NCBI RefSeq assembly: GCF_016734905.1
Contig: NZ_JAERPO010000002.1
Coordinates: 453,524-517,523, forward strand
Direction of reading: 5' to 3'
DNA length: 64,000 nt
Source: Sphingopyxis jiangsuensis
GTDB lineage: Bacteria > Pseudomonadota > Alphaproteobacteria > Sphingomonadales > Sphingomonadaceae
Shown piece after piece: positions 1-64,000 of this stretch (its first letter is position 1; each line of letters starts with the position of its first letter). The notes under the pieces were generated by a model. The model had not been told where the DNA came from, did not search any database, and saw only the letters and a program-made list of their open reading frames with translations. The position numbers were made by a program, and so were the translations under genes.

Positions 1-138
1 TATCTCGCGTCGCTGGGCGTCGACCCGAACCGCATCCAGGTCATCAGCTATGGCAAGGAACGTCCCGCAGCGATCGGATCGAACGAGGAAGCCTGGGCGC
101 AGAACCGCCGCGCGGTGACGGTCGTTATCGGACGCTGA
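1..138 (+). CDS. pal: Peptidoglycan-associated lipoprotein Pal, C-terminal end (partial)
   Basis: Only the last 45 codons are present, and the gene runs in from beyond the left edge. The tail reads SYGKERPAAIG followed by AWAQNRRAVTVV, the typical end of an OmpA-like peptidoglycan-binding domain as found in Pal, the outer-membrane lipoprotein of the Tol-Pal envelope complex. The N-A-Q-N-R-R-A-type stretch contributes the conserved arginine pair of that fold. The 3' end overlaps the convergent prepilin peptidase gene by 14 bp. Other OmpA-family lipoproteins end similarly, so Pal is the best but not the only reading. Confidence 0.8.
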   Translation, partial: YLASLGVDPNRIQVISYGKERPAAIGSNEEAWAQNRRAVTVVIGR

Positions 139-895
139 TCAGCAGCCACAGCGGCACCGCGGTCCACGCCGCGGCGCACGCGAAAACACCGAAGGGGACC
201 CGTCGCTCGCGGAGCGGCTGGTCCCCTTTTCCTTGAGCGATGAGCGCCCACGCGATCCCGCCCAAGCTGGCGAGAAGCAGGACCAGCGGCAGCGCCTGCC
301 AGCCGGTCCATGCGCCGATTGCCGCGACAAGCTTTGGGTCACCGCCGCCCATCCCCGTCGCCCCGCGACGCTTGCGATAGAGCCATGCGACCAGCGCGAG
401 CACGCCCCCACCAACGAGAGCGGCGATCCAGCGGTCGAGCAGGCCGGTGTCCAACAGCGGGCCGGCGAGCAGGATTCCCGCTATCGCCAGCAGCAGGTTG
501 AGCCGATCGGGCAGCCAGAAATGGCGCGCGTCGAGCAAGGCGAGCGGCAACAGCAGCCAGCCGAACACGGCCCAGATCCAACCCTGCACGCCCGGCAGCA
601 ACGCCAAGGCGCCCGCGCCGATCAGCGCCGCCGCCAGCTCGACGCTGCCGTGAAAGCGATCGATAGCCGCGCCGCAGTGGCGGCAGCCGCCGCGCAATAT
701 CAAAGCCGACACGAGCGGAACGAGATCGCGCGCGCCAACGGGCCTGGCGCACGCATCGCAGCGTGACCGCCCGGCGAGCGATTGCCCCTCTGGCCAGCGC
801 AGCACAAGCGTCGCGATAAAGCTGCCGAGGACCGCACCCAACAGTCCGGCGAGCGCGACGCCTGCGCCCCATGGCAAGGCGTCGATGGCGGTCAT
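125..895 (-). CDS. gspO: Prepilin peptidase GspO (A24 family)
   Basis: This is the last gene of the T2SS operon (256 aa). It is an inner-membrane enzyme that cleaves and N-methylates the pseudopilins GspG-K. The cytoplasmic N-terminal domain carries two CxxC pairs (Cys46/49 and Cys71/74) after a GSF motif at about residue 24. The catalytic aspartates fit D122 in LLDARHFWLPD and D186 in GMGGGD, the GxGD motif. Several hydrophobic segments follow. I chose the ATG at 895 because the reading frame upstream lies over gspN and has no prepilin peptidase character. The gene ends in a 14-bp convergent overlap with pal. Confidence 0.93.
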   Translation of the reverse strand: MTAIDALPWGAGVALAGLLGAVLGSFIATLVLRWPEGQSLAGRSRCDACARPVGARDLVPLVSALILRGGCRHCGAAIDRFHGSVELAAALIGAGALALLPGVQGWIWAVFGWLLLPLALLDARHFWLPDRLNLLLAIAGILLAGPLLDTGLLDRWIAALVGGGVLALVAWLYRKRRGATGMGGGDPKLVAAIGAWTGWQALPLVLLLASLGGIAWALIAQGKGDQPLRERRVPFGVFACAAAWTAVPLWLLISVR

Positions 896-897
896 GG

Positions 898-1614
898 TCA
901 GAAGCGGCCCGAAGTCGCCAGCATGAAGCCGCCCGAACCGGCCTTGAAGCCCATCGCGGCAAGCGCCGACGCCATCGCCGGATCGCCGCCTGCATCGATG
1001 GCAAGCTGCGCGCGATAGGCGCCGTCTGCACCAAAGGAAATCGTCAGCCGTTCCATTCCCGACTGGCTGCTCAGCGCCGCCTGTGCGCGCCCGCCCGCAC
1101 AGGAGAGCGGTCCCGCCAGGCCGCGCGACAGGTCGAGTCCGGCAATCGGCGCGGCGACCGACAACGCGATGCGGCCGCTCGCCGCGACGCATTTGCCCGC
1201 GCGATCGAAGCGCACCGCCGCACCTTCGAAGCCGACCGTATCGACCGGGATTGCTCCAAGGCCGCCGGCAAAGAGAGCCGTGCCGTTGACATCGGACAGG
1301 CCGCGCTCGCCGCCGCCGTGCAAACGCCCCGACAATGCCCCGAGCCTTTCGTCGGCGCGCGCGAATGCAAGTTCGGTACGTCCGCCAAGCAGGGCGAGCG
1401 GCGACAGGCTCGCCTCGACCGTCCCGAGCGGCAGCGCGCCGAGCCGCGCCTCGACCAGTTCGCCCGCCCAGATCGAGCCGCGCACCGTGCGCGCGCTGAT
1501 GCCCGCGTCATCTGCGCCCGACAATGCGAGCGCGAGGCGCATCGGAAAGGTCGCGATTCCGAGCAATAGTGCCAATGCTGCCGCAGCAGCGATCCAGCGG
1601 CGCCGCGCGCTCAT
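898..1614 (-). CDS. gspN: Type II secretion system protein N
   Basis: A 238-aa protein with one N-terminal membrane segment (about residues 8-28), followed by a beta-rich periplasmic domain with the start pattern VRGSIWAGELVEARLGALPLG that is typical of GspN. GspN is an accessory inner-membrane component of some T2SS. The start ATG at 1614 overlaps the gspM stop (ATGA), which indicates translational coupling. Assignment rests on position between gspM and gspO, size and the membrane-anchored layout; this family is poorly conserved. Confidence 0.82.
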   Translation of the reverse strand: MSARRRWIAAAAALALLLGIATFPMRLALALSGADDAGISARTVRGSIWAGELVEARLGALPLGTVEASLSPLALLGGRTELAFARADERLGALSGRLHGGGERGLSDVNGTALFAGGLGAIPVDTVGFEGAAVRFDRAGKCVAASGRIALSVAAPIAGLDLSRGLAGPLSCAGGRAQAALSSQSGMERLTISFGADGAYRAQLAIDAGGDPAMASALAAMGFKAGSGGFMLATSGRF

Positions 1615-2093
1615 CGTCCGCCCCTCCTGAGTTCGGCGGTCATGCCCACCGTCCCGTCGGCGGCGGGCGTGATGGTGAGCTGGTCGACGACGAACCCCTG
1701 CCCCTCTAGCGCCGCGAGCCAATCGGTCAGGACTGGCGCCTTTGCCGTGGCGATCGCTATCGTCGCCTGATCGGCACCGCGCGCCTCGTTGCGGTCGAGC
1801 GTCAGCCCGATTTCGCCCGCCGATTGTGACAGATATTGATCGATGGCGACCGCGCTCGCCGTGAGTGCGGCCGCGCCCGTCGAAGGCTCTGCGAGGAGTT
1901 TGACCTTTGCTGCGACGCGCCCTTCGCGCTCGAGTGCGGCGCGGTGCCGGCTATCCAGATCGGCAAATGCCGCGACGGCGGGGCGTCCGAGCGCCCAAGC
2001 GATCACGGCAACGGCCAGCGCCCCCGCTATCGCGACGAGCCATTGTTCGCGTCGAGACAGGCTCGACCACCAGTTTTTGACCGTTTCGATCAT
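1611..2093 (-). CDS. gspM: Type II secretion system protein M
   Basis: A 160-aa bitopic inner-membrane protein. It has a short cytoplasmic N-terminus (WWSSLSRREQWL), one transmembrane helix (about residues 18-36) and a periplasmic ferredoxin-like domain. The motif SLSRREQ before the helix is typical of GspM, which pairs with GspL in the inner-membrane platform. It overlaps gspL (ATGA at 2090-2093) and gspN (1611-1614). Confidence 0.9.
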   Translation of the reverse strand: MIETVKNWWSSLSRREQWLVAIAGALAVAVIAWALGRPAVAAFADLDSRHRAALEREGRVAAKVKLLAEPSTGAAALTASAVAIDQYLSQSAGEIGLTLDRNEARGADQATIAIATAKAPVLTDWLAALEGQGFVVDQLTITPAADGTVGMTAELRRGGR

Positions 2094-3247
2094 GGCACCG
2101 CCCGCACCGTAATATTGGCCATCTGCTGGCCGTCGGTTCCCGCCATCGGCTGCGCCGTGACGCGGTAGCCGCGCGCCTGCACGGCAATGAGCACCGCATT
2201 GATGTCCTCGACGCGCGGCGCGGCGAGCGTCGTCGTCAATGTGCCGTCGGTGCGGTGCGACAGCGTCTTGAGCGACACGCCGGGCGCGTCCGCCATCGCG
2301 TCGTAAAGCGCCGAGGCCGGGACAGAGAAGGCGAGTGGCCCGCCGCCCGCCGCCGCGAGCCGGCGATCGAGTTCAGCTTCGGCGGCCTCGGCGTCGGGGG
2401 CGTCGATCCCCGCCTCGGCCGCTGTCGCAACCGCAGCATCGTCGGCGCGCCTTGTGTCCGTCATCAGGCGAACCGCGTGAACCAGCGGAACGGCCAGGCT
2501 GACGACGAGCAACGCGATAAGCAACCGCTTGCCGAGCCGCAGCAATGCGGGATCGATTGCGAGGCGCCTTTTCGGCTTCCACGCCCCGGCCAGCAGGTCG
2601 AGCGGCGGGGCGGTTACCGACAGGAGAAGCGCCTCGCGGACCAGATCGGCATCGAGGGGGACAATCGCGCGGTCGCCGCCGATCAGCGCATCGATTTCGG
2701 GGTCCGAGCGAAAGGCACGGTCGACGCTCCGGATGATCGTTTCGCCGCCAAGCTCGGCCGCCCACAGGCTGTCCGGTTCGGGGGGCGGAACGATCGCCGC
2801 CGCCGGAATGATGGCCGCCGCGGAAAGTCCCTGCGACGCCAGCCAGTCGGTCCATGTTCGCATCGCCGCGTGCGTCGTCGCGGCGACGGGAAGCGCCTGC
2901 CCCGCTTCGGCGGGTTCGCCCGCCGCAATATGGAGCGTGGCGGGATCGCCGAGACTGGACTTCAGCGCATCGATACGCGCCGCGGCCGCAGCCTGCGCGG
3001 GCGCCGCGTCGGGATAGGCGAGCCAGCGAACGGGGACGTCGGCGGCGGGGGCTATCGCGACGAGACGCTCGTCCTCCGCGTCCTCGTCGGGGCGTTCCCA
3101 CGCGTCGGCCCAGCCATCGTCCTGGCCCGAATCGACGATGACCCCGTCATCGACGCGCAGCCAGGCGGGGCGCGCAGCCCCGCCATCGCGGCCGCCGTCG
3201 CCGAGCGCCGCCAGCGGGGGCAGCCACAGAATCAGCGTCCGTGTCAC
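2090..3247 (-). CDS. gspL: Type II secretion system protein L
   Basis: GspL (385 aa) links the cytoplasmic ATPase GspE to the inner-membrane platform. The cytoplasmic actin-like domain fills roughly the first 240 residues. One transmembrane helix (LLIALLVVSLAVPLVHAV) lies at about residues 253-270, and a periplasmic domain pairs with GspM. I chose the GTG at 3247, one base after the gspK stop. A longer frame back to 3319 would overlap gspK by about 70 bases and adds an Arg/Pro-rich leader unlike GspL. Confidence 0.88.
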   Translation of the reverse strand: MTRTLILWLPPLAALGDGGRDGGAARPAWLRVDDGVIVDSGQDDGWADAWERPDEDAEDERLVAIAPAADVPVRWLAYPDAAPAQAAAAARIDALKSSLGDPATLHIAAGEPAEAGQALPVAATTHAAMRTWTDWLASQGLSAAAIIPAAAIVPPPEPDSLWAAELGGETIIRSVDRAFRSDPEIDALIGGDRAIVPLDADLVREALLLSVTAPPLDLLAGAWKPKRRLAIDPALLRLGKRLLIALLVVSLAVPLVHAVRLMTDTRRADDAAVATAAEAGIDAPDAEAAEAELDRRLAAAGGGPLAFSVPASALYDAMADAPGVSLKTLSHRTDGTLTTTLAAPRVEDINAVLIAVQARGYRVTAQPMAGTDGQQMANITVRAVP

Positions 3248-3248
3248 C

Positions 3249-4259
3249 TCAGTCGCTCTCGCCCCAACTGCGACGCACGATAACCGGCGGCGCGGACCCG
3301 GCGACGGGTGCTCCGCCATTGGCGTCGATCAGCGAATGCGTCGTCAAAAACCCGTCCCCCAGAACCACATTCGTCCTCAATGCCAGCCAGCGGCTGGTCA
3401 CGGCGGCCTGCTCGGCGACATCGTCGGGCGGGTCGAACCGCTCGAGCGCGCGCGTCTGCCAGAATCGCACGCTGCTGCCATAGCCGCCCGCGGGCCGCTG
3501 GGCCAGCGCTGCACGAGCATCGGCAGTCCCGATTTCGCCCGGCATCAGCATCGCGACGAGCGGCGCCTGTTCGGGCGCGAGCGTATTGACGTTGAGCCGC
3601 ACCGGCTCGGCAAACGGGAGTACGCAGACCCACGGGCGCAAGCGGTCATAGATTTTCGGCGTGACGCCGCGCACCGCGCGCAGTTCGCTGACATCGGCCA
3701 TCTTGCGATTGGCGGGAAGATAAGCGGGCGACGTCGTGCGATAGGCGCTGTCCTCGGCGCCGAGCGGCCCTTCGACCGAATCGCTGTCGATCCAGTCGGC
3801 GCTTGCCCCGGCAATCGCCATCGCCTGGCCACGGTCGATGCCGAGCAGTGTCATCAACTCGGTGAATTGGCGGATTGCGCCCGCTCTTTGGCTGAGCCGC
3901 CCCGGCGCGGTTTCGGCGACCAGACTGTTGAGATTGAAGCAATTGCTGGCATCGGTCAGCCGGGCGCGTCCTTCGCCGCCGGGCAGCGGCAGCACGAATT
4001 CGCGTCCCAGCCAGCCGCCCGCGAGCGTCAGCCGCGTGCGGTCGCGCCCGACGAGGTCGGCGACGCGACGCAGCGCAATCTCTTCGGCGGCGAAGGCAAA
4101 GGCGCGCCCCTGATCGACCGTCGACGCGCTTCCGGCGATGCGCGTCGCGAGCGTCAACCGGTCGAGCGCGGTTGCGGCAATCACCGCCATCACCGCGACC
4201 AGCAACAATACGCTGAGCAGCGCCGCGCCGCGCTCGCCGCTGTGCGTCAGGCGGGTCAT
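3249..4259 (-). CDS. gspK: Type II secretion system minor pseudopilin GspK
   Basis: A 336-aa minor pseudopilin, larger than the others as expected for GspK, which caps the pseudopilus tip with GspI and GspJ. The leader SGERGAALLSVLLLVAVMAVIA contains the prepilin cleavage Gly followed by a hydrophobic helix. GspK is the pseudopilin that lacks the usual Glu at +5, and here Leu sits in that place. The large inserted domain contains IDSDSVEGPLGAEDSAY, the acidic region seen in GspK. The start ATG at 4259 overlaps the gspJ stop. Confidence 0.93.
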   Translation of the reverse strand: MTRLTHSGERGAALLSVLLLVAVMAVIAATALDRLTLATRIAGSASTVDQGRAFAFAAEEIALRRVADLVGRDRTRLTLAGGWLGREFVLPLPGGEGRARLTDASNCFNLNSLVAETAPGRLSQRAGAIRQFTELMTLLGIDRGQAMAIAGASADWIDSDSVEGPLGAEDSAYRTTSPAYLPANRKMADVSELRAVRGVTPKIYDRLRPWVCVLPFAEPVRLNVNTLAPEQAPLVAMLMPGEIGTADARAALAQRPAGGYGSSVRFWQTRALERFDPPDDVAEQAAVTSRWLALRTNVVLGDGFLTTHSLIDANGGAPVAGSAPPVIVRRSWGESD

Positions 4260-4924
4260 GGTGCCTCCTCCACCGTCGCAGGCGGCGGGGGCGGAGTCGG
4301 CGCGGTGAGGAAAAGCATCGTCAAGGGCGCACGTCCCGACCGCGTCAACTGCACCTCCACCGCAAGCGGCAGCCGGTCGCCCGGTTCGGAGGTCCAGCCA
4401 TCGCCCCAATTGCCGAGCGCATCGCGATAGCGGACCCGCACCGATGCGACGTCGCGCAGCAGCGGGTCGCCCGCGCCGAGCATCGCACCGTCGAGCATCG
4501 GCTGCGCCGCGCGCCGCCATTCGCTGCCGCTGAGCGCATAGCCGACGCGCTCGACGCCGGGACGCGATATACCGTCGAAATTGGCAGCGCCCGAATGCAC
4601 AAAGGCGAAGCCCGTCGACGACCCGATGAAGGCCGGCACGGGCTCGCCCGACGCCCCGCGCGTCGAGCGCTGCACCGCCTGTGCAAGGTCATTCGCCATC
4701 ACCGCTCGCAGCCGGTTGACGCCGCTCATCGCCCTCAGGCGCTCCTGCACCGCGTCCTGCGTGTCGACGCTGCTGCGAAGCAGACCGACCCCCATCGCCG
4801 CAATCGCCGCAAACAGTGACAGCGCGACGAGCATTTCGACCAGCGTGAAACCGCGCTGGCCGTGCGGCCAGTGCGCCCCGGCGCAAGCCGGAGCCCCGCG
4901 ATGCCATGGGAAACATCGCCTCAT
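4256..4924 (-). CDS. gspJ: Type II secretion system minor pseudopilin GspJ
   Basis: A 222-aa minor pseudopilin with the prepilin signal QRG-FTLVEMLVALSLF (cleavage after Gly25, Glu at +5). GspJ forms the tip complex with GspI and GspK. The 25-residue leader is longer than usual and contains Cys and His residues, but no internal ATG, GTG or TTG gives an obvious shorter start. The C-terminal end is Pro-rich (TPPPPPATVEEAP). The ATGA overlaps with gspI and gspK show coupled translation. Confidence 0.92.
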   Translation of the reverse strand: MRRCFPWHRGAPACAGAHWPHGQRGFTLVEMLVALSLFAAIAAMGVGLLRSSVDTQDAVQERLRAMSGVNRLRAVMANDLAQAVQRSTRGASGEPVPAFIGSSTGFAFVHSGAANFDGISRPGVERVGYALSGSEWRRAAQPMLDGAMLGAGDPLLRDVASVRVRYRDALGNWGDGWTSEPGDRLPLAVEVQLTRSGRAPLTMLFLTAPTPPPPPATVEEAP

Positions 4925-5283
4925 CGGCCCGGCCGGATGATCGTCAGCGCCGCCTGCCCGCGCCCCTCAGCCGGACGGACGAGCAGGTCGATGCGGAGCA
5001 GGCTGTCGTCGGCGGTGCGCGCGACGCGCTGATCGATGCGCCACTGCCTTCCGCCATTGGTGACCGACGATGCACTTGCGCCGATCGTCGGCGGTGCCGG
5101 GTCGGTCCAGAGCTCGACCGCGCGGTTCTGCGCGACGACGCCCGCGATCGTGCTTTCGTCGAGATCGCCGGCGGTGCGCACCGCATAGGCATCGAGCCGC
5201 ACGAGCGTCAGCGCGGCGATGCTGATGATGCTGAGCGCAACGAGCATTTCGAGCAGGGTGAACCCCGCAGCGTCCGAGGACAT
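4921..5283 (-). CDS. gspI: Type II secretion system minor pseudopilin GspI
   Basis: A 120-aa minor pseudopilin. Its short leader MSSDAAG is followed by FTLLEMLVALSIISIAAL, the cleavage site and N-terminal helix. I prefer the ATG at 5283 because it gives a 7-residue leader normal for this family. A GTG at 5307 in the same frame would add eight residues and overlap gspH by 11 bases; neither start has a strong ribosome-binding site. GspI initiates the pseudopilus tip with GspJ and GspK. Confidence 0.9.
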   Translation of the reverse strand: MSSDAAGFTLLEMLVALSIISIAALTLVRLDAYAVRTAGDLDESTIAGVVAQNRAVELWTDPAPPTIGASASSVTNGGRQWRIDQRVARTADDSLLRIDLLVRPAEGRGQAALTIIRPGR

Positions 5284-5296
5284 TGGATGTTCGACT

Positions 5297-5788
5297 TTAG
5301 CGGCCACGGCTGACCTCGCCCGTCGCCGAAATTCGCACCGTCTCGCGCGCGCCGCCTCCCGACAGGACCAGCGCTTGCGGCGTCGGGCTGGTGCCGACGC
5401 GGTCGAAGATCAGCCGCGCGACCGGCTGCCCGTCGTCGCCGGCGAAGGCGACGTCGGATGGCCAGTTGCGCTGGGCAAAGGTGCGCCCGGGAAGCGGCTG
5501 CCAGCTTCCCTCTATGCGGCGCTCGAATCCATAGCCCGAGGGCGCGAAGCGCACCGCGACGCTCCGCCCTTCGACGACCGCAATGTCGCGCGCGGCGGCA
5601 AGCCGCGCGGCGAGCCGGTCGGCCTCGCTGCGCACCGTCTGCTGCTCGTCGGGAATGGTAAGCACGACCGCCGTCGCGGCGAGTGCGAGGATCATCAGCA
5701 CGACCATCAGTTCGACGAGCGTGAACCCGCCGGTGCGCGAGCGGCGGCGACCCCCGTCCCGCTCAGCTGTCTCCGCGAATATCGGCAT
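5297..5788 (-). CDS. gspH: Type II secretion system minor pseudopilin GspH
   Basis: A 163-aa pseudopilin with the prepilin motif TGG-FTLVELMVVLMILAL at residues 19-35 (Glu26 is +5). The body has the GspH-like pattern of an early helix (EADRLAARLAAARDIAVVEGR) followed by beta strands. It overlaps the end of gspG by 26 bases, so the two are translated from overlapping frames. It is the fourth core pseudopilin, placed between the major GspG and the tip complex. Confidence 0.9.
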   Translation of the reverse strand: MPIFAETAERDGGRRRSRTGGFTLVELMVVLMILALAATAVVLTIPDEQQTVRSEADRLAARLAAARDIAVVEGRSVAVRFAPSGYGFERRIEGSWQPLPGRTFAQRNWPSDVAFAGDDGQPVARLIFDRVGTSPTPQALVLSGGGARETVRISATGEVSRGR

Positions 5789-6254
5789 TGTCGTCGGTCC
5801 CGCCGGGCGCGCCGTCGGCGCCGAACGACCAGACGTCGAACGGCTGCCCGTTCAGCCCCGGCGCCTGGTAATTATAGGGACGCCCCCACGGATCGTCGGG
5901 CAGCTTCTTGATATAGCCGCCGCGGCGGTAGCGTTGGGGCTGCGCGAGCGCTGGCGGCGCGGTGACGAGCGCATTGAGGCCGTCGGTCGTCGCCGGATAG
6001 GTCAGATTGTCGAGTCGATATTGTTCGAGCGCGGTTTCGAGCGTCGCGATGTCGGCCTTCGCCTTGGTCACCATCGCGCGATCCTGGCTCGGCAGCACAT
6101 TGATCATGACGACCGTCGCGAGCAGGCCGATGATGAAAATGACGACCATCAACTCGGTGAGCGTAAAGCCGCGCTCGCCGCGACGGCGGCGGCGCGTGAC
6201 CGGCGGACGCCGGGGGTCGAACATCAGGCGGATGAAAAGCTGCATCAGCGACAT
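5763..6254 (-). CDS. gspG: Type II secretion system major pseudopilin GspG
   Basis: The major pseudopilus subunit (163 aa). The prepilin site is ERG-FTLTELMVVIFIIGLLATVV at residues 27-47, followed by the conserved helix (AKADIATLETALEQYRLDN) and the GspG signature segment KKLPDDPWGRPYNYQAPG. Calcium-site residues typical of GspG are plausible in the C-terminal GADGAPGGTDDNADI. The start is uncertain: ATG codons at 6254, 6245 and 6224 are in frame and none has a clear ribosome-binding site. Confidence 0.94.
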   Translation of the reverse strand: MSLMQLFIRLMFDPRRPPVTRRRRRGERGFTLTELMVVIFIIGLLATVVMINVLPSQDRAMVTKAKADIATLETALEQYRLDNLTYPATTDGLNALVTAPPALAQPQRYRRGGYIKKLPDDPWGRPYNYQAPGLNGQPFDVWSFGADGAPGGTDDNADIRGDS

Positions 6255-6257
6255 TTA

Positions 6258-7478
6258 TTATAGTCCTGCGAGGTTCTGCAACTGGAGGATCGGCAGAAGG
6301 ATGGCGAGGATGATGAGGGCGACGAACGACCCCATAACGACGATTATGACAGGTTCGAGAAGCGCCATCGACGCGGCGGTGAAACGATCGAACTCGCGCT
6401 CCAGATACTCGGCCGCACGTTCGAGCATTACCTCGAGCCGCCCGGCGCTCTCGCCGCTGGCGGTCATATAGACGAGCAGCGGCGGAAAGACCCCGGCATC
6501 GCGCAGCGCCGCCGACAGGCTGCCGCCCGCACGCACCTGGTCGATGAGCCCCGCGGTCGCGCCGGCGAGCGCGGCGTTGCGGATCGTCGGCACGGTGAGC
6601 CGCAACCCCTCGACGAGCGGCAGGCGGCTCGAAACCATCGTCGACAGCGTGCGCGCGAAGCGCGCGGCATGGAGGTCGCGAAGCAGGCGGCCAAGCAAAG
6701 GCAGGCGGAGCAGCCGCGCGTCGACGCGCGCCTTGAAGGCGGGCCGGCGCATCGCGCTGACCCAGCCGGCGCCCGCTCCTGCGAGCAGCAACAGGACAAG
6801 CCACCACCAGTTCGCGGCAACGCTGGAAATCGCGATCACCGCGCGCGTCAGGAAGGGCAATTGCTGGCCAACGTCGGTGAACTGCTCGACGACGCGCGGG
6901 ACAACGAAGATCATCAACGCGGCCACGACGCCGATCGCAACGATCGCGAGCACCACCGGATAGGCGAGCGCGGCGATCAGCTTGCCACGCACTTCCGCTT
7001 GGCGTTCGAGCAGGTCGGCGAGCCGCGCGAGAATGACGGTGAGGCTGCCCGTCGTCTCGCCCGCCGCGACCATCGCGCGATAGAGCGGCGGAAAGCTGGG
7101 CGATTGCCGCGCCATCGCGTCGGCGAGGCGGCGGCCCTCCAGCAGCCCCGCATGGACGTCGCCGATCACGAGCCGCGCGCTTTCGGCCTCGCTCTGCCGC
7201 GTCAGTGTCCGCAGCGCCTCTTCGAGCGGCGCGACTTCGGCGAGCGTCGCGAGCTGGCGCGTGAACAGCGCGAGTTCCTTGCTGCTGAGCCGCGTGCGGC
7301 GAAATGCGAAGAGCGACCGTCCCGCCGCGCGCGGCGGCGCGGGCTCGACCGCGACGACGTGGAAATGGCGGCGCACGAGGTCGGCGCGCGCGGCATCGTC
7401 GTTCGCCGCGGTCAATCGCCCCGTGCGTTCGCGCCCCTTTGGGTCGATCGCCACATAGCGATAATCAGGCATCGACAT
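6258..7478 (-). CDS. gspF: Type II secretion system inner-membrane platform protein GspF
   Basis: A 406-aa polytopic platform protein with two repeated GspF domains and three main transmembrane helices (around residues 170-195, 215-240 and 375-400). Characteristic segments are LALFTRQLATLAEVAPLEEAL near residue 68 and the second-domain match FARTLSTMVSSRLPLVEGL. The N-terminus MPDYRYVAIDPKGRERTG is the typical GspF start. ATG codons at 7478 and 7472 are both possible. The first overlaps gspE by 14 bases. Confidence 0.95.
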   Translation of the reverse strand: MSMPDYRYVAIDPKGRERTGRLTAANDDAARADLVRRHFHVVAVEPAPPRAAGRSLFAFRRTRLSSKELALFTRQLATLAEVAPLEEALRTLTRQSEAESARLVIGDVHAGLLEGRRLADAMARQSPSFPPLYRAMVAAGETTGSLTVILARLADLLERQAEVRGKLIAALAYPVVLAIVAIGVVAALMIFVVPRVVEQFTDVGQQLPFLTRAVIAISSVAANWWWLVLLLLAGAGAGWVSAMRRPAFKARVDARLLRLPLLGRLLRDLHAARFARTLSTMVSSRLPLVEGLRLTVPTIRNAALAGATAGLIDQVRAGGSLSAALRDAGVFPPLLVYMTASGESAGRLEVMLERAAEYLEREFDRFTAASMALLEPVIIVVMGSFVALIILAILLPILQLQNLAGL

Positions 7479-8961
7479 CCTCGCGCCGCGCGACGCGGAT
7501 CGCTTCCTCGGCGGTCGTCAGCCCCTTCGCCACCATCGCGCGCGCCGACGAGGCGAGCGTCGGTGCCTTCAGAAATGCGTGCCTCGCGATCATCGCTTCG
7601 TCGCCGCCGGCATAGATATAGCGGCGCACCGTCTCGTCGACCTTGATCGCCTCGAACACGCCGATGCGGCCCTTGTACCCGGTCTGCCCGCACTGCTCGC
7701 AGCCCTTGGGACGCCAGATCACGGTGCCGATGTCGAGGCCGAGCATCGCGGCGATGCTGTTATCGGCCTGCACCGGTTCGCGGCAATGATCGCACAGCTT
7801 GCGCACGAGCCGCTGCGCGATCACCGCACGCAGGGTCGAGGCGAGCAGGAAGGGTTCGACCTTCAGGTCTTTGAGGCGCGTGATCGCGCCGACCGCGTCG
7901 TTGGTGTGAACGGTCGAAAGGACGAGATGACCCGTGAGCGAGGCCTGCACCGCAATATCGGCGGTCTCGCGGTCGCGGATTTCGCCGACCATCACGACGT
8001 CGGGGTCCTGGCGCAAAATCGCGCGCAGCCCCGCCGCAAAATCGAGCCCGACCTTCGCGTTCACCTGCGTCTGGCCGACGCCGTCGACAGCATATTCGAC
8101 CGGGTCCTCGACGGTCAGGATATTGCGCTGCCCATCGTTCAATTGCTTGAGCGCAGCATAGAGCGTCGTCGTCTTGCCCGAGCCGGTCGGGCCGGTAACG
8201 AGGATGATGCCGTTCGGTTCGGCGAGCGCCTCGCGCAGGATGCGGTCGGCCTCGCCCGACAGGCCGAGCACGTCGAAATCGATCCCCGCCGTATCCTTGT
8301 CGAGGATACGCAGCACCACCCGCTCGCCCGCGCGGCTCGGCAGGGTCGAAACGCGCACGTCGATCGCCTTGCCCGCGAGCGTCAGCGCGATGCGTCCGTC
8401 CTGCGGCACGCGGCGCTCGGCGATGTCGAGCCGCGCCATCACCTTGATGCGGCTGACGACGACCGGCGCGACATGCGGCGGCATCCGCAGATGTTCGCGC
8501 AGCACGCCGTCGGCGCGCATCCGCACGACAAGCCCGCTTTCATAGGGTTCGATATGGATGTCACTGACCCCCTGCCGCACCGCTTCGGCGATGATCGCGT
8601 TGATCAGCCGGATCGCGGGGGCATCGTCGGCGCTGTCGAGCAAATCCTCGGCGCTCGGCAAGCTCAGGTCGATGTCGCTGCCGTCGAGCGATCCCGCGAG
8701 CCCCGCCGCCGACGAATCGACGGCATAATGGTCGGAGAGCAGCCTGTCGAAATCGGCGACGCTAGCGTTCGCGACGCGCAGCGGGCTCGCGAGGTAGCGC
8801 TTGACCTCGATCAGCACCGCGGGATCGCTGCCCTCGCGCAAGGTTGCGAGCCAACTTCCGTCATCGCCGGGTGCTATGACAACGCCATGCGTTCGCGCAA
8901 AGCCATAAGGAATATCGACCGGCGCCGGGAGAGGCGTTTCGGCCGGGATGCCGTCGGTCAC
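7465..8961 (-). CDS. gspE: Type II secretion system ATPase GspE
   Basis: The cytoplasmic hexameric ATPase (498 aa) that powers pseudopilus assembly. Walker A is GPTGSGKT at 257-264. The Asp box and Walker B lie in DPDVVMVGEIRD around 319-330, and the His box is at about 344-352. A zinc-binding tetracysteine is present at Cys390/393 and Cys421/424, as in GspE rather than in PilT. The N1E domain is shorter than in E. coli-type proteins. The gene overlaps gspD by four bases. Confidence 0.96.
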   Translation of the reverse strand: MTDGIPAETPLPAPVDIPYGFARTHGVVIAPGDDGSWLATLREGSDPAVLIEVKRYLASPLRVANASVADFDRLLSDHYAVDSSAAGLAGSLDGSDIDLSLPSAEDLLDSADDAPAIRLINAIIAEAVRQGVSDIHIEPYESGLVVRMRADGVLREHLRMPPHVAPVVVSRIKVMARLDIAERRVPQDGRIALTLAGKAIDVRVSTLPSRAGERVVLRILDKDTAGIDFDVLGLSGEADRILREALAEPNGIILVTGPTGSGKTTTLYAALKQLNDGQRNILTVEDPVEYAVDGVGQTQVNAKVGLDFAAGLRAILRQDPDVVMVGEIRDRETADIAVQASLTGHLVLSTVHTNDAVGAITRLKDLKVEPFLLASTLRAVIAQRLVRKLCDHCREPVQADNSIAAMLGLDIGTVIWRPKGCEQCGQTGYKGRIGVFEAIKVDETVRRYIYAGGDEAMIARHAFLKAPTLASSARAMVAKGLTTAEEAIRVARREDVDA

Positions 8962-11159
8962 GGCTGATCTCCCTCCAAGGGCGGGGTCGCGGCGGCTTCC
9001 GAAGGCGGCACCTCTGTGGGGGTGACCTGACCGTCGGGACCGCGCATCGCAGGCAGATTGACCGGCCCCACCGTCACGTCGGCAGCAGTCGCCGCGCTGG
9101 GGACGGGCGGCACCGTGCCCAGATAATCGCGCACCAGCGTGTCGATCGCCGGCTCCTCGCCCGGATTGCGCTGGAGCTGGAAGTCGCGGACATAGCCATA
9201 ACGTCGCGCCGTCAGCGCGGCATTGTCGGCACGGTTGCGCAGGATTGTCGGGCGGATGAAGACCATCAGGTTCGTTTTGGACCGCGAGCGGCTGCGCGAC
9301 TTGAACAACTCGCCGAGCAGCGGAATGTCGCTGAGCAGCGGAATACGCTCGATCGTCCGCCGCTCGTCGTCGTTGAGCAGTCCGCCGATCGCCAGAATTT
9401 CGCCGTCATCGACCGTCAGCACCGTCTCGAACGAACGCTTGTTGAGGATGAGGTCGCTGTTGCGCGACGAAACCGGCCCCGCGACGCTCGATACTTCCTG
9501 GCGCAGGAACAGTTTGACCTCGCCCGCGCCATTGACCTGCGGCGTGACCTCCAGCTTGATGCCGACTTCCTCGCGCTGGACGGTACGGAAGGCGTTGTCG
9601 AAATTGTCCGACAGCGCCTCGCCGGTGGTGATCGGCACTTCCTGTCCGACCAGGAACTTCGCCGCCTGATTGTCGAGCGTGACGATGTGCGGCGTCGCGA
9701 GCAGGTTCGACGTCGTGTCCGACTTTACCGCATTGATGATGGCGCCAAAGATCGTGTCCTTGCCGATGTCGCCAGCGAATCCTGCGAAACCGCCGGTCGC
9801 CGAGAGGAGCGACGCCGCTGCCGCTTCCTGCAGGCTGTTCCCGAGCGCGCTCGACGTCTGCGTAACAACCGTCGTGCCATCGACGGTGGTCTTGTCCTCG
9901 GTGAGCTTGGTCGCGGCATAGGCGCCGCCCAGCGTGAAGATATTGGGCTGAGCATTGCTATAATTGGTCGCAACGAAGGGGATGTTCTTACCGCCGAGCA
10001 GGAACTGCACGCCGAGCCGCTTTGCCGCATCGTCGCCGATTTCGACGACGATCGCTTCGACGAGAACCTGCTCGCGGCGGCTGTCGAGCTGGCGGATCAG
10101 CTCGCCGAGCATCCGCTGGACCTCGCTGTTTGCGGCGACGATGATCGCATTGGCGCCCTCATAGCGCGTGACGATGGCCGGGCCGCGCGTCGCGATACTG
10201 CCGCCTGCGCTGCCGACGGTCGCCGAGGCGCCGGAGTTTGCTGCGACAGGCGCTGCTCCGCTGCCATCGCCCGACGAGCCGCTGGCGGGCGGAAGCCCGG
10301 CCTTCTGCGCCGGGTCGCTGCCGCCGCCGACGAGCTGTTGCAGGGTCGGCAGCAAGGTTTCGGCGTTGGCGTGCTGGAGCCAATAGACGCGCAACTCGGT
10401 GCCGCCCGCCGCTTTCTGATCGAGATCGCGCGCCATCGACACGAAGCGCGCGACGAGCGCCTGGTCGCCGCGCAGCGCGATCGCGTTGCTGCTGTCGATC
10501 GGCACGATTGCAACGGGGGCCTGTGCGCCCTCGCCCGCCGCAGGAACCAGCGCCTGCAAGGCAGCGGCGATCTCGCGCGCGCCCGCATTTTTGAGCGTGA
10601 CAATCTGGCTCGTCGAACTGTCGCGATCGATACTCGACGCCAGCGCGCGGATGCGGCGGATATTGTCGGCAAAATCGGCAACGACCAGGCTGTTGGCGTT
10701 GCGGTTGGCGGTCAGCGAACCCTGCGGGCTGACGAGCGGGCGGAGCGTCTCGACGGCTGCCACCGCGTCGATATGACGCAGGCGGATAATCTCGGTCACA
10801 AACTGGTTTTGCGTCGCACGGTCGCTGCCGATCCGTCCGGGTTGCGCCGCGGCGCCGTCGATCGGCTGGATGCGGTAGGCGCCATTGGGGCCGGGAACCG
10901 CGACAAGGCCGTTCGAGCGCAAGGTCGCGAGGAAAATCTCGAAATATTCGCTGCGCGACAACGGGCGGTCGGTGACCACCGACACCTTGCCGTTGACGCG
11001 TCCGTCGATGACGAAAGTGCGCCCGGTGACGCGCGCGGCATCCTGGATGAAGGCGCGGATGTCGGCATCGCGGACGTTCAGCGTATATTGCGCGAACGCC
11101 GGAACGGGCGCGGCCGAAACCAGCGCGGCGGCGAGCATCAGGGAAAGTCTGAAACGCAT
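8958..11159 (-). CDS. gspD: Type II secretion system secretin GspD
   Basis: The outer-membrane secretin channel (733 aa) with a Sec signal peptide (MRFRLSLMLAAALVSAAPVPAFA). The N0 domain starts at YTLNVRDADIRAFIQDAARVTGRTF, followed by N1-N3 repeats. A Gly/Ser/Ala-rich insertion lies near residues 270-305. The secretin core contains VPITTGEALSDNFDNAF and LAIGGLLNDDERRTIERIPLLSDIPLLGELFK. No pilotin gene (gspS) or gspAB is visible nearby, so the secretin may insert by itself or use a pilotin encoded elsewhere. It lies five bases after gspC. Confidence 0.96.
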   Translation of the reverse strand: MRFRLSLMLAAALVSAAPVPAFAQYTLNVRDADIRAFIQDAARVTGRTFVIDGRVNGKVSVVTDRPLSRSEYFEIFLATLRSNGLVAVPGPNGAYRIQPIDGAAAQPGRIGSDRATQNQFVTEIIRLRHIDAVAAVETLRPLVSPQGSLTANRNANSLVVADFADNIRRIRALASSIDRDSSTSQIVTLKNAGAREIAAALQALVPAAGEGAQAPVAIVPIDSSNAIALRGDQALVARFVSMARDLDQKAAGGTELRVYWLQHANAETLLPTLQQLVGGGSDPAQKAGLPPASGSSGDGSGAAPVAANSGASATVGSAGGSIATRGPAIVTRYEGANAIIVAANSEVQRMLGELIRQLDSRREQVLVEAIVVEIGDDAAKRLGVQFLLGGKNIPFVATNYSNAQPNIFTLGGAYAATKLTEDKTTVDGTTVVTQTSSALGNSLQEAAAASLLSATGGFAGFAGDIGKDTIFGAIINAVKSDTTSNLLATPHIVTLDNQAAKFLVGQEVPITTGEALSDNFDNAFRTVQREEVGIKLEVTPQVNGAGEVKLFLRQEVSSVAGPVSSRNSDLILNKRSFETVLTVDDGEILAIGGLLNDDERRTIERIPLLSDIPLLGELFKSRSRSRSKTNLMVFIRPTILRNRADNAALTARRYGYVRDFQLQRNPGEEPAIDTLVRDYLGTVPPVPSAATAADVTVGPVNLPAMRGPDGQVTPTEVPPSEAAATPPLEGDQP

Positions 11160-11164
11160 AGGAC

Positions 11165-12049
11165 CTATTGCTTCGAGAGAAAAATGGCGACGGGCACGAC
11201 GCTGGCGCCGCGTTCGATTTCAAGCGAGATGCGCGCGCCTGGGGCGAACTGGCTCGCAAGCGAGGCGGCGTCGCCCGCCGAGCCGATCGGCCGGCCGTTG
11301 ACCGAGCGGATAACGTCGCCAGGACGCAGCCCCGCCGCGCGGAAAGCCGCGCCATCGCCCTGCGGCTGGACGACGAGGCCCGTTACGCGTCCCTCTTCGG
11401 TCCGGGGCGCAAAACCGACGCCGCTCCGCAGCGCGGCCGGCGACATTTCGCCGCCCGCTGCTGCCCCGGTTGCAGGCGCAGATCCAAGCTCGGGCGTCGG
11501 GGCAGGCAAAGGGGAGGCCGGGGTGACGATGGGCGCGTCGCCGCTCTGATCGAGGAACAGGCTTTCGCGCTCTCCGCCGCGGTCGAGCAGCACATGATCG
11601 AACGCAATGCCGACAAGCCGGACCCCCGGTGCAATGTCGTCGCCAACCGCATAGCTCGCCTGTTCGCCGTCCTCGCCGCCAATAATCGCCGAACCGCCGC
11701 CCGTGGCCGCGTTGAGATTGACGCCGTAAAGCGTCAGGCCGAGCGCGGTCACCGTTGCACTTGCCGGACCCTGTTGCCCGCTGCGAAAAAAAGGATCGAG
11801 GCTGGTGAAGATGGCGCGGCGCTCAGCGGGCGAGGCGATGACAGCTGTCTGGGGCTCCCACGCCCCCAGCGGCGACAAGGGGACGACGAGGGCCCAAAGC
11901 AAGCGGACAGCCTGCCAGACGAGAAGCGCTCCCAAAAGCGCAACGACCAGCTGCGGGCCAATAGCACGCGGCGATGCCCTGCGCAGGCGAAGCCACGATG
12001 GCAGCGCGCGCGGCAGCCGTACGGCCGATCCGGACATCAGCGTCGCCAT
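11165..12049 (-). CDS. gspC: Type II secretion system protein C (PDZ type)
   Basis: The first gene of the T2SS operon (294 aa). It is a bitopic inner-membrane protein with an N-terminal cytoplasmic segment, a transmembrane helix at about residues 34-56, and a homology region (LGLTLYGVNLNAATGGGSAIIGG) that docks on the secretin. A C-terminal PDZ domain follows (FRAAGLRPGDVIRSVNGRPI). GspC is thought to recruit substrates. The upstream region holds a PhoB-like box at 12107-12139. Confidence 0.93.
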   Translation of the reverse strand: MATLMSGSAVRLPRALPSWLRLRRASPRAIGPQLVVALLGALLVWQAVRLLWALVVPLSPLGAWEPQTAVIASPAERRAIFTSLDPFFRSGQQGPASATVTALGLTLYGVNLNAATGGGSAIIGGEDGEQASYAVGDDIAPGVRLVGIAFDHVLLDRGGERESLFLDQSGDAPIVTPASPLPAPTPELGSAPATGAAAGGEMSPAALRSGVGFAPRTEEGRVTGLVVQPQGDGAAFRAAGLRPGDVIRSVNGRPIGSAGDAASLASQFAPGARISLEIERGASVVPVAIFLSKQ

Positions 12050-12106
12050 GAATTCGTCCCTGTCCCCCAGCTGAAAAACGTCATGCGAATCGCCTAGGGG
12101 CGAAGC

Positions 12107-12139
12107 GTGACAATCAGTTGACGGGAAGATTACAGTTTT
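12107..12139 (-). promoter_or_regulatory. PhoB-box-like tandem repeat upstream of gspC
   Basis: Three 11-bp units run in phase, 58-90 bases before gspC. Read on the minus strand the 7-mers are CTGTAAT, CCGTCAA and TTGTCAC, each followed by four spacer bases. The PhoB consensus is CTGTCAT-N4 repeated, and the matches are 6/7, 5/7 and 5/7. After the last unit come eight bases and then CCTAGG (12093-12098), a possible -10 region. The same arrangement occurs upstream of the lipoprotein gene. This is read from sequence and no binding has been shown. Confidence 0.6.
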
Positions 12140-12178
12140 TTGTCATGGGCGCGAGTCCGCGACCGCGCCGAACTGGTC

Positions 12179-12206
12179 GAGGCCCCTCCCGCACGGGAGG
12201 GGCCTC
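12179..12206 (-). terminator. Probable terminator after the TonB-dependent receptor
   Basis: A near-perfect inverted repeat, GAGGCCCCTCCC and GGGAGGGGCCTC around a short GCAC loop, starts 9 bases beyond the receptor stop codon. It lies between the receptor gene and the gspC promoter, so it separates the two transcription units. It lacks a clear U-tract. Confidence 0.6.
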
Positions 12207-12214
12207 TACACCGG

Positions 12215-14911
12215 TCAGAATTTGAGCGACGCGCTGAGCGAGAAAGTCCGGCCCAGCTTGTAGCGGTTCAGGAAGATGCGGTTGTCGCCGGCTTCCTGAA
12301 CTTCTTTATAGGTGCGCCCGGTCAGGTTGCGCGCCTCGAACTTCAGTTCGATTTCCTTGTTGAGCAGGTTGATCCCCTGCCGCGCGACGAAATCGAGCGA
12401 GATGCCCGGCTTTTCGCGGATGTCGGGCTGACCCGACGGACCGCGGCTGGTCACGCGCGGGCTGGCATAGGTGAGCAGAAGCGTCTGCTGCGACAGCCGG
12501 TCCTGATCCTCGAGACCGAACTGGAAATTGACCAGATGATCCGACTGGCCGGTCATCGGCGAACCGTCGAAGAAAAAGTTCGCCGCATCCTGCACCACGC
12601 CGTTGATGACCGTCGTGTCGTTGGCCCCGACTTTGATCTCCGACTGGGTATAGGTGTAGTTGCCGATCAGGACGAGGCGGCGGCTTTGCCAGAAGGGCGC
12701 GTCCGACATGGTATCGAGCGGGAAATATTTCTGCACTTCCAGCTCGGCGCCATAGAGCGTCGCCTTGGGCGCGTTGGCAAAGCTCGAATTGACCGCCGAG
12801 TCCGACACCGAGGTATAGGTCTCGATCGGATTGTCGATCGACTTGTAGAAGCCCGCCGCCGTCAGGCGCTGGTCGCGCCCGAAATACCATTCATAGCGCA
12901 GCTCGGCGTTCCACAGTTCGCTGTCGGTAAGCGACGGGTTGCCGCGGAACAGGCGGTTCGAATCGGTGTCCTGATAGATTTGCGCAATCAGTTCGCGGAA
13001 CTGCGGGCGCGCGATCGTCTTTGACCCGTTCACGCGGATCTGCATGTCGGGCGCGATTTCCCACGTGACCGTCAGCGCGGGCAGCCAATAGTCGTTGTTG
13101 AGGTCGGTTTCGACGATCGCGCTGCCGCCCGTGTTGAACAGGTCGATCGGCACGACCGTCTGCTTGCCTTCCTCGTAGCGGACGCCTGCATTGACGTTGA
13201 CGCCGGGGACGATTTCGGCCTGCAGCTGTGCATAGCCGGCGTGCGTCGTCAGCTTTGCGTCGAAGGCTGCCGTGCCGTCCTGCGCCGAGGTTTCCTGCAG
13301 CGTGATGTCGTAAAGCTGGATCGTGGCGTCCGACAACAGATAGTCGGGACGCAGCTGCGTCACCGAAATCGGCAGGTTCGAGCCGCGAAACTGGAAGGCG
13401 CGGCGGACCGAGACGCGGTGCGTGTCGGTATAGGCATAGCCGACCGTCGCGGTGATACGCGGGGCGAGCTCGTACGACAGGTCGACGCCGCCCGACCACA
13501 GATCTTCGTTCAGATCCGAAAAGGCGATCGTCGCATCGCCGCGATTGCCGCCGAGGTCGTTGACGAACTTGTCGCCCGTCGGATCCTGGTCGGTCGGCAG
13601 GTTGGTGCGGACATAGGTGAAGCCGCGCTCATAGGGCGCTTCGCGCTGCGAATTGGCATAGGCGCCGCGCAGGTCGACCTGCAACCGGTCGAACTCCAGC
13701 TCGGTCACGATCTGCGTGTTGATCAGCTGCCGTTCGAACCAGGCCGTATCCTGCTTCAAAATATCGCGTTCGGACTGGTTGCGATCGGTACCGAGGCCAA
13801 GCCGCGCCTGCTTCAGCGTGTCGCGGATATAAAGGTTGGTCCAGCGGAACTTGTGATCGCCGAGCTCGAGCCCGAAGCCGAGCAGCCCGTTCACGACGAT
13901 GCGGTTGTCGGTGATGACGCGGTTATAGCTCGTCTGCGGATCGCCCGACAGATCCTGGTTCAGCGACGTTTGCTGGAGCGTGTCGCGCGTGCGCCACTTG
14001 TTGCTGATCCCTGCGGTGGCGATGATGCCAAGTTCGCCATTGGGCAAGGTAACGGTCGTGCCGCCGGTGACCCCGGCCGACCAATTGACCGGAATATGGT
14101 TGTTCTGCTGGAGCAGGCTCGTCTCGGCGTTGACCAGCTCCATCTGGATCGCTTCGAGGTCGTCCTGGGTGAAATCGGCCCCTTCGAGGATCGGCTTGCC
14201 GCTGTTCAGCGCCGCCTTGAGCAGCGGCGGAATGTCGCGCGTGCCGTCGTCGAAACCGGTCCAGTCGGTGTCGCTGCCATAATAGGTATAGCCGAGCTGG
14301 TTGGTCGTCTCGCTATCCCAGCCGATACCGCCCGAAAAGGTCAGGAAGGGTTCGCGCGGCGTCGCCTTGGTCGTCAGGTTGATGACGCCGCCGCCAAATT
14401 CGCCGGGGAAGTTCGCCGAATAGCTTTTCTGGACGAGCGTCGAATCGATCACGTTGGACGGAAAGATGTCGAGCGGAACGACGCGCTTCAACGGCTCGGG
14501 GCTCGGCAGCGGCGAGCCGTTGAGCAGTGCGAGCGAATAGCGGTCGCCGAGGCCGCGGACATAGACAAAGCCCCCGCCAACGACCGAAAGGCCGGTCACG
14601 CGCTGGAGCGAACCTGAAATGTCGCCCTCGCCCGTGCGCGCAATGTCGGCCGACGACAGGACCGAGACCACTTCAGGCGTCGCACGCACGACATTGGGCG
14701 TGTAGCGGCCGGTGACGACGATTTCGCTGTTGGCGCCGCCCGGGATCGAAACGTCGAAATCCTCGTCCTGCGCCGCGGCATCGTCGGTCGCCTGGTCGGC
14801 GGTCGGTTCGTCGGTCGCGGGTTCGCTTGCCGCGTCCTGCGCAAATGCGGACGGCGCGACGAGGGCGGTGCTGAGGAGGAGCAGGCTGGCGAAGATCGGC
14901 CGCTTTGTCAT
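12215..14911 (-). CDS. TonB-dependent outer-membrane receptor
   Basis: An 898-aa receptor with a signal peptide (SLLLLSTALVAPSAFA), an acidic Asp/Ala linker, a TonB-box-like SEIVVTG, a plug domain (DISGSLQRVTGLSVVGGGFVYVRGL is split across its core) and a 22-strand barrel ending in FSLSASLKF, with a terminal Phe. It imports an unknown substrate through the outer membrane using TonB energy. I chose the ATG at 14911, which is preceded by GGGGA at about 8 bases. It follows the lipoprotein gene on the same strand by 84 bases and shares its Pho-box promoter, so phosphate or a phosphorylated compound is a plausible substrate by inference. Confidence 0.9.
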   Translation of the reverse strand: MTKRPIFASLLLLSTALVAPSAFAQDAASEPATDEPTADQATDDAAAQDEDFDVSIPGGANSEIVVTGRYTPNVVRATPEVVSVLSSADIARTGEGDISGSLQRVTGLSVVGGGFVYVRGLGDRYSLALLNGSPLPSPEPLKRVVPLDIFPSNVIDSTLVQKSYSANFPGEFGGGVINLTTKATPREPFLTFSGGIGWDSETTNQLGYTYYGSDTDWTGFDDGTRDIPPLLKAALNSGKPILEGADFTQDDLEAIQMELVNAETSLLQQNNHIPVNWSAGVTGGTTVTLPNGELGIIATAGISNKWRTRDTLQQTSLNQDLSGDPQTSYNRVITDNRIVVNGLLGFGLELGDHKFRWTNLYIRDTLKQARLGLGTDRNQSERDILKQDTAWFERQLINTQIVTELEFDRLQVDLRGAYANSQREAPYERGFTYVRTNLPTDQDPTGDKFVNDLGGNRGDATIAFSDLNEDLWSGGVDLSYELAPRITATVGYAYTDTHRVSVRRAFQFRGSNLPISVTQLRPDYLLSDATIQLYDITLQETSAQDGTAAFDAKLTTHAGYAQLQAEIVPGVNVNAGVRYEEGKQTVVPIDLFNTGGSAIVETDLNNDYWLPALTVTWEIAPDMQIRVNGSKTIARPQFRELIAQIYQDTDSNRLFRGNPSLTDSELWNAELRYEWYFGRDQRLTAAGFYKSIDNPIETYTSVSDSAVNSSFANAPKATLYGAELEVQKYFPLDTMSDAPFWQSRRLVLIGNYTYTQSEIKVGANDTTVINGVVQDAANFFFDGSPMTGQSDHLVNFQFGLEDQDRLSQQTLLLTYASPRVTSRGPSGQPDIREKPGISLDFVARQGINLLNKEIELKFEARNLTGRTYKEVQEAGDNRIFLNRYKLGRTFSLSASLKF

Positions 14912-14939
14912 GTGGATTGTCCCCAAGAAAATGTAGGAA

Positions 14940-14976
14940 GGGAGCGGGCCAGCCCTTCGAAGGCTCGCCCGCTCCC
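14940..14976 (-). terminator. Hairpin between lipoprotein and receptor genes
   Basis: The arms GGGAGCGGGC and GCCCGCTCCC pair perfectly, with further AGCC/GGCT pairing inside. It sits in the 84-base gap between the lipoprotein stop and the receptor start. It could be a partial terminator or an mRNA-stabilising structure that makes the lipoprotein more abundant than the receptor. Reading on along the minus strand, a moderately T-rich run follows. Confidence 0.5.
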
Positions 14977-14995
14977 CGCATTGGATCGCGAGCGA

Positions 14996-16573
14996 TCAGG
15001 TCGTCGGGATGGCGGTGCAGCTGCCGCTCGTTGAACCGAAGCCCGCCGTCGCCGAGTTGCAAGTCCAGCCCTGGTACCAGGTGTCGTTGGCGTCGCGGAC
15101 GGCGCCGACGTAGGCGGTGGTGTCAAAGAAGGCGTTGATCGTCTTCGCGTCGAACGGCGTGAAGCCCGTTTCGGTCGCGCCGTTGACGAACAGGTTCGTC
15201 AGCGTCGGCGTGTAGGTCGTGCGGTTGTTGGTGCCCGCTTCGAAGATCGCCTGAACCTGCGCGTCGGTCACCGCCGGGCTGCCGCCGCCGCGGAACGGCG
15301 TCGCGTTGCACTGCATCGACATCGAGAAGAACTTCGGCGGTCCCGCTTCGTCGAGCGCCGGGTCGGCAGGCTGCGTCGTCGACGTGCTGTCGATGCGCAG
15401 GCAGCGGATACCGGGAGCGACAATCAAGCCGTTGGCAAAGGTGTAATCGGCGCCGCCGCGAATACGGATTGCGGCGCCGTTCCCCGCGGCATTGTTGCGA
15501 TGGATGAAGGTGAAGTTCGAGATGGTGACATTCTGGCGCGGCGTCGTGTTTTCATTGCCGTCCGAGTCGATTTCCATCATCGAGTCGCCGACCGCGCCGC
15601 CGGCACGGTGGATCGCGATCGCATATTGGATGTTGCCCTTGTAGCCGACGTCGGTGTCGAAGCTGTCATCCTCGGCTCCGGTAACGATCATGTGCTTGAA
15701 GTTCGGGCGGCCGCCGAAAACTTCCATGCCGTCGTCCGAGCTGTTGTGAATCTGGATGTGGTCGAACTGGGTGCCCGAACCGACGCCCGACGGCGTCAGG
15801 CCCTGCAATTCCTTGTCGGCGCTGAGCACGAAGCCCGAATAGCGGATCTGCACATAGGACATGCGGCCCGAATTGTCGGCGGGCTGCGCACCGCCATAGA
15901 GCGCGTTCGACGTGCCTTCGGTGTCGCGTTCGCACGCCGCGGTGCCCGGCGTCGCTCCCGGAGCAAGACAGTCGGTGATCGGCGCGCGGCCGAGCAGGAC
16001 GACACCGCCCCACAGCTGCGACGTCTGGTCGTTCGCCGAACCGACGACGTTGCCGCGACCGGTAAAGACGATCGGCTGCGTCGGCGTGCCCACAGCGTCG
16101 ATCTTGTTGCCGCGGTTGACGACAAGGAACGAAACGCCCGTCGCGCCAAAGATGGTGACGCCCGGGTCGATCGTCAGCGTGACGTCGGTGTTGGTGCTGG
16201 CCGCCCCCTGGTCGGTGCCGACATCGACACGGCCGGGAAGCGAATAGATGACGCCGGCAACCTTGGGGATCGCGGTGGTCGAATTGAAGCGGGCGGGGAA
16301 ACCACAGTTGCGCCACGTGCCTTCATTGCCCGTGATCGTGCCGAGATCCGACAACTGGTCGGCACCGGCGATGGTCGGGCAATTGGCGGCCGGCGTAACG
16401 GTCGCGGGCGGCGTCGGGGTGGGGGTCGGTGTCGGCGTCGGAGTCGGGGTGGGCGTCGGAACGACAATGACCCCCTCGCCCGGCGATGCAACGCCGTCGG
16501 CGCCGCAGGCGGCCAGAATTGAACAGGCCACGCCGCTGAGCATGACCATACGAACGCGTGCAAAAGCCGCCAT
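14996..16573 (-). CDS. Exported lipoprotein, ElpS-like, candidate T2SS-linked protein
   Basis: A 525-aa protein with a lipobox (SILAAC, Cys23) and Gly at +2, which is compatible with outer-membrane sorting. After the lipid anchor comes a Pro-Thr linker of eight PT units, then a repetitive Asn/Gly/Thr-rich body (VTLTIDPGVTIFGATGVSF, GRMSYVQIRYSG, FDHIQIHNSSDDGMEVFGG) that suggests a right-handed beta-helix. No enzyme motif is recognisable. It is the first gene of a unit with the TonB receptor, next to a complete T2SS and behind a PhoB-like box. In Caulobacter the phosphate-starvation lipoprotein ElpS is encoded beside a T2SS cluster, so I infer an analogous role. Homology to ElpS itself is not proven here. 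Confidence 0.75.
   Translation of the reverse strand: MAAFARVRMVMLSGVACSILAACGADGVASPGEGVIVVPTPTPTPTPTPTPTPTPPATVTPAANCPTIAGADQLSDLGTITGNEGTWRNCGFPARFNSTTAIPKVAGVIYSLPGRVDVGTDQGAASTNTDVTLTIDPGVTIFGATGVSFLVVNRGNKIDAVGTPTQPIVFTGRGNVVGSANDQTSQLWGGVVLLGRAPITDCLAPGATPGTAACERDTEGTSNALYGGAQPADNSGRMSYVQIRYSGFVLSADKELQGLTPSGVGSGTQFDHIQIHNSSDDGMEVFGGRPNFKHMIVTGAEDDSFDTDVGYKGNIQYAIAIHRAGGAVGDSMMEIDSDGNENTTPRQNVTISNFTFIHRNNAAGNGAAIRIRGGADYTFANGLIVAPGIRCLRIDSTSTTQPADPALDEAGPPKFFSMSMQCNATPFRGGGSPAVTDAQVQAIFEAGTNNRTTYTPTLTNLFVNGATETGFTPFDAKTINAFFDTTAYVGAVRDANDTWYQGWTCNSATAGFGSTSGSCTAIPTT
16412..16459 (-). repeat. Hexanucleotide repeat encoding a (Pro-Thr)8 linker
   Basis: Eight tandem six-base units of the form CCN-ACN encode PTPTPT after the lipid anchor of the lipoprotein. 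Third positions vary (CCG/CCC, ACG/ACC/ACT/ACA), so the coding sequence is selected rather than recently slipped. Such linkers lift a surface domain away from the membrane and are protease accessible. Confidence 0.85.
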
Positions 16574-16679
16574 GAAAATCTCCGTACCCGGTGCGCGCCC
16601 TGATGGACGCTGTGAACGACAACCGGCAGGTGAAAGTGTTGCCCGTCACCCCCGATGGCGCCGCCACTAGGGTGATTCG

Positions 16680-16741
16680 ATGACGGTCTGACGCCAGAGC
16701 AATGACAGTTGGATGACTCTTTGGAGTCGATTGTGTGACAC
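16680..16741 (-). promoter_or_regulatory. Extended PhoB-box array upstream of the lipoprotein gene
   Basis: This array fills the middle of the 301-base gap between the lipoprotein gene and the tRNA. On the plus strand, units start every 11 bases: ATGACGG (16680), ACGCCAG (16691), ATGACAG (16702), ATGACTC (16713), a poor unit at 16724, and GTGACAC (16735). ATGACAG is the exact reverse complement of the PhoB heptamer CTGTCAT. On the coding strand the last unit is followed by eight bases and CCTAGT (16666-16671), the same spacing as at gspC. The box ends about 107 bases before the start codon. The rest of the gap holds an AT-rich stretch near 16770 and nothing else I recognise. Confidence 0.68.
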
Positions 16742-16874
16742 GCGCCCGCTGGGCGGCCTTGCATCTTCGCATATGCAAAAAATAAATGCTGCGAAGCTCG
16801 CTTGCATACCCCGCAAAGCTTTGCTAGGCGCCCGCTCCTACCTGGTGCCGGACCCGTTCGGCCCATCATGATGT

Positions 16875-16961
16875 GCGGTCGTGGCGGAACTGGTAGACGC
16901 GCAACGTTGAGGTCGTTGTGGCCGAAAGGCCGTGGAAGTTCGAGTCTTCTCGACCGCACCA
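16875..16961 (+). tRNA. tRNA-Leu (GAG anticodon)
   Basis: The acceptor arms GCGGTCG (16875-16881) and CGACCGC (16951-16957) pair perfectly. The anticodon stem CAACG/CGTTG encloses the loop TTGAGGT with anticodon GAG. A long variable arm (GGCCGAAAGGCC region) marks a class II tRNA, as expected for leucine. GTTCGAGTC forms the T loop, and the 3' CCA is encoded. Confidence 0.96.
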
Positions 16962-17043
16962 TATAGTCCTGCGGGACGTCCAATTCGGGAACATCTCCAA
17001 ATGTCCGCCGCGCAGGTCTGCCCGGTCGGGGCGGCCGGTCCGA

Positions 17044-17457
17044 TCAGGGCGTTCGGCGCTCCGCCCAATAATCAAACACCGCTTGTTGCTGCTCCCTGAT
17101 GAAGCGCGCCGCCGCCGCGCCTTCCCACGGGCCGTCGTAGCCGAGCAGCAGCGCAGTGCCGCCGACCCACCAGCCCTGCCCCGGCAGCCGGTCGCTTTCG
17201 CGCACGACGAGCACGGCAAGGTCGGGCTCGTCGTCAAGCGCGCAGAGGCGATCGACTTCAGCGAGCGTCTTGCAGACCGCGCGCATTTTGGGCCGCGTGA
17301 AGCGGAAGCCCAAATCGCCGAGCAGTTCGGAATAGCTGACGCTGCGCCCCTCGCGCGCCGCGGCGGTCAGGATCGCGCGGATGCGCGGCGCATCGCCGAG
17401 CGCGCTGACATCGGCGGCGACGGGCGCATCGCCTAGGCCTTCGTCTTTGGCGGCCAT
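17044..17457 (-). CDS. Conserved hypothetical protein
   Basis: A 137-aa protein I cannot assign. It contains SVSYSELLGDLGFRFTRPKMRAVCKTL, which looks like a small helical, winged-helix-type region, followed by DLAVLVVRESDRLPGQGWW, a strand-loop with a conserved-looking GQGWW. It has no signal peptide and no membrane segment. It overlaps the end of the DUF1295 gene by 25 bases and is last in the minus-strand group with that gene and the acyltransferase. Confidence 0.7.
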   Translation of the reverse strand: MAAKDEGLGDAPVAADVSALGDAPRIRAILTAAAREGRSVSYSELLGDLGFRFTRPKMRAVCKTLAEVDRLCALDDEPDLAVLVVRESDRLPGQGWWVGGTALLLGYDGPWEGAAAARFIREQQQAVFDYWAERRTP

Positions 17458-18248
17458 GGAATGAAGCCCGAAGTGCGCGCGACATAGTCGGCATAGGCGG
17501 GGCGCGACTTGTGCAGCCCCTTTTCAAGCAGCGCCTTGCCCGACCAGCGCGTCAGGGTGAAAGTCAGGAAGAGCGGCCCGATGACGCTCGCGAGCGCGGT
17601 CTCCGGCCCGAGATCGGCGGCGACCAGCCACAACCCCCACCAGGTCAGCGCATCGCCGAAATAATTGGGGTGCCGCGTATAGCGCCACAGGCCGGTGTCG
17701 AGCACGCGGCCCTTGTTCGCCGGATGGGCGCGAAAGGCGCGGAGTTGCGCGTCGCCGATGCTCTCGAACGCGATGCCCGCCAGCGCTGCGACCACACCCG
17801 CCCAACCGAGCGCCCCGACCGGCTGCGGCGCGGCGGCGCTCACCCAGATGCCGATCTGTGCGGGAAGACTCGTCACGAAAAGCAGTGGCGCCTGCATCAG
17901 GAACACCATAACGAGCGCCGCCACCGGCCAGCTCCAGCCCTTCTTCTCGATCACGCCGCCCAATATGCGGCGATAGCGCGGGTCCTCCCCCTCGGCGCGC
18001 CAGCGCGCGAACAGGTGGATCGACAGCCGCAACCCCCACAGGGTCGTCAACCCGAAGAGCAATTGACCGTGCAGCCCTGCCAAGCCGACCTGCGCCGCGC
18101 TGCACCACGCCAGCAGCACCATGCCGAACGCCCAGAAGGCGTCGATGAACGATACGTCGCGGATCGCGATGGCCACACCCCACAGCAGCAGGATCACCGC
18201 GATCAGCCCCGCGAAGTTCATCCCCAACAGTGCCAGCATCCCGGTCAT
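17433..18248 (-). CDS. DUF1295 (steroid 5-alpha-reductase-like) membrane protein
   Basis: A 271-aa polytopic membrane protein. The C-terminal pattern GLWRYTRHPNYFGDALTWWGLWL is the hallmark of the DUF1295/isoprenylcysteine methyltransferase-steroid reductase fold, which binds NAD(P)H or SAM near the RHPNY motif. The true reaction is unknown. The ATG at 18248 overlaps the acyltransferase stop (ATGA), so the two are co-translated and may act together on lipids. Confidence 0.88.
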   Translation of the reverse strand: MTGMLALLGMNFAGLIAVILLLWGVAIAIRDVSFIDAFWAFGMVLLAWCSAAQVGLAGLHGQLLFGLTTLWGLRLSIHLFARWRAEGEDPRYRRILGGVIEKKGWSWPVAALVMVFLMQAPLLFVTSLPAQIGIWVSAAAPQPVGALGWAGVVAALAGIAFESIGDAQLRAFRAHPANKGRVLDTGLWRYTRHPNYFGDALTWWGLWLVAADLGPETALASVIGPLFLTFTLTRWSGKALLEKGLHKSRPAYADYVARTSGFIPWPPKTKA

Positions 18249-18877
18249 ATCGCCGCTCCCGCTTCCGTATCGTCGCCCAATATATCGTTGATCGACCGGA
18301 CCGCACGGTCGGGATGCCGGGGGACGCAATTCTTATAGACTTCGAAAACTTTCTGCATATCGGCGCGAAAATCGCCCGATGGCCAGATCATCGGGCCAAG
18401 TCCGCCCGTCTTTGTACCATAATCCATCAGTCCGACGACAAGCGGCACCTTCGCCGCGAGTGCGATCTGGTAAAATCCGGTGCGCCATTTCCTCGCCCGC
18501 CCGCGCGTTCCTTCGGGCGCGACGGTCAGGATGAACTCGGCGCGGCGCGCAAACTGGTCGACCATCTGCTGCACCGCATTGCTCGCCTTTGTGCGATCGA
18601 CCGGAATACCGCCCATCTGGCGGATGAAGCCACCGAGCGGCCATTTGAACAGCGACAGCTTCGCCATGAAATGCGGGCGGATGCCGACGTCGGCGGTGAG
18701 GCCCAGGAAGTTGACGAAATCCCAATTGCTGGTGTGCGGTGCGGCGATGATGATGAAACGGCGCGGCTCGGGCACCGTCCCTACCGCCCGCCAGCCGCGG
18801 ACGCGATAGAGCAGCAACAACAGCCGCCGTACGGCACGCGCCAGCAGGCCCGGCGGATGGTCTTCGGTCCGCGTCAA
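18245..18877 (-). CDS. 1-acyl-glycerol-3-phosphate acyltransferase family protein
   Basis: A 210-aa PlsC-like acyltransferase with HTSNWD (the HX4D catalytic motif) and APEGTR (acceptor-binding motif). It probably acylates a lysophospholipid or related lipid at the inner membrane. I chose the TTG at 18877 because an AAGGGGAG ribosome-binding site lies five bases before it; a frame extension to 18928 also begins with TTG but lacks such a site. It is the first gene of the PlsC-DUF1295-hypothetical group and is divergent from the M20 peptidase. Confidence 0.88.
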   Translation of the reverse strand: MTRTEDHPPGLLARAVRRLLLLLYRVRGWRAVGTVPEPRRFIIIAAPHTSNWDFVNFLGLTADVGIRPHFMAKLSLFKWPLGGFIRQMGGIPVDRTKASNAVQQMVDQFARRAEFILTVAPEGTRGRARKWRTGFYQIALAAKVPLVVGLMDYGTKTGGLGPMIWPSGDFRADMQKVFEVYKNCVPRHPDRAVRSINDILGDDTEAGAAI

Positions 18878-18984
18878 TCGCTCTCCCCTTCTCTCCTCCC
18901 GATTGCGCGAAAGCGCCGCGCCGCGCAAGCGGCTTGCAGGCTCCGGCGCTTTCTGCTCCCATCGTGCGAACGGGAGATAGACTT

Positions 18985-20397
18985 ATGCCGAAACTGACTG
19001 CGCTGCTGACGTCCGCCTTGCTGGTCGGCGCGCCCGCAATTGCGCAGGAGGCACAGCCGCGCGCCGACCAGATCGCCTTTCGCGAACTCTACAGGGAACT
19101 GGTCGAAACGAACACCACGCTGTCGTCGGGCAGTTGCACGCTCGCCGCCGAACGCATGGCGGCGCGGATGAAAGCTGCGGGCTTCACCGACGACCAACTC
19201 ACGCTCTTTGCGACGCCCGAGCATCCGAAGGAGGGCGGACTCGTCGCCGTTTATCCGGGCACGTCGCAGGCCGCGAAGCCGATCCTGCTCGTCGCGCACA
19301 TCGATGTCGTCGAAGCAAAGCGCGAGGATTGGGAACGCGATCCGTTCAAAATGGTCGAAGAAGACGGTTATTTCTATGGCCGCGGCACGCTCGACGACAA
19401 GGCGCAGGCGGCGATCTGGACCGACACGCTGATCCGCTTTCGGCAGGAGGGATATAAGCCCAAACGCACCGTCAAGCTGGCGCTGACCTGCGGCGAGGAA
19501 ACCAACGGCGCGTTCAACGGCGTCGAATGGCTCACCGCGAACAGGCGCGACCTGATCGACGCCGAATTCGCGCTCAACGAGGGCGGCGGCGGCGACAGCG
19601 ACGGCAAGGGCAATGTGATCGGCCAATCGGTGCAGGTCGGCGAAAAGACCTTTGCCAATTTCCGGCTCGAGACGCGCAATCCGGGCGGCCACAGCTCGGT
19701 CCCGGTGCGCGACAATGCCATCAATCAACTCGCGCGCGCGCTGACCGCGATCGACGAATATGCGTTTCCGGTCGAAATGACCGATACCACGCGCCGCTTC
19801 TTCGCCGAATCCGGTGCGCTGCGTGGCGACGAGGTCGGCAAGGCGATGGTCGCGCTCGCGGCGAACCCCGCGGACAAGGCAGCCGAGGCGACCGTCAACA
19901 CCGACCGCTTCCTCCACGGCAACATCCGCACCACCTGCGTCGCGACTTTGCTCGACGGCGGCCACGCCGCGAACGCGCTGCCGCAGCGCGCCGGCGCCAA
20001 TATCAACTGCCGCATTTTTCCCGGCCATCCGATCGAGGAGATCAAGGGCGAGCTCGAACGTATCATTGACGACCCCGGAGTCACGGTGACGCAATTGCCA
20101 CCCAAGCGCCCCGCCCCGCCGGCGCCGCCGCTCGACCCGAAGATCATCGAACCGATGCAAAGGCTTGTCGACAAATATTGGCCGGGGTTGAAGGTCATCC
20201 CGTCGATGGCGAACGGCTATACCGATGCGACCTTCCTCGGCGCGGTCGGCATCCCGACCTATGGCATTCCCGGCATCTGGGGCGACCCCGACGGCAACGG
20301 CGTCCACGGGCTGAACGAACGGATTTCGGTAAAGTCGGTCTATATGGGGCGCGACTATATGTTCGATCTGGTCAAGGCTTACGCCGACAAGCCGTAG
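18985..20397 (+). CDS. Exported M20 family metallopeptidase
   Basis: A 470-aa periplasmic enzyme with a signal peptide (MPKLTALLTSALLVGAPAIAQ). Metal ligands fit His105 and Asp107 in AHIDVV, Asp138 in GRGTLDDKA, and Glu171/172 in CGEET, with a dimerisation-domain motif NPGGHSSVP. It is a di-zinc carboxypeptidase or dipeptidase type enzyme; the substrate is unknown. The ATG at 18985 follows GGGAG. An in-frame start at 18934 would bury the signal peptide. Confidence 0.92.
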   Translation: MPKLTALLTSALLVGAPAIAQEAQPRADQIAFRELYRELVETNTTLSSGSCTLAAERMAARMKAAGFTDDQLTLFATPEHPKEGGLVAVYPGTSQAAKPILLVAHIDVVEAKREDWERDPFKMVEEDGYFYGRGTLDDKAQAAIWTDTLIRFRQEGYKPKRTVKLALTCGEETNGAFNGVEWLTANRRDLIDAEFALNEGGGGDSDGKGNVIGQSVQVGEKTFANFRLETRNPGGHSSVPVRDNAINQLARALTAIDEYAFPVEMTDTTRRFFAESGALRGDEVGKAMVALAANPADKAAEATVNTDRFLHGNIRTTCVATLLDGGHAANALPQRAGANINCRIFPGHPIEEIKGELERIIDDPGVTVTQLPPKRPAPPAPPLDPKIIEPMQRLVDKYWPGLKVIPSMANGYTDATFLGAVGIPTYGIPGIWGDPDGNGVHGLNERISVKSVYMGRDYMFDLVKAYADKP

Positions 20398-20452
20398 CTC
20401 CCATCCTAAGCCCTTTGCCATGCTGCCCTAGCCTTGCTATCGGCGCCCGATA

Positions 20453-22762
20453 ATGGCGAGCATCACCGACGACCTTCCTCCATCCGAACCACCCCCTCCT
20501 TCAGGCAACATCGACACCCCGTTCGATAGCGCGCTGTCGGAGCGTTATCTCGTCTATGCGTTGTCGACGATCACCGCGCGCTCGCTGCCCGACCTGCGCG
20601 ACGGGTTGAAGCCCGTCCACCGTCGCCTGTTGTGGGCGATGCGCGCGATGCGGCTCGACCCGTCACAGGGCTACAAGAAGTCGGCGCGCGTCGTCGGCGA
20701 CGTGATCGGCAAATTCCACCCGCACGGCGACACGGCGGTCTACGACGCGATGGTTCGCCTCGCGCAGGATTTCTCGCTCCGCTATCCGCTCGTCGACGGC
20801 CAGGGCAACTTCGGAAATATCGACGGCGATAATGCCGCCGCCTATCGCTATACCGAGGCGCGGCTGACCCGCGTCGCCATCGACCTAATGCAGGGGCTCG
20901 ACGAGGGCACGGTCGATTTCAAGCCGACCTATAATGGCGAGGATGAAGAGCCCGAGATCATGCCGGGGCTCTTCCCGAACCTGCTCGCCAATGGCGCGAG
21001 CGGGATCGCGGTCGGCATGGCGACGAACATTCCGCCGCACAATGCCGCCGAGGTGATCGACGCGGCGCTGCTGCTGATCGAAAATCCGCATGCCGAGCTT
21101 GCGCAACTGCTCGAACATGTGAAGGGCCCCGATTTTCCGACCGGCGGGTTGATCGTCGACGGCGCAGATACGATCGCGCAGGCCTATGCCACCGGGCGCG
21201 GCAGTTTCCGCGTACGCGCGCGATTTTCGACCGGCAGGAATGATACGGGCGAATGGGAAGCCGACGGGCTCGAAAAGCTGCCCGGCGGCACCTGGCAGCT
21301 CGTCATCAGCGAAATCCCCTATGGCGTCGCCAAGGGCAAGCTGATCGAGCAGATCGCACAGCTGATCGCCGACAAGAAACTACCGATCCTCGACGATGTG
21401 CGCGACGAGAGCGCCGAGGATTTACGCGTCGTGCTCGTGCCCAAGAGCCGCAATGTCGATCCCGACATCTTGAAGGAAAGCCTTTTCCGGCTGACCGAAC
21501 TCGAAACGCGCTTCGCGCTCAACCTCAACGTGCTCGACGCGACGCGCACGCCCAAGGTGATGGGGCTGCACCAGTTGCTCACCGAATGGCTCCAGCACCA
21601 GATCATCGTGCTGGTCCGCCGGTCGAAGCATCGCATCGCCAAGATCGACGACCGGCTCGAATTGGTTGCAGGCTATCTGATTGCCTTCCTGAACCTCGAC
21701 CGGGTGATCGAGATCATCCGCACCGAGGACGAGCCCAAGACGGTGATGATGGCCGAGTTCCACCTGACCGACCGCCAGACCGAGGCAATTTTGAACATGC
21801 GGCTGCGCAGCTTGCGCAAGCTCGAGGAAATGGAGCTCAAGCGCGAGCAGGAGGCCCTCGCCGCCGAGCGCGAGGAGCTGGTCAAGCTCGTCGAAAGCCC
21901 AGCGCGGCAGCGCACGCGGCTGAAGCGCGACCTCACCGCTTTGCGCTCGGTGTACGGCCCCGACACGGCGCTCGGCGCGCGGCGTACCACCATCGCCGAA
22001 GCCGCTCCCACGCGCGACATCCCGCTCGACGCGATGATCGAGAAGGAGCCGGTGACGGTCATCCTGTCGAAGCGCGGTTGGATTCGCGCGCAGCGCGGCC
22101 ATGTCACGCCCGACCAGTGGGGCGAGTTCAAGTTCAAGGAAGGCGACGAGCTGGCCTTTGCCGCGCATGCACAGACCACCGACAAACTGCTCGTCGCCGC
22201 AAGCGACGGGCGCTTTTATACTGTCGGCGCCGACAAGCTCCCCGGCGGGCGCGGGTTCGGCGAGCCGCTGCGGCTGATGGTCGACATCGACCCCGACGCG
22301 CGGATCGTCGCACTCGTTCCGGCGCAAGCCGAAGGGCGCCTGCTCGTCGCTTCGTCGAGCGGACACGGTTTCATTGCCAATATGGCCGAAGTCGTCGCCG
22401 AGACGCGCAAGGGCCGCAACGTCGTCAACCTGAAACCCAAGGCGCAGCTTGCGGTCGTGCGTCCCATCGCGGCGGACGATGACAGCGTCGCGGTGGTGGG
22501 TGAGAACCGCAAACTCGTCGTCTTCCCGCTCGCCGAAATCCCCGTAATGACCCGCGGTCAGGGCGTGATGCTTCAACGCTATCGTGACGGCGGCCTATCC
22601 GACGCAATCGCCTTCCCTTTTGCCGAGGGGCTGAGTTGGGCGATGGGCGGCGACACGGGACGCACGCGCACCGAAACCGACCTCGCGCCGTGGCGCGTCG
22701 CGCGCGGCGCCGCCGGGCGCATGCCGCCGACGGGCTTTCCGCGAAATAATCGTTTCACCTGA
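20453..22762 (+). CDS. parC: DNA topoisomerase IV subunit A
   Basis: A 769-aa type IIA topoisomerase subunit that decatenates chromosomes with ParE. Catalytic Tyr133 lies in YRYTEARLT. The quinolone-determining region reads [12 protein letters not shown], with Thr94 and Asp98 at the places of E. coli ParC Ser80 and Glu84. The GyrA-type C-terminal box is absent and the C-terminal repeat domain is short, which supports ParC over GyrA. The start gives a Pro-rich leader as is common in sphingomonads. Confidence 0.93.
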
Positions 22763-22821
22763 ACGCGAAATCGCGTCGCCGTAAATAGCTTCTTTACTCC
22801 CCTTGCCCTAGGCAACGGCCA

Positions 22822-24537
22822 ATGGGGAAAGGTCGCACGAAACCCTTTGTTATGCCTATCAATAGAACCGGCGAAGACCGGCCCATCCTGTTTGTCGGCT
22901 GGATCGACGCGCTGCCGGTGCCTGCGGCGCTCATCCGGCCTATGGAGCGCGGGCGTTTTCGCCTCCACGCAAGCAATGCTGCGTTTGATCGGCTGGGACT
23001 GTCCACCGTCGGCACGGACATTCCAACCGAGCTGTTGCAGGCAATCGAACGCGCCACACTGAATCCGGCCGATACCGACGAATTCGCCTGCCAACTTGGC
23101 GAAGGCGTGGCGGCGCGCGACCTGCGCGGATCGATCGGTCCGCTATCGTCCGAATGCGGCGACGATTCGCTGTTCCTGCTCACCCTCATCGACCGCACGC
23201 AGGAAATGATGACCGAGCGCAACCTGCGCCGCGAACTTGTTTCCGACAGCTTGACCGGGCTTCCCAATCGCGCCGGTTTCGAGGAACTGGTCGAGGAGCG
23301 GGCGGCAACCGATGCCGAGAAACCGGGCGACCATGCAGTCCTCCTACTCGACCTGTCGCGTTTCAGCCGGATCAACGAACATATCGGTTCGCTTGCGGGC
23401 GACGAGCTCATCATCACCGTTGCCCGACGCCTGAAATCAAGTCTTCGCAGCGGCGACATATTGGCGCGCACCGGCGGCGACGAATTTGCGGTCTCGACCC
23501 GCATCGGTAAAGGCAAGGCCGACATCCGCGAACTGGCCGGGCGCATCCGGGGCTGTTTTGACCACCCCTTTCGCATCGCGGACCTCAAAGTCAGCGTCGG
23601 ATGTGCAATCGGATGTGCCATTCAATCCGCACCCGGCACGGACGTCGCCGATCAGTTCCGCCATGCGCAAATCGCCCTGAAACGCGCCAAGCGCACCGAC
23701 CGCATCGAAATATACGAGCCCGAAGCCGCCCGGCTCGTCGATAACCGGTTCGGCCTCGAAACCGAGCTTCGCCACGCCATAGAGGACGATCGGCTGCGTC
23801 TCGATTTCCAGCCCCTCGTCGAATTTGCGACCGGCGCGGTTGCCGGCTTCGAGGCGCTGGCCCGCTGGACCAACGGGGACGGACAGCTCGTGTCGCCGTC
23901 CGAGTTCATCCCGGTGGCCGAGGATTCGGGGCTGATCGTTCCGCTCGGCCAATGGGCGATAGGGAAGGCAGCCGAAGTCCTTGCCGATTGGGACCGCCAG
24001 AATGGCGGCGAGCGCGTCGATTGCTATTTTTCGGTCAATGTCTCGGCGATCCAGCTTGTGCGCGACGACATCGCGCAGGCGGTCCGTAGCGCGCTCGAAA
24101 CGCACAAGATCGGCGGCGAGCGGCTGATGATCGAGCTCACCGAAAGCGCCATCATCGCCGACCCCGATCTTGCAATGTCGGTGCTGAGCAAGATCAAGGC
24201 ACTCCACGCCCGCATCGCGATGGACGATTTCGGCACCGGCTATTCGAATCTCGCCTATCTGCAGCGGCTGCCGCTCGACGTGCTCAAGATCGACCGCAGC
24301 TTCGTCGAGCATATGGTCGACGATCGCGAAAAAGTGGCAATCGTCCGTACCATCCAGAGCCTTGCCGAAACGCTCGGGATGCGGACGACGGCCGAGGGCG
24401 TCGAAACCGCCGACCAGGCGCGACTACTTTCCGCTCTCGGCTGCGACTTCGGCCAGGGCTTTCTTTTCGCCCGGCCGATGGACAGCATCTCCGCGCTCGA
24501 ATTCTGGCGTCAGTCGCGCACCAAGCCGATTTTCTGA
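22822..24537 (+). CDS. GGDEF-EAL cyclic-di-GMP protein with PAS-like N-terminus
   Basis: A 571-aa cytosolic protein. A PAS-like sensor region covers residues 20-135, a GGDEF domain about 140-300 and an EAL domain about 310-565. GGDEF (218-222) is intact with an RxxD inhibitory site (209-212) exactly five residues before it. The metal site reads DLSRF, where active cyclases usually have DxDxF. The EAL domain has EALARW (Glu344), NVSA, ELTES, DDFGTG, LKIDRS and AEGVE, so phosphodiesterase activity is likely. Its 3' end overlaps the convergent cca gene by 28 bases. An alternative ATG is at 22852. Confidence 0.92.
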   Translation: MGKGRTKPFVMPINRTGEDRPILFVGWIDALPVPAALIRPMERGRFRLHASNAAFDRLGLSTVGTDIPTELLQAIERATLNPADTDEFACQLGEGVAARDLRGSIGPLSSECGDDSLFLLTLIDRTQEMMTERNLRRELVSDSLTGLPNRAGFEELVEERAATDAEKPGDHAVLLLDLSRFSRINEHIGSLAGDELIITVARRLKSSLRSGDILARTGGDEFAVSTRIGKGKADIRELAGRIRGCFDHPFRIADLKVSVGCAIGCAIQSAPGTDVADQFRHAQIALKRAKRTDRIEIYEPEAARLVDNRFGLETELRHAIEDDRLRLDFQPLVEFATGAVAGFEALARWTNGDGQLVSPSEFIPVAEDSGLIVPLGQWAIGKAAEVLADWDRQNGGERVDCYFSVNVSAIQLVRDDIAQAVRSALETHKIGGERLMIELTESAIIADPDLAMSVLSKIKALHARIAMDDFGTGYSNLAYLQRLPLDVLKIDRSFVEHMVDDREKVAIVRTIQSLAETLGMRTTAEGVETADQARLLSALGCDFGQGFLFARPMDSISALEFWRQSRTKPIF

Positions 24538-25715
24538 TCGGCGAGCGCCGCAACGCGGGCCGCGTCGGGAAAGTCCTCTTCCACCCACGCGCTTTCGATC
24601 TCCTTGAGCAGGCGGGCAACCTCCGGCCCCGCGGTGACGCCGCGCGCGATGATGTCGCCGCCCTTCAGCGGTAGCTGCGGCACGTCCCATCCCGCGAGCG
24701 CGCCTTTCGCCGCCGCCGCCGCCGCCTCGTCACTCGCCAGCAAATAGATGTCGCGCGCCGCGTCGATGCCGACCGCATAGGCAAGCTGGCGCGCGGGCGG
24801 CAGAACGGCGCCCCGGTGCCGCGCGAGTGCAGCCAGATATTTGCGCTGGCGGGTCGACAGCCGCAACCGGCTTGCCACCTGTTCGGCAATCGTCGCGTCC
24901 GCCGGAAGCAAGGCCGCAAAACGGCGGAGCGGGGCCGCCGGCGCAGCGACCGCATCCTCATTGACGTGCAGCTGGTCGAGCGCGCTGCCGAATTCCAGAT
25001 CGAGTTCGGGCAGCACGACCGAAAAAATGCCGTCGTCGGCCATCTGCAATAGGATGGCCCGCGGGTCGGGAAGCGCCATGATCTTGAGCAGTTCGTCGGC
25101 AACCCGCTCGCGCGACAGGCTTTTCAGCGACTGACGCGCGTCGATGGCGGCGGCATGGCTGACGGGCTCAAGCTCGCCCCGCCCGAAACGCGCCGCAAAG
25201 CGGTAGAAACGAAGGATGCGCAAATGATCCTCTGCGATCCGGGCTGGTGCGTCGCCGATGAAGCGAACGCAGCCCGCGGCAAGATCGGCGAGCCCCTCGA
25301 ACCAGTCGTCAATCTCCCCGGTGTCGGGGTCGGCATAAAGCGCATTGATCGTGAAGTCGCGACGCGCCGCATCCTCGCGCCAATCGCCGGCAAAGGCGAT
25401 GGTCGCACGGCGGCCGTCGGTTTCGACATCGCGGCGCAACGTCGTGATCTCGTGATGGTCGCCGCTCGCGATGGCGGTGACGGTGCCATGGGCGATCCCT
25501 GTAGGGATGACCTTCACATGCGCATCTTCCAGCCGCCGCGTCACTTCCTGCGGAAGGAGCGGGGTCGCCAGATCGACGTCGGTCACCGGAAGTCCGAGCA
25601 AGGTATCGCGCACCGCGCCGCCAACGATCTTCACCGCGTCGGCGCCGAGCGCGCCGACGATTCGGCGCAGCCCGGGCCGCGCGCGCCAATCGGCGTCGGG
25701 AAGAGTCCCGGTCAT
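24510..25715 (-). CDS. cca: CCA tRNA nucleotidyltransferase / poly(A) polymerase family
   Basis: A 401-aa class II nucleotidyltransferase. The head domain has KIVGGAVRDTLLG and TDVDLAT, the two metal-binding Asp of the palm, and RRDFTINALYADP further on, then the RNA-binding region RILRFYRFAARFGRGE. It adds or repairs the CCA end of tRNA. No HD domain is present. It is followed downstream only by the convergent GGDEF-EAL gene, and is preceded by NUDIX and DUF1285 genes on the same strand. Confidence 0.93.
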   Translation of the reverse strand: MTGTLPDADWRARPGLRRIVGALGADAVKIVGGAVRDTLLGLPVTDVDLATPLLPQEVTRRLEDAHVKVIPTGIAHGTVTAIASGDHHEITTLRRDVETDGRRATIAFAGDWREDAARRDFTINALYADPDTGEIDDWFEGLADLAAGCVRFIGDAPARIAEDHLRILRFYRFAARFGRGELEPVSHAAAIDARQSLKSLSRERVADELLKIMALPDPRAILLQMADDGIFSVVLPELDLEFGSALDQLHVNEDAVAAPAAPLRRFAALLPADATIAEQVASRLRLSTRQRKYLAALARHRGAVLPPARQLAYAVGIDAARDIYLLASDEAAAAAAKGALAGWDVPQLPLKGGDIIARGVTAGPEVARLLKEIESAWVEEDFPDAARVAALADQKIGLVRD

Positions 25716-25716
25716 A

Positions 25717-26304
25717 TTAGCGATGCCATCCTGTGGGCAGGCGCCGCGACAGGTTGATGATGATGTCCGCCGTCACGCCCCAGATCCGTCGTCCTTGCCA
25801 ATCCATGTCATAATAGCGGCGGCGCTGCCCCTGCCAATTCGCCTCGTGCCGCTGGTAATTGGCGGAATCGAACAAGATGTCGAGCGGCACTTCGAACCAT
25901 TCCTCGACCTCGTCGGGATTGGGGTCGAGCGGCAGGTCGGGCGGAATCACGCCGAGTACCGGGGTAATGTGATAGCCGCTGCCCGAACGATAGGGGTCGG
26001 TGACGCCCGCAATCGCGACGTCGCGCCGGTCGAGCCCGATCTCTTCCTCCGCCTCGCGCAGCGCCGCGTCGATGACGTCGCGGTCGGTCGGGTCGACCTT
26101 CCCGCCCGGAAAGGCGACCTGCCCGGCATGAGCGCGCAGCCATTGCGGGCGCTGCGTCAGGATCACGCCGGGGTCGGGCCGGTCGGTGAAGGCGATCAGC
26201 ACCGCGGCGTCGCGCAGCGTCGTGCCCTGAAGCAGATAGCCCTCATCGTCGCCGGGATCGGGGAGCAGGCTGTCGAGCGCGGCGCGCAGCTTGGCCGACA
26301 GCAT
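25717..26304 (-). CDS. NUDIX hydrolase, coenzyme A pyrophosphatase type
   Basis: A 195-aa NUDIX protein. The box region runs FPGGKVDPTDRD and then AALREAEEEIGL, the layout of the CoA pyrophosphatase (NudL/YeaB) subgroup, which cleaves CoA to phosphopantetheine and 3',5'-ADP. The N-terminal LTQRPQWLRAHAGQVAFPGG matches that subgroup's signature before the NUDIX box. It lies one base from cca and overlaps the DUF1285 stop by one base, so the three are an operon. Confidence 0.88.
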   Translation of the reverse strand: MLSAKLRAALDSLLPDPGDDEGYLLQGTTLRDAAVLIAFTDRPDPGVILTQRPQWLRAHAGQVAFPGGKVDPTDRDVIDAALREAEEEIGLDRRDVAIAGVTDPYRSGSGYHITPVLGVIPPDLPLDPNPDEVEEWFEVPLDILFDSANYQRHEANWQGQRRRYYDMDWQGRRIWGVTADIIINLSRRLPTGWHR

Positions 26305-26888
26305 CAGCGGCCCACCAGCGGAAAACGGACGCCGCCCGACCAGATCGCCGGGGGATCGCCCCCCTCGGCAAGCGCCATTTCGACCAGCTCGTAATAAAGC
26401 GCACGGTCGATCCGCGCCTCGAGCCCGTTGCCGACCAAGCCGCGGACGTGGACACGCGGGTCGGGATTGTCGGGATCGTCGCCAAAGCTAAGCGGGTTAT
26501 CGGCGCCCGCGATGACGAGGTCGTCGGTGTCGAGCCGGAAGATGAGCCTGCGGTCCGCGCCCTCCCCCTCGCTCTTCATCTCGACCGCGCGAAAGGGGGT
26601 ATCCTCGACCGCGATCGCCAGCTTCTCGGCGGGCGTGACGAGCACATGGCTGCCGTCGGGCTCGCGCCGCAAGATGGTCGAGAAAAGCCGGACCATCGCA
26701 GGGCGGTTGATCCGTCCGCCCTCATGATACCAGCTGCCGTCGGCGCGGATTTCCATCGCGCTGTCACCGCTGCGCTCGGGTTGCCATTGCTCGACCGGCG
26801 GCAGCTTGCGCGCCGCGAGCAGCTCGGCCGCTTGGGCTAGCGTAAGCTGCGCAAAATCCTTGGGGACCGATGGTGCGGGGCTGACCAT
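26304..26888 (-). CDS. DUF1285 domain protein
   Basis: A 194-aa protein of the DUF1285 family. Typical features are GSWYHEGGRINRPAMVRLFSTILRRE and FRLDTDDLVIAGADNPLSF. Family function is not known, although structures show beta-rich lobes. It is the first gene of the DUF1285-NUDIX-cca group, a common arrangement in alphaproteobacteria. I chose the ATG at 26888, because the frame upstream has no family similarity. Confidence 0.88.
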   Translation of the reverse strand: MVSPAPSVPKDFAQLTLAQAAELLAARKLPPVEQWQPERSGDSAMEIRADGSWYHEGGRINRPAMVRLFSTILRREPDGSHVLVTPAEKLAIAVEDTPFRAVEMKSEGEGADRRLIFRLDTDDLVIAGADNPLSFGDDPDNPDPRVHVRGLVGNGLEARIDRALYYELVEMALAEGGDPPAIWSGGVRFPLVGR

Positions 26889-26982
26889 AGGACCGACATA
26901 GGAAAGTGGGTGGGCAAGTAAAGGGAACAGTCGCAAGCAACGCGAGTTGCGGGTGCAAGAAGCCGCGGAAATCTGCGCAACT

Positions 26983-27660
26983 TCACACGCACAACGATGC
27001 CGGAAACTGCCTCATCCCCAACGCCGCCGACAGGTCGGCGAGTGCCTGTTCGCCGCTCGTCACCTTGATCGCGTGCATGCCGAGCGCTGCTGCCGGTTTG
27101 CAGTTGATCCCGAGGTCGTCGAGATAGATGCACGCCGCAGGCTCGACCCCCAGCGCGTCGCACATCATGCGGTAAATGCGCGGGTCGGGTTTGCGCACAC
27201 CGACCTTGCTCGATTCGATCACATGGTCGAAGCGCGCCATGATCGCGGCGATCTGCTCGGCATCGGCGGCGGTGCGCGCCATGCCTGCGCCTTGCAGCCC
27301 GGTCTGCTGCGTCGGGACATTGTTGGTGATGCAGCCGACCGTAAAACCCTTCGCCTTCAACGTGTCGAGCGCGGCGACCATCGCGGGGCGCACCGCGCCC
27401 GCAAGCACGGCGAGCACCGCCGCACCCTCGAGCTCGTGCCCCAGTGCGCGCGCCTCTTCGGCAAACATGCGGTCGAACGCCGCTCCGTCGATCTCGGCGC
27501 GCTCGAACAAGGCCCAGGCGTTGCTATCGGGGTTCGCAGCGTTGACGCGGCGGACGAAGTCGCGCGGCAGCCCGCGTTCCTCCTCGAGCCGGTTGAACGC
27601 CTCGAACGGCGAGGACGTAATGACGCCGCCGAAATCGAAGATGACGGTCGAAAAGCTCAT
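26983..27660 (-). CDS. HAD family hydrolase (epoxide hydrolase-like N-terminal type)
   Basis: A 225-aa haloacid dehalogenase-like hydrolase. Motif I is VIFDFGGVITSS, whose first Asp is the nucleophile; motif II is CITNN; the Lys is in SSKVGVRKPDPRIY; and motif IV is IYLDDLGINC. GVITSSPFEAFNRLEEERGLP resembles the HAD part of mammalian soluble epoxide hydrolase. The substrate is unknown. The ATG at 27660 overlaps the DUF2855 stop (ATGA). Confidence 0.88.
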   Translation of the reverse strand: MSFSTVIFDFGGVITSSPFEAFNRLEEERGLPRDFVRRVNAANPDSNAWALFERAEIDGAAFDRMFAEEARALGHELEGAAVLAVLAGAVRPAMVAALDTLKAKGFTVGCITNNVPTQQTGLQGAGMARTAADAEQIAAIMARFDHVIESSKVGVRKPDPRIYRMMCDALGVEPAACIYLDDLGINCKPAAALGMHAIKVTSGEQALADLSAALGMRQFPASLCV

Positions 27661-28760
27661 GGTTCGATGACGATCCCGGCCTTGGGGTTCGGCGTGCCCG
27701 CAAGCATCTCGCGATAGGCTGCAAGTGCGGCGTCGCCGCCGCGGCGCTTGTCGATGGCGGCGAACCGCGGGGCGACCGCCATGAAGGCAAGCCATGCTTC
27801 GGCGATCCTTTTGCCGAACTCGGCGCCGCCCCAGTCGGCGATGCGCTTCTGGCTGCGCCCCGGCGCGAAAAAGCCCTGTCGTTGCGGACCGGGGAGGCCA
27901 TTGTCGTCGGCGCGCGCGTCCCAGTGCGACTTGCCGACGACGATCGACGCTTTGAGATTGTTCCCGAAATGGCTGTGTACCGAGCGCGTTACCGCGCCAT
28001 TGCCTGCCATATCGACAAGCGCGGCAGGTGCGCCGGCGTTGAGCGCGAAAATCTGGTCATAGCTGATCACGCGGTCGTAAATCGCCTGCGCGGCGAGCGC
28101 CTCGACATTCGCTGCGCTCGTGAGCCCGACCGTCTCGGGCCGGTTCGCACGCCGCGCGAGTGAAAAGCCAAGGCCGATCGCCGTCTTGCTCGACGCGCTG
28201 GCGATCAGGATCTGCGCTGCGCCATAATCGCCCTCATCCTCGAACTGGTCGGCGATCAGCCAGCCGGTGAGGAAGAGCGGGCGAAAGACGGGCCAATGGT
28301 CGTGATGCGCGGCGCGATAATCGACGAGCGCGTCGATCCGCTGATATTGGTTATAGATGGGGGGCAGCGTCTTGCGCCGCTGCGTGACGTCGGTGAAGCC
28401 AGCGGGTCCAGCCTTGCCGACGTCGAGCACCGCGTGGCTCGCCATCGGGTAATAGCCATAGAAACGGTCGCCCACCGCGACGCCATCGGCCGCGCTTTCG
28501 GTGACGGTTGCAAAGCCCCAGACAGGCAGGCGCCCGGGCGCATCGCGCTCGGCAAAGAAATCCCAATAGCCCTGGTCGTTGCCGAACAGCCCTGAAGGCT
28601 TGCCGAAGACCGCATAGGTGATGTTGTTCGCGGTCATCGCATAGCTGTCGATGCGCACACGCACCTGCCCGGATTGGAGCGGCGGCGGCGGATCGGCGAC
28701 GAGACTGGCCTGGGTGATATCATCGCGATCGATGTCGATCGCCCAACCGCTGTCATTCAT
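27657..28760 (-). CDS. DUF2855 family protein
   Basis: A 367-aa protein with the look of a medium-chain dehydrogenase (MDR) lacking the zinc motifs: VRVRIDSYAMTANNITYAVFG at the N-terminus and ILIASASSKTAIGLGFSLARRA as the nucleotide-binding site. DUF2855 proteins have no assigned reaction. The ATG at 28760 is preceded by GGAGGGG. It overlaps the HAD gene, suggesting joint use of a small carbonyl or ester compound, which is inference. Confidence 0.82.
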   Translation of the reverse strand: MNDSGWAIDIDRDDITQASLVADPPPPLQSGQVRVRIDSYAMTANNITYAVFGKPSGLFGNDQGYWDFFAERDAPGRLPVWGFATVTESAADGVAVGDRFYGYYPMASHAVLDVGKAGPAGFTDVTQRRKTLPPIYNQYQRIDALVDYRAAHHDHWPVFRPLFLTGWLIADQFEDEGDYGAAQILIASASSKTAIGLGFSLARRANRPETVGLTSAANVEALAAQAIYDRVISYDQIFALNAGAPAALVDMAGNGAVTRSVHSHFGNNLKASIVVGKSHWDARADDNGLPGPQRQGFFAPGRSQKRIADWGGAEFGKRIAEAWLAFMAVAPRFAAIDKRRGGDAALAAYREMLAGTPNPKAGIVIEP

Positions 28761-28836
28761 GAACGCGCCCCTCCGTTTGTTCTGCAAGGAAACCAACCTT
28801 GCAGATGCGGGGAGCGGATTCAACCGCGCGGGGCCG

Positions 28837-29757
28837 TCAATGGGCGAGCGCCAGACCCGGCCGTGCCCAACGCGTCTTCACCAATCGCCCGCTGCCCGAC
28901 AGGGTGATATAGGCATCGCGCATGTCGGCGCCGCCGAAGGCGATGTTGGTCGTGAAGACGTCGTCGGTTGCGACGAACTCGACCAGTTCGCCCGCAGGCG
29001 ACACGACGCTGATCCCGCACTCGCCGATAGTCGCGACGCAGATATTGCCCGACGCCTCCATCGCGAGGCTGTCGAAGAATTTATAGCCCGCGGGGCGATA
29101 GAGCGGGATGCCGGGTCCGCCCGGCCCCGCGGCATCGTCGACCTTGCCCGGGGCGACGATATTGAATTGCGTCAGGCGGCAGGTGTAGGTTTCGGCGGCA
29201 TAAAGCTTCGTTCCGTCAGGCGACAGGCCGATGCCATTGGGGTTGTAGCTCGGGAAGATCACTTCCTCGACGAAACTGCCGTCCGCCTTCGCATAGAAAA
29301 TGCCGACGATGTCGTGGCAACGCTTGTCATAGTCGACTTTGCCATGGTCGGTGAACCAGAAGCCCCCGTGCGCGTCGAACATCAGGTCGTTGGGGCCGCG
29401 CAGGCTGACGCCCTGATCGCCGCTCCGGTAGAGCGTCTCAACCGCGCCGGTGCCGATGTCGATCCGCTCTATCCGCCCGCCTGAATAGTCCCTTGCGATG
29501 CCGTGCGGCGCGAGAAAGCCGTTCGCCTCGACATATTCGAACCCGCCGTTGTTGCAGCAATAGAGCTTGCCGTCGGGGCCGATCGCCAGCCCGTTCGGGC
29601 CGCCGCCGGGCGACGCGATCACTTCCTTGCGTCCGCCCGGCCAGCAGCGCGTGATGCGACCCGCCGCAATCTCGGTGACGATGACGCTGCCGTCGGCCAT
29701 TACCACGGGCGCCTCGGGGAAGCGCAGTCCATCGGCGATCAATTCGAAAGCGGCCAT
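28837..29757 (-). CDS. SMP-30/gluconolactonase-like protein
   Basis: A 306-aa six-bladed beta-propeller of the SMP-30/gluconolactonase/LRE family. Metal-binding positions fit Glu15 in FPEAPV, Asn in GPNDLMFDAHGGFWFTD and Asp/Asn in SYNPNGIGLSPDGTKLY. It would hydrolyse a sugar lactone. No sugar-pathway genes are adjacent, and it is monocistronic on the minus strand. There is no signal peptide. Confidence 0.9.
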   Translation of the reverse strand: MAAFELIADGLRFPEAPVVMADGSVIVTEIAAGRITRCWPGGRKEVIASPGGGPNGLAIGPDGKLYCCNNGGFEYVEANGFLAPHGIARDYSGGRIERIDIGTGAVETLYRSGDQGVSLRGPNDLMFDAHGGFWFTDHGKVDYDKRCHDIVGIFYAKADGSFVEEVIFPSYNPNGIGLSPDGTKLYAAETYTCRLTQFNIVAPGKVDDAAGPGGPGIPLYRPAGYKFFDSLAMEASGNICVATIGECGISVVSPAGELVEFVATDDVFTTNIAFGGADMRDAYITLSGSGRLVKTRWARPGLALAH

Positions 29758-29787
29758 AGTCTCTCCCTCCTCTTGTCATCTCCACCT

Positions 29788-29864
29788 CGTCACCCCGGAC
29801 TTGATCCGGGGTCCATTCTGCGCAGCGAGTGACGAATGGATGCCGGATCACGTCCGGCATGACG
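29788..29864. repeat. Palindromic intergenic repeat, CCCGGACTTGATCCGGG type
   Basis: Two hairpins, one with arms around CCCCGGACTTGATCCGGGG and one around TGCCGGATCACGTCCGGCA, are joined by a spacer with GTCCATTC and GAATGGA. A close relative is at 40245-40317 and related GGCGAAGGCC versions are at 52897 and 59434. Repeats of this kind are common between genes in sphingomonads and relatives. Confidence 0.75.
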
Positions 29865-29915
29865 AAATGGGGTGTCTCCCTTGCTCTTGCTCCGTGGCTG
29901 TGCTTTGCGGCCATC

Positions 29916-30515
29916 ATGCCCGTTCGCACGCTCTTCGCCACCCCTTTCTTCGAAGCCGACATCGGATCGGACGCGCTTCTGGACGAACTCGAACATAGCT
30001 GCCACCTGCTCGCCGAAGAGGACGCCGCCGGGCGCCGCTGGAGCCGCGAGCATGGCTATAAGGGCTACACCAGTTACGCGAGCCTCGCCGACCTGCCCGA
30101 ACGCGATCCCGCCTGCGCCGACCTCAAGCGGCTGCTCGACAAGCAGGTGCGCGCTTTTGCAAAGGCGTGCCATTTCGATTTGGCGAAGCCGCTCAGGCTC
30201 GACAGCCTGTGGGTCAATATCCTCAAACCCGGTGGCACGCACAGCGGGCATATCCACCCGCACAGCATCGTGTCGGGCACCTTCTATGTCGCGGTGCCGC
30301 CCGGGTCGGGCGCGCTCAAGCTGGAGGACCCGCGGCTCGCTATGCTGATGGCGGCGCCGGGGCGCACCGACGACGCGCCCGAACATCTGCTCCCCTTCGT
30401 CTATGCCGAACCCGCGGCGGGGCGCGTCTTTCTGTGGGAAAGCTGGCTGCGGCACGAAGTGATGCCGCACTCCGGCAAGGGCGAGCGAATTAGTATCAGC
30501 TTTAACTATCGCTGA
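29916..30515 (+). CDS. 2OG-Fe(II) oxygenase-like protein (TIGR02466 type)
   Basis: A 199-aa protein with a double-stranded beta-helix fold. The iron ligands are likely the His and acidic residues in GTHSGHIHPHSIVSGTFYV and the distal His in LRHEVMPH, followed by the Arg of RISISFNYR that binds 2-oxoglutarate. The substrate is unknown. I chose the ATG at 29916 because the longer frame enters the upstream repeat. Confidence 0.8.
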   Translation: MPVRTLFATPFFEADIGSDALLDELEHSCHLLAEEDAAGRRWSREHGYKGYTSYASLADLPERDPACADLKRLLDKQVRAFAKACHFDLAKPLRLDSLWVNILKPGGTHSGHIHPHSIVSGTFYVAVPPGSGALKLEDPRLAMLMAAPGRTDDAPEHLLPFVYAEPAAGRVFLWESWLRHEVMPHSGKGERISISFNYR

Positions 30516-30572
30516 TCGCGCCTATATCGCTCGCACTGACCAATCTCCCCACGGATCAGACAGGAAATGCCC

Positions 30573-32012
30573 ATGACCGACACCGCCACCTATGACGCCG
30601 ACCTCCAGCTTTTCATCGCGGGCGAGTGGCGCGGGGGCGAGGCGCGCGAGGCGCGGCCGGTGTTCAACCCCGCAACCGCCGACACCATCGCCGAACTACC
30701 GGTGGCAACCGCCGCCGACCTCGACGAGGCGCTTGCCGCGGCCGAGCGCGGCTGGCCGCTGTGGCGCGCGAAGAGCTTCGACGAGCGCGCCGCGCTGATG
30801 CACAAGGCCGCGGGACTGATCCGCGAACGTGCCGACCATATCGCGACGCTGCTCACGCTCGAACAGGGCAAGCCGCTTGCAGAGGCGCGCGGCGAGGTAT
30901 TGTCGGCGGCGGGGCTGTTCGACTATTTCGCCGAACAGGGCAAGCGCATCGAAGGCCGTGTCCTCCAGCGGCCCGCAGGGCAGCGCGCGATGGTGCTCAA
31001 GCAGCCCGTCGGCCCGGTCGCGGCGTTCAGCCCGTGGAACTTCCCGGTCAATCTGATGGTAAAGAAGATTGCCCCCGCGCTCGCCGCGGGCTGCGTCGTG
31101 ATCGCGAAGGCGCCCGAGGAAACGCCCGGCTGCACCAGCGCGATCATGCGCTGCATCGCCGATGCAGGCATCCCCGGCGACGCCGCCCAGCTCGTCTATG
31201 GCAATCCCGACATGATCAGCCGCCACCTGCTCGGAAGCCCGGTGATCCGCAAGGTCAGCTTCACCGGATCGACCGCGGTCGGCAAGCATCTGATGAAACT
31301 CGCGGCCGACAATGTGCAGCGTATCACGATGGAACTCGGCGGCCATGCGCCGGTGCTGATCTTTGACGATTGCGACCTCGACGCGACGCTCGACCGCGTC
31401 GTCGCGCAGAAGTTCCGCAACGCGGGCCAGGTCTGCGTGTCGCCGACGCGCTTCTATGTGCAGCAGGGCATCTATGACGCCTTCGTCAAGGGCTTTGCCG
31501 AGCGCACCGCCAAGGTCCGCGTCGGAAGCGGGCTCGATGCCAACACGCAGATGGGGCCGCTCGCGAACGAGCGCCGTATCCCCGCGCTCGAGGCGATGAT
31601 CGCCGACGCGACCGCCAGGGGCGCGCGCGTCGTCGCGGGCGGCGGTCGCGGCGAGGGCGGCTATTTCTTCCAGCCGACCGCGCTCGCCGACGTGCCGGTC
31701 GACGCCGATGCGATGAACCACGAACCCTTCGGCCCGATGGCGCTGATACGCCCCTTCGCGACCGAAGAGGATGCACTCGAACAGGCGAACCGGCTGCCCT
31801 ATGGCCTCGCCGCTTTTGCCTTCACCGAGAACGGCCGCCGCATCAATCGAATTGCCGACGGGATCGAAAGCGGGATGGTGGGGATCAACAGCTTCGTCAT
31901 TTCAAGCCACGACATGCCCTTTGGCGGGATCAAGCAGTCGGGCTTCGGCAGCGAAAGCGGCCCCGAAGGACTCGACGGCTATCTCGTCACCAAGGCGGTG
32001 CATATTTATTGA
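30573..32012 (+). CDS. NAD(P)-dependent succinate-semialdehyde dehydrogenase-like ALDH
   Basis: A 479-aa aldehyde dehydrogenase that oxidises an aldehyde to the acid with NAD(P). Catalytic Cys288 is in NAGQVCVSPTRF and the general base Glu254 in ELGGHAP; the Rossmann motif is FTGSTAVGKH. It is most similar in pattern to succinate or alpha-ketoglutarate semialdehyde dehydrogenases. The start at 30573 has an AGGAA site seven bases upstream; an ATG at 30567 is less likely. No gab or pathway neighbours are nearby. Confidence 0.9.
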   Translation: MTDTATYDADLQLFIAGEWRGGEAREARPVFNPATADTIAELPVATAADLDEALAAAERGWPLWRAKSFDERAALMHKAAGLIRERADHIATLLTLEQGKPLAEARGEVLSAAGLFDYFAEQGKRIEGRVLQRPAGQRAMVLKQPVGPVAAFSPWNFPVNLMVKKIAPALAAGCVVIAKAPEETPGCTSAIMRCIADAGIPGDAAQLVYGNPDMISRHLLGSPVIRKVSFTGSTAVGKHLMKLAADNVQRITMELGGHAPVLIFDDCDLDATLDRVVAQKFRNAGQVCVSPTRFYVQQGIYDAFVKGFAERTAKVRVGSGLDANTQMGPLANERRIPALEAMIADATARGARVVAGGGRGEGGYFFQPTALADVPVDADAMNHEPFGPMALIRPFATEEDALEQANRLPYGLAAFAFTENGRRINRIADGIESGMVGINSFVISSHDMPFGGIKQSGFGSESGPEGLDGYLVTKAVHIY

Positions 32013-32116
32013 GCGCCGCACGGCACCGAGGTGAATAGCGGCTTGGGGGTGGGGAGCGGACGTTTCCTGTTTGATGGCAGAAATCGGTCCTAAACAGCCC
32101 TCATTGCCAGCGACGT

Positions 32117-32878
32117 TCAACCCCGCTCCAGCGCCACGAAATCGCGCCCCAGCGGCGCCAGATGCGCACCGCCGTCGACAAAGATCGTCTGCCCCGTCAC
32201 CGACTCGGCGCGCGCGAGATACACGACCGCATCCGCGACCTGATCGGGGCGCGGCAGGGCCTTTAATGGCATCCGACCAGCGAGCCGCTCGACCTGCGCC
32301 GCGCTGTAATCGTCGGTCGCGAGCGTCAGCCCCGGCGCGACGGCGTTGACGCGTGCGCGGTCGCCGAAGGCGACGGCAAGCGTCGCGGTCGCCTGCCACA
32401 GCGCCGATTTCGACAGGCTATAGGCAAGCTGGTCGGGCACCGGATTGGCGACGCGCTGATCGAGGATGTGGACGATTGCGGGCCGCGCATCGGGGGTGCT
32501 GGCGGCGACGAGCGCCTTTGCAAGCATTACCGGCGCGTGATGATTGACCTGCATCATTTCGGCGAGCGCGGCGTGCGACAGATCGCCCCACTCGCCCTCG
32601 GCGAACAGCGCGGCATTGTTGACGAGCAGGTCGGGTGCGCGGCCAAAGGCTTCGACGACCGCGGGGACCAGCCCCTCCACCGCCGCCGGGTCTGCCAGAT
32701 CGGCAGCAAAGCGCCGGCACTCGGCGCCGGTATCGGCGAGCGCGTCGGCAAGCACCGCGTCGGCCTCGCCCGGGCTGCGCTTGTGGATCGCGAGCGCATA
32801 GCCTTCGCGCGCCAGCCGCGCGGCGATCGCCGCGCCGACGCGGTGCAGACCGCCGGTGACAAGTGCCAGCCGCTGCAT
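32117..32878 (-). CDS. Short-chain reductase with pteridine-reductase motif (FolM-like)
   Basis: A 253-aa SDR. The N-terminal cofactor motif is T8-G-G-L-H-R13-V-G15, which is TGX3RXG, the form seen in pteridine reductases and FolM rather than TGX3GXG. The active-site YxxxK is AYSLSK, with NNAALF as the structural motif. The ATG at 32878 overlaps the stop of the preceding folB gene, so they are co-translated. I infer reduction of dihydromonapterin or a folate intermediate, but the substrate is not proven. Confidence 0.78.
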   Translation of the reverse strand: MQRLALVTGGLHRVGAAIAARLAREGYALAIHKRSPGEADAVLADALADTGAECRRFAADLADPAAVEGLVPAVVEAFGRAPDLLVNNAALFAEGEWGDLSHAALAEMMQVNHHAPVMLAKALVAASTPDARPAIVHILDQRVANPVPDQLAYSLSKSALWQATATLAVAFGDRARVNAVAPGLTLATDDYSAAQVERLAGRMPLKALPRPDQVADAVVYLARAESVTGQTIFVDGGAHLAPLGRDFVALERG

Positions 32879-33261
32879 CACGGACGCCACTGCGCGCGGC
32901 TCCGCCGCATCGTGATGCCGATCTGTTCGCCCTCCTCGGCAATCGCGAGCTTGACGATCTTCACCTCGACCTCCTCGACCTTGTCGTCCTGCAGGAAGAG
33001 CGTGTCGATGATGTGGTCGGCGACGCTTTCGATCAGCACGAAATGCACATCCTTGGGGATGCCCTCGGTCGCCGCGAATTTCAGGTTCATGTAATTTTTC
33101 GACCGGCTGAGCGGCGTCGTCGGCTCATAATGATCGGCCATCGCCAGCCGCGCGCGGACGGAGATGCGCAATGGCTGCGGCAGGTGCGTCTCTTCGGAAT
33201 AGATTCCGGTGAGCACCTGGACGGTCAAGCCGTCGACTTCGAGCCACAATTGATCGGTCAC
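32878..33261 (-). CDS. folB: Dihydroneopterin aldolase family protein
   Basis: A 127-aa FolB/FolX-type protein. It opens with LEVDGLTVQVLTGIYSEETHLPQPLRISV, in which the Glu of the YSEE loop is the substrate-binding acid, and continues with LIESVADHIIDTLF and VEVKIVKLAIAEEGEQIGI, which holds the catalytic Lys. It retains the tunnelling fold and cleaves dihydroneopterin in folate synthesis. It could also be a FolX-type epimerase. It is paired with a FolM-like reductase and is divergent from the GNAT gene. Confidence 0.85.
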   Translation of the reverse strand: MTDQLWLEVDGLTVQVLTGIYSEETHLPQPLRISVRARLAMADHYEPTTPLSRSKNYMNLKFAATEGIPKDVHFVLIESVADHIIDTLFLQDDKVEEVEVKIVKLAIAEEGEQIGITMRRSRAQWRP

Positions 33262-33351
33262 AAGAAAATCCTGTCTGGAGGACGCGACATTCGGCTTTGC
33301 ATCGCCGCCGCGCGCCCCTAAAGCGCCGCCGCATTAGCGAAAGGGCGCGCG

Positions 33352-33855
33352 TTGGTCGAGTTACTTCCATTGGCGGAGATTGCACCGCAGGCGGTCGAGG
33401 ATTTGCTCGACGCGGCATTCGGCGCCGACCGCTTCGCCCGCACCGCCTATCGGCTTCGCGAGGGCGCCAGCGCCATCCCTGCGCTCAGCTTTGCGCTGGT
33501 GTCCGAAGGCGCGCTCGTCGCGACGATCCAATGCTGGCCGGTCGCGCACCGCGCCCCCAATGGCACCGTCACCCCGCTCGTGATGGTCGGCCCGGTCGCC
33601 GTGCGCCCCGACGCGCAGCGCGGCGGGCACGGCCGCCGGCTGATGGACCATATGCTCGCCGCCGCCGAAAGCGCGGCCGACGGCGCGCTGATGATGATTG
33701 GCGACCCCGAATATTACGGCCGCTTCTTCGGCTTCACCGCCGAAGCAACGGGCAAATGGGACTTGCCCGGTCCCTATGAAAAGCACCGCCTGCTTGCGCG
33801 CGACGTCAACGGGCATGACGTTCCGGCAGGCGAGGGGATGGTCGGGCCGCGTTAG
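33352..33855 (+). CDS. GNAT family N-acetyltransferase
   Basis: A 167-aa acetyltransferase. The acetyl-CoA motif reads VGPVAVRPDAQRGGHGRRLMD (QRGGHGR is the pyrophosphate loop). The substrate is unknown. The start codon is TTG at 33352, with AGGG upstream; no ATG lies nearby in frame before the domain. Neighbours are divergent folB and the convergent LysR gene. Confidence 0.85.
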   Translation: MVELLPLAEIAPQAVEDLLDAAFGADRFARTAYRLREGASAIPALSFALVSEGALVATIQCWPVAHRAPNGTVTPLVMVGPVAVRPDAQRGGHGRRLMDHMLAAAESAADGALMMIGDPEYYGRFFGFTAEATGKWDLPGPYEKHRLLARDVNGHDVPAGEGMVGPR

Positions 33856-33930
33856 GTCGAGCACTTGGTCGGCGGAACGTCGGCTTGAGGGTGGAAAGAA
33901 TGCCCGGAAATCGATCGCACCCTGCCCTCA

Positions 33931-34824
33931 TCATGCGCCTGCCGCCGCGAGGTTCAGCTTAGCCGCGCGGTCGAATATCTGCGTGAGCACGGGCTCGGTG
34001 TCGGCGACGCGCATTGCGACGTGGAACTCGACGGGCGCGAGGGCGGGCATGGCGGCGATTTCGACGAGCGCGCCGCTTTCGACTTCGCCGCGCACCATCG
34101 GTCGCGGGAAGATGCCGATGCCGCCCCCGGCGCGCGCGATGTCGATCATCGTGCGCGCATTGTTGCAGAGATTGAGCGACTTTTGCGCAATGCGCGACGC
34201 CGCGATCGCCTCGCGCATCCGGCCGTGGATCGGCGAGTGGCTGGCGAGCGACCAGACCGGCAGCATCGCCGCGCCGCCCGCAAAGGCCGCAGCGACTGCG
34301 GGGCTTGCGAGCCAGACCAGTTCGACCTCGCCGATCGGGCTGGTCTTGAGCGCGGGGTGCGCGATCGGGCCGGCGGCAAAGGCGAGGTCGGTGCGCCCGG
34401 TGAGCAATTGCTGGATGAGATTGGCGGTAAGGTCGATCTCGATCTCCAGCCCGACACCCGGCATATCGGCCTTGAGTTCGGCGACGAAGGGCGGGAGGCA
34501 GCTCGCCGCCGCAATCTCGCCCGCGCCGATGCGTACCACCCCGCTCGCCTCGCCGAAGCCGCCGCTGCCGAGCAGCGCCTGCTCCATCTCGCGAAGCAGC
34601 GGCGCGCAGTCGCGCACCAGCTTGCGCCCCGCCGGAGTGAGCGCCATGCCGCGCCCGTCGCGCCGGAACAGCGTCGCGCCGACGCGCTGCTCAAGCTCGC
34701 GCATCCGCGCCGACACCGCGGGCTGCGTCGTGTTGAGCCGCTCGGCCGCCGCCGAGAAGGTCCCGAGCCGTTCGATCCACAGCAGGGTTTCGAGATGGTA
34801 GATCGAAATTCGATTGATAGACAT
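33931..34824 (-). CDS. LysR-type transcriptional regulator
   Basis: A 297-aa regulator with an N-terminal winged helix-turn-helix (LGTFSAAAERLNTTQPAVSARMRELEQRVGATLF) and a substrate-binding domain. It is divergent from scoAB across an 87-base AT-rich gap, the usual arrangement for control of the adjacent operon. The ligand may be a ketoacid or CoA ester by context. This is inference. Confidence 0.92.
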   Translation of the reverse strand: MSINRISIYHLETLLWIERLGTFSAAAERLNTTQPAVSARMRELEQRVGATLFRRDGRGMALTPAGRKLVRDCAPLLREMEQALLGSGGFGEASGVVRIGAGEIAAASCLPPFVAELKADMPGVGLEIEIDLTANLIQQLLTGRTDLAFAAGPIAHPALKTSPIGEVELVWLASPAVAAAFAGGAAMLPVWSLASHSPIHGRMREAIAASRIAQKSLNLCNNARTMIDIARAGGGIGIFPRPMVRGEVESGALVEIAAMPALAPVEFHVAMRVADTEPVLTQIFDRAAKLNLAAAGA

Positions 34825-34911
34825 CAGTTATGAATAATCGAAAATTAGAACAATTAGAATTGATGAATTATTTGCGCCAATGTCGCACGCGACACGAGAG
34901 GAGGCCGACCT
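34825..34911. promoter_or_regulatory. Divergent LysR/scoA control region
   Basis: The gap is strikingly AT-rich compared with its surroundings. It holds AATT-N5-AATT (in AATTAGAACAATTAG) and outer AATAATC and GAATTATT arms, a plausible LysR operator. A strong GAGGAGG ribosome-binding site precedes scoA. Confidence 0.5.
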
Positions 34912-35625
34912 ATGGCGAATAAGCGATATCCCGACGCGGCGGCGGCGCTCGACGGGCTTTTGTTCGATGGCATGCATATTTGCGCGGGCGGTTTCGGCCT
35001 GTGCGGCATCCCCGAGCGGCTGATCGACGCGATCCGCGACGCGGGCGTCAAGGACCTCACCATCGCGAGCAACAATGCCGGCATCGACGGTGAAGGGCTG
35101 GGCAAGCTGCTGCGCACGCGGCAGGTCAAGAAAATGATCTCCTCCTATGTCGGCGAGAACAAGGAGTTCGAGCGGCAATATCTGGCAGGCGAGCTCGAGG
35201 TCGAATTCTGCCCGCAGGGGACGCTCGCCGAACGCTGCCGCGCGGGCGGCGCGGGTATCCCCGGCTTTTATACCAAGACCGGCGTCGGCACGCTCGTCGC
35301 CGAGGGCAAGGAAGTAAAGAGTTTCGACGGCGAGGATTATATCCTCGAACGCGGCATCTTTGCCGACCTCGCGATCATCAAGGGATGGAAAGCCGACGAG
35401 AGCGGGAACCTGATTTTCCGCAAGACCGCGCGCAACTTCAACCAGCCGATGGCAACCGCGGCGAAAATCTGCGTCGCCGAGGTCGAGGAAATCGTCCCCG
35501 TCGGCAGCCTCGACCCCGACTGTGTCCACCTGCCCGGCATTTATGTGAAGCGCATGATCGTCGGCGCGCCCTATGACAAGAAGATCGAATTCCGAACCGT
35601 CCGCGAGCGGGAGGATGCACAATGA
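34912..35625 (+). CDS. scoA: 3-oxoacid CoA-transferase subunit A
   Basis: A 237-aa family I CoA-transferase alpha subunit. [17 protein letters not shown] near the start and FTVGxG-type segments fit ScoA (succinyl-CoA:3-ketoacid CoA transferase), which uses succinyl-CoA to activate acetoacetate. It overlaps scoB by four bases (ATGA) and is likely regulated by the divergent LysR protein. Confidence 0.93.
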
Positions 35626-36257
35626 GCTGGACCCGTGACGACATGGCGGCGCGCGCCGCGAAAGAGCTGCAGGACGGCTATTATGTGAACTTGGGGATAG
35701 GCATCCCGACGCTGGTCGCGAACCATATCCCCGCAGGGATGGAGGTCACGCTGCAGTCGGAAAACGGCATGCTCGGCATCGGCCCCTTTCCCTATGCGGG
35801 CGACGAAGATCCCGACCTGATCAATGCGGGCAAGCAGACGATCAGCGAACTGCCGCAGTCGGTCTATTTCAGCTCGTCGGACAGTTTCGCGATGATCCGC
35901 GGCGGGCATATCGACCTGACCGTGCTCGGTGCGATGGAAATCGCCGAAAATGGCGACATCGCCAACTGGATGATCCCGGGCAAGATGATCAAGGGCATGG
36001 GCGGCGCGATGGACCTTGTCGCCGGGGTCAAGAAGATCATCGTCGTGATGGAGCATGTGTCGAAGAACGGCGACCCCAAGTTCATACCGGCGTGCACGCT
36101 GCCGCTGACGGGCAAGAATGTGGTCGATATGATCATCACCGACCTTGCCGTGTTCAAACGCGACGACCATGACAGCCCGTTCCGGCTGATCGAGCTGGCA
36201 CCGGGTGTGACCGCGGACGAGGTCGCGGCAAAGACGACGGCGCATTACATCGCCTGA
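35622..36257 (+). CDS. scoB: 3-oxoacid CoA-transferase subunit B
   Basis: A 211-aa beta subunit carrying the catalytic Glu47 in [12 protein letters not shown], which forms the glutamyl-CoA thioester. The N-terminus [23 protein letters not shown] is typical. With ScoA it forms the enzyme for ketone body use. A GC hairpin at 36294-36315 follows the stop. Confidence 0.94.
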
Positions 36258-36293
36258 CGCCTTCCCACAGCGGACGGGGTGACGACGGGGTAA

Positions 36294-36315
36294 GGGGCGG
36301 CTAAGAGACCGCCCC
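36294..36315 (+). terminator. Hairpin abutting the next start codon
   Basis: The arms GGGGCGG and CCGCCCC surround CTAAGAGA. It lies 37 bases after scoB and ends directly before the ATG of the serine hydrolase gene at 36316. It may terminate scoAB, hide the ribosome-binding site of the next gene, or both. Confidence 0.45.
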
Positions 36316-37611
36316 ATGCACCGCATCGTCATCGTTCTGATCGCCCTCGCCACACTGGGATTGTCGGGTTGGGTCGGCTATCACGCGATGGGCGGCGGCG
36401 ATCCCGTCGCCAGCGTCGCCATTCCGCGCAGCGCCCCCGAAAACCTGCCCGACACGCCCGCCGAATGGCGCGGGCGCATCGATTACCGAGCCTTCGACCG
36501 GCAGTTGACCGCGCTGGCGCAGCGGCCCGAGATGGCGGGACTCGCGGTCGCGGTCGTCGAGGAAGGCGAACTGCGCTTTGTCCGCACCTATGGCGTCGCC
36601 GACGCGTCGACCGGCGCGCCGGTCACGCCGCACACGCTGTTTCGCTGGGCGTCGGTGTCGAAGACGGTGGCGGGCACCCTCGCCGCAGCGCTCGCCGATC
36701 GCGGCGCGCTCGACCTTCGCGCGCGGCTGGCCGACCGGCGCACGACGCTGCGCCTTCCCGGCGGCGGCGAGACGCGCATCACGATCGAGGACCTGCTCGC
36801 CCAGCGTACCGGCCTTACGAAAAACGCCTATGACGACAAGCTTGAGGACGGACAGGACCCGACGGCGCTACGCGTCAGCCTGGCCGGCGCGCCGCTGCAA
36901 TGCGATCCCGGCACCTGTCACACCTACCAGAATATCGCTTTCGACGCCGCGAGCGAGCTTTTGTCGGGCGCGGCGAACGAGCCTTTTTCGGATGCCGTGA
37001 TGAACCGGCTGTTCGCTCCGCTCGGCATGGCGAGCGCCAGCTATGGAATGGAGCCGCTGATCGCAGCAGCCGATTGGGCGAAGCCGCATCGCGAGCAGCG
37101 CGTGCTGCCGGTCAAGGAGGCCTATTGGCGCGTTCCAGCGGCGGCGGGTGTCCAGAGCGACATCGTCGATTTCGCAAAATGGATGCAGGCGATGATGGGG
37201 GCGCGCTCCGACGTGCTTTCCGCCGCGGTGCTGGAGCTTGCCCATCGCCCCCGCGTCGGCACCGGACGGCTCTACGGCGGCGCGCTGCGGCAAGCGAACA
37301 GCGACGCCGCCTACGGCCTCGGCTGGCGAAGCTTTACCTTTGGCGGCAGCCGTCTCGCGGGCCATTCGGGTGCGGTGTCGGGCTATCGCGCGACGATGAT
37401 TTTCGAACCTGCGACGCGGACGGGCGTCGTCGCAATGTGGAACAGCGACTGGGGCTTTCCCTTCCGCATCCCTTTCGCGGCTATCGACAGCTATCACCGC
37501 CGACGCGAGACCGACTGGCTCGACCTCAGCGAGCTGCCGCAGCGCGAAAACCCGGCCGCACCGCCGCCGATCGTCGCGCCGCGCGACGCAGGTCAGGTCG
37601 CGCCCGACTGA
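36316..37611 (+). CDS. Serine hydrolase of the class C beta-lactamase family
   Basis: A 431-aa envelope protein with an N-terminal membrane anchor or signal (IVIVLIALATLGLSGWVGY). The catalytic motif SxxK is Ser113-V-S-Lys116, Tyr-x-Asn is Y204-Q-N206, and the third motif is HSG in GHSGAVSGYRA. These are the active-site elements of penicillin-binding-protein-like esterases and beta-lactamases. Whether it hydrolyses beta-lactams or another ester is unknown. A hairpin directly precedes its start. Confidence 0.88.
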   Translation: MHRIVIVLIALATLGLSGWVGYHAMGGGDPVASVAIPRSAPENLPDTPAEWRGRIDYRAFDRQLTALAQRPEMAGLAVAVVEEGELRFVRTYGVADASTGAPVTPHTLFRWASVSKTVAGTLAAALADRGALDLRARLADRRTTLRLPGGGETRITIEDLLAQRTGLTKNAYDDKLEDGQDPTALRVSLAGAPLQCDPGTCHTYQNIAFDAASELLSGAANEPFSDAVMNRLFAPLGMASASYGMEPLIAAADWAKPHREQRVLPVKEAYWRVPAAAGVQSDIVDFAKWMQAMMGARSDVLSAAVLELAHRPRVGTGRLYGGALRQANSDAAYGLGWRSFTFGGSRLAGHSGAVSGYRATMIFEPATRTGVVAMWNSDWGFPFRIPFAAIDSYHRRRETDWLDLSELPQRENPAAPPPIVAPRDAGQVAPD

Positions 37612-37676
37612 CAAGGCTTGCTCGCGACCTCGCGCTTCGTTATCGGGCGCGCGTCCTTGGCCGTAGGAGACATTCG

Positions 37677-38654
37677 ATGCGCGTCCTGTTGACCGGTTCG
37701 TCGGGCTGGCTGGGACGCTATCTCGCGCCGTTGCTGATCGAGACGGGACATGAGGTTGTGGGGCTCGACGTCGTGCCCGGCGCGCATACGCAATTGCTCG
37801 GCACCGTCGCCGACCGCGCTTTCGTCGACCGGGCGATGGGCGACAATGGCATCGAGGCAGTGATCCACGCGGGCGCGCTGCACAAGCCCGACATCGTCCG
37901 TTATCCGCGCCAGGCCTTCATCGACGTCAACACGAGCGGCACGCTCAACCTGATCGAAGCCGCCGTCGCGGCGGGCAACGACCGGTTTCTCTTCACCTCG
38001 ACGACGTCGCTGATGGTCCGCGACGATGTGCGCGCAGGGGCGAGCGATGCTGGCGCCTGGTGGATGGACGAAGATTTCGGCCCGCTCGCGCCGCGCAACA
38101 TCTATGGCATCACCAAACTCGCCGCCGAACAGGCGTGCCGGCTCGTCCACCGCGAGCATGGCATATCGATCGCGATCCTGCGCACGGGGCGCTTCTTTCC
38201 CGAGGATGACGATACGCACGCCGTCCCAAGCGGGGAGAATCTCAAGGCCAATGAACTGCTTAACCGCCGCCTGACGGTCGAGGATGCCGCGGCGGCGCAT
38301 CTCGCCGCGCTCGAGCGCACGCCCGAGATCGGCTGCGACACGTTCGTCCTGTCGGCACCGCCGCCCTTCGCGCGCGAGGAGGCTGCCGAGCTGGCGCGCG
38401 ATGCGCGTGCGGTGATCGCACGGCACTTCCCCGACGCCGCCGATCTCTATTCTGCGCGCGGATGGGTGCTGCCCGAGGCGATCGACCGCGTCTATGATCC
38501 ATCGCGCGCCGAGCGCCGTCTCGGCTGGCGCGCGCGAACCGACTTTGCCGCGGTACTCGCGGTGCTCCGCAACGGCAGCGAGCTGCCCTTTGCGCATGAT
38601 CCCGACTACACCTCCCCCATCGTCGCACAGGAGCGCGAGTCATGTATGTGCTGA
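37677..38654 (+). CDS. NAD-dependent epimerase/dehydratase family protein
   Basis: A 325-aa extended SDR. The nucleotide motif is LLTGSSGWLGRYLAPLL and the catalytic YxxxK is IYGITKLAAE. Ser/Thr in FTSTTSLM completes the triad. It may act on a sugar nucleotide or a related NAD substrate. I chose the ATG at 37677, preceded by AGGAGA; the much longer frame upstream runs antisense-like through the serine hydrolase and has no coding character. Confidence 0.87.
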   Translation: MRVLLTGSSGWLGRYLAPLLIETGHEVVGLDVVPGAHTQLLGTVADRAFVDRAMGDNGIEAVIHAGALHKPDIVRYPRQAFIDVNTSGTLNLIEAAVAAGNDRFLFTSTTSLMVRDDVRAGASDAGAWWMDEDFGPLAPRNIYGITKLAAEQACRLVHREHGISIAILRTGRFFPEDDDTHAVPSGENLKANELLNRRLTVEDAAAAHLAALERTPEIGCDTFVLSAPPPFAREEAAELARDARAVIARHFPDAADLYSARGWVLPEAIDRVYDPSRAERRLGWRARTDFAAVLAVLRNGSELPFAHDPDYTSPIVAQERESCMC

Positions 38655-39322
38655 TCACTGCCAACCGCAATTATTCGAGCTGGTCTCTGCGCCCGTGGAT
38701 GCTGATGAAGGGGCTGGGAATAAAGTTCGACGATCGCATCGAACCCTTCACCAAACCGACCAATTATGACGAGTTTCGCAGCTTCTCTCCTACCGGGCAG
38801 GTTCCGGTGCTTTTGCACGAGGGGCGGGCGATTTACGATTCGCTCGGCATCGCGCTCTACCTTGCCGACCGGCACGATGGCGTGTGGCCGACAGACGCCG
38901 ATGCGCGCGCCTGGGCACAATGCGCGGCGTGCGAGATGCACAGCGGCTTTGCGGCGCTGCGCAGCGACTGCACGATGAATGTGGGGGTGCGCGTCACGCC
39001 CAAGCCGATGTCCGATGCGCTGAAGGCCAATGTCGCGCGCCTCCGCGAATTGTTCGAAGAGGGACTGGCGCGCTTTGGCGGCCCCTGGCTGGCGGGTGAC
39101 ACCTTTGGCGCAGTCGATGCCTTTTTCGCGCCGGTCGCTTTTCGTATCCGCACATACGGCCTCGACGTCGGCGCGGGACAGGCGTGGGTCGATCATATTC
39201 TCGCCCACCCGGCGATGCGCGAGTGGGAAACCGCGGCGCTCGCCGAGGACTGGCGCGAGGCGAGCCATGAAGAGGAACTCGCGGCGGCGGGTGCGATAAT
39301 CGCCGATTATCGCGCCGCCTGA
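38642..39322 (+). CDS. Glutathione S-transferase family protein
   Basis: A 226-aa GST. The thioredoxin-like N-terminal domain has NYSSWSLRPWMLM, with Ser as the likely catalytic residue, and GQVPVLLHEGRAIYDSLGIALYLAD, which is the cis-Pro and glutathione-binding SxxI pattern. It overlaps the epimerase gene by 13 bases and is likely co-expressed. The substrate is unknown. Confidence 0.9.
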   Translation: MYVLITANRNYSSWSLRPWMLMKGLGIKFDDRIEPFTKPTNYDEFRSFSPTGQVPVLLHEGRAIYDSLGIALYLADRHDGVWPTDADARAWAQCAACEMHSGFAALRSDCTMNVGVRVTPKPMSDALKANVARLRELFEEGLARFGGPWLAGDTFGAVDAFFAPVAFRIRTYGLDVGAGQAWVDHILAHPAMREWETAALAEDWREASHEEELAAAGAIIADYRAA

Positions 39323-39331
39323 CACCCGGTC

Positions 39332-39616
39332 TCAATAGGCAGGTGGGTCGCTGGCCGGAAAGGATTCGTCGCTCGCCTCGTCGACCGCTCCCCACGGCCG
39401 CGTCGCCGGATCGCGCATCGCGTCCGGCCCGGCCGAGCGCGTCTGGTCGATATTTTCAGGATCGGTCTCGTCGTCACGATAGGCAGCCGCATGACCGTCG
39501 GCTTTTTTCGGGCCACCCGACCCCTTCATTGCGCGGCCGGCGAGCCATACCAGCCCGACGCCGCCCAACATTTTCAGAACGCCGCCAACGCGTCCGGTAG
39601 AAACCCTGCCTGACAT
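39332..39616 (-). CDS. Small membrane protein with DESFPASDPP tail
   Basis: A 94-aa protein with one hydrophobic segment (VLKMLGGVGLVWLAGRAM). Its C-terminus contains ASDESFPASDPPAY, a short motif that recurs in small sphingomonad proteins of unknown function. An AAAGGAG site precedes the ATG at 39616. No function can be assigned. Confidence 0.8.
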   Translation of the reverse strand: MSGRVSTGRVGGVLKMLGGVGLVWLAGRAMKGSGGPKKADGHAAAYRDDETDPENIDQTRSAGPDAMRDPATRPWGAVDEASDESFPASDPPAY

Positions 39617-39680
39617 TGCGAACTCCTTTCGGGAAGTGCAACCAAGCGCGTGCCCGATGGTTGCGGAGGGCCCCGAACGA

Positions 39681-40199
39681 TTATTCGGCGAGCGCCTCGC
39701 GCACGACCGCGATGCCCGCTTCGCGCTGCGCCCTGAGTTCGACCTTGAGCTTCGACGGGTCGCGCGCGAGGACGAAGCCGAAGCTGACCCCGCCCTCCTT
39801 GCCGAGCGTCGCGTGGTGGAGCTTGTGCGCCTGAACCAGCCGCTTCGCATAGCCGCGCCGCGGTACCCAGCGGAACCAGCGCTGGTGGACGAGCCCGTCG
39901 TGGACGAGCGTGTAGATGATGCCATAGATGAGGACGCCGAGCCCGATCCACGTCCCCGGCTCCCACGCCCCCGCGCCCATGATCATCGGACTGCCGAGCG
40001 CGAACATCGAGATGCTGAGTGCGGCGCCGACAAGTGCGAACAGGTCGTTCTTTTCCAGCGCCTTGTCATGGGGCTCATGATGGTCGCGATGCCACGCCCA
40101 GCCGAAACCGTGCATGATATATTTGTGACTTGCCCAGGCGACAAATTCCATCCCCGCGACGGTGGCGAGGACAAGGAGGAGGATGGCGGGCAGCGACAT
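39681..40199 (-). CDS. crtZ: Beta-carotene hydroxylase CrtZ-like fatty-acid hydroxylase family
   Basis: A 172-aa membrane di-iron hydroxylase that adds hydroxyl groups to carotenoid ionone rings, making zeaxanthin from beta-carotene. All four His clusters are present: HKYIMH, HRDHH, HDGLVH and HKLHH. Several transmembrane helices separate them. I chose the ATG at 40199, which gives the normal CrtZ length; a start at 40223 would add eight residues. It is monocistronic here, with no other carotenoid gene in the window. Confidence 0.92.
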   Translation of the reverse strand: MSLPAILLLVLATVAGMEFVAWASHKYIMHGFGWAWHRDHHEPHDKALEKNDLFALVGAALSISMFALGSPMIMGAGAWEPGTWIGLGVLIYGIIYTLVHDGLVHQRWFRWVPRRGYAKRLVQAHKLHHATLGKEGGVSFGFVLARDPSKLKVELRAQREAGIAVVREALAE

Positions 40200-40244
40200 G
40201 CTGACATTATAGGCCCGTTCCATATCCAAATCACTATCTGGATT

Positions 40245-40317
40245 CGTCATCCCGGACTTGACCCGGGATCCATTCGCGCGACTTTGGATGATTGGATCCC
40301 GGATCAAGTCCGGGACG
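40245..40317. repeat. Palindromic intergenic repeat, CCCGGACTTGATCCGGG type
   Basis: The arms CCCGGACTTGACCCGGGATCCA and TGGATCCCGGATCAAGTCCGGG form a long imperfect dyad around a short AT-containing spacer. It lies in the divergent gap between crtZ and leuC, so it could affect the mRNA or promoters of both. It is related to the copy at 29788. Confidence 0.8.
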
Positions 40318-40409
40318 GCAACAATAGATCGGGCATGATCGGCGACCGATAATTGCGTTTTCATCAGCCACCGGCTTGCATTGTTGTTCGACTGGCTTAA
40401 GTGGACCGC

Positions 40410-41840
40410 ATGAACCGCCCCCGCACCCTGTACGAGAAAATCTGGGACGCGCATGTTATCGAGCGTCGCCCCGACGGCACCTGCCTGATCTTCATCGACC
40501 GCCACCTAGTCCACGAAGTCACCAGCCCGCAGGCGTTCGCGGGGCTTCGCGCGAGCGGTCGCGCGGTGCGCCGCCCCGACCTGACGCTCGCGGTTCCCGA
40601 TCACAATGTGCCGACGACCCCGCGCAAGGATGCAAACGGCAACCGCCTGCCCATCGTCGATCCCGAGAGCGCGGCGCAGCTCGCCGCGCTCGAAAAGAAC
40701 GCGCCCGAATATGGCATCCGTTATATCGACGCGGTCGCAGCCGAGCAGGGCATCGTCCATGTCGTCGGGCCCGAACAGGGATTTTCGCTGCCCGGCACCA
40801 CCATCGTGTGCGGCGACAGCCATACCGCATGCCACGGCGGCATCGGCGCGCTCGCCTTCGGGATCGGGACGAGCGAGGTCGAGCATGTGCTCGCGACGCA
40901 GACGCTGCTGCTCCAGCCCGCAAAGACAATGGAAGTGCGCGTCGACGGTGAAGTCGGCCCCGGTGTCAGCGCAAAGGACATCATCCTCCATATCACCGGT
41001 ACCATCGGCGCTGCGGGCGGCACCGGCCATGTCATCGAGTATACCGGGAGCGCCATCCGTGCGCTGTCGATCGAGGGACGACTGACGGTCAGCAACATGG
41101 CGATCGAGGGCGGTGCGCGCGCCGGTCTGATTGCGCCCGACGATGTGACCTTTGCCTACCTCAAGGGCCGTCCCTATGCGCCCAAGGGCGCCGATTGGGA
41201 CGCAGCAGTCGACTATTGGCGGAGCCTCGCCACCGATCCGGGTGCGACCTATGACAAGAGCGTTGTTATCAACGCCGCCGACATCGCACCGAGCGTGACC
41301 TGGGGAACGAGCCCCGAAGACGTCGTTCCGATCACCGGCGTCGTGCCCGATCCCGCGAGCTTCGCCGATCCGTCGAAACAGGCGGCGGCTGCCAAGAGTC
41401 TCGCCTATATGGGGCTGGAGCCGGGCACGCGGATGCAGGACGTCGCGGTCGAGAATATTTTTATCGGCAGCTGCACCAACAGCCGCATCGAAGACATGCG
41501 CGCCGCCGCCGCGGTCATCAAGGGCCGCCACAAGGCCGACACGGTCAAATGGGCGATCGTCGTCCCCGGCTCGGGCCTCGTGAAGCGCCAGGCCGAGGCC
41601 GAAGGGCTCGACCGCATCTTCATCGAGGCGGGGCTGGAATGGCGCGAGCCCGGCTGCTCGGCGTGCCTTGCGATGAACCCCGACAAGGTTCCGCCGGGCG
41701 AACGCTGCGCCTCGACGAGTAACCGCAATTTCGTGGGCCGCCAGGGACCCGGCAGCCGCACCCACCTCGTCAGCCCCGCGATGGCGGCGGCGGCGGCGGT
41801 GACCGGCAGGCTGACCGACGTGCGCGAGTTGATGCGCTGA
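40410..41840 (+). CDS. leuC: 3-isopropylmalate dehydratase large subunit
   Basis: LeuC (476 aa) isomerises 2- to 3-isopropylmalate in leucine synthesis, with LeuD. The [4Fe-4S] cluster Cys are in GSCTNSR and in [31 protein letters not shown] near the C-terminus is the family signature. A GTG at 40401 also opens the frame; I prefer the ATG at 40410. LeuD lies 896 bases downstream with one other gene between. Confidence 0.96.
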
Positions 41841-41884
41841 CTTTTTCACCTGCCACCCCCCCGAAAATTCGAAGGAGGAAGAAG

Positions 41885-42739
41885 ATGGTCCGGAAACAAC
41901 TTGCTGCCCTTGCCGCCAGTGTCGCCGCGCTGCTGCTTCCCCTCTCGGGAGCAGCGCAGGATAAAGCCGCACCGGCGCTCACCCTGACGCGGCTCGACTG
42001 CGGCACCGTCCGCGTCAACCAGCTCAATGCCTTTTCCGACACGCTCGCCTATACAGGGCAGAGCCGCGACCTGTCGGTCGGCTGTTACCTGATCCGCCAC
42101 GGCGAGACGTTGATGCTGTGGGATTTCGGCCTGCCTGCGAGCCTGAAAAATGCCGAGTTGAGCCGCGAGGGGGCGATGTCAGCCTCAATGACGCGCACCA
42201 TCGTCGAACAGCTCGGCGAACTCGGTATCGACGCCGCCGACATCGGCTATGTCGCGGTCAGCCATTTTCATTTCGACCATATCGGACAGCTCGCCGATTT
42301 CCCGAAGGCCAAGCTGCTCATCGGCAAGGGCGACTGGGATGTCCTGACGAGCCCGGACAAGCCTGCATCGGTCAATGCTAGTCCCTTTGCCGCATGGATC
42401 GACGGCGGCGCGCCGGTCGAGCCGGTCAGCGGCGACAAGGATGTTTTCGGCGACGGCCGCGTCGTGATGCTCAACATGCCCGGTCACACGCCCGGCCATC
42501 ACGCGCTGCTGGTCCGCCTGTCCGAAACCGGGACCGTGCTCCTCAGCGGCGATCAGGCACATTTCCAGGAGAATTACGACAGCAACGGAGTGCCCACCTT
42601 TAACACCGATCGCGCCGACACGCTTGCTTCCTTCGACCGGTTCAAGGGCCTCGCCGACAATCTGGGTGCCACCGTCATCATCCAGCACGAGCCGCGCGAT
42701 GTCGCCAAACTACCACCCTTTCCGAAAGCCGCCGAATGA
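41885..42739 (+). CDS. Exported MBL-fold hydrolase (N-acyl homoserine lactonase-like)
   Basis: A 284-aa metallo-beta-lactamase-fold enzyme with a signal peptide ([20 protein letters not shown]). The zinc motif HxHxDH is H127-F-H129-F-D131-H132. Downstream elements are [18 protein letters not shown] and a final HEP. The layout fits the AHL-lactonase subgroup but substrates of such proteins vary. It is inserted between leuC and leuD and overlaps leuD by ATGA, so it is translated with the leucine genes. Confidence 0.88.
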
Positions 42740-43329
42740 ACCCGCTCGATAAAGTCGAAGGCCGCGCCATCCCGCTGGGGCTGAAAAATGTCGATACCGA
42801 CGTCATCATCCCTGCCCATTGGCTGAAAACGGTGAGCCGCGAGGGCATGGGGGGCGGCGCCTTTGAAAGCCTGCGCGCCGATCCCGACAATTTGTTCGAC
42901 CGCCCCGAATATCAAGGCGCGCCGATCCTGATCGCAGGCGACAATTTCGGGTGCGGGTCGAGCCGCGAACATGCGGCATGGGCACTCGGCGACCTTGGTA
43001 TCCGCGTCGTCATCGCGCCGAGCTATTCGGATATTTTTTCAGGCAATGCGGTGAAGAATGGTATTCTTCCAGTCGTGCTGCCGCAGGCAGCGATTGATCG
43101 GTTGATCGAAGTGGCAAAGACCGATCCGATCCATGTCGACCTTGAACATCAAACGGTCACGACGCAGTTTCAGGACCGCTTTACCTTCGAGATCGATCCC
43201 TTTCGCAAGATGTGCCTGTTGGAGGGTCTCGACGAAATTTCGCTGACCGAAAAGAGCGACGCAGCCATTGCAGCCTATGAGCAGAAGCTCGACGCCGAAC
43301 GGCCTTGGATGCGGCCGGCGGCGGCATAA
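42736..43329 (+). CDS. leuD: 3-isopropylmalate dehydratase small subunit
   Basis: The 197-aa partner of Leu[15 protein letters not shown] and [34 protein letters not shown] are the family landmarks. It overlaps the MBL hydrolase gene by four bases. No leuA or leuB is present in the window. Confidence 0.96.
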
Positions 43330-43344
43330 CGAACAGAGGAGAAG

Positions 43345-44343
43345 ATGATGAAGGCTCTCTTGTCGACCGCAACCGGCGGCCCCGAAACGCTGACGCTCGG
43401 CGAATTGCCGCGCCCCACCGCCGGCAAGGGACAGATCGTCATCGACGTGAAGGCATGTGCGGTGAATTTTCCCGACACGCTGATCATCGAGGATAAATAT
43501 CAGTTCAGACCCGAACGCCCCTTCGCTCCCGGCGGCGAGGTCGCGGGGGTGGTTGCCGAAGTTGGCGAAGGTGTCACGCAGTTCAAGGTTGGCGACCGGG
43601 TCATCGCGGGCTGCGGCAATGGCGGAATGGCCGAGGCGGTCGCGGTTGGCGTCCACAATGTTTACCACCTTCCGGAGAGCCACAGCTTCGCCGAAGGTGC
43701 CTCCTTGCTCATGACCTATGGCACGAGCATCCACGCGCTCGTCGATCGCGGACGCATCCAGGAAGGCGACACGCTGCTCGTCCTCGGCGCATCGGGCGGC
43801 GTCGGCATCGCCGCGGTCGAACTCGGCAAGGCGCTGGGCGCGCGCGTCGTTGCGGGCGTGTCGAGCGAGGAAAAGGCGCAGATCGCACGCGAGGCAGGCG
43901 CCGACGAAGTTGTCGTCTATGGCTATCAGCCGTTCGACAAGGATGCCTCCAAGGCGCTTGCGAACCAGTTCAAGGAGGCCGTGGGCCCCGACGGCGCCAA
44001 CATCGTCTATGACGCGGTCGGCGGCGATTATTGCGAGCCTGCGCTGCGCTCGATCGCGTGGGAGGGGCGTTACCTTGTCGTCGGTTTTCCCGCGGGCATC
44101 CCGCGGCTGCCGCTCAACCTGACCTTGCTCAAGAGCTGCGACGTCGCTGGCGTCTTCTGGGGCGCGTTCGTGATGCGCGAACCCGAACGCAACCGCGCCC
44201 ATATCGCGCGGCTGTTCCGGCTGTGGGACCAGGGCAAGATCAGCCCGCGCGTCACGGGCACCTACGCCCTCGAAGACGGCGGCAAGGCGATTGCCAAGCT
44301 GGGCGACCGGAGCGCGGTCGGCAAACTGGTCGTCACGCTCTGA
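43345..44343 (+). CDS. NADPH:quinone oxidoreductase family (zinc-less MDR)
   Basis: A 332-aa medium-chain oxidoreductase. The Rossmann motif is LVLGASGGVGIAAVELGKA and the N-terminal catalytic domain has VNFPDTLIIEDKYQ. The zinc-binding residues of alcohol dehydrogenases are missing, as in QOR. It follows leuD by 15 bases behind an AGAGGAGAAG site, so it is likely in the same transcript. Its stop codon overlaps the next gene. Confidence 0.9.
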   Translation: MMKALLSTATGGPETLTLGELPRPTAGKGQIVIDVKACAVNFPDTLIIEDKYQFRPERPFAPGGEVAGVVAEVGEGVTQFKVGDRVIAGCGNGGMAEAVAVGVHNVYHLPESHSFAEGASLLMTYGTSIHALVDRGRIQEGDTLLVLGASGGVGIAAVELGKALGARVVAGVSSEEKAQIAREAGADEVVVYGYQPFDKDASKALANQFKEAVGPDGANIVYDAVGGDYCEPALRSIAWEGRYLVVGFPAGIPRLPLNLTLLKSCDVAGVFWGAFVMREPERNRAHIARLFRLWDQGKISPRVTGTYALEDGGKAIAKLGDRSAVGKLVVTL

Positions 44344-44642
44344 AGTACCGGCCCGACCCGGCGCTGACCGCCGAGCTGGCGGCACGCGCCGCCGGTGGAC
44401 GGCTCGAAATCCGTGTCGTCCCCGGCGTCGGCCGCGATACGATCAAGATTTCGGACAATGTCGTGCAGGTTCGGGTCAGCGCGCCGCCCGCCGACGGCGC
44501 GGCGAACGAAGCCGTGCTGCGGCTGCTGGCCAAGGCACTCGACCGGCCGCGGAGCGATCTCTCACTGCTCCGCGGCACCTCTGCCCGCACAAAATTGATC
44601 GGTGTTTCGGGGTTGCCCCCCGCCCCGCAGCCGGAAGGTTAA
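44340..44642 (+). CDS. DUF167 (YggU-like) protein with non-ATG start
   Basis: A 100-aa DUF167 protein. LEIRVVPGVGRDTI, VRVSAPPADGAANEAVLRLLAKAL and RGTSARTKLIGVSG are the family landmarks. No ATG, GTG or TTG exists in frame close to the domain. A CTG at 44340 overlaps the quinone oxidoreductase stop as CTGA, so coupled initiation at CTG is the simplest reading. Function of the family is unknown. Confidence 0.78.
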   Translation: MKYRPDPALTAELAARAAGGRLEIRVVPGVGRDTIKISDNVVQVRVSAPPADGAANEAVLRLLAKALDRPRSDLSLLRGTSARTKLIGVSGLPPAPQPEG

Positions 44643-44704
44643 CCCTTTATCAGGGCCTCCAACCTATAGTGGCTGTAAATGTGACCAGATCACAAGGTGT
44701 GGGC

Positions 44705-44998
44705 ATGGCGACTCGCCGGACAAATCAGGACGTGACGCAAGCCGCGAGTCTCGCGAATATTTCGCGTACCCGCCGCGCGCAGCTCGTTGCCGAGTTCGAG
44801 GGCGAATTGGGCATCGACCACAAGGCGCGCGCGCTCGCGGCCTATGAAGCGAAACGCTGGATCATCATCAAGACGGCGATCATCTGGACGATCGCCCTGA
44901 TGTTCTTCGCGATCGCCTGTTACAAGCTGTATCTGATGGGCCAGCAGGTCGACCAACCCTTTTCGGACCTCGACCCCATAAGTAGCCTGTTCGACTGA
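44705..44998 (+). CDS. Small single-pass membrane protein, unknown
   Basis: A 97-aa protein with a soluble N-terminus (MATRRTNQDVTQAASLANISRTRRAQLVAEFEGELGID) and one transmembrane helix (IIIKTAIIWTIALMFFAIACYKLYL) at about residues 52-76. The family is not recognised. It lies convergent to sdhA with 42 bases between. The ATG at 44705 is the best of several weak starts. Confidence 0.65.
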   Translation: MATRRTNQDVTQAASLANISRTRRAQLVAEFEGELGIDHKARALAAYEAKRWIIIKTAIIWTIALMFFAIACYKLYLMGQQVDQPFSDLDPISSLFD

Positions 44999-45040
44999 TC
45001 GCGCCCGCGCCGCTCCGCAGCGCGGGGCGCCCTCATCCCC

Positions 45041-46843
45041 TCAATACACCCGCGCCTTCGGCTTGATATAGTCGACGTCGTCGGACAGCGTATATTCGTG
45101 GACCGGGCGATAGTCGATCTTGACCCCGCCGCCCTTGCCGCCCCAGCCGTCGAACCAGGCAACCGTGTGCTTCATCCAGTTCGCATCGTCGCGGTTAGGG
45201 AAATCCTCGTGCGCGTGGGCGCCGCGGCTTTCCTTGCGGTTGTGCGCCGAATGCATCGTCACTGCCGCCTGCGCGATCAGATTGTCGAGCTCGAGCGTTT
45301 CGACGAGATCGGTGTTCCAGATGAGGCTGCGGTCGGTGACATGGATGTCCTGCATCCGCGCATAGGTCTTCGCGAGCTTGTCCTTGCCCTCCGCCATCAG
45401 CTCGTCGGTGCGGAACACCGCCGCGTGCGCCGACATCGCGCGCTGCATTTCGGTGCGCACCTCGGCGGTCGGCGACCCGCCGTTCGCATTGCGGAAATGG
45501 TCGAGACGCGACAGCGCGAAATCGGCGCTGTCCTTTGCCAGCGCGGGCTGCGCCGCATTGGGCGTGAGCAGCTCCTTGAGCCGGTGTCCGGTCGCGCGGC
45601 CGAAGACGACAAGGTCGATAAGGCTGTTCGAACCGAGGCGGTTGGCGCCGTGGACCGACACGCAGGCCGCTTCGCCGACCGCGAACAGGCCGGGAACGAC
45701 GGTGTCGGGGCCGTCCTTGCCGAGCGTGACGACTTCGCCACGATAGTTACAGGGGATGCCGCCCATATTGTAATGGACCGTCGGCACGACGGGGAGCGGC
45801 TGGCGCGTCAGGTCGACGCCCGCGAAAATCTTTCCGCTCTCGGTAATCCCCGGCAGGCGCTCGGCGAGCACCTTTGGGTCGATATGGTCGAGGTGGAGAT
45901 AGATATGGTCCGAATGCGGGCCGACGCCGCGCCCCTCGCGGATTTCGAGCGCCATCGAGCGCGACACGACGTCGCGCGACGCGAGATCCTTTGCCGACGG
46001 GGCGTAGCGTTCCATGAAGCGCTCGCCTTCGGAGTTGGTGAGATAGCCGCCCTCGCCGCGCGCGCCTTCGGTGATGAGCACGCCCGCGCCGTAAATGCCG
46101 GTCGGGTGGAACTGGACAAATTCCATGTCCTGCAGCGGAAGCCCTGCGCGCAGCACCATGCCGCCACCGTCGCCGGTGCAGGTATGCGCCGAGGTCGCGG
46201 TGAAATAGGCGCGGCCGTAGCCGCCGGTTGCGAGGACGACGGCCTGGCTGCGGAAGCGGTGGATGCTGCCATCCTCCATGCACAGCGCGATGACGCCGCG
46301 GCACACGCCGTCTTCCATGATCAGGTCGAGCGCGAAATATTCGATGAAGAAGTCGGCGTCATATTTCAGCGACTGCTGATAGAGCGCGTGGAGCATCGCG
46401 TGCCCCGTACGGTCGGCGGCGGCGGCGGTGCGCTGCACCGGCGGGCCTTCGCCCATATTCTGCATATGGCCGCCGAACGGGCGCTGATAGATGGTGCCGT
46501 CGGCGTTGCGGCTGAACGGCACGCCTGCGTGCTCGAGTTCATAGACCGCCTGCGGCGCCTCGCGCACCATATATTCGATCGCGTCCTGGTCGCCGAGCCA
46601 GTCGGAGCCCTTGACCGTGTCGTACATGTGCCACGTCCAATGGTCGGGCGAATTGTTGCCGAGGCTGGCGGCGATGCCGCCCTGCGCCGCGACGGTGTGG
46701 CTGCGCGTCGGGAACACCTTGGTGATGCAGGCGGTCTTCAGCCCCGCCTCTGCGCTGCCCATCGTGGCGCGCAGGCCCGAGCCGCCGGCGCCGACGACGA
46801 CGGTGTCATAGACATGATCGATAATCTTGTAGGCGTCGCTCAT
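45041..46843 (-). CDS. sdhA: Succinate dehydrogenase flavoprotein subunit
   Basis: A 600-aa FAD subunit of complex II that oxidises succinate to fumarate. Landmarks are [15 protein letters not shown] (Rossmann), [11 protein letters not shown] with the His that links FAD covalently, the HPTGIYGAG region and active-site segments around [19 protein letters not shown]. It is last in the sdhC-sdhD-sdhA operon. No sdhB follows; the next gene downstream is on the opposite strand. Confidence 0.96.
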
Positions 46844-47232
46844 GCCGCCGTTCCCCCGCCAAGCGCGATGCGGACGATGGCAAAGATGCCGTATGCGGCG
46901 CCGCCGATCGCATAGAAATTCAGGACGACGAGCGCGAGCAGCCGCGTCGCTTCGCCGTGGACATAATCCTCGATCAGCACCTGAAGCCCGAGGCGCAGGT
47001 GCCAGAAGACGCTGACGACGAGCAGGATCAGCGCGAGCGCAACCGTCGGGTTCGACGCCCAGCGCAGCACGGCGCCATGATCGCCGAGCGGCAGGCGGAG
47101 CAGCGATACGACGAACCAGCTGACGAGCAGGACGTTGCCGAGCGCGGTCAGCCGCTGTTGCAGCCAGTGGTGCGAGCCATGCTGCGCCGACCCGAGGCCG
47201 CGGACCTTGCCGAGATGCGTGCCGTTACCCAT
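46840..47232 (-). CDS. sdhD: Succinate dehydrogenase membrane anchor subunit D
   Basis: A 130-aa membrane anchor with three transmembrane helices. [18 protein letters not shown] holds the likely heme b ligand His and the quinone-site Asp-Tyr. It overlaps sdhA by four bases and sdhC by eight. I chose the ATG at 47232; the longer frame runs into sdhC. Confidence 0.92.
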
Positions 47233-47668
47233 TGACTGCCTCCGCAAGGATGTAGAGCCACACCGCAGCCGTCGCGACCACGGCGGCAATCATGACCAGC
47301 GCCGACCAGAGCTTGTTCGTCTTGAGCTCATAGCCCGCGCCGGTGTCGAGGACGAGGTGGCGCAGTCCCGAGAAGAGATGCTGGAAAAAGGCCCAGGTCA
47401 GCCCGACGAGGACGATTTTGCCGAGGATATTGGTGATTTTATGGACGGTTCCAGCGTCGGGATCGTGCCACACGCAGGCGACGAACGCCGCATAGGCATC
47501 GGGACCGGCGGCGATCGCGCCGAGCCAGGCGAGGAACATCAGCGCGCCGACGATGGCGAGCCCGTCACCGCTTACCCGGTGAAAGATCGAGACCGCCATG
47601 TGCGGCCCCCATTTATACACCTGCAGGTGCGGTGAAAGCGGTCGCCCGCCCGGTTGATTGCCAGCCAT
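47225..47668 (-). CDS. sdhC: Succinate dehydrogenase cytochrome b556 subunit
   Basis: A 147-aa cytochrome b subunit. RPLSPHLQVYKWGPHMAVSIFHRVSG is the N-terminal signature and FSGLRHLVLDTG contains the heme ligand His. Three membrane helices follow. It is the first gene of the operon. The upstream 431 bases to the next gene are occupied mainly by a MITE. Confidence 0.94.
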   Translation of the reverse strand: MAGNQPGGRPLSPHLQVYKWGPHMAVSIFHRVSGDGLAIVGALMFLAWLGAIAAGPDAYAAFVACVWHDPDAGTVHKITNILGKIVLVGLTWAFFQHLFSGLRHLVLDTGAGYELKTNKLWSALVMIAAVVATAAVWLYILAEAVNG

Positions 47669-47741
47669 ATCAGCCCCGTTCCGTGACTCTGTCGGTCGAT
47701 GGGCGCGGTTTAACGCGGTCGGCGCGATATGCAATTGATTA

Positions 47742-48005
47742 GGCTCAGGACCCATTAATTATGCGTTCGAGGTTTGAAGCGATTTTGTTCAGTGCGAGGA
47801 GGCAAGACGACGGAATATGTCGATATTTCGAGGCTTGCCGACGGAGCAATGGACAAAATCGGTCAAATCCCGGAGGGACGCCGAAATGGCTTCGATCTCG
47901 GGCCCGCGCGGCCTTGCGGGTAGCGATGCTACCCGCTGCACCCGCCCGGACCCGATATCTTCGCCATTTCGACGCCTCGAACGCGTAATTAATGGGTCCT
48001 GAGCC
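47742..48005. mobile_element. 264-bp MITE with 31-bp inverted ends
   Basis: The ends GGCTCAGGACCCATTAATTA and the reverse complement at the right are identical for 20 bases, then one mismatch and ten more identical bases (47742-47772 and 47975-48005). The element is flanked by TA on both sides within TTAA. The middle has a perfect 9-bp stem (47916-47936). No transposase is encoded; small frames inside show no protein similarity I recognise. Insertion at NTAN with TA duplication suggests mobilisation by an IS630/Tc1-type transposase. It fills most of the gap between sdhC and the GntA-like gene. Confidence 0.8.
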
Positions 48006-48099
48006 TAAGGCTGTCCCGGCGGAAAGTTTGTTGATGCGACCGCCGACAATTGACAGCGCCTTGACGCAGCCTTTGGATTTCGCGTGCGTTATCGGCATC

Positions 48100-48792
48100 A
48101 TGACAACCGACGCGCTCGACCGCACCGCCGCCCCCGACCTTTCATCCCGTTTTCGGAAATTTATCGGCGCCCCCGATTTTCCCTGCGTCGGAGCCAAATC
48201 CGCCCTCGCCAACGACATGCTCCGCATATTCGAGGCGCGCGACCTGACCAGCGGCTGGAACGACCTGCAGATCCATCGCGAACTCGTCGAATGGGCGCGT
48301 TCCTATAAGGATGATCCGACCGGATTTCGGAGCTTTTCGGTGATTTTCGCAGGCCCCGACGATCTGGACGAGGCGGCGTTCGAGGAGGCGTTATGGACGC
48401 GGATCCAGTCGCTCGCCGACAAGGATGCGTGGAAGGGCCTGCGCCATGACGCCCGCGTGTCGCCCGACCCCGACAATCCGCATTTCGGACTGAGCTTCGG
48501 CGGCGAGGCCTATTTCGTCGTCGGCCTGCATCCGCGCGCCTCGCGCCCCGCGCGGCGGTTCGAGCGTCCGGCACTGATTTTCAACCTGCACGACCAGTTC
48601 GAGCGCCTGCGCGCCGAGGGACGCTATGAGCGCATGCGCGAGCGCATATTGGCGCGCGACGCCGAACTGGCGGGAAGCATCAACCCGATGATAGCACGCC
48701 ACGGCGAGGCGAGCGCGGCGGCGCAATATAGCGGCCGGCGCGTCGGCGACGACTGGCAATGCCCGTTCCGCGATCCACGGAACGCCGCATGA
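48100..48792 (+). CDS. YqcI/YcgG (GntA-like) heme-type oxygenase family protein
   Basis: A 230-aa protein of the YqcI/YcgG family. The family start is FIGAPDFPCVGAKSALAND, followed by GFRSFSVIFAGPDDLDEAAFEEALW and FNLHDQFERLRAEGRYERMRERIL. Named members include GntA, a heme-dependent N-hydroxylase of a guanidino compound in guanitoxin synthesis. I infer an oxygenase-like function, but the substrate is unknown. It overlaps the DUF1989 gene by ATGA. I chose the ATG at 48100; the longer frame begins within the MITE. Confidence 0.82.
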   Translation: MTTDALDRTAAPDLSSRFRKFIGAPDFPCVGAKSALANDMLRIFEARDLTSGWNDLQIHRELVEWARSYKDDPTGFRSFSVIFAGPDDLDEAAFEEALWTRIQSLADKDAWKGLRHDARVSPDPDNPHFGLSFGGEAYFVVGLHPRASRPARRFERPALIFNLHDQFERLRAEGRYERMRERILARDAELAGSINPMIARHGEASAAAQYSGRRVGDDWQCPFRDPRNAA

Positions 48793-49373
48793 TTGCCGAA
48801 ATCCCCCCGCGATCGGGAACGGCATTTCGTTTGGCGGCCGGGCAGCATCTGCGCGTGATCGATCCTGAAGGCGGGCAGGTGAGCGACATGCTGGCCTTTG
48901 CCGCCGACGACCCGCGCGAGGCGCTGTCGAACGGACGCACCTTTGATTATGAAGAGACGATCCGCCTGGGCGAAGGCAACCGCTTGTGGTCGAACCGTTC
49001 GCGCCCGCTGCTGGAGATCGTCGAGGATCGCGCCGGGCTGCACGACTTTCTGCTGACGCCGTGCAGCGAGGCGACGTTCCGCCATTTTTACCCCGGAAAA
49101 CCCGTTCACCGGGGCTGTTTCGGCAATCTGGCCGAAGCGCTGGCGCCTTTCGGCATCGAACCCGACGCGATCCCGGTGGCGTTCAACATCTTCATGAATG
49201 TGCCGGTCGGGCGTGACGGTCGGATCAAGGTCGACCCGCCGACGACAAAGCCCGGCGACTTCATCCGGTTCCGCGCGCTCGCGGACCTGATTATCGGCCT
49301 CACGGCCTGTTCGGCCTATGACAGTTGCGGCGGCACGTTCAAACCGATCCATTATGCCATAGAGGCGGGTTGA
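48789..49373 (+). CDS. DUF1989 / urea carboxylase-associated family protein
   Basis: A 194-aa protein with DUF1989 landmarks: EGGQVSDMLAFAADDPREALSNGRTFDYEE, TPCSEATFRHFYPG with a conserved Cys, and NIFMNVPVGRDGRIKVDPPTTKPGDF. It also has TACSAYDSCGG near the end. The family is linked to guanidine and urea metabolism but its reaction is not settled. It is translated with the GntA-like gene, which suggests one small pathway. Confidence 0.85.
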   Translation: MIAEIPPRSGTAFRLAAGQHLRVIDPEGGQVSDMLAFAADDPREALSNGRTFDYEETIRLGEGNRLWSNRSRPLLEIVEDRAGLHDFLLTPCSEATFRHFYPGKPVHRGCFGNLAEALAPFGIEPDAIPVAFNIFMNVPVGRDGRIKVDPPTTKPGDFIRFRALADLIIGLTACSAYDSCGGTFKPIHYAIEAG

Positions 49374-49386
49374 GGCGGCGCGCCGC

Positions 49387-49614
49387 CTATTTCAGCTTGT
49401 CGCGGTTCGCATAGAGTAGCGCCGCGAGAACCGCGGCCGAGCCGATGCCGATGCCTGCGGCCGTTTTCCAGCCGATACCCCGGCGCGCCGGTGCATCGGC
49501 GCCGGCCTCGCTGGCGTCGGCAGCCTCCTTTTGCGCCTTCAGCTCGCGCATCGCGCGCAGCACCTCATTTTCTTCGGTTTCTTCGTGCGGGGGCTGCGCG
49601 CGTTCGTCGGTCAT
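49387..49614 (-). CDS. Small acidic membrane protein, unknown
   Basis: A 75-aa protein with a charged, Glu-rich N-terminus (ETEENEVLRAMRELKAQKEA) and one C-terminal transmembrane helix (TAAGIGIGSAAVLAALLYA). It is a tail-anchored-like layout. The family is not recognised. It sits 22 bases after ald on the same strand. The ATG at 49614 was chosen. Confidence 0.65.
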   Translation of the reverse strand: MTDERAQPPHEETEENEVLRAMRELKAQKEAADASEAGADAPARRGIGWKTAAGIGIGSAAVLAALLYANRDKLK

Positions 49615-49636
49615 CGTGTGGTCTCGGTCCTTTTCG

Positions 49637-50752
49637 TCAGGCAAGCGCCTGCTCGACAGGCACATAGTCGGTTCCGATCGCTTCGGCTACTGCCTCGAAC
49701 GTCACCTTTCCATTCCAAACGTTCAACCCCTGCGAAAGATGCACGTCGCGGCGAAGCGCTTCCTTCCACCCCAGATCGGCGATGCGCAGCGCGTGCGGCA
49801 AGGTGACGTTGTTGAGCGCATAGGTGCTGGTGCGCGCGACGGCGCCGGGCATGTTCGCGACGGCATAATGGACGATGCCGTCGACGATATAGGTCGGGTC
49901 GGCGTGCGTCGTCGGGTGGCTCGTCTCGAAACAGCCGCCCTGGTCGATCGCGACGTCGACGAGGACCGAACCCTGGCGCATCGTGCCGAGCATCTCGCGA
50001 TTGACGAGCTTGGGCGCTTCGGCGCCGGGGATGAGCACCGCGCCGATGACAAGGTCGGCCTCGGCAACGCATTCGGCGAGATTGGCGCGGTTCGAAAAGC
50101 GCGTCTTGGCGCGCGATTCAAAGAAGGTGCCGACGCGTTCGAGCACTTCGGGGTCGCGGTCGAGGATTGTCACGTCGGCGCCAAGCCCCGCCGCCATCTG
50201 CGCCGCGTTGAAGCCGACGACGCCGCCGCCGATCACGCACACCTTGCCCGGCGCGACGCCGGGGACGCCGCCGAGCAGCACGCCGCGGCCGCCGTGCGCC
50301 TTTTCGAGCGCCGTCGCGCCCGCCTGGATCGACATGCGCCCGGCAACCTGGCTCATCGGCTTGAGCAGCGGAAGCCCGCCATAGGGGCTGGTGACGGTTT
50401 CGTAGGCGATGCACACTGCGCCCGACTTCATCAGGTCGCGCGTCTGATCGGGATCGGGCGCGAGGTGGAGGTAGGTGTAGAGAATCTGTCCTTCGCGGAG
50501 CATCGCACGCTCGTTCGCCTGCGGCTCCTTGACCTTCACGACCATGTCGGAAGTCGCGAAGATTTCCTCTGCGGAACCGACGATTTCGGCACCCGCCTCG
50601 ACATAATGGCTGTCGTGCGCGCCGATGCCCTCGCCAGCGCCCGACTGAACGAGGACGCGGTGGCCATGTGCCGCGAGTTCGCGTGCGCTTTCGGGCGTCA
50701 GGCCGACGCGATATTCGTGATTCTTGATTTCCTTCGGGGTGCCGATGATCAT
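49637..50752 (-). CDS. ald: Alanine dehydrogenase
   Basis: A 371-aa NAD-dependent alanine dehydrogenase that interconverts alanine and pyruvate plus ammonia. [31 protein letters not shown] is the family start. [24 protein letters not shown] and [20 protein letters not shown] are further signatures. The ATG at 50752 follows GGTGGAGAG. An Lrp/AsnC regulator is divergent 156 bases away, the usual pairing for control of ald. Confidence 0.95.
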
Positions 50753-50869
50753 CTGTCGCTCTCCACCTTGTTGTCGGCGTGGCGCAATCCGGCACGCTCG
50801 AGTCTGGCGGCGCTTATAGCAGCCCGCAAGCGCGATTTGCTTGCAATTCATCGTTGAGAAGAAGAGAAA

Positions 50870-50886
50870 CGCGCCAAATTTTCGCG
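50870..50886. promoter_or_regulatory. Near-palindrome before the Lrp gene, possible Lrp site
   Basis: CGCGCCAAATTTTCGCG is a near-palindrome with an AT-rich core, placed 23 bases before the lrp-like start in the gap shared with ald. Lrp/AsnC proteins bind short AT-cored dyads, so it may serve autoregulation and ald control. Confidence 0.35.
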
Positions 50887-50908
50887 TCAACGCCGGGATT
50901 CGCGCAAC

Positions 50909-51382
50909 ATGATTGATCGAACAGACGCCAAGCTGCTCACCATATTGCAGCGCGAGGGGCCGCGACCGGTCGCCGAACTCGGCGAGCGCGTCGGGCTGTC
51001 GCCGTCTGCATGCCATCGCCGCGTCCGCGCGCTGGAAGCGGCGGGCGTCATCGAAGGCTATGCGGCGCGATTGTCGCCCGCGTCCATCGGCCTTGGCCTC
51101 GATGTGTTCGTCGACATCAGCCTTACCTCGCAAAGCGAAGAGGCGCTGACCGCGTTCGAAAGCGCCGTCAAAAGTCACGACGAAATATTGGAGTGCCAGC
51201 TTTTGTCAGGCGCGTCCGATTACCGCCTGCGCGTCGCGGCGCGCAACGTCGCCGATTTCGACCGGCTGCACCGCCAATGCCTGTCGCGCTTGCCCGGCGT
51301 CGCCGCAATGCATAGCGCCTTCGCCTTGCGGACGATCAAGGCCTTTGAGGGCTATCCGGTCAGACCTGCCGAGCGCCGCTGA
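50909..51382 (+). CDS. Lrp/AsnC family transcriptional regulator
   Basis: A 157-aa regulator. The N-terminal helix-turn-helix is VAELGERVGLSPSACHRRVRALEAAGVIEGY; the C-terminal RAM domain begins near DVFVDISLTSQSEE. It binds an amino acid, likely alanine by context with divergent ald (AldR-like). The ATG at 50909 is the family-typical start. Confidence 0.92.
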   Translation: MIDRTDAKLLTILQREGPRPVAELGERVGLSPSACHRRVRALEAAGVIEGYAARLSPASIGLGLDVFVDISLTSQSEEALTAFESAVKSHDEILECQLLSGASDYRLRVAARNVADFDRLHRQCLSRLPGVAAMHSAFALRTIKAFEGYPVRPAERR

Positions 51383-51512
51383 ATTGTTGCGAACCCGCCT
51401 GGCTGGTTAACGACGATTTTACCAATTCCTCCGCATACCCCGGTGACAAAATTCGGGGACGAATGCGGACACCAAAGTTCGCGCGTCCGAGGTTTGGCGA
51501 GGGAAGAGGTTT

Positions 51513-52862
51513 ATGGCGAAGGAAAGTCCCATTCATAAGCAGCAGATCGACCCCATATTGATGGCGGACCGCTTTCCCTTTTACGACCTCGACGGACGGC
51601 TCGCCGCCGACGCCGCCGAAATTCACGAAATTGTTGCAGGCCGCGAGACGGAAATCGCGCTGGCCTATTGGGACGTGTTCAACAAGCTTCCCAACGTCCC
51701 GAAGATCGAAGGGACATTGTTCGACAAGCTGATGAAGGGCAGCGTTCACCAGGCGCGCATCAAATATGAGGATGTCGCAGGGCAGGAAACGGCAACGATC
51801 GCGTGCCAGAACACGCATGTCGCGCTGCGCACCGGCATCCCCATCGCCTCGATTCTCGCCTGCATCGCGCATAGCCAGGAGGTGACGATCAAATATATTG
51901 TCGAAGCCTGTGCCGACGATGCCGCACGGACGACGCGGCTGACGAGTGCGGTAAACCGGCTGGCGATGCTGGAAGCCGACATCATGCAGGCCTATGCCCA
52001 AAAGCTGAACAGCGCGGCGGTATCGAGCGAGCGTCAGACGATTGCGGGCGATTTCGACCGCTCGATTGCGTCGCTGGTCCAGGAAACCGACGCGGCGCGC
52101 CAACAGCTCGCCCGGCAGGCCGAATCGGCGGACCATGCCGCCAAGGGGATGATCGCGAAGACAAGCGAAGTCGCCGCCGCGTCCGAACAGTCGGCGATGG
52201 CGATGCGCGAAGCCGCGTCGACCGCCGCCGGCCTGATCCGCGCGATCGAGGATGCGCGCAGCGAGGTCGAGGCATCGGCCAGCGTCGCGACGCGCGCGTC
52301 CGAACAGGCGGGCGAAGCGGTCGTCATGTCGGAAGCGCTGTCGCACCATGCCCAGTCGATCGAATCGATCCTCGGGCTGATCCGCGAGATCGCCGGACAG
52401 ACCAACCTGCTCGCGCTCAATGCGACGATCGAGGCGGCGCGCGCGGGCGAATCTGGCCGCGGCTTCGCCGTGGTGGCGCAGGAGGTCAAGAGCCTGGCCA
52501 ACGAAACGGCGCGCGCGACCGACGATATTGCCGCCAAGATTACCGCGATTCAGCAGGCGACACGCGGGTCGGTGTCGGCGAACCAGTCGATCCAGCAGAC
52601 GATCGTCGAAGTGCAGGAGTCGGCGCAGCGCATCCGCGAAGCGATGGACGCGCAGGCGCAGACGGTGACGTCGATCACCGCCGCGGTAGACGAAACCGCG
52701 CTCGCCGCCGATTCGATGTCGTCGACGATCGCGAGCATCCGCAACGATTCGGGAATGGTCGCGGGCGAGATCAGCACGCTGAGCGAGGAGTTCGCACGGA
52801 TGGGCGCGCGGCTGCAGTCGCTGGAAAAGGCCGCGAGCGAGTTCAGCCGCCGGGTGGCGTAA
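51513..52862 (+). CDS. Soluble chemoreceptor with protoglobin-like sensor domain
   Basis: A 449-aa methyl-accepting signalling protein without a transmembrane segment. Residues about 25-165 look like a protoglobin/globin-coupled sensor domain; [11 protein letters not shown] puts His102 at the place of the proximal heme ligand. A coiled coil leads to the signalling hairpin [21 protein letters not shown] (292-312). It would report oxygen or another ligand to CheA/CheW. No che genes lie nearby. An AGAGG site precedes the ATG. Confidence 0.85.
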
Positions 52863-52896
52863 CGCCGACGACGCCCTGACTCCTCCGGTCCCTATT

Positions 52897-52918
52897 GTCA
52901 TCCCGGCGCAGGCCGGGG
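52897..52918. repeat. Half copy of the GGCGCAGGCCGG intergenic repeat
   Basis: GTCATCCCGGCGCAGGCCGGGG forms a small hairpin 35 bases after the chemoreceptor stop. It resembles one half of the repeat at 59434-59511. It may act as a terminator. Confidence 0.55.
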
Positions 52919-52979
52919 GGACGAAATGAGGCGGACGCACGAGTTGGCAACGTCACCTCCCCTCCTCTATGGCGGGATC

Positions 52980-53672
52980 ATGACCACGCATATCCTGATC
53001 ACCGGCGCGAGCCGCGGCATCGGCGCGGCAATCGCCGACGCGCTCGCGCACCAGAACCACCGGATCGTCGCGCTGTCGAGCGCCGACGGCGACCTCGCCG
53101 ACCCCGATGTTCCGCCGCGCCTGTGGGCGGACAGCCTCGACACGCTCGACGGGCGTATCGACGTGCTGATCAACAATGCCGGCATTTTCGACGCGAACCC
53201 GATCACTGCCGCCGGCGACGAGTGGCTCGAGAAATGGAACCGCACGCTGCAGGTCAACCTGACCGCGGCGGCGTCGCTGTGCCGTCTGGCGGTGCTTCAC
53301 TGGCAGCAGACGGGCCTTGGCGGGCGGATCGTCAATATTGCGAGCCGCGCCGCCCATCGCGGCGACAGCCCCGCGCACTGGCATTATGCGGCGTCGAAGG
53401 CCGGAATGGTCGCGATGACCAAGACGATCGCACGCGCGCACGCGAAGGAAGGGATTCTCGCCTTTGCCATCTGCCCCGGCTTCACGATGACCGGGATGGC
53501 CGACGATTATCTGGAAAGCCGCGGCGGCGAAAAATTGCTTGCGGACATCCCGCTCGGCCGCGTCGCGATGCCGCAGGAGGTCGCCGAAATGGCGCGCTGG
53601 TGCGCGCTCGACGCGCCGCCGTCGATGACCGGCGCGGTGCTCGACGTGAATGGCGCTTCCTATGTGCGCTGA
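52980..53672 (+). CDS. SDR family NAD(P)-dependent oxidoreductase
   Basis: A 230-aa classical SDR. TGASRGIGAAIAD is the cofactor motif, NNAGIF the structural motif, and YAASK in HWHYAASKAGMVA the catalytic Tyr-Lys. GRIVNIASRAAHRG provides the catalytic Ser. The substrate is not predictable. It ends four bases before prmA, so the two are co-transcribed. The ATG at 52980 was chosen. Confidence 0.9.
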   Translation: MTTHILITGASRGIGAAIADALAHQNHRIVALSSADGDLADPDVPPRLWADSLDTLDGRIDVLINNAGIFDANPITAAGDEWLEKWNRTLQVNLTAAASLCRLAVLHWQQTGLGGRIVNIASRAAHRGDSPAHWHYAASKAGMVAMTKTIARAHAKEGILAFAICPGFTMTGMADDYLESRGGEKLLADIPLGRVAMPQEVAEMARWCALDAPPSMTGAVLDVNGASYVR

Positions 53673-53675
53673 CGC

Positions 53676-54647
53676 ATGAGCTGGGTCGTTTCGCTCCCCT
53701 GCACGCGCGACGAGGCCGAGGCATTGTCGGGCGAAATCCCTGCACTCGACGCGCTTTCCGAAGCGCCTGTGGTCGTCACGCGCGAGATCGACGAGGATGC
53801 CGGGTTGTGGCAGCTCGACGCCTATGTCGACGACCGGCCGAGCCCCGCGCTGCTCAAGCTGCTCCCGGCATTGGTTCCGAGCGCGGCGGGCAAGACGCCG
53901 GCCGTCGAGAAATTGCCCGAGGAAGATTGGGTCACGCTGTCGCAGCAGGGACTCGAACCCGTGCACGCCGGGCGCTTTTTCGTCCATACGAGCAGCTATG
54001 CCGACCGGGTTCCGCGGGGCAGCACCAGCTTCCTGATCGACGCGAGCCAGGCGTTCGGGACGGGCGGGCACGATACGACGGCGGGGTGCCTTGCGATGCT
54101 TGACCGGCTTGCGCACGCGGGCGCGGCGCCGCGCAACATTGCCGACATCGGCACCGGCACGGGGCTGCTCGCCTTTGCGGCGATGGCGCTGTGGCCGCGC
54201 GCACGGACGATCGCGTCCGACATCGACCCCGCGAGCATCGCGGTGACGCGCGACAATGCGGCGGTCAATGACATCGCGCTGGGGCGTGGTGGGGGGCGGC
54301 TGACGCTCGCGGTCGCGCCGGGGACCGACCATCCCGCGATCCGTCACCGCGCTCCCTATGACCTTGTCATCGCCAATATCCTCGCGGGGCCGCTGATCAC
54401 CCTGTCGCCCGACATAGCGGCGGCGACCGCGCCGGGCGGGCACGCGATTCTGGCGGGGCTGATCACGCGGCAGATGGACGATGTGCTCGCCGCCTATCGC
54501 GCGCACGGCTTTCGCCTGGCGGCGCGCGGCGGAAGCCGCGAATGGCCGTGCCTGCTGCTCGTCAAGCGGCGGCGATTCGGATACCGGCGCAAGGAACGCG
54601 CGCTCCACCGCGCCAATCCGGCCGATGCGAGTTTCGGGAGCTGGTGA
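53676..54647 (+). CDS. prmA: Ribosomal protein L11 methyltransferase
   Basis: A 323-aa SAM-dependent methyltransferase that trimethylates L11. Motif I is NIADIGTGTGLLAFAAMAL, the acidic loop is ASDIDPASIAVTRDNAAVN, and the catalytic NILAGPL is in DLVIANILAGPLI. The preceding DASQAFGTGGHDTT is the PrmA signature. The C-terminus is longer than in E. coli by about 25 residues. Confidence 0.93.
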   Translation: MSWVVSLPCTRDEAEALSGEIPALDALSEAPVVVTREIDEDAGLWQLDAYVDDRPSPALLKLLPALVPSAAGKTPAVEKLPEEDWVTLSQQGLEPVHAGRFFVHTSSYADRVPRGSTSFLIDASQAFGTGGHDTTAGCLAMLDRLAHAGAAPRNIADIGTGTGLLAFAAMALWPRARTIASDIDPASIAVTRDNAAVNDIALGRGGGRLTLAVAPGTDHPAIRHRAPYDLVIANILAGPLITLSPDIAAATAPGGHAILAGLITRQMDDVLAAYRAHGFRLAARGGSREWPCLLLVKRRRFGYRRKERALHRANPADASFGSW

Positions 54648-54652
54648 CTCCT

Positions 54653-54674
54653 CCCCTCCCGCAGGCGGGAGGGG
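54653..54674. terminator. Bidirectional hairpin between prmA and phhA
   Basis: CCCCTCCCGC and GCGGGAGGGG pair with a two-base loop in the 41-base convergent gap. It can end transcription from both sides. The same CCCCTCCC motif forms the hairpin at 12179, so these are a recurring terminator family. Confidence 0.65.
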
Positions 54675-54675
54675 C

Positions 54676-54691
54676 TAGGCTCAGGACCCTA
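54676..54691. mobile_element. 12-bp MITE end footprint with TA duplication
   Basis: TA-GGCTCAGGACCC-TA lies inside a CTAG context. GGCTCAGGACCC equals the outer 12 bases of the MITE at 47742, and the flanks C and G restore the IS630-type target CTAG. This is what an excision or internal deletion of the same element family would leave. It touches the phhA stop codon (54689-54691). Confidence 0.6.
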
Positions 54692-55558
54692 GCTTTTCGC
54701 GAGGGCATACTCCTGCGTGCCGCGCGTGATCACCTGATCGCCGGGCAGGATGTCGGCAATCGGGATCGGCGGCAGCGCGGCGTTGGCGGCATAGATCGGC
54801 GCGAAATCGGTGTTCACCGTGACGTCGAGCAATTGGTCGAGGCTGTCGATCACGAAATAATTCTGCTGGAAATCGTCGATCCGGTAATCGGTGCGCATCA
54901 CGCGCGCGAGGTCGAAACCGATGCGGTTCGGGCTGTCCGAATCGAGCGCAAACACGCTTTCGGCATAGCTCGACACGATCCCGGCGCCATAGATGCGCAA
55001 CGAGCCGTCCTCGCGGATCAGCCCGAATTCGACCGTGTACCAATAAAGCCGCGCGAGCTGTTTCAATGCGTCGAATTGCAGGCTGCGCAGTCCGCCCTCG
55101 CCATAGGCGACCATATAGTCGGCGAAGACCGGGTCGGCGAGCATCGGGACATGGCCGAACACGTCGTGGAAGACGTCGGGTTCCTGCAGATAATCGAGCT
55201 GTTCGGGGGTCCGGATGAAATTGCCCGCCGGAAAGCGCCGGTTGGCAAGATGGTCGAAAAACACATCGTCGGGGACGAGTCCCGGCACCGCGACGACCTG
55301 CCACCCCGTCGCGTCCGTCAGCCGCGCGTTGAGTTCGCGATAATCGGGGATGCCGGGCTTTTCGAGGCGCAGCACGTCGATCCCGCGCAAGAAGGCCTGC
55401 GATGCGCGGCCGGGAAGCATCTCCGACTGGCGCGCGAAGAGCCGGTCCCACATCGCATGTTCGTCGGCGGTGAATGCGTCCCAATCCTGCGGAATCGTCC
55501 AGTCGGGCGCGGCGCCCGGCGGCGGAGTGTCGTGGACATGGGTGGCGGGATTCTTCAT
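54689..55558 (-). CDS. phhA: Phenylalanine 4-monooxygenase
   Basis: A 289-aa tetrahydrobiopterin-dependent hydroxylase that converts phenylalanine to tyrosine. The iron ligands are His131 and His136 in VFHDVFGHVPM and Glu177 in LYWYTVEFGL. The bacterial single-domain form lacks a regulatory domain. The stop codon lies in a MITE footprint, so the final residues may have been altered. No pterin dehydratase (phhB) is adjacent. Confidence 0.94.
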   Translation of the reverse strand: MKNPATHVHDTPPPGAAPDWTIPQDWDAFTADEHAMWDRLFARQSEMLPGRASQAFLRGIDVLRLEKPGIPDYRELNARLTDATGWQVVAVPGLVPDDVFFDHLANRRFPAGNFIRTPEQLDYLQEPDVFHDVFGHVPMLADPVFADYMVAYGEGGLRSLQFDALKQLARLYWYTVEFGLIREDGSLRIYGAGIVSSYAESVFALDSDSPNRIGFDLARVMRTDYRIDDFQQNYFVIDSLDQLLDVTVNTDFAPIYAANAALPPIPIADILPGDQVITRGTQEYALAKS

Positions 55559-55597
55559 ACCCGAAATCCTATCACATTATTGGTTTCAAGTGAAACC

Positions 55598-56218
55598 TTA
55601 GCCGCCGATCGGGACGATCTCTGTCGCCAGCCGCTCGACCTCGGCACGGTCGTGGCTGACATAGAGGATCGGCACGCGCAGCTCGTCGCGGATACGCTCG
55701 ATCACCGCCATGATCTCGCCGCGCCGCGCGGCGTCGAGCGAGGCGAGCGGTTCGTCGAGCAGCAGCAGTTCGGGGGCCGCGAGCAGCGCGCGCCCGATCG
55801 CGACGCGCTGCGCCTCGCCGCCCGACAGGCTTTGCGGCCAGCGATCGAGCAAATGGCCGATGCCGAGGAAGGCCAGCGCCTCGTCGAACCCCATCCAGCG
55901 GTTCGCGGGCGGCGCGAGGTCGTGGCCATAGAGGAGGTTCGCGCGCACGCGCCTGTGCGGAAAGAGACGCCCGTCCTGGAAGACATAGCCGACACGCCGC
56001 GCCTCCGGCGCCAGATCGATGCCGGGGCCGAACAGGGTGCGTTCGCCGATGCGGATGTGGCCGCGGTCGGGGCGGAGCAGCCCCGCGACCATGTTGAGGA
56101 TGCTCGTCTTGCCCGCGCCCGAGGGGCCGAACAGTGCGGTGAGCCCCGGTCCGGCGGTAAAGCGCGCAGCGATATTGCGCTCGCCGAGCCGCCTTTCGAC
56201 GTCAATATCAATCGCCAC
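55598..56218 (-). CDS. modC: Molybdate ABC transporter ATP-binding protein, short form
   Basis: A 206-aa ABC ATPase. Walker A is GPSGAGKT (31-38), the Q-loop is Q81, the signature is LSGGEAQR (131 on), and Walker B is LLLLDEPLASLD. It drives molybdate import with ModB. Full ModC proteins are about 350 aa because of a C-terminal TOBE/Mop domain that binds molybdate; that domain is missing here. It overlaps modB by 11 bases. Confidence 0.88.
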   Translation of the reverse strand: MAIDIDVERRLGERNIAARFTAGPGLTALFGPSGAGKTSILNMVAGLLRPDRGHIRIGERTLFGPGIDLAPEARRVGYVFQDGRLFPHRRVRANLLYGHDLAPPANRWMGFDEALAFLGIGHLLDRWPQSLSGGEAQRVAIGRALLAAPELLLLDEPLASLDAARRGEIMAVIERIRDELRVPILYVSHDRAEVERLATEIVPIGG

Positions 56219-56903
56219 GCCGCGCCCTTTCGCCGTGCGAGCGGCGCACGAGCCATTCGGAGAGGACGAGCGCGGCGAGCGAGAGCACGACCGACAGCAG
56301 CGCGAGCCGCGTCACCATCGCCTCGCCCCCCGGCACCTGCAGCGCCGAATAGATGGCGAGCGGAAGCGTCTGCGTTTCGCCGGGAATGTTCGAGACAAAG
56401 GTGATCGTCGCGCCGAACTCGCCGATCGAGCGCGCAAAGCCGAGGACGAGCGCGGCGAAAATGCCGGGGAGCGCGAGCGGCAGGCTGACGGTGCGGAAGG
56501 CGTGCCACCGCCCTGCGCCCAGCGTTCGCGCGGCGCCCTCGAGCCGGAGATCGATCGCCTCGATCGACAGCCGCATCGCGCGCACCATCAACGGCAGCGC
56601 CATGATCGCGGCGGCGAGCGCGGCGCCCGTCCAGCGGAAGATGAGGACGACGCCGAACCACTCCTCCAGCCAGCGCCCCACGGGGCCGGCAGGGCCGAAA
56701 GCGACGAGCAGCAGCCAGCCGGTGACGACGGGCGGCAACACGAGCGGCAGGTGGACGAGCGCATCGAGCAACACGCGCCCCGGAAAGCGCCAGCGCGCGA
56801 GTATCCACGCGAGCGCGAAGGCAAGCGGCAGGGTCAAGGCGACCGCGAGCGCACCGACGCGCAGCGACAGCGCGACAATCCCCCACAGTTCGGCGGACAT
56901 CAT
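56208..56903 (-). CDS. modB: Molybdate ABC transporter permease
   Basis: A 231-aa inner-membrane permease with about five to six helices. The EAA loop is EGAARTLGAGRWHAFRTVSLPLALPGI, and FARSIGEFGATITFVSNIPGETQTLPLAIY is typical of ModB. Two adjacent ATG codons (56903 and 56900) are possible starts, and a third in-frame start at 56930 overlaps modA. It is the middle gene of modABC. Confidence 0.92.
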   Translation of the reverse strand: MMSAELWGIVALSLRVGALAVALTLPLAFALAWILARWRFPGRVLLDALVHLPLVLPPVVTGWLLLVAFGPAGPVGRWLEEWFGVVLIFRWTGAALAAAIMALPLMVRAMRLSIEAIDLRLEGAARTLGAGRWHAFRTVSLPLALPGIFAALVLGFARSIGEFGATITFVSNIPGETQTLPLAIYSALQVPGGEAMVTRLALLSVVLSLAALVLSEWLVRRSHGERARRGD

Positions 56904-56910
56904 GCGCGGC

Positions 56911-57687
56911 CTAGGGCGCTGCAAAACCATGGCGCGCGAGGATCGCGCGGCCGTGGAGCGAGAGGAGGAAGGCGCGAAAGGCAGCGGCGTCGCGGTGGCG
57001 CGAGGCCTTCAATATCGCGACGGGATAGCGGATCGGCGGGTGGCTCGACGCGGGGAAGAGCGCGACCTGCCGCACGCGGCGCGAGGCGCGCGCGTCGGTC
57101 GCATAGACGATGCCGAGCGGCGCGGCGCGGCGCTCGACGAGCGCGAGCGCGGCGCGGACATTTTCGGCCGGGGCGAGCTTGGGCGCGACGCTGTCCCACA
57201 CACCATAATGGGCGAGCGCCGTCTTGGCGTAGCGCCCCGCGGGGACTGCGGCAGGGTCGGCGATCGCGAGCCGTCCGCTGCCGAGCGCGGCAGCGAGGGC
57301 GAAGCGCCGCTGGATCGCAATTTCGACCTTGCTCCCCGCAGGCGCGATGAGGACGAGGCGGTTGGCGGCGAGCGTCGCACGCGTTCCGCCGCGCAGCCGC
57401 CCGGCGCGCGCGAGCGCGTCCATCCACGCTTCGTCGGCCGAGACGAACAGGTCGGCGGGCGCCCCCGCCATCGCCTGCCGCGCGAGCGCCGACGATGCCG
57501 CGAAGGACAATAAGGGCCGCGCGTGCCCCCGCGCCGCCCAGGCGTCGGCCGCCTCGCCCAGCGCCCCTTGCAGGCTCGACGCCGCGAGCACGACCGGGCC
57601 GCGGTCGGCGGCGTGCGCCATCGCGCCTGCGAACAGTGCGGCAAGCATCAAGGCAAGGCGGGCGAAGCAGCGCATTTGTCCCGCCAT
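56911..57687 (-). CDS. modA: Molybdate ABC transporter substrate-binding protein
   Basis: A 258-aa periplasmic binding protein with a signal peptide (CFARLALMLAALFAGAMAHAA). VLAASSLQGAL, ASSALARQAMAGAPADLFVSAD and the oxyanion-binding Ser/Ala pattern fit ModA. The ATG at 57687 was used; one at 57675 is also possible. No ModE-type regulator or molybdate riboswitch was found upstream. Confidence 0.88.
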   Translation of the reverse strand: MAGQMRCFARLALMLAALFAGAMAHAADRGPVVLAASSLQGALGEAADAWAARGHARPLLSFAASSALARQAMAGAPADLFVSADEAWMDALARAGRLRGGTRATLAANRLVLIAPAGSKVEIAIQRRFALAAALGSGRLAIADPAAVPAGRYAKTALAHYGVWDSVAPKLAPAENVRAALALVERRAAPLGIVYATDARASRRVRQVALFPASSHPPIRYPVAILKASRHRDAAAFRAFLLSLHGRAILARHGFAAP

Positions 57688-57700
57688 AACGCGGTGCGGC

Positions 57701-59044
57701 TCAACCCGCCAGTCGGACCCCGAGCCACCTTGCCGCGCGCGGCAGGCGCGGGAGGAGCAAATTGTCGACGATCCACAGCAGGATCAGCGATGCGGCGAGC
57801 AGCGGGAGCAGCGCGGCGAGGAGCAGGACGATCGCCGCGACGCCCCTTGGCCGCGCCGGATCGCGCGGCGCGGGCGGCGCGCCGAGCGCATCGCCGGGCC
57901 TGCGCCGCCACCACATCAGGAAGCCGGTGACGCTGAGCAGTACGAGTGCGAGCGCGGTCGCGACGCCGACAAGCTGGTTCGCGAGGCCGAAGAGCTGCCC
58001 CTCGTGCCAGGCGATGCCGACGCCGACGATGCGGTCGACGACATGCTTGTCGGCGAAGCCGCTGCGCGACACTTCGATGCTGGTAACGGGGTCATAGCTG
58101 ACCTTGCGGACCCGCGGCCGGTTCTGCGTCAGGGTGGTCAGCGTCCAGACATTGCCGTTGGGCGGCCCGAACAGGTTGGGCGCGCCGGGCGGCTGGATGA
58201 TCGCCGGGGCGGGCATCGCCTCGCTCCGCGCGCGCATGACGATATAGGCGAGCGGCGCACGCGGCACGGGACCGGCGGGGGCGGCTTGTGCCATCGCGGC
58301 ATGGTCGTGCGCGGCGTGCGGATCGCCCCCGCCGCTTTTCCAGTCCTGCGTCCCCGCAACCCAGCCCATTTCAGCGCGCAGCGCGCGAAAGCCGCTCGCC
58401 CAGACGTCGGTCCACGGCAAGGCGGTGAGCAGCAGGACGAGCGCAAGCCCCGACACCCAGAATCCGGTCACGGAGTGCAGGTCGCGAAGCGCCGTGCGCG
58501 TGCCGAGCGCGAGGCGCGGCCAGGCGACGCCGGCGAGCCCCCGCCCGCGCGGCCACCAGAGGTAAAGGCCGGTGAGGATCATCACGATCGCCCAGTTCGC
58601 CGCAAGCTCGACGAGCAGACCGCCCGCGCGGCCGATCAGCAGGCTGCCGTGGACGCGCGACAGCCAGGCCGAAATCCGCGCATCGGGATCGGCCGCCCCG
58701 ATCACCTCCCCCCGCGGCGACACGGCGACGTCGCGCATGCCGCCCGACGGCAGGCCGAGATGGACTACCGCGGCGTCGCCGGGCGCTTCGGCGATGCGGT
58801 AATAGTGAAAGCTTGCGCCGGGAAAGGCCGCGAGCGCCGCCGCGACCTGCGCGTCGGCATCGACCGACCGCCCGGTGGGCAGCCCTCGCCATTCGCGTTC
58901 CTGCCAGCGATCGAGCTGCGGCTTGAAGAGATAGGCCGCGCCGGTGAGCGACAGCAGCAGGATGAAGGGGATGACGAACAGCCCGGCATAGAAATGCCAG
59001 CGCCAGATCGTGCGGTAGAGCGGTATCGGGCGGACGTCGGTCAT
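57701..59044 (-). CDS. PepSY-associated transmembrane protein
   Basis: A 447-aa inner-membrane protein with four or more helices and periplasmic PepSY-like regions. It opens with RTIWRWHFYAGLFVIPFILLLSLTGAAYLF, the family signature, and has LLIGRAGGLLVELAANWAIVMILTGLYLWWPRG and HSVTGFWVSGLALVLLLTALPW. His-rich HAAHDHAAMAQ lies in a loop and could bind metal. Such proteins often accompany TonB-dependent siderophore or metal receptors, and here it follows a broken receptor. Confidence 0.87.
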   Translation of the reverse strand: MTDVRPIPLYRTIWRWHFYAGLFVIPFILLLSLTGAAYLFKPQLDRWQEREWRGLPTGRSVDADAQVAAALAAFPGASFHYYRIAEAPGDAAVVHLGLPSGGMRDVAVSPRGEVIGAADPDARISAWLSRVHGSLLIGRAGGLLVELAANWAIVMILTGLYLWWPRGRGLAGVAWPRLALGTRTALRDLHSVTGFWVSGLALVLLLTALPWTDVWASGFRALRAEMGWVAGTQDWKSGGGDPHAAHDHAAMAQAAPAGPVPRAPLAYIVMRARSEAMPAPAIIQPPGAPNLFGPPNGNVWTLTTLTQNRPRVRKVSYDPVTSIEVSRSGFADKHVVDRIVGVGIAWHEGQLFGLANQLVGVATALALVLLSVTGFLMWWRRRPGDALGAPPAPRDPARPRGVAAIVLLLAALLPLLAASLILLWIVDNLLLPRLPRAARWLGVRLAG

Positions 59045-59058
59045 CGCCTTCGCTCCCC

Positions 59059-59379
59059 CTAGAAGCGCGCGCGCACGCCGGCCGAGACGGCGCGGCGCTC
59101 GACGGGGTAATAGATGGCCGATGCGTCGGTCACCGTGATCGCGGCGCCGATGTCGCCGATTGCCTTTTTGGCCGTGACGTTGCGAACATCGACGAAGGCA
59201 TCGACGCCCTCGGCAATTGTCGCGCCGCCGGTCACGCCGATGAGGGCATAGCCCGGCGTCGCGACGCGATTGCGATAGTCGGCGTAAGGGCCATCGGGCA
59301 CCCATTCGAGGTTGGGCGCGACGTGCAGCGCGGGGGCGAGCGCCAACAGCGGCGCCCGGCGGGTCATATAGTCTTTCAT
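59059..59379 (-). pseudogene. Remnant of a TonB-dependent receptor (C-terminal end only)
   Basis: About 106 codons are left. VAPNLEWVPDGPYADYRNRVATPGYALIG and VDAFVDVRNVTAKKAIGDI, ending VERRAVSAGVRARF with terminal Phe, match the last barrel strands of FecA-like receptors that are normally 650-750 aa. Upstream there is no plug domain; instead a palindromic repeat (59434-59511) and then the DUF2946 gene. The frame has an ATG (59379) but no signal peptide. I judge it a deletion remnant. The PepSY gene is 14 bases downstream. Confidence 0.8.
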
Positions 59380-59433
59380 TGAATGATCCTTCGCGGGAGA
59401 GCGAGTGCAGGCCGCATCGAGCGGCCGTCGTCT

Positions 59434-59511
59434 CGTCATCCCGGCGAAGGCCGGAATCTCGACCTGGCCTTGACATGCACCGGCGAGATCCCGGCCTTCG
59501 CCGGAATGACG
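59434..59511. repeat. Palindromic intergenic repeat, GGCGAAGGCC type
   Basis: The left part CGTCATCCCGGCGAAGGCCGG and its mirror at the right (CCGGCCTTCGCCGGAATGACG) form a long dyad with GATC-containing spacers. It sits exactly between the truncated receptor and the DUF2946 gene, so it may have been the recombination site for the deletion. Confidence 0.8.
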
Positions 59512-59513
59512 CT

Positions 59514-59906
59514 CTACGCGAAGCTGGGTGGGCCGGTACTCGGCGGGAGCGGCGAAGCGATGCCCGGCGCGAAGCCGAGCGATGCCGGGGTGGCAGGAAC
59601 CGCCGCGAAGCCCACCGGCGCGGCGGGAAGAACAGCCCCTTCGGGAAGCGGCGGGGCCGCCGCGAGCGCGCCCCACGGGCAATGCTGCTGCGCCTCACCC
59701 GCGTCATGGCCGCCGGCGCGCTCGATCGGGATGTCGATGGTGCCGCCGGGATTGGCAGGGTCCGAACAGATGCGGACGGTTATCGACCCGCTCGCATCGC
59801 TTTCGAGCATCCAGCCCGGCGCAGCGAGCATCCGCGCCGCGAGTGCGAACAGCACCGGCAGCAGAAGCAGGATGCCGGGACGGCGCAAGGCGGCGAGCAG
59901 GCTCAC
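59514..59906 (-). CDS. DUF2946 family small envelope protein
   Basis: A 130-aa protein with an N-terminal hydrophobic segment (PGILLLLPVLFALAARMLA) and the DUF2946 landmarks RICSDPANPG and QQHCPWGALAAAPPLP. The family commonly precedes TonB-dependent receptors of the copper or heme type. I chose a GTG at 59906, which gives the family start; the longer frame to 60002 is also open. Its usual downstream partner is the broken receptor gene. Confidence 0.75.
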   Translation of the reverse strand: MSLLAALRRPGILLLLPVLFALAARMLAAPGWMLESDASGSITVRICSDPANPGGTIDIPIERAGGHDAGEAQQHCPWGALAAAPPLPEGAVLPAAPVGFAAVPATPASLGFAPGIASPLPPSTGPPSFA

Positions 59907-60059
59907 GGCGCGCGCTTTATGGCGGACACGCACCGCTGGCAAGTCGTGGCCTTCCTTCCGTCGAAACCCCAAGGGCTTTGGTCGAGCGATGTTGGCTCCC
60001 ACCGGTTGAACCGCTGACGCTAATTGACTTCACTCGATGAAAAGAGGAATTTATCCGCC

Positions 60060-60917
60060 ATGTTCAGACCCCGTGTCGCGGTCGCCCTCGCGATCCTGAT
60101 ATCGCCCGTTCCGCTTCACGCCGCCCAATCGGACTGCCCCGACGTGCTCGACTATGCTGAATGGCAGGAATCGCGCGCGCAGCAATGGAATTTTCAATCC
60201 TCCGCGCTTTCCATCGTCGGAGCACGCCATTCGCGCGATCCGGCCGACGGCCAGTTTGCGGAGATTGATGCCGCGATCGAAGATTTTCGTCCAACTGTGG
60301 TTTTTTACGAGGGACCGGATCGCGGCATGGCCGCGACCGTGAGCGAAACGATCGCCGATTTCGGCGAGTCGGGCTTTTTGCGATATCTGGCGCGCGAACG
60401 CGGCGTCCCTGCCCGTTCGCTGGAGCCTTCCCCCGCGGATCAGATGAAGGAACTTCAAAGCCGGTTCCCCGTCCACGAGATTCTGTTGTTTTTCACTCTG
60501 CGCGAAGCGGTTCGCCTGCGGGACCGCGAAGGCCTGTCCGGAGCCAAGCTCGACGCGCGAATCGGTGCGCTTCTGGAAAGTATGAGGTCACTGGCCGCAG
60601 CCATAGGTCTAGATCAGTCCATCGGCAGCGTCGCCGACCTCCAGCAGCAATCCGAGCGGCTATGGCCGGGACGCCGGTGGCAGGACGCCGAGGCACGATG
60701 GTTCTCGCCAACCGCCGATGACGAGGAAACCGGCGGCGTTGTAATGGGAGCGATCAATCGCGCCGACAGCAGCATTCGCGACCGCCACTTTGTGCGACTG
60801 TTGGCCGAAGCGGTGCGGGCGGGCGAGAGGCCGTTTGTCGTCGTCGGGCGTAACCATGTGCCGATGATCGCGCCGGCGCTAACCTGTGCGGTCGGCATGA
60901 CAGCGGGCGAACGATAG
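60060..60917 (+). CDS. Exported TraB/Tiki-like protein, unknown
   Basis: A 285-aa protein with a signal peptide (VAVALAILISPVPLHAAQ). Its core has SIVGARHSRDPADG (a GxxH-type element), VVFYEGPDRG, LEPSPADQMKEL and a late VVVGRNHVPMI, which together resemble the TraB/Tiki/EreA-like superfamily that carries a GxxH and paired Glu/His metal-like site. The reaction is unknown. The ATG at 60060 follows AAAGAGGAAT. Confidence 0.65.
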   Translation: MFRPRVAVALAILISPVPLHAAQSDCPDVLDYAEWQESRAQQWNFQSSALSIVGARHSRDPADGQFAEIDAAIEDFRPTVVFYEGPDRGMAATVSETIADFGESGFLRYLARERGVPARSLEPSPADQMKELQSRFPVHEILLFFTLREAVRLRDREGLSGAKLDARIGALLESMRSLAAAIGLDQSIGSVADLQQQSERLWPGRRWQDAEARWFSPTADDEETGGVVMGAINRADSSIRDRHFVRLLAEAVRAGERPFVVVGRNHVPMIAPALTCAVGMTAGER

Positions 60918-60938
60918 GCACCGGCATCGCTCGCCTGC

Positions 60939-63827
<2,889 letters not shown>

Positions 63828-63831
<4 letters not shown>

Positions 63832-64000
63832 GCCGCCACCTCCAGCAACCGCTCCGCCTGCGCCCGTGCCTCTTCCGTCACTTCGGCGCCCGACAGCATG
63901 CGCGCGATTTCCTCGCGGCGGCCGGCTTCGTCGAGCGCGTGGACGCTCGTGCGCGTGACCGTTCCTTCGCTCGATTTGGCGATGACGAAATGCGCCGCGC
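63828..64000 (-). CDS. recN: DNA repair protein RecN, C-terminal end (partial)
   Basis: The last 57 codons or so. ARHFVIAKSSEGTVTRTSVHALDEAGRREEIARMLSGAEVTEEARAQAERLL matches the end of RecN, an SMC-like double-strand break repair ATPase. The gene continues beyond the right edge. Its stop overlaps the GNAT start as GTGA. Confidence 0.85.

Follow-up and report, generated by a model that had tools for sequence, protein, structure and literature searches.

An ElpS-type lipoprotein and its TonB-dependent receptor look like a phosphate-linked pair with an optional type II secretion neighbour in Sphingopyxis

Comparison across genomes suggests that, in a locus of Sphingopyxis jiangsuensis encoding an ElpS-type lipoprotein, a TonB-dependent receptor and a type II secretion system (T2SS), the lipoprotein and receptor look like parts that belong together, with the T2SS as an optional neighbour. 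The three-part gene order is not new: the elpS/cc0171/gsp genes of Caulobacter were described by Le Blastier et al. in 2010, in a report that also names a similar order for Sphingomonas (now Sphingopyxis) alaskensis (PMC2996285), and this locus is the Sphingopyxis-type version. What is new is which parts belong together, i.e. the separation of the locus into pair and T2SS. The pair and its phosphate signal are kept where the T2SS is missing or not adjacent.

The window is the whole 64-kb stretch of DNA that was analysed. Three neighbouring parts had been predicted on one strand, and all were found on the minus strand, in the order lipoprotein, receptor, gspC-gspO (125-12049).

16680..16741, minus strand: PHO-box-like repeat before the lipoprotein gene, score 21.0, second best in the window
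14996..16573, minus strand: ElpS-type lipoprotein, 525 aa, with lipobox Cys23, Pro-Thr linker and predicted beta-helix body
12215..14911, minus strand: TonB-dependent receptor, 898 aa, the lipoprotein's partner (Pfam Plug and TonB_dep_Rec_b-barrel)
12179..12206, minus strand: G+C-rich inverted repeat between receptor and gspC, possible terminator, found by eye
12107..12135, minus strand: PHO-box-like repeat before gspC, three half-sites, score 24.2, best in the window
11165..12049, minus strand: gspC (Pfam T2SSC)
8958..11159, minus strand: gspD, secretin (Pfam Secretin, Secretin_N, N0 domain)
7465..8961, minus strand: gspE, ATPase (Pfam T2SSE)
6258..7478, minus strand: gspF (Pfam T2SSF)
5763..6254, minus strand: gspG, major pseudopilin (Pfam T2SSG, NCBIfam TIGR01710)
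5297..5788, minus strand: gspH (Pfam GspH)
4921..5307, minus strand: gspI (Pfam T2SSI)
4256..4924, minus strand: gspJ (Pfam T2SSJ)
3249..4259, minus strand: gspK (NCBIfam T2SS_GspK, Pfam T2SSK)
2090..3319, minus strand: gspL (NCBIfam TIGR01709), start uncertain, may be further downstream
1611..2093, minus strand: gspM (Pfam T2SSM)
898..1614, minus strand: gspN (Pfam T2SSN)
125..895, minus strand: gspO, prepilin peptidase, 256 aa (Pfam Peptidase_A24 and A24_N_bact)

The T2SS is complete, as originally proposed: GspC to GspO were all matched by Pfam and/or NCBIfam, giving a secretin, an ATPase, GspF, major and minor pseudopilins, GspC, L, M and N and a prepilin peptidase. GspC, D, E, F, G, H, I, J, K, M, N and GspO scored above the Pfam cut-off; GspL did so by NCBIfam TIGR01709 only, with Pfam T2SSL below cut-off. 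The start chosen for GspO (895) yields a protein shorter than the longest ORF. The inverted repeat is absent from the terminator scan output because it has no T tract, and nothing in the window matched Rfam at gathering scores. No T2SS cargo gene was found beside the gsp cluster among five proteins examined at 17.0-22.8 kb. A lipobox and ElpS-like body followed by a TonB receptor, with a complete gsp cluster adjoining, make this an ElpS-type locus. The proposed kinship with Caulobacter is supported by the same three-part order and by Brevundimonas-titled records (L082, L089, L090) that carry the same pair ahead of a T2SS.

PHO-like sites were sought over the whole window, on both strands, with a matrix based on the PHO-box consensus CTGTCAY, taken as three half-sites at an 11-bp period. 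The repeat before the lipoprotein has three good half-sites (16708-16680) and, in register with them, weaker ones extending to 16741. For each of the two upstream regions, none of 300 first-order Markov shuffles matched the observed score. The receptor's 84-nt leader has no PHO-like site (score -7.1), suggesting that the receptor is probably co-transcribed with the lipoprotein. A promoter design shared by all parts had been proposed; this holds for the lipoprotein and gspC and fails for the receptor, leaving two promoters rather than three. Co-transcription is a poor fit to Caulobacter, where cc0171 is given as constitutive by RT-PCR, in a statement marked as data not shown (PMC2996285).

PHO-like sites are also present upstream in relatives: 5 of 71 lipoprotein upstream regions failed the matrix, as did 2 of 16 in a further set. 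Intergenic A+T richness may inflate the scores in the set of 71. The failures include the sole distant-branch locus with a T2SS (L171). Within the host genome, the two-half-site pattern occurred 117 times versus 66 for a reversed control (about 1.8 times). Of 20 further PHO-like sites in this genome, four scored at least 14, including a repeat find of the L094 site, and no phosphatase was recognised by eye behind the 20. By eye, L096 looks like PstS, L093 like NUDIX/PhoU and L094 like a hydroxylase. Three PhoD and three Phosphodiest matches had no upstream PHO-like site (best score 1.1); a PhoX has a PHO-like site of its own, and its start is Tat-like. PHO boxes at promoters, here predicted from a consensus, mark the locus as a putative member of the PhoB regulon. 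Together with the listing of T2SS genes in the Caulobacter PhoB regulon (PMC11208175), the sites found here and among relatives support the phosphate-starvation reading that the original prediction had offered.

The lipoprotein was found in 141 of 197 genomes of the host's order and the receptor in 140 of those 141. The receptor adjoins the lipoprotein in 136 of the 137 genomes with listed places, the remaining one being split over two contigs, so the predicted lipoprotein-receptor unit stands. However, its extension to one obligatory three-part system does not, since 54 of the 141 lipoprotein-bearing genomes have neither GspC nor GspG. The pair is likelier where a T2SS is present: 84 of 93 genomes with GspC versus 57 of 104 without, and 87 of 105 with GspG versus 54 of 92 without (genomes that are not independent). 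Among 80 genomes in which pair and T2SS are both present and located, the two lie at most 12 kb apart in 62; in a separate comparison of loci, T2SS genes adjoin the lipoprotein in 24 of 80. Enrichment and proximity indicate that the T2SS is no chance neighbour of the pair. Receptor and gspD sequence distances correlate at 0.83; lipoprotein distances track those of the receptor, not gspD. By Pfam, no phosphatase lies beside pairs lacking an adjacent T2SS (10 neighbour proteins, 9 loci).

Had the set been confined to one genus, the original prediction would have fallen, but records titled Sphingobium, Sphingomonas, Brevundimonas and Luteimonas carry it too, as does one metagenome-assembled genome titled Candidatus Sulfopaludibacter. 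Alphaproteobacteria do not generally have the lipoprotein: a single-protein search across 289 genomes of that class found it in 9. Within the order that surrounds genome G481, the lipoprotein profile matched 61 of 150 genomes. Among the 17 more distant of 20 returned loci there, 16 had no receptor match within the flanks; wider stretches around 16 loci chosen from the 61 revealed a receptor. In this distant branch the homologue is paired with a receptor, often with a DUF3450 gene, and the single distant cluster checked carries genes for a private TonB motor (DUF3450-ExbB-ExbB-ExbD-TonB).

The lipoprotein starts at an ATG at 16573 and has an L-A-A-C lipobox with Gly at +2 of Cys23. Its Pro-Thr linker and beta-helix-like body, both foreseen, were seen in the sequence and in an AlphaFold2 model, respectively: 41 residues, mainly Pro, Thr, Ala and Gly, separate Cys23 from the first conserved Cys, and in the model, whose mean pLDDT is 90.5, the body forms a parallel beta-helix, in agreement with fold matches. 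No solved sequence relative of the body was found, the one weak match spanning residues 39-83, largely linker. A single-protein search revealed no paralogue in the host genome; the second match covered residues 12-49 (signal peptide and linker). Not every homologue is tethered: by eye, those at two distant loci (L144 and L157) lack a lipobox in their signal peptide. Tether length was expected to differ with T2SS adjacency if the tether serves protease release; it did not (median 40.5 adjacent, n = 22, versus 41 not adjacent, n = 51; p 0.86).

The receptor, starting at an ATG at 14911, comprises Plug and barrel with no further Pfam domain at E 0.01. TonB-dependent transducers carry an N-terminal signalling domain, STN, and no signalling domain of this type was matched. 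A single-sequence search found no solved relatives; a profile search of solved structures returned CirA-type receptors and PqqU.

We propose, with even confidence for and against, that the locus encodes a PhoB-controlled lipoprotein-receptor importer of a phosphorus-containing ligand beside a T2SS that exports other enzymes. Low phosphate would lead PhoB to switch on two neighbouring operons. The first would yield lipoprotein and receptor, the lipoprotein reaching the cell surface without the T2SS and hanging there on its flexible tether of about 41 residues. The two would act as a single import unit, perhaps through lid-like contact: the beta-helix, with its conserved acidic ladder, would bind or trim the ligand and hand it to the receptor, which would import it using TonB energy. 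The second operon, gspC-O, would provide a T2SS exporting phosphate-mobilising enzymes encoded elsewhere in the genome, with PhoX as candidate cargo. Shedding of the lipoprotein may involve a T2SS-dependent protease, as is thought for Caulobacter. Three Caulobacter results sit less well with this proposal: the constitutive cc0171, the small rise of gspE and gspL in poor medium, and a phosphatase activity unaffected by loss of elpS (PMC2996285). A broader reading, less likely than not when all its parts are taken together, is that ElpS-type lipoprotein and receptor are a third lipoprotein-assisted TonB import architecture beside SusCD and BtuBG, dedicated to phosphorus ligands across Alpha- and Gammaproteobacteria, with helper machines varying by lineage (a T2SS in some, the private DUF3450-ExbB-ExbB-ExbD-TonB motor in others).

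The lipoprotein might instead be an extracellular beta-helix enzyme, such as a hydrolase or a lyase acting on glycans, phosphorylated or plain, whose product the receptor imports without lid-like contact. Most of its fold neighbours act on carbohydrates (alginate epimerase/lyase, PL6, polygalacturonase, tailspikes), and eight acidic residues (D280, D281, E284, D302, D303, D306, D308, E334) are at least 99% conserved among 78 sequences. The two Asp pairs are 22 residues, or one beta-helix rung, apart, a spacing reminiscent of GH28, and some distant homologues appear unlipidated. The beta-helix fold matches are unable to separate ligand binding from catalysis. However, no Pfam or NCBIfam family was matched at E 0.01, and the same comparison shows neither Lys nor His at 90% conservation, whereas PL6-type chemistry relies on basic residues. 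Flavobacterium relatives were modelled on polygalacturonase, one of them, FI, being the most abundant exoprotein in the account given (PMC8115612); refolded or immunoprecipitated Caulobacter ElpS, on the other hand, is described as having no alkaline phosphatase activity (PMC2996285). We consider an enzyme somewhat unlikely.

As a pullulanase-type cargo, the lipoprotein would reach the surface through the adjacent T2SS. This earlier candidate, dropped as the leading view, gains from the gene proximity, the PHO-like promoter design common to lipoprotein and gspC, and the conserved Cys residues of its homologues, which suit a protein folded in the periplasm. It is nevertheless improbable given the genomes without GspC and GspG, the distances tracking the receptor and a tether length that does not vary with T2SS adjacency; in Caulobacter, moreover, ElpS is described as surface-exposed, with T2SS-dependent release, and as still on the surface after T2SS deletion (PMC2996285). 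Least probable, and very much so, is a regulatory instead of an import role for the unit, with the receptor as sensor or the lipoprotein as activator of a secreted phosphatase. Within the experiments described in PMC2996285, ElpS overexpression raised secreted phosphatase activity and a sensing role for cc0171 was weighed, but ElpS was still produced after cc0171 deletion, and elpS deletion left phosphatase activity unchanged. The receptor's lack of a Pfam signalling domain and the TonB motor genes adjoining the distant pair in the one cluster checked also speak against regulation.

Since the pair persists without a T2SS, the receptor and its ligand, more than secretion, are the place to begin work on ElpS function. 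With the predicted phosphate promoter, candidate ligands can be limited to phosphorus compounds, which opens the way to a direct growth test.

Among known systems, SusC-SusD, a lid-and-channel importer as described in PMC8115612, and PusC-PusD differ in that the SusD domain is not in this lipoprotein (Pfam, E 0.01; beta-helix model), nor did it match the GH28 polygalacturonase or PL6 alginate lyase sequence families. The Pseudomonas Hxc T2SS runs under phosphate limitation and exports the phosphatase LapA; it is not known to have a lipoprotein-receptor pair. The T2SS here would likewise run under phosphate limitation, with no cargo gene found beside it. BtuG has a beta-propeller fold. The lid-and-channel importer BtuB-BtuG, as outlined in PMC10404256, therefore differs from this locus, whose lipoprotein is modelled as a beta-helix and not a BtuG-type lid. 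Flavobacterium PUSIII and PUSIV encode lipoproteins FI and FII with TonB-dependent transporters (FIII is an orphan), and of the low-phosphate lipoproteins that are uncharacterised, two are encoded downstream of TonB transporters; the lipoproteins are low-phosphate-induced, and the authors relate them to a Caulobacter low-phosphate lipoprotein (PMC8115612). That case, likened to ours by description, concerns Bacteroidetes, and the passages on it do not mention a T2SS. Closest is Caulobacter elpS (cc0170)-cc0171-gspC-N, in which, according to the expression data described, ElpS is induced by phosphate starvation and gspE and gspL are expressed in rich medium and rise 1.7-fold in poor medium (PMC2996285). 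The order of lipoprotein, receptor and T2SS is the same, but gspN and gspO share a strand here, with gspO coming next, whereas gspO lies on the opposite strand there, and PHO-like sites precede both operons here, whereas cc0171 is constitutive and gspE and gspL barely change in Caulobacter.

The original prediction placed a lipoprotein, a TonB-dependent receptor and a T2SS side by side, and this arrangement was confirmed. The features are as follows.

125..12049, minus strand: T2SS genes gspC to gspO
12107..12135: PHO-like site upstream of gspC
12215..14911, minus strand: TonB-dependent receptor
14996..16573, minus strand: ElpS-type lipoprotein
16409-16460: Pro-Thr linker of the lipoprotein, coded by a degenerate 6/18-bp tandem repeat
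16680..16741: PHO-like site upstream of the lipoprotein
16875-16961, plus strand: tRNA-Leu (gag) gene, just upstream of the lipoprotein promoter

The linker repeat is a likely spot for length change between strains.

We scanned genome contigs with a lipoprotein profile and kept the best 80 of 519 relatives, the window's nearest being records of Sphingopyxis, with identity reaching 92% over one segment (L037). The receptor lies directly downstream of the lipoprotein on the same strand in 78 of these 80 loci; in the other two, the contig stops right behind the lipoprotein. T2SS genes are present in 24 of the 80 loci (divergent in 3), or in 18 of the 53 that have 9 kb on both sides. The lipoprotein-receptor-gspC-G order is also carried by a metagenome-assembled contig (L084) titled Candidatus Sulfopaludibacter, presumably an acidobacterial genus, reflecting either transfer or mis-binning.

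Across a sample of 197 genomes of the order (cut-offs E 1e-10 for the lipoprotein, 1e-140 for the receptor), the lipoprotein was present in 141 and the receptor in 140, every one of them lipoprotein-positive. The listed positions place the receptor immediately after the lipoprotein in 136 of these; the remaining four are one pair divided between two contigs and three genomes with no listed lipoprotein place. GspC was found in 93 genomes and GspG in 105. With kinship ignored, the lipoprotein was enriched with both (84/93 GspC-positive vs 57/104 GspC-negative genomes, Fisher p 1.7e-8; 87/105 GspG-positive vs 54/92 GspG-negative, p 2.4e-4). Where the places of both lipoprotein and GspC are listed (80 of the 84 genomes with both), they are at most 12 kb apart in 62. 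Since 54 lipoprotein-positive genomes have neither GspC nor GspG, the T2SS is a dispensable yet favoured neighbour of the lipoprotein-receptor pair. Of the single three-part system first proposed, the pairing is supported and the T2SS as a required part is not.

In the 27 lipoprotein-positive genomes of the order outside the window's family, 26 of which have the receptor, there are two or three profile matches each, and among the places listed these fall mostly within a single open frame of about 910-1040 aa (for example G343:C1:523670-526513 and G350:C30:32673-35522; also loci L010/L011). These long frames appear to be tandem-duplicated ElpS.

Co-variation was assessed from pairwise sequence distances, which share species and are not independent, so the correlations are descriptive. 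Lipoprotein and receptor distances correlate at 0.858 (75 loci among the best 80 of 519). In the 18 loci with gspD and gspE, correlations are 0.925 for lipoprotein-receptor, 0.934 for gspD-gspE, 0.783 for lipoprotein-gspD and 0.831 for receptor-gspD; lipoprotein-receptor stays at 0.79 given gspD, whereas lipoprotein-gspD drops to 0.07 given the receptor.

The proposed shared promoter design was borne out as PHO boxes upstream of gspC and the lipoprotein. With a matrix built from a PhoB consensus, these sites are the top two scores in the 64 kb on both strands, and none of 300 shuffles of the respective upstream region scored as high. Upstream regions of the same 80 relatives (300 bp plus 15 bp of gene) were scored with 4000 random pieces drawn from those loci as background, leaving out loci short of upstream DNA or with a late-starting match (9/80 for the lipoprotein). 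Because this background consists mostly of coding DNA, A+T-rich intergenic stretches may score somewhat higher; on this scale, the 95% and 99% levels were exceeded by 66/71 and 30/71 lipoprotein regions, 22/23 and 15/23 gspC regions, and 4/74 and 0/74 receptor regions. None of the gspD (0/23) or gspE (0/22) regions exceeded either level. The lipoprotein signal is independent of T2SS adjacency (47/51 without, 19/20 with).

Elsewhere in the window's own genome, PHO-like sites lie upstream of a PhoX gene and of a gene we take by eye to be pstS (L096); none was found upstream of the PhoD matches. Another (L093, score 23.1) precedes a protein that we read by eye as NUDIX plus PhoU-like, and one (L100, score 18.0) precedes what we likewise read by eye as another TonB-dependent receptor, so the phosphate regulon may include a second receptor. 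A looser two-half-site pattern occurs at 117 places vs 66 for the reversed control, and single weak sites therefore carry little meaning. A perfect two-half-site match (L094, G000:C2:552511-552527) lies upstream of a presumed JmjC/cupin-type hydroxylase, unexpected for a phosphate regulon and possibly a chance match.

A distant branch was found in the order around G481, a genome whose record is titled Luteimonas. There, 61 of 150 genomes matched the lipoprotein profile, and 16 wider stretches were chosen from these by hand. A receptor lies near the homologue in 15, the contig ending in the 16th; a DUF3450 gene is present in 11 and a T2SS in 1. The one cluster checked with Pfam (L158), divergent from the homologue, encodes DUF3450, two MotA/ExbB proteins, ExbD, TonB, a TPR protein and the receptor, so there a TonB motor rather than a secretion system accompanies the pair. 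A PHO-like site upstream of the homologue ranks among the best 5% of 380-bp windows in 14 of the 16 stretches; L162 and L171 miss this threshold, L171 being the sole chosen stretch with a T2SS. Inspected by eye, the L144 and L157 homologues show a signal peptide and no lipobox, so tethering is not universal.

The most economical reading combines a PhoB-controlled import pair with an exporter that has its own promoter; for this reading we infer ligand, contact and cargo. The lipoprotein would be tethered outside the cell, its acidic beta-helix holding or trimming a phosphorus-containing ligand whose uptake the receptor would power, and the cargo of the T2SS would be phosphatases or nucleases encoded elsewhere. 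PhoX, which combines its PHO-like site with a Tat-like start, is the best cargo candidate seen in this genome. Two points count against this reading: such a beta-helix could as well be an enzyme, and Le Blastier et al. 2010 (PMC2996285) report the Caulobacter receptor cc0171 as constitutive and the change in gspE/gspL expression as modest. The same paper describes more secreted phosphatase activity on ElpS overexpression and unchanged activity on deletion; that the unit regulates rather than imports, with the receptor as sensor or the lipoprotein activating a secreted phosphatase, seems to us very improbable beside the import pair.

The gene set itself is of a kind already known from Caulobacter: PMC2996285 describes cc0170 (ElpS), cc0171 and gspC-N, with similar organisation in Xanthomonas campestris, Hyphomonas neptunium and Sphingomonas alaskensis, the last now classed in Sphingopyxis like the window's nearest relatives. 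In Caulobacter, ElpS is induced by phosphate starvation and lipid-anchored on the surface without need of the T2SS, on which its release depends. In two further studies, the T2SS is counted in the Caulobacter PhoB regulon (2024; PMC11208175), and Flavobacterium low-phosphate lipoproteins, some adjoining TonB transporters, are related by their authors to the Caulobacter protein (PMC8115612). Among the matches listed, with subscription journals mostly outside their scope, we recognised no later study that casts the proteobacterial pair as an importer. What the present analysis adds is the lipoprotein-receptor pairing without a T2SS and, in a distant branch, its association with a TonB motor of its own. 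That the pair constitutes a third lipoprotein-assisted TonB import architecture beside SusCD and BtuBG, for a phosphorus-containing ligand, is a tentative proposal that we consider somewhat doubtful, and marginally more so given the homologues lacking a lipobox.
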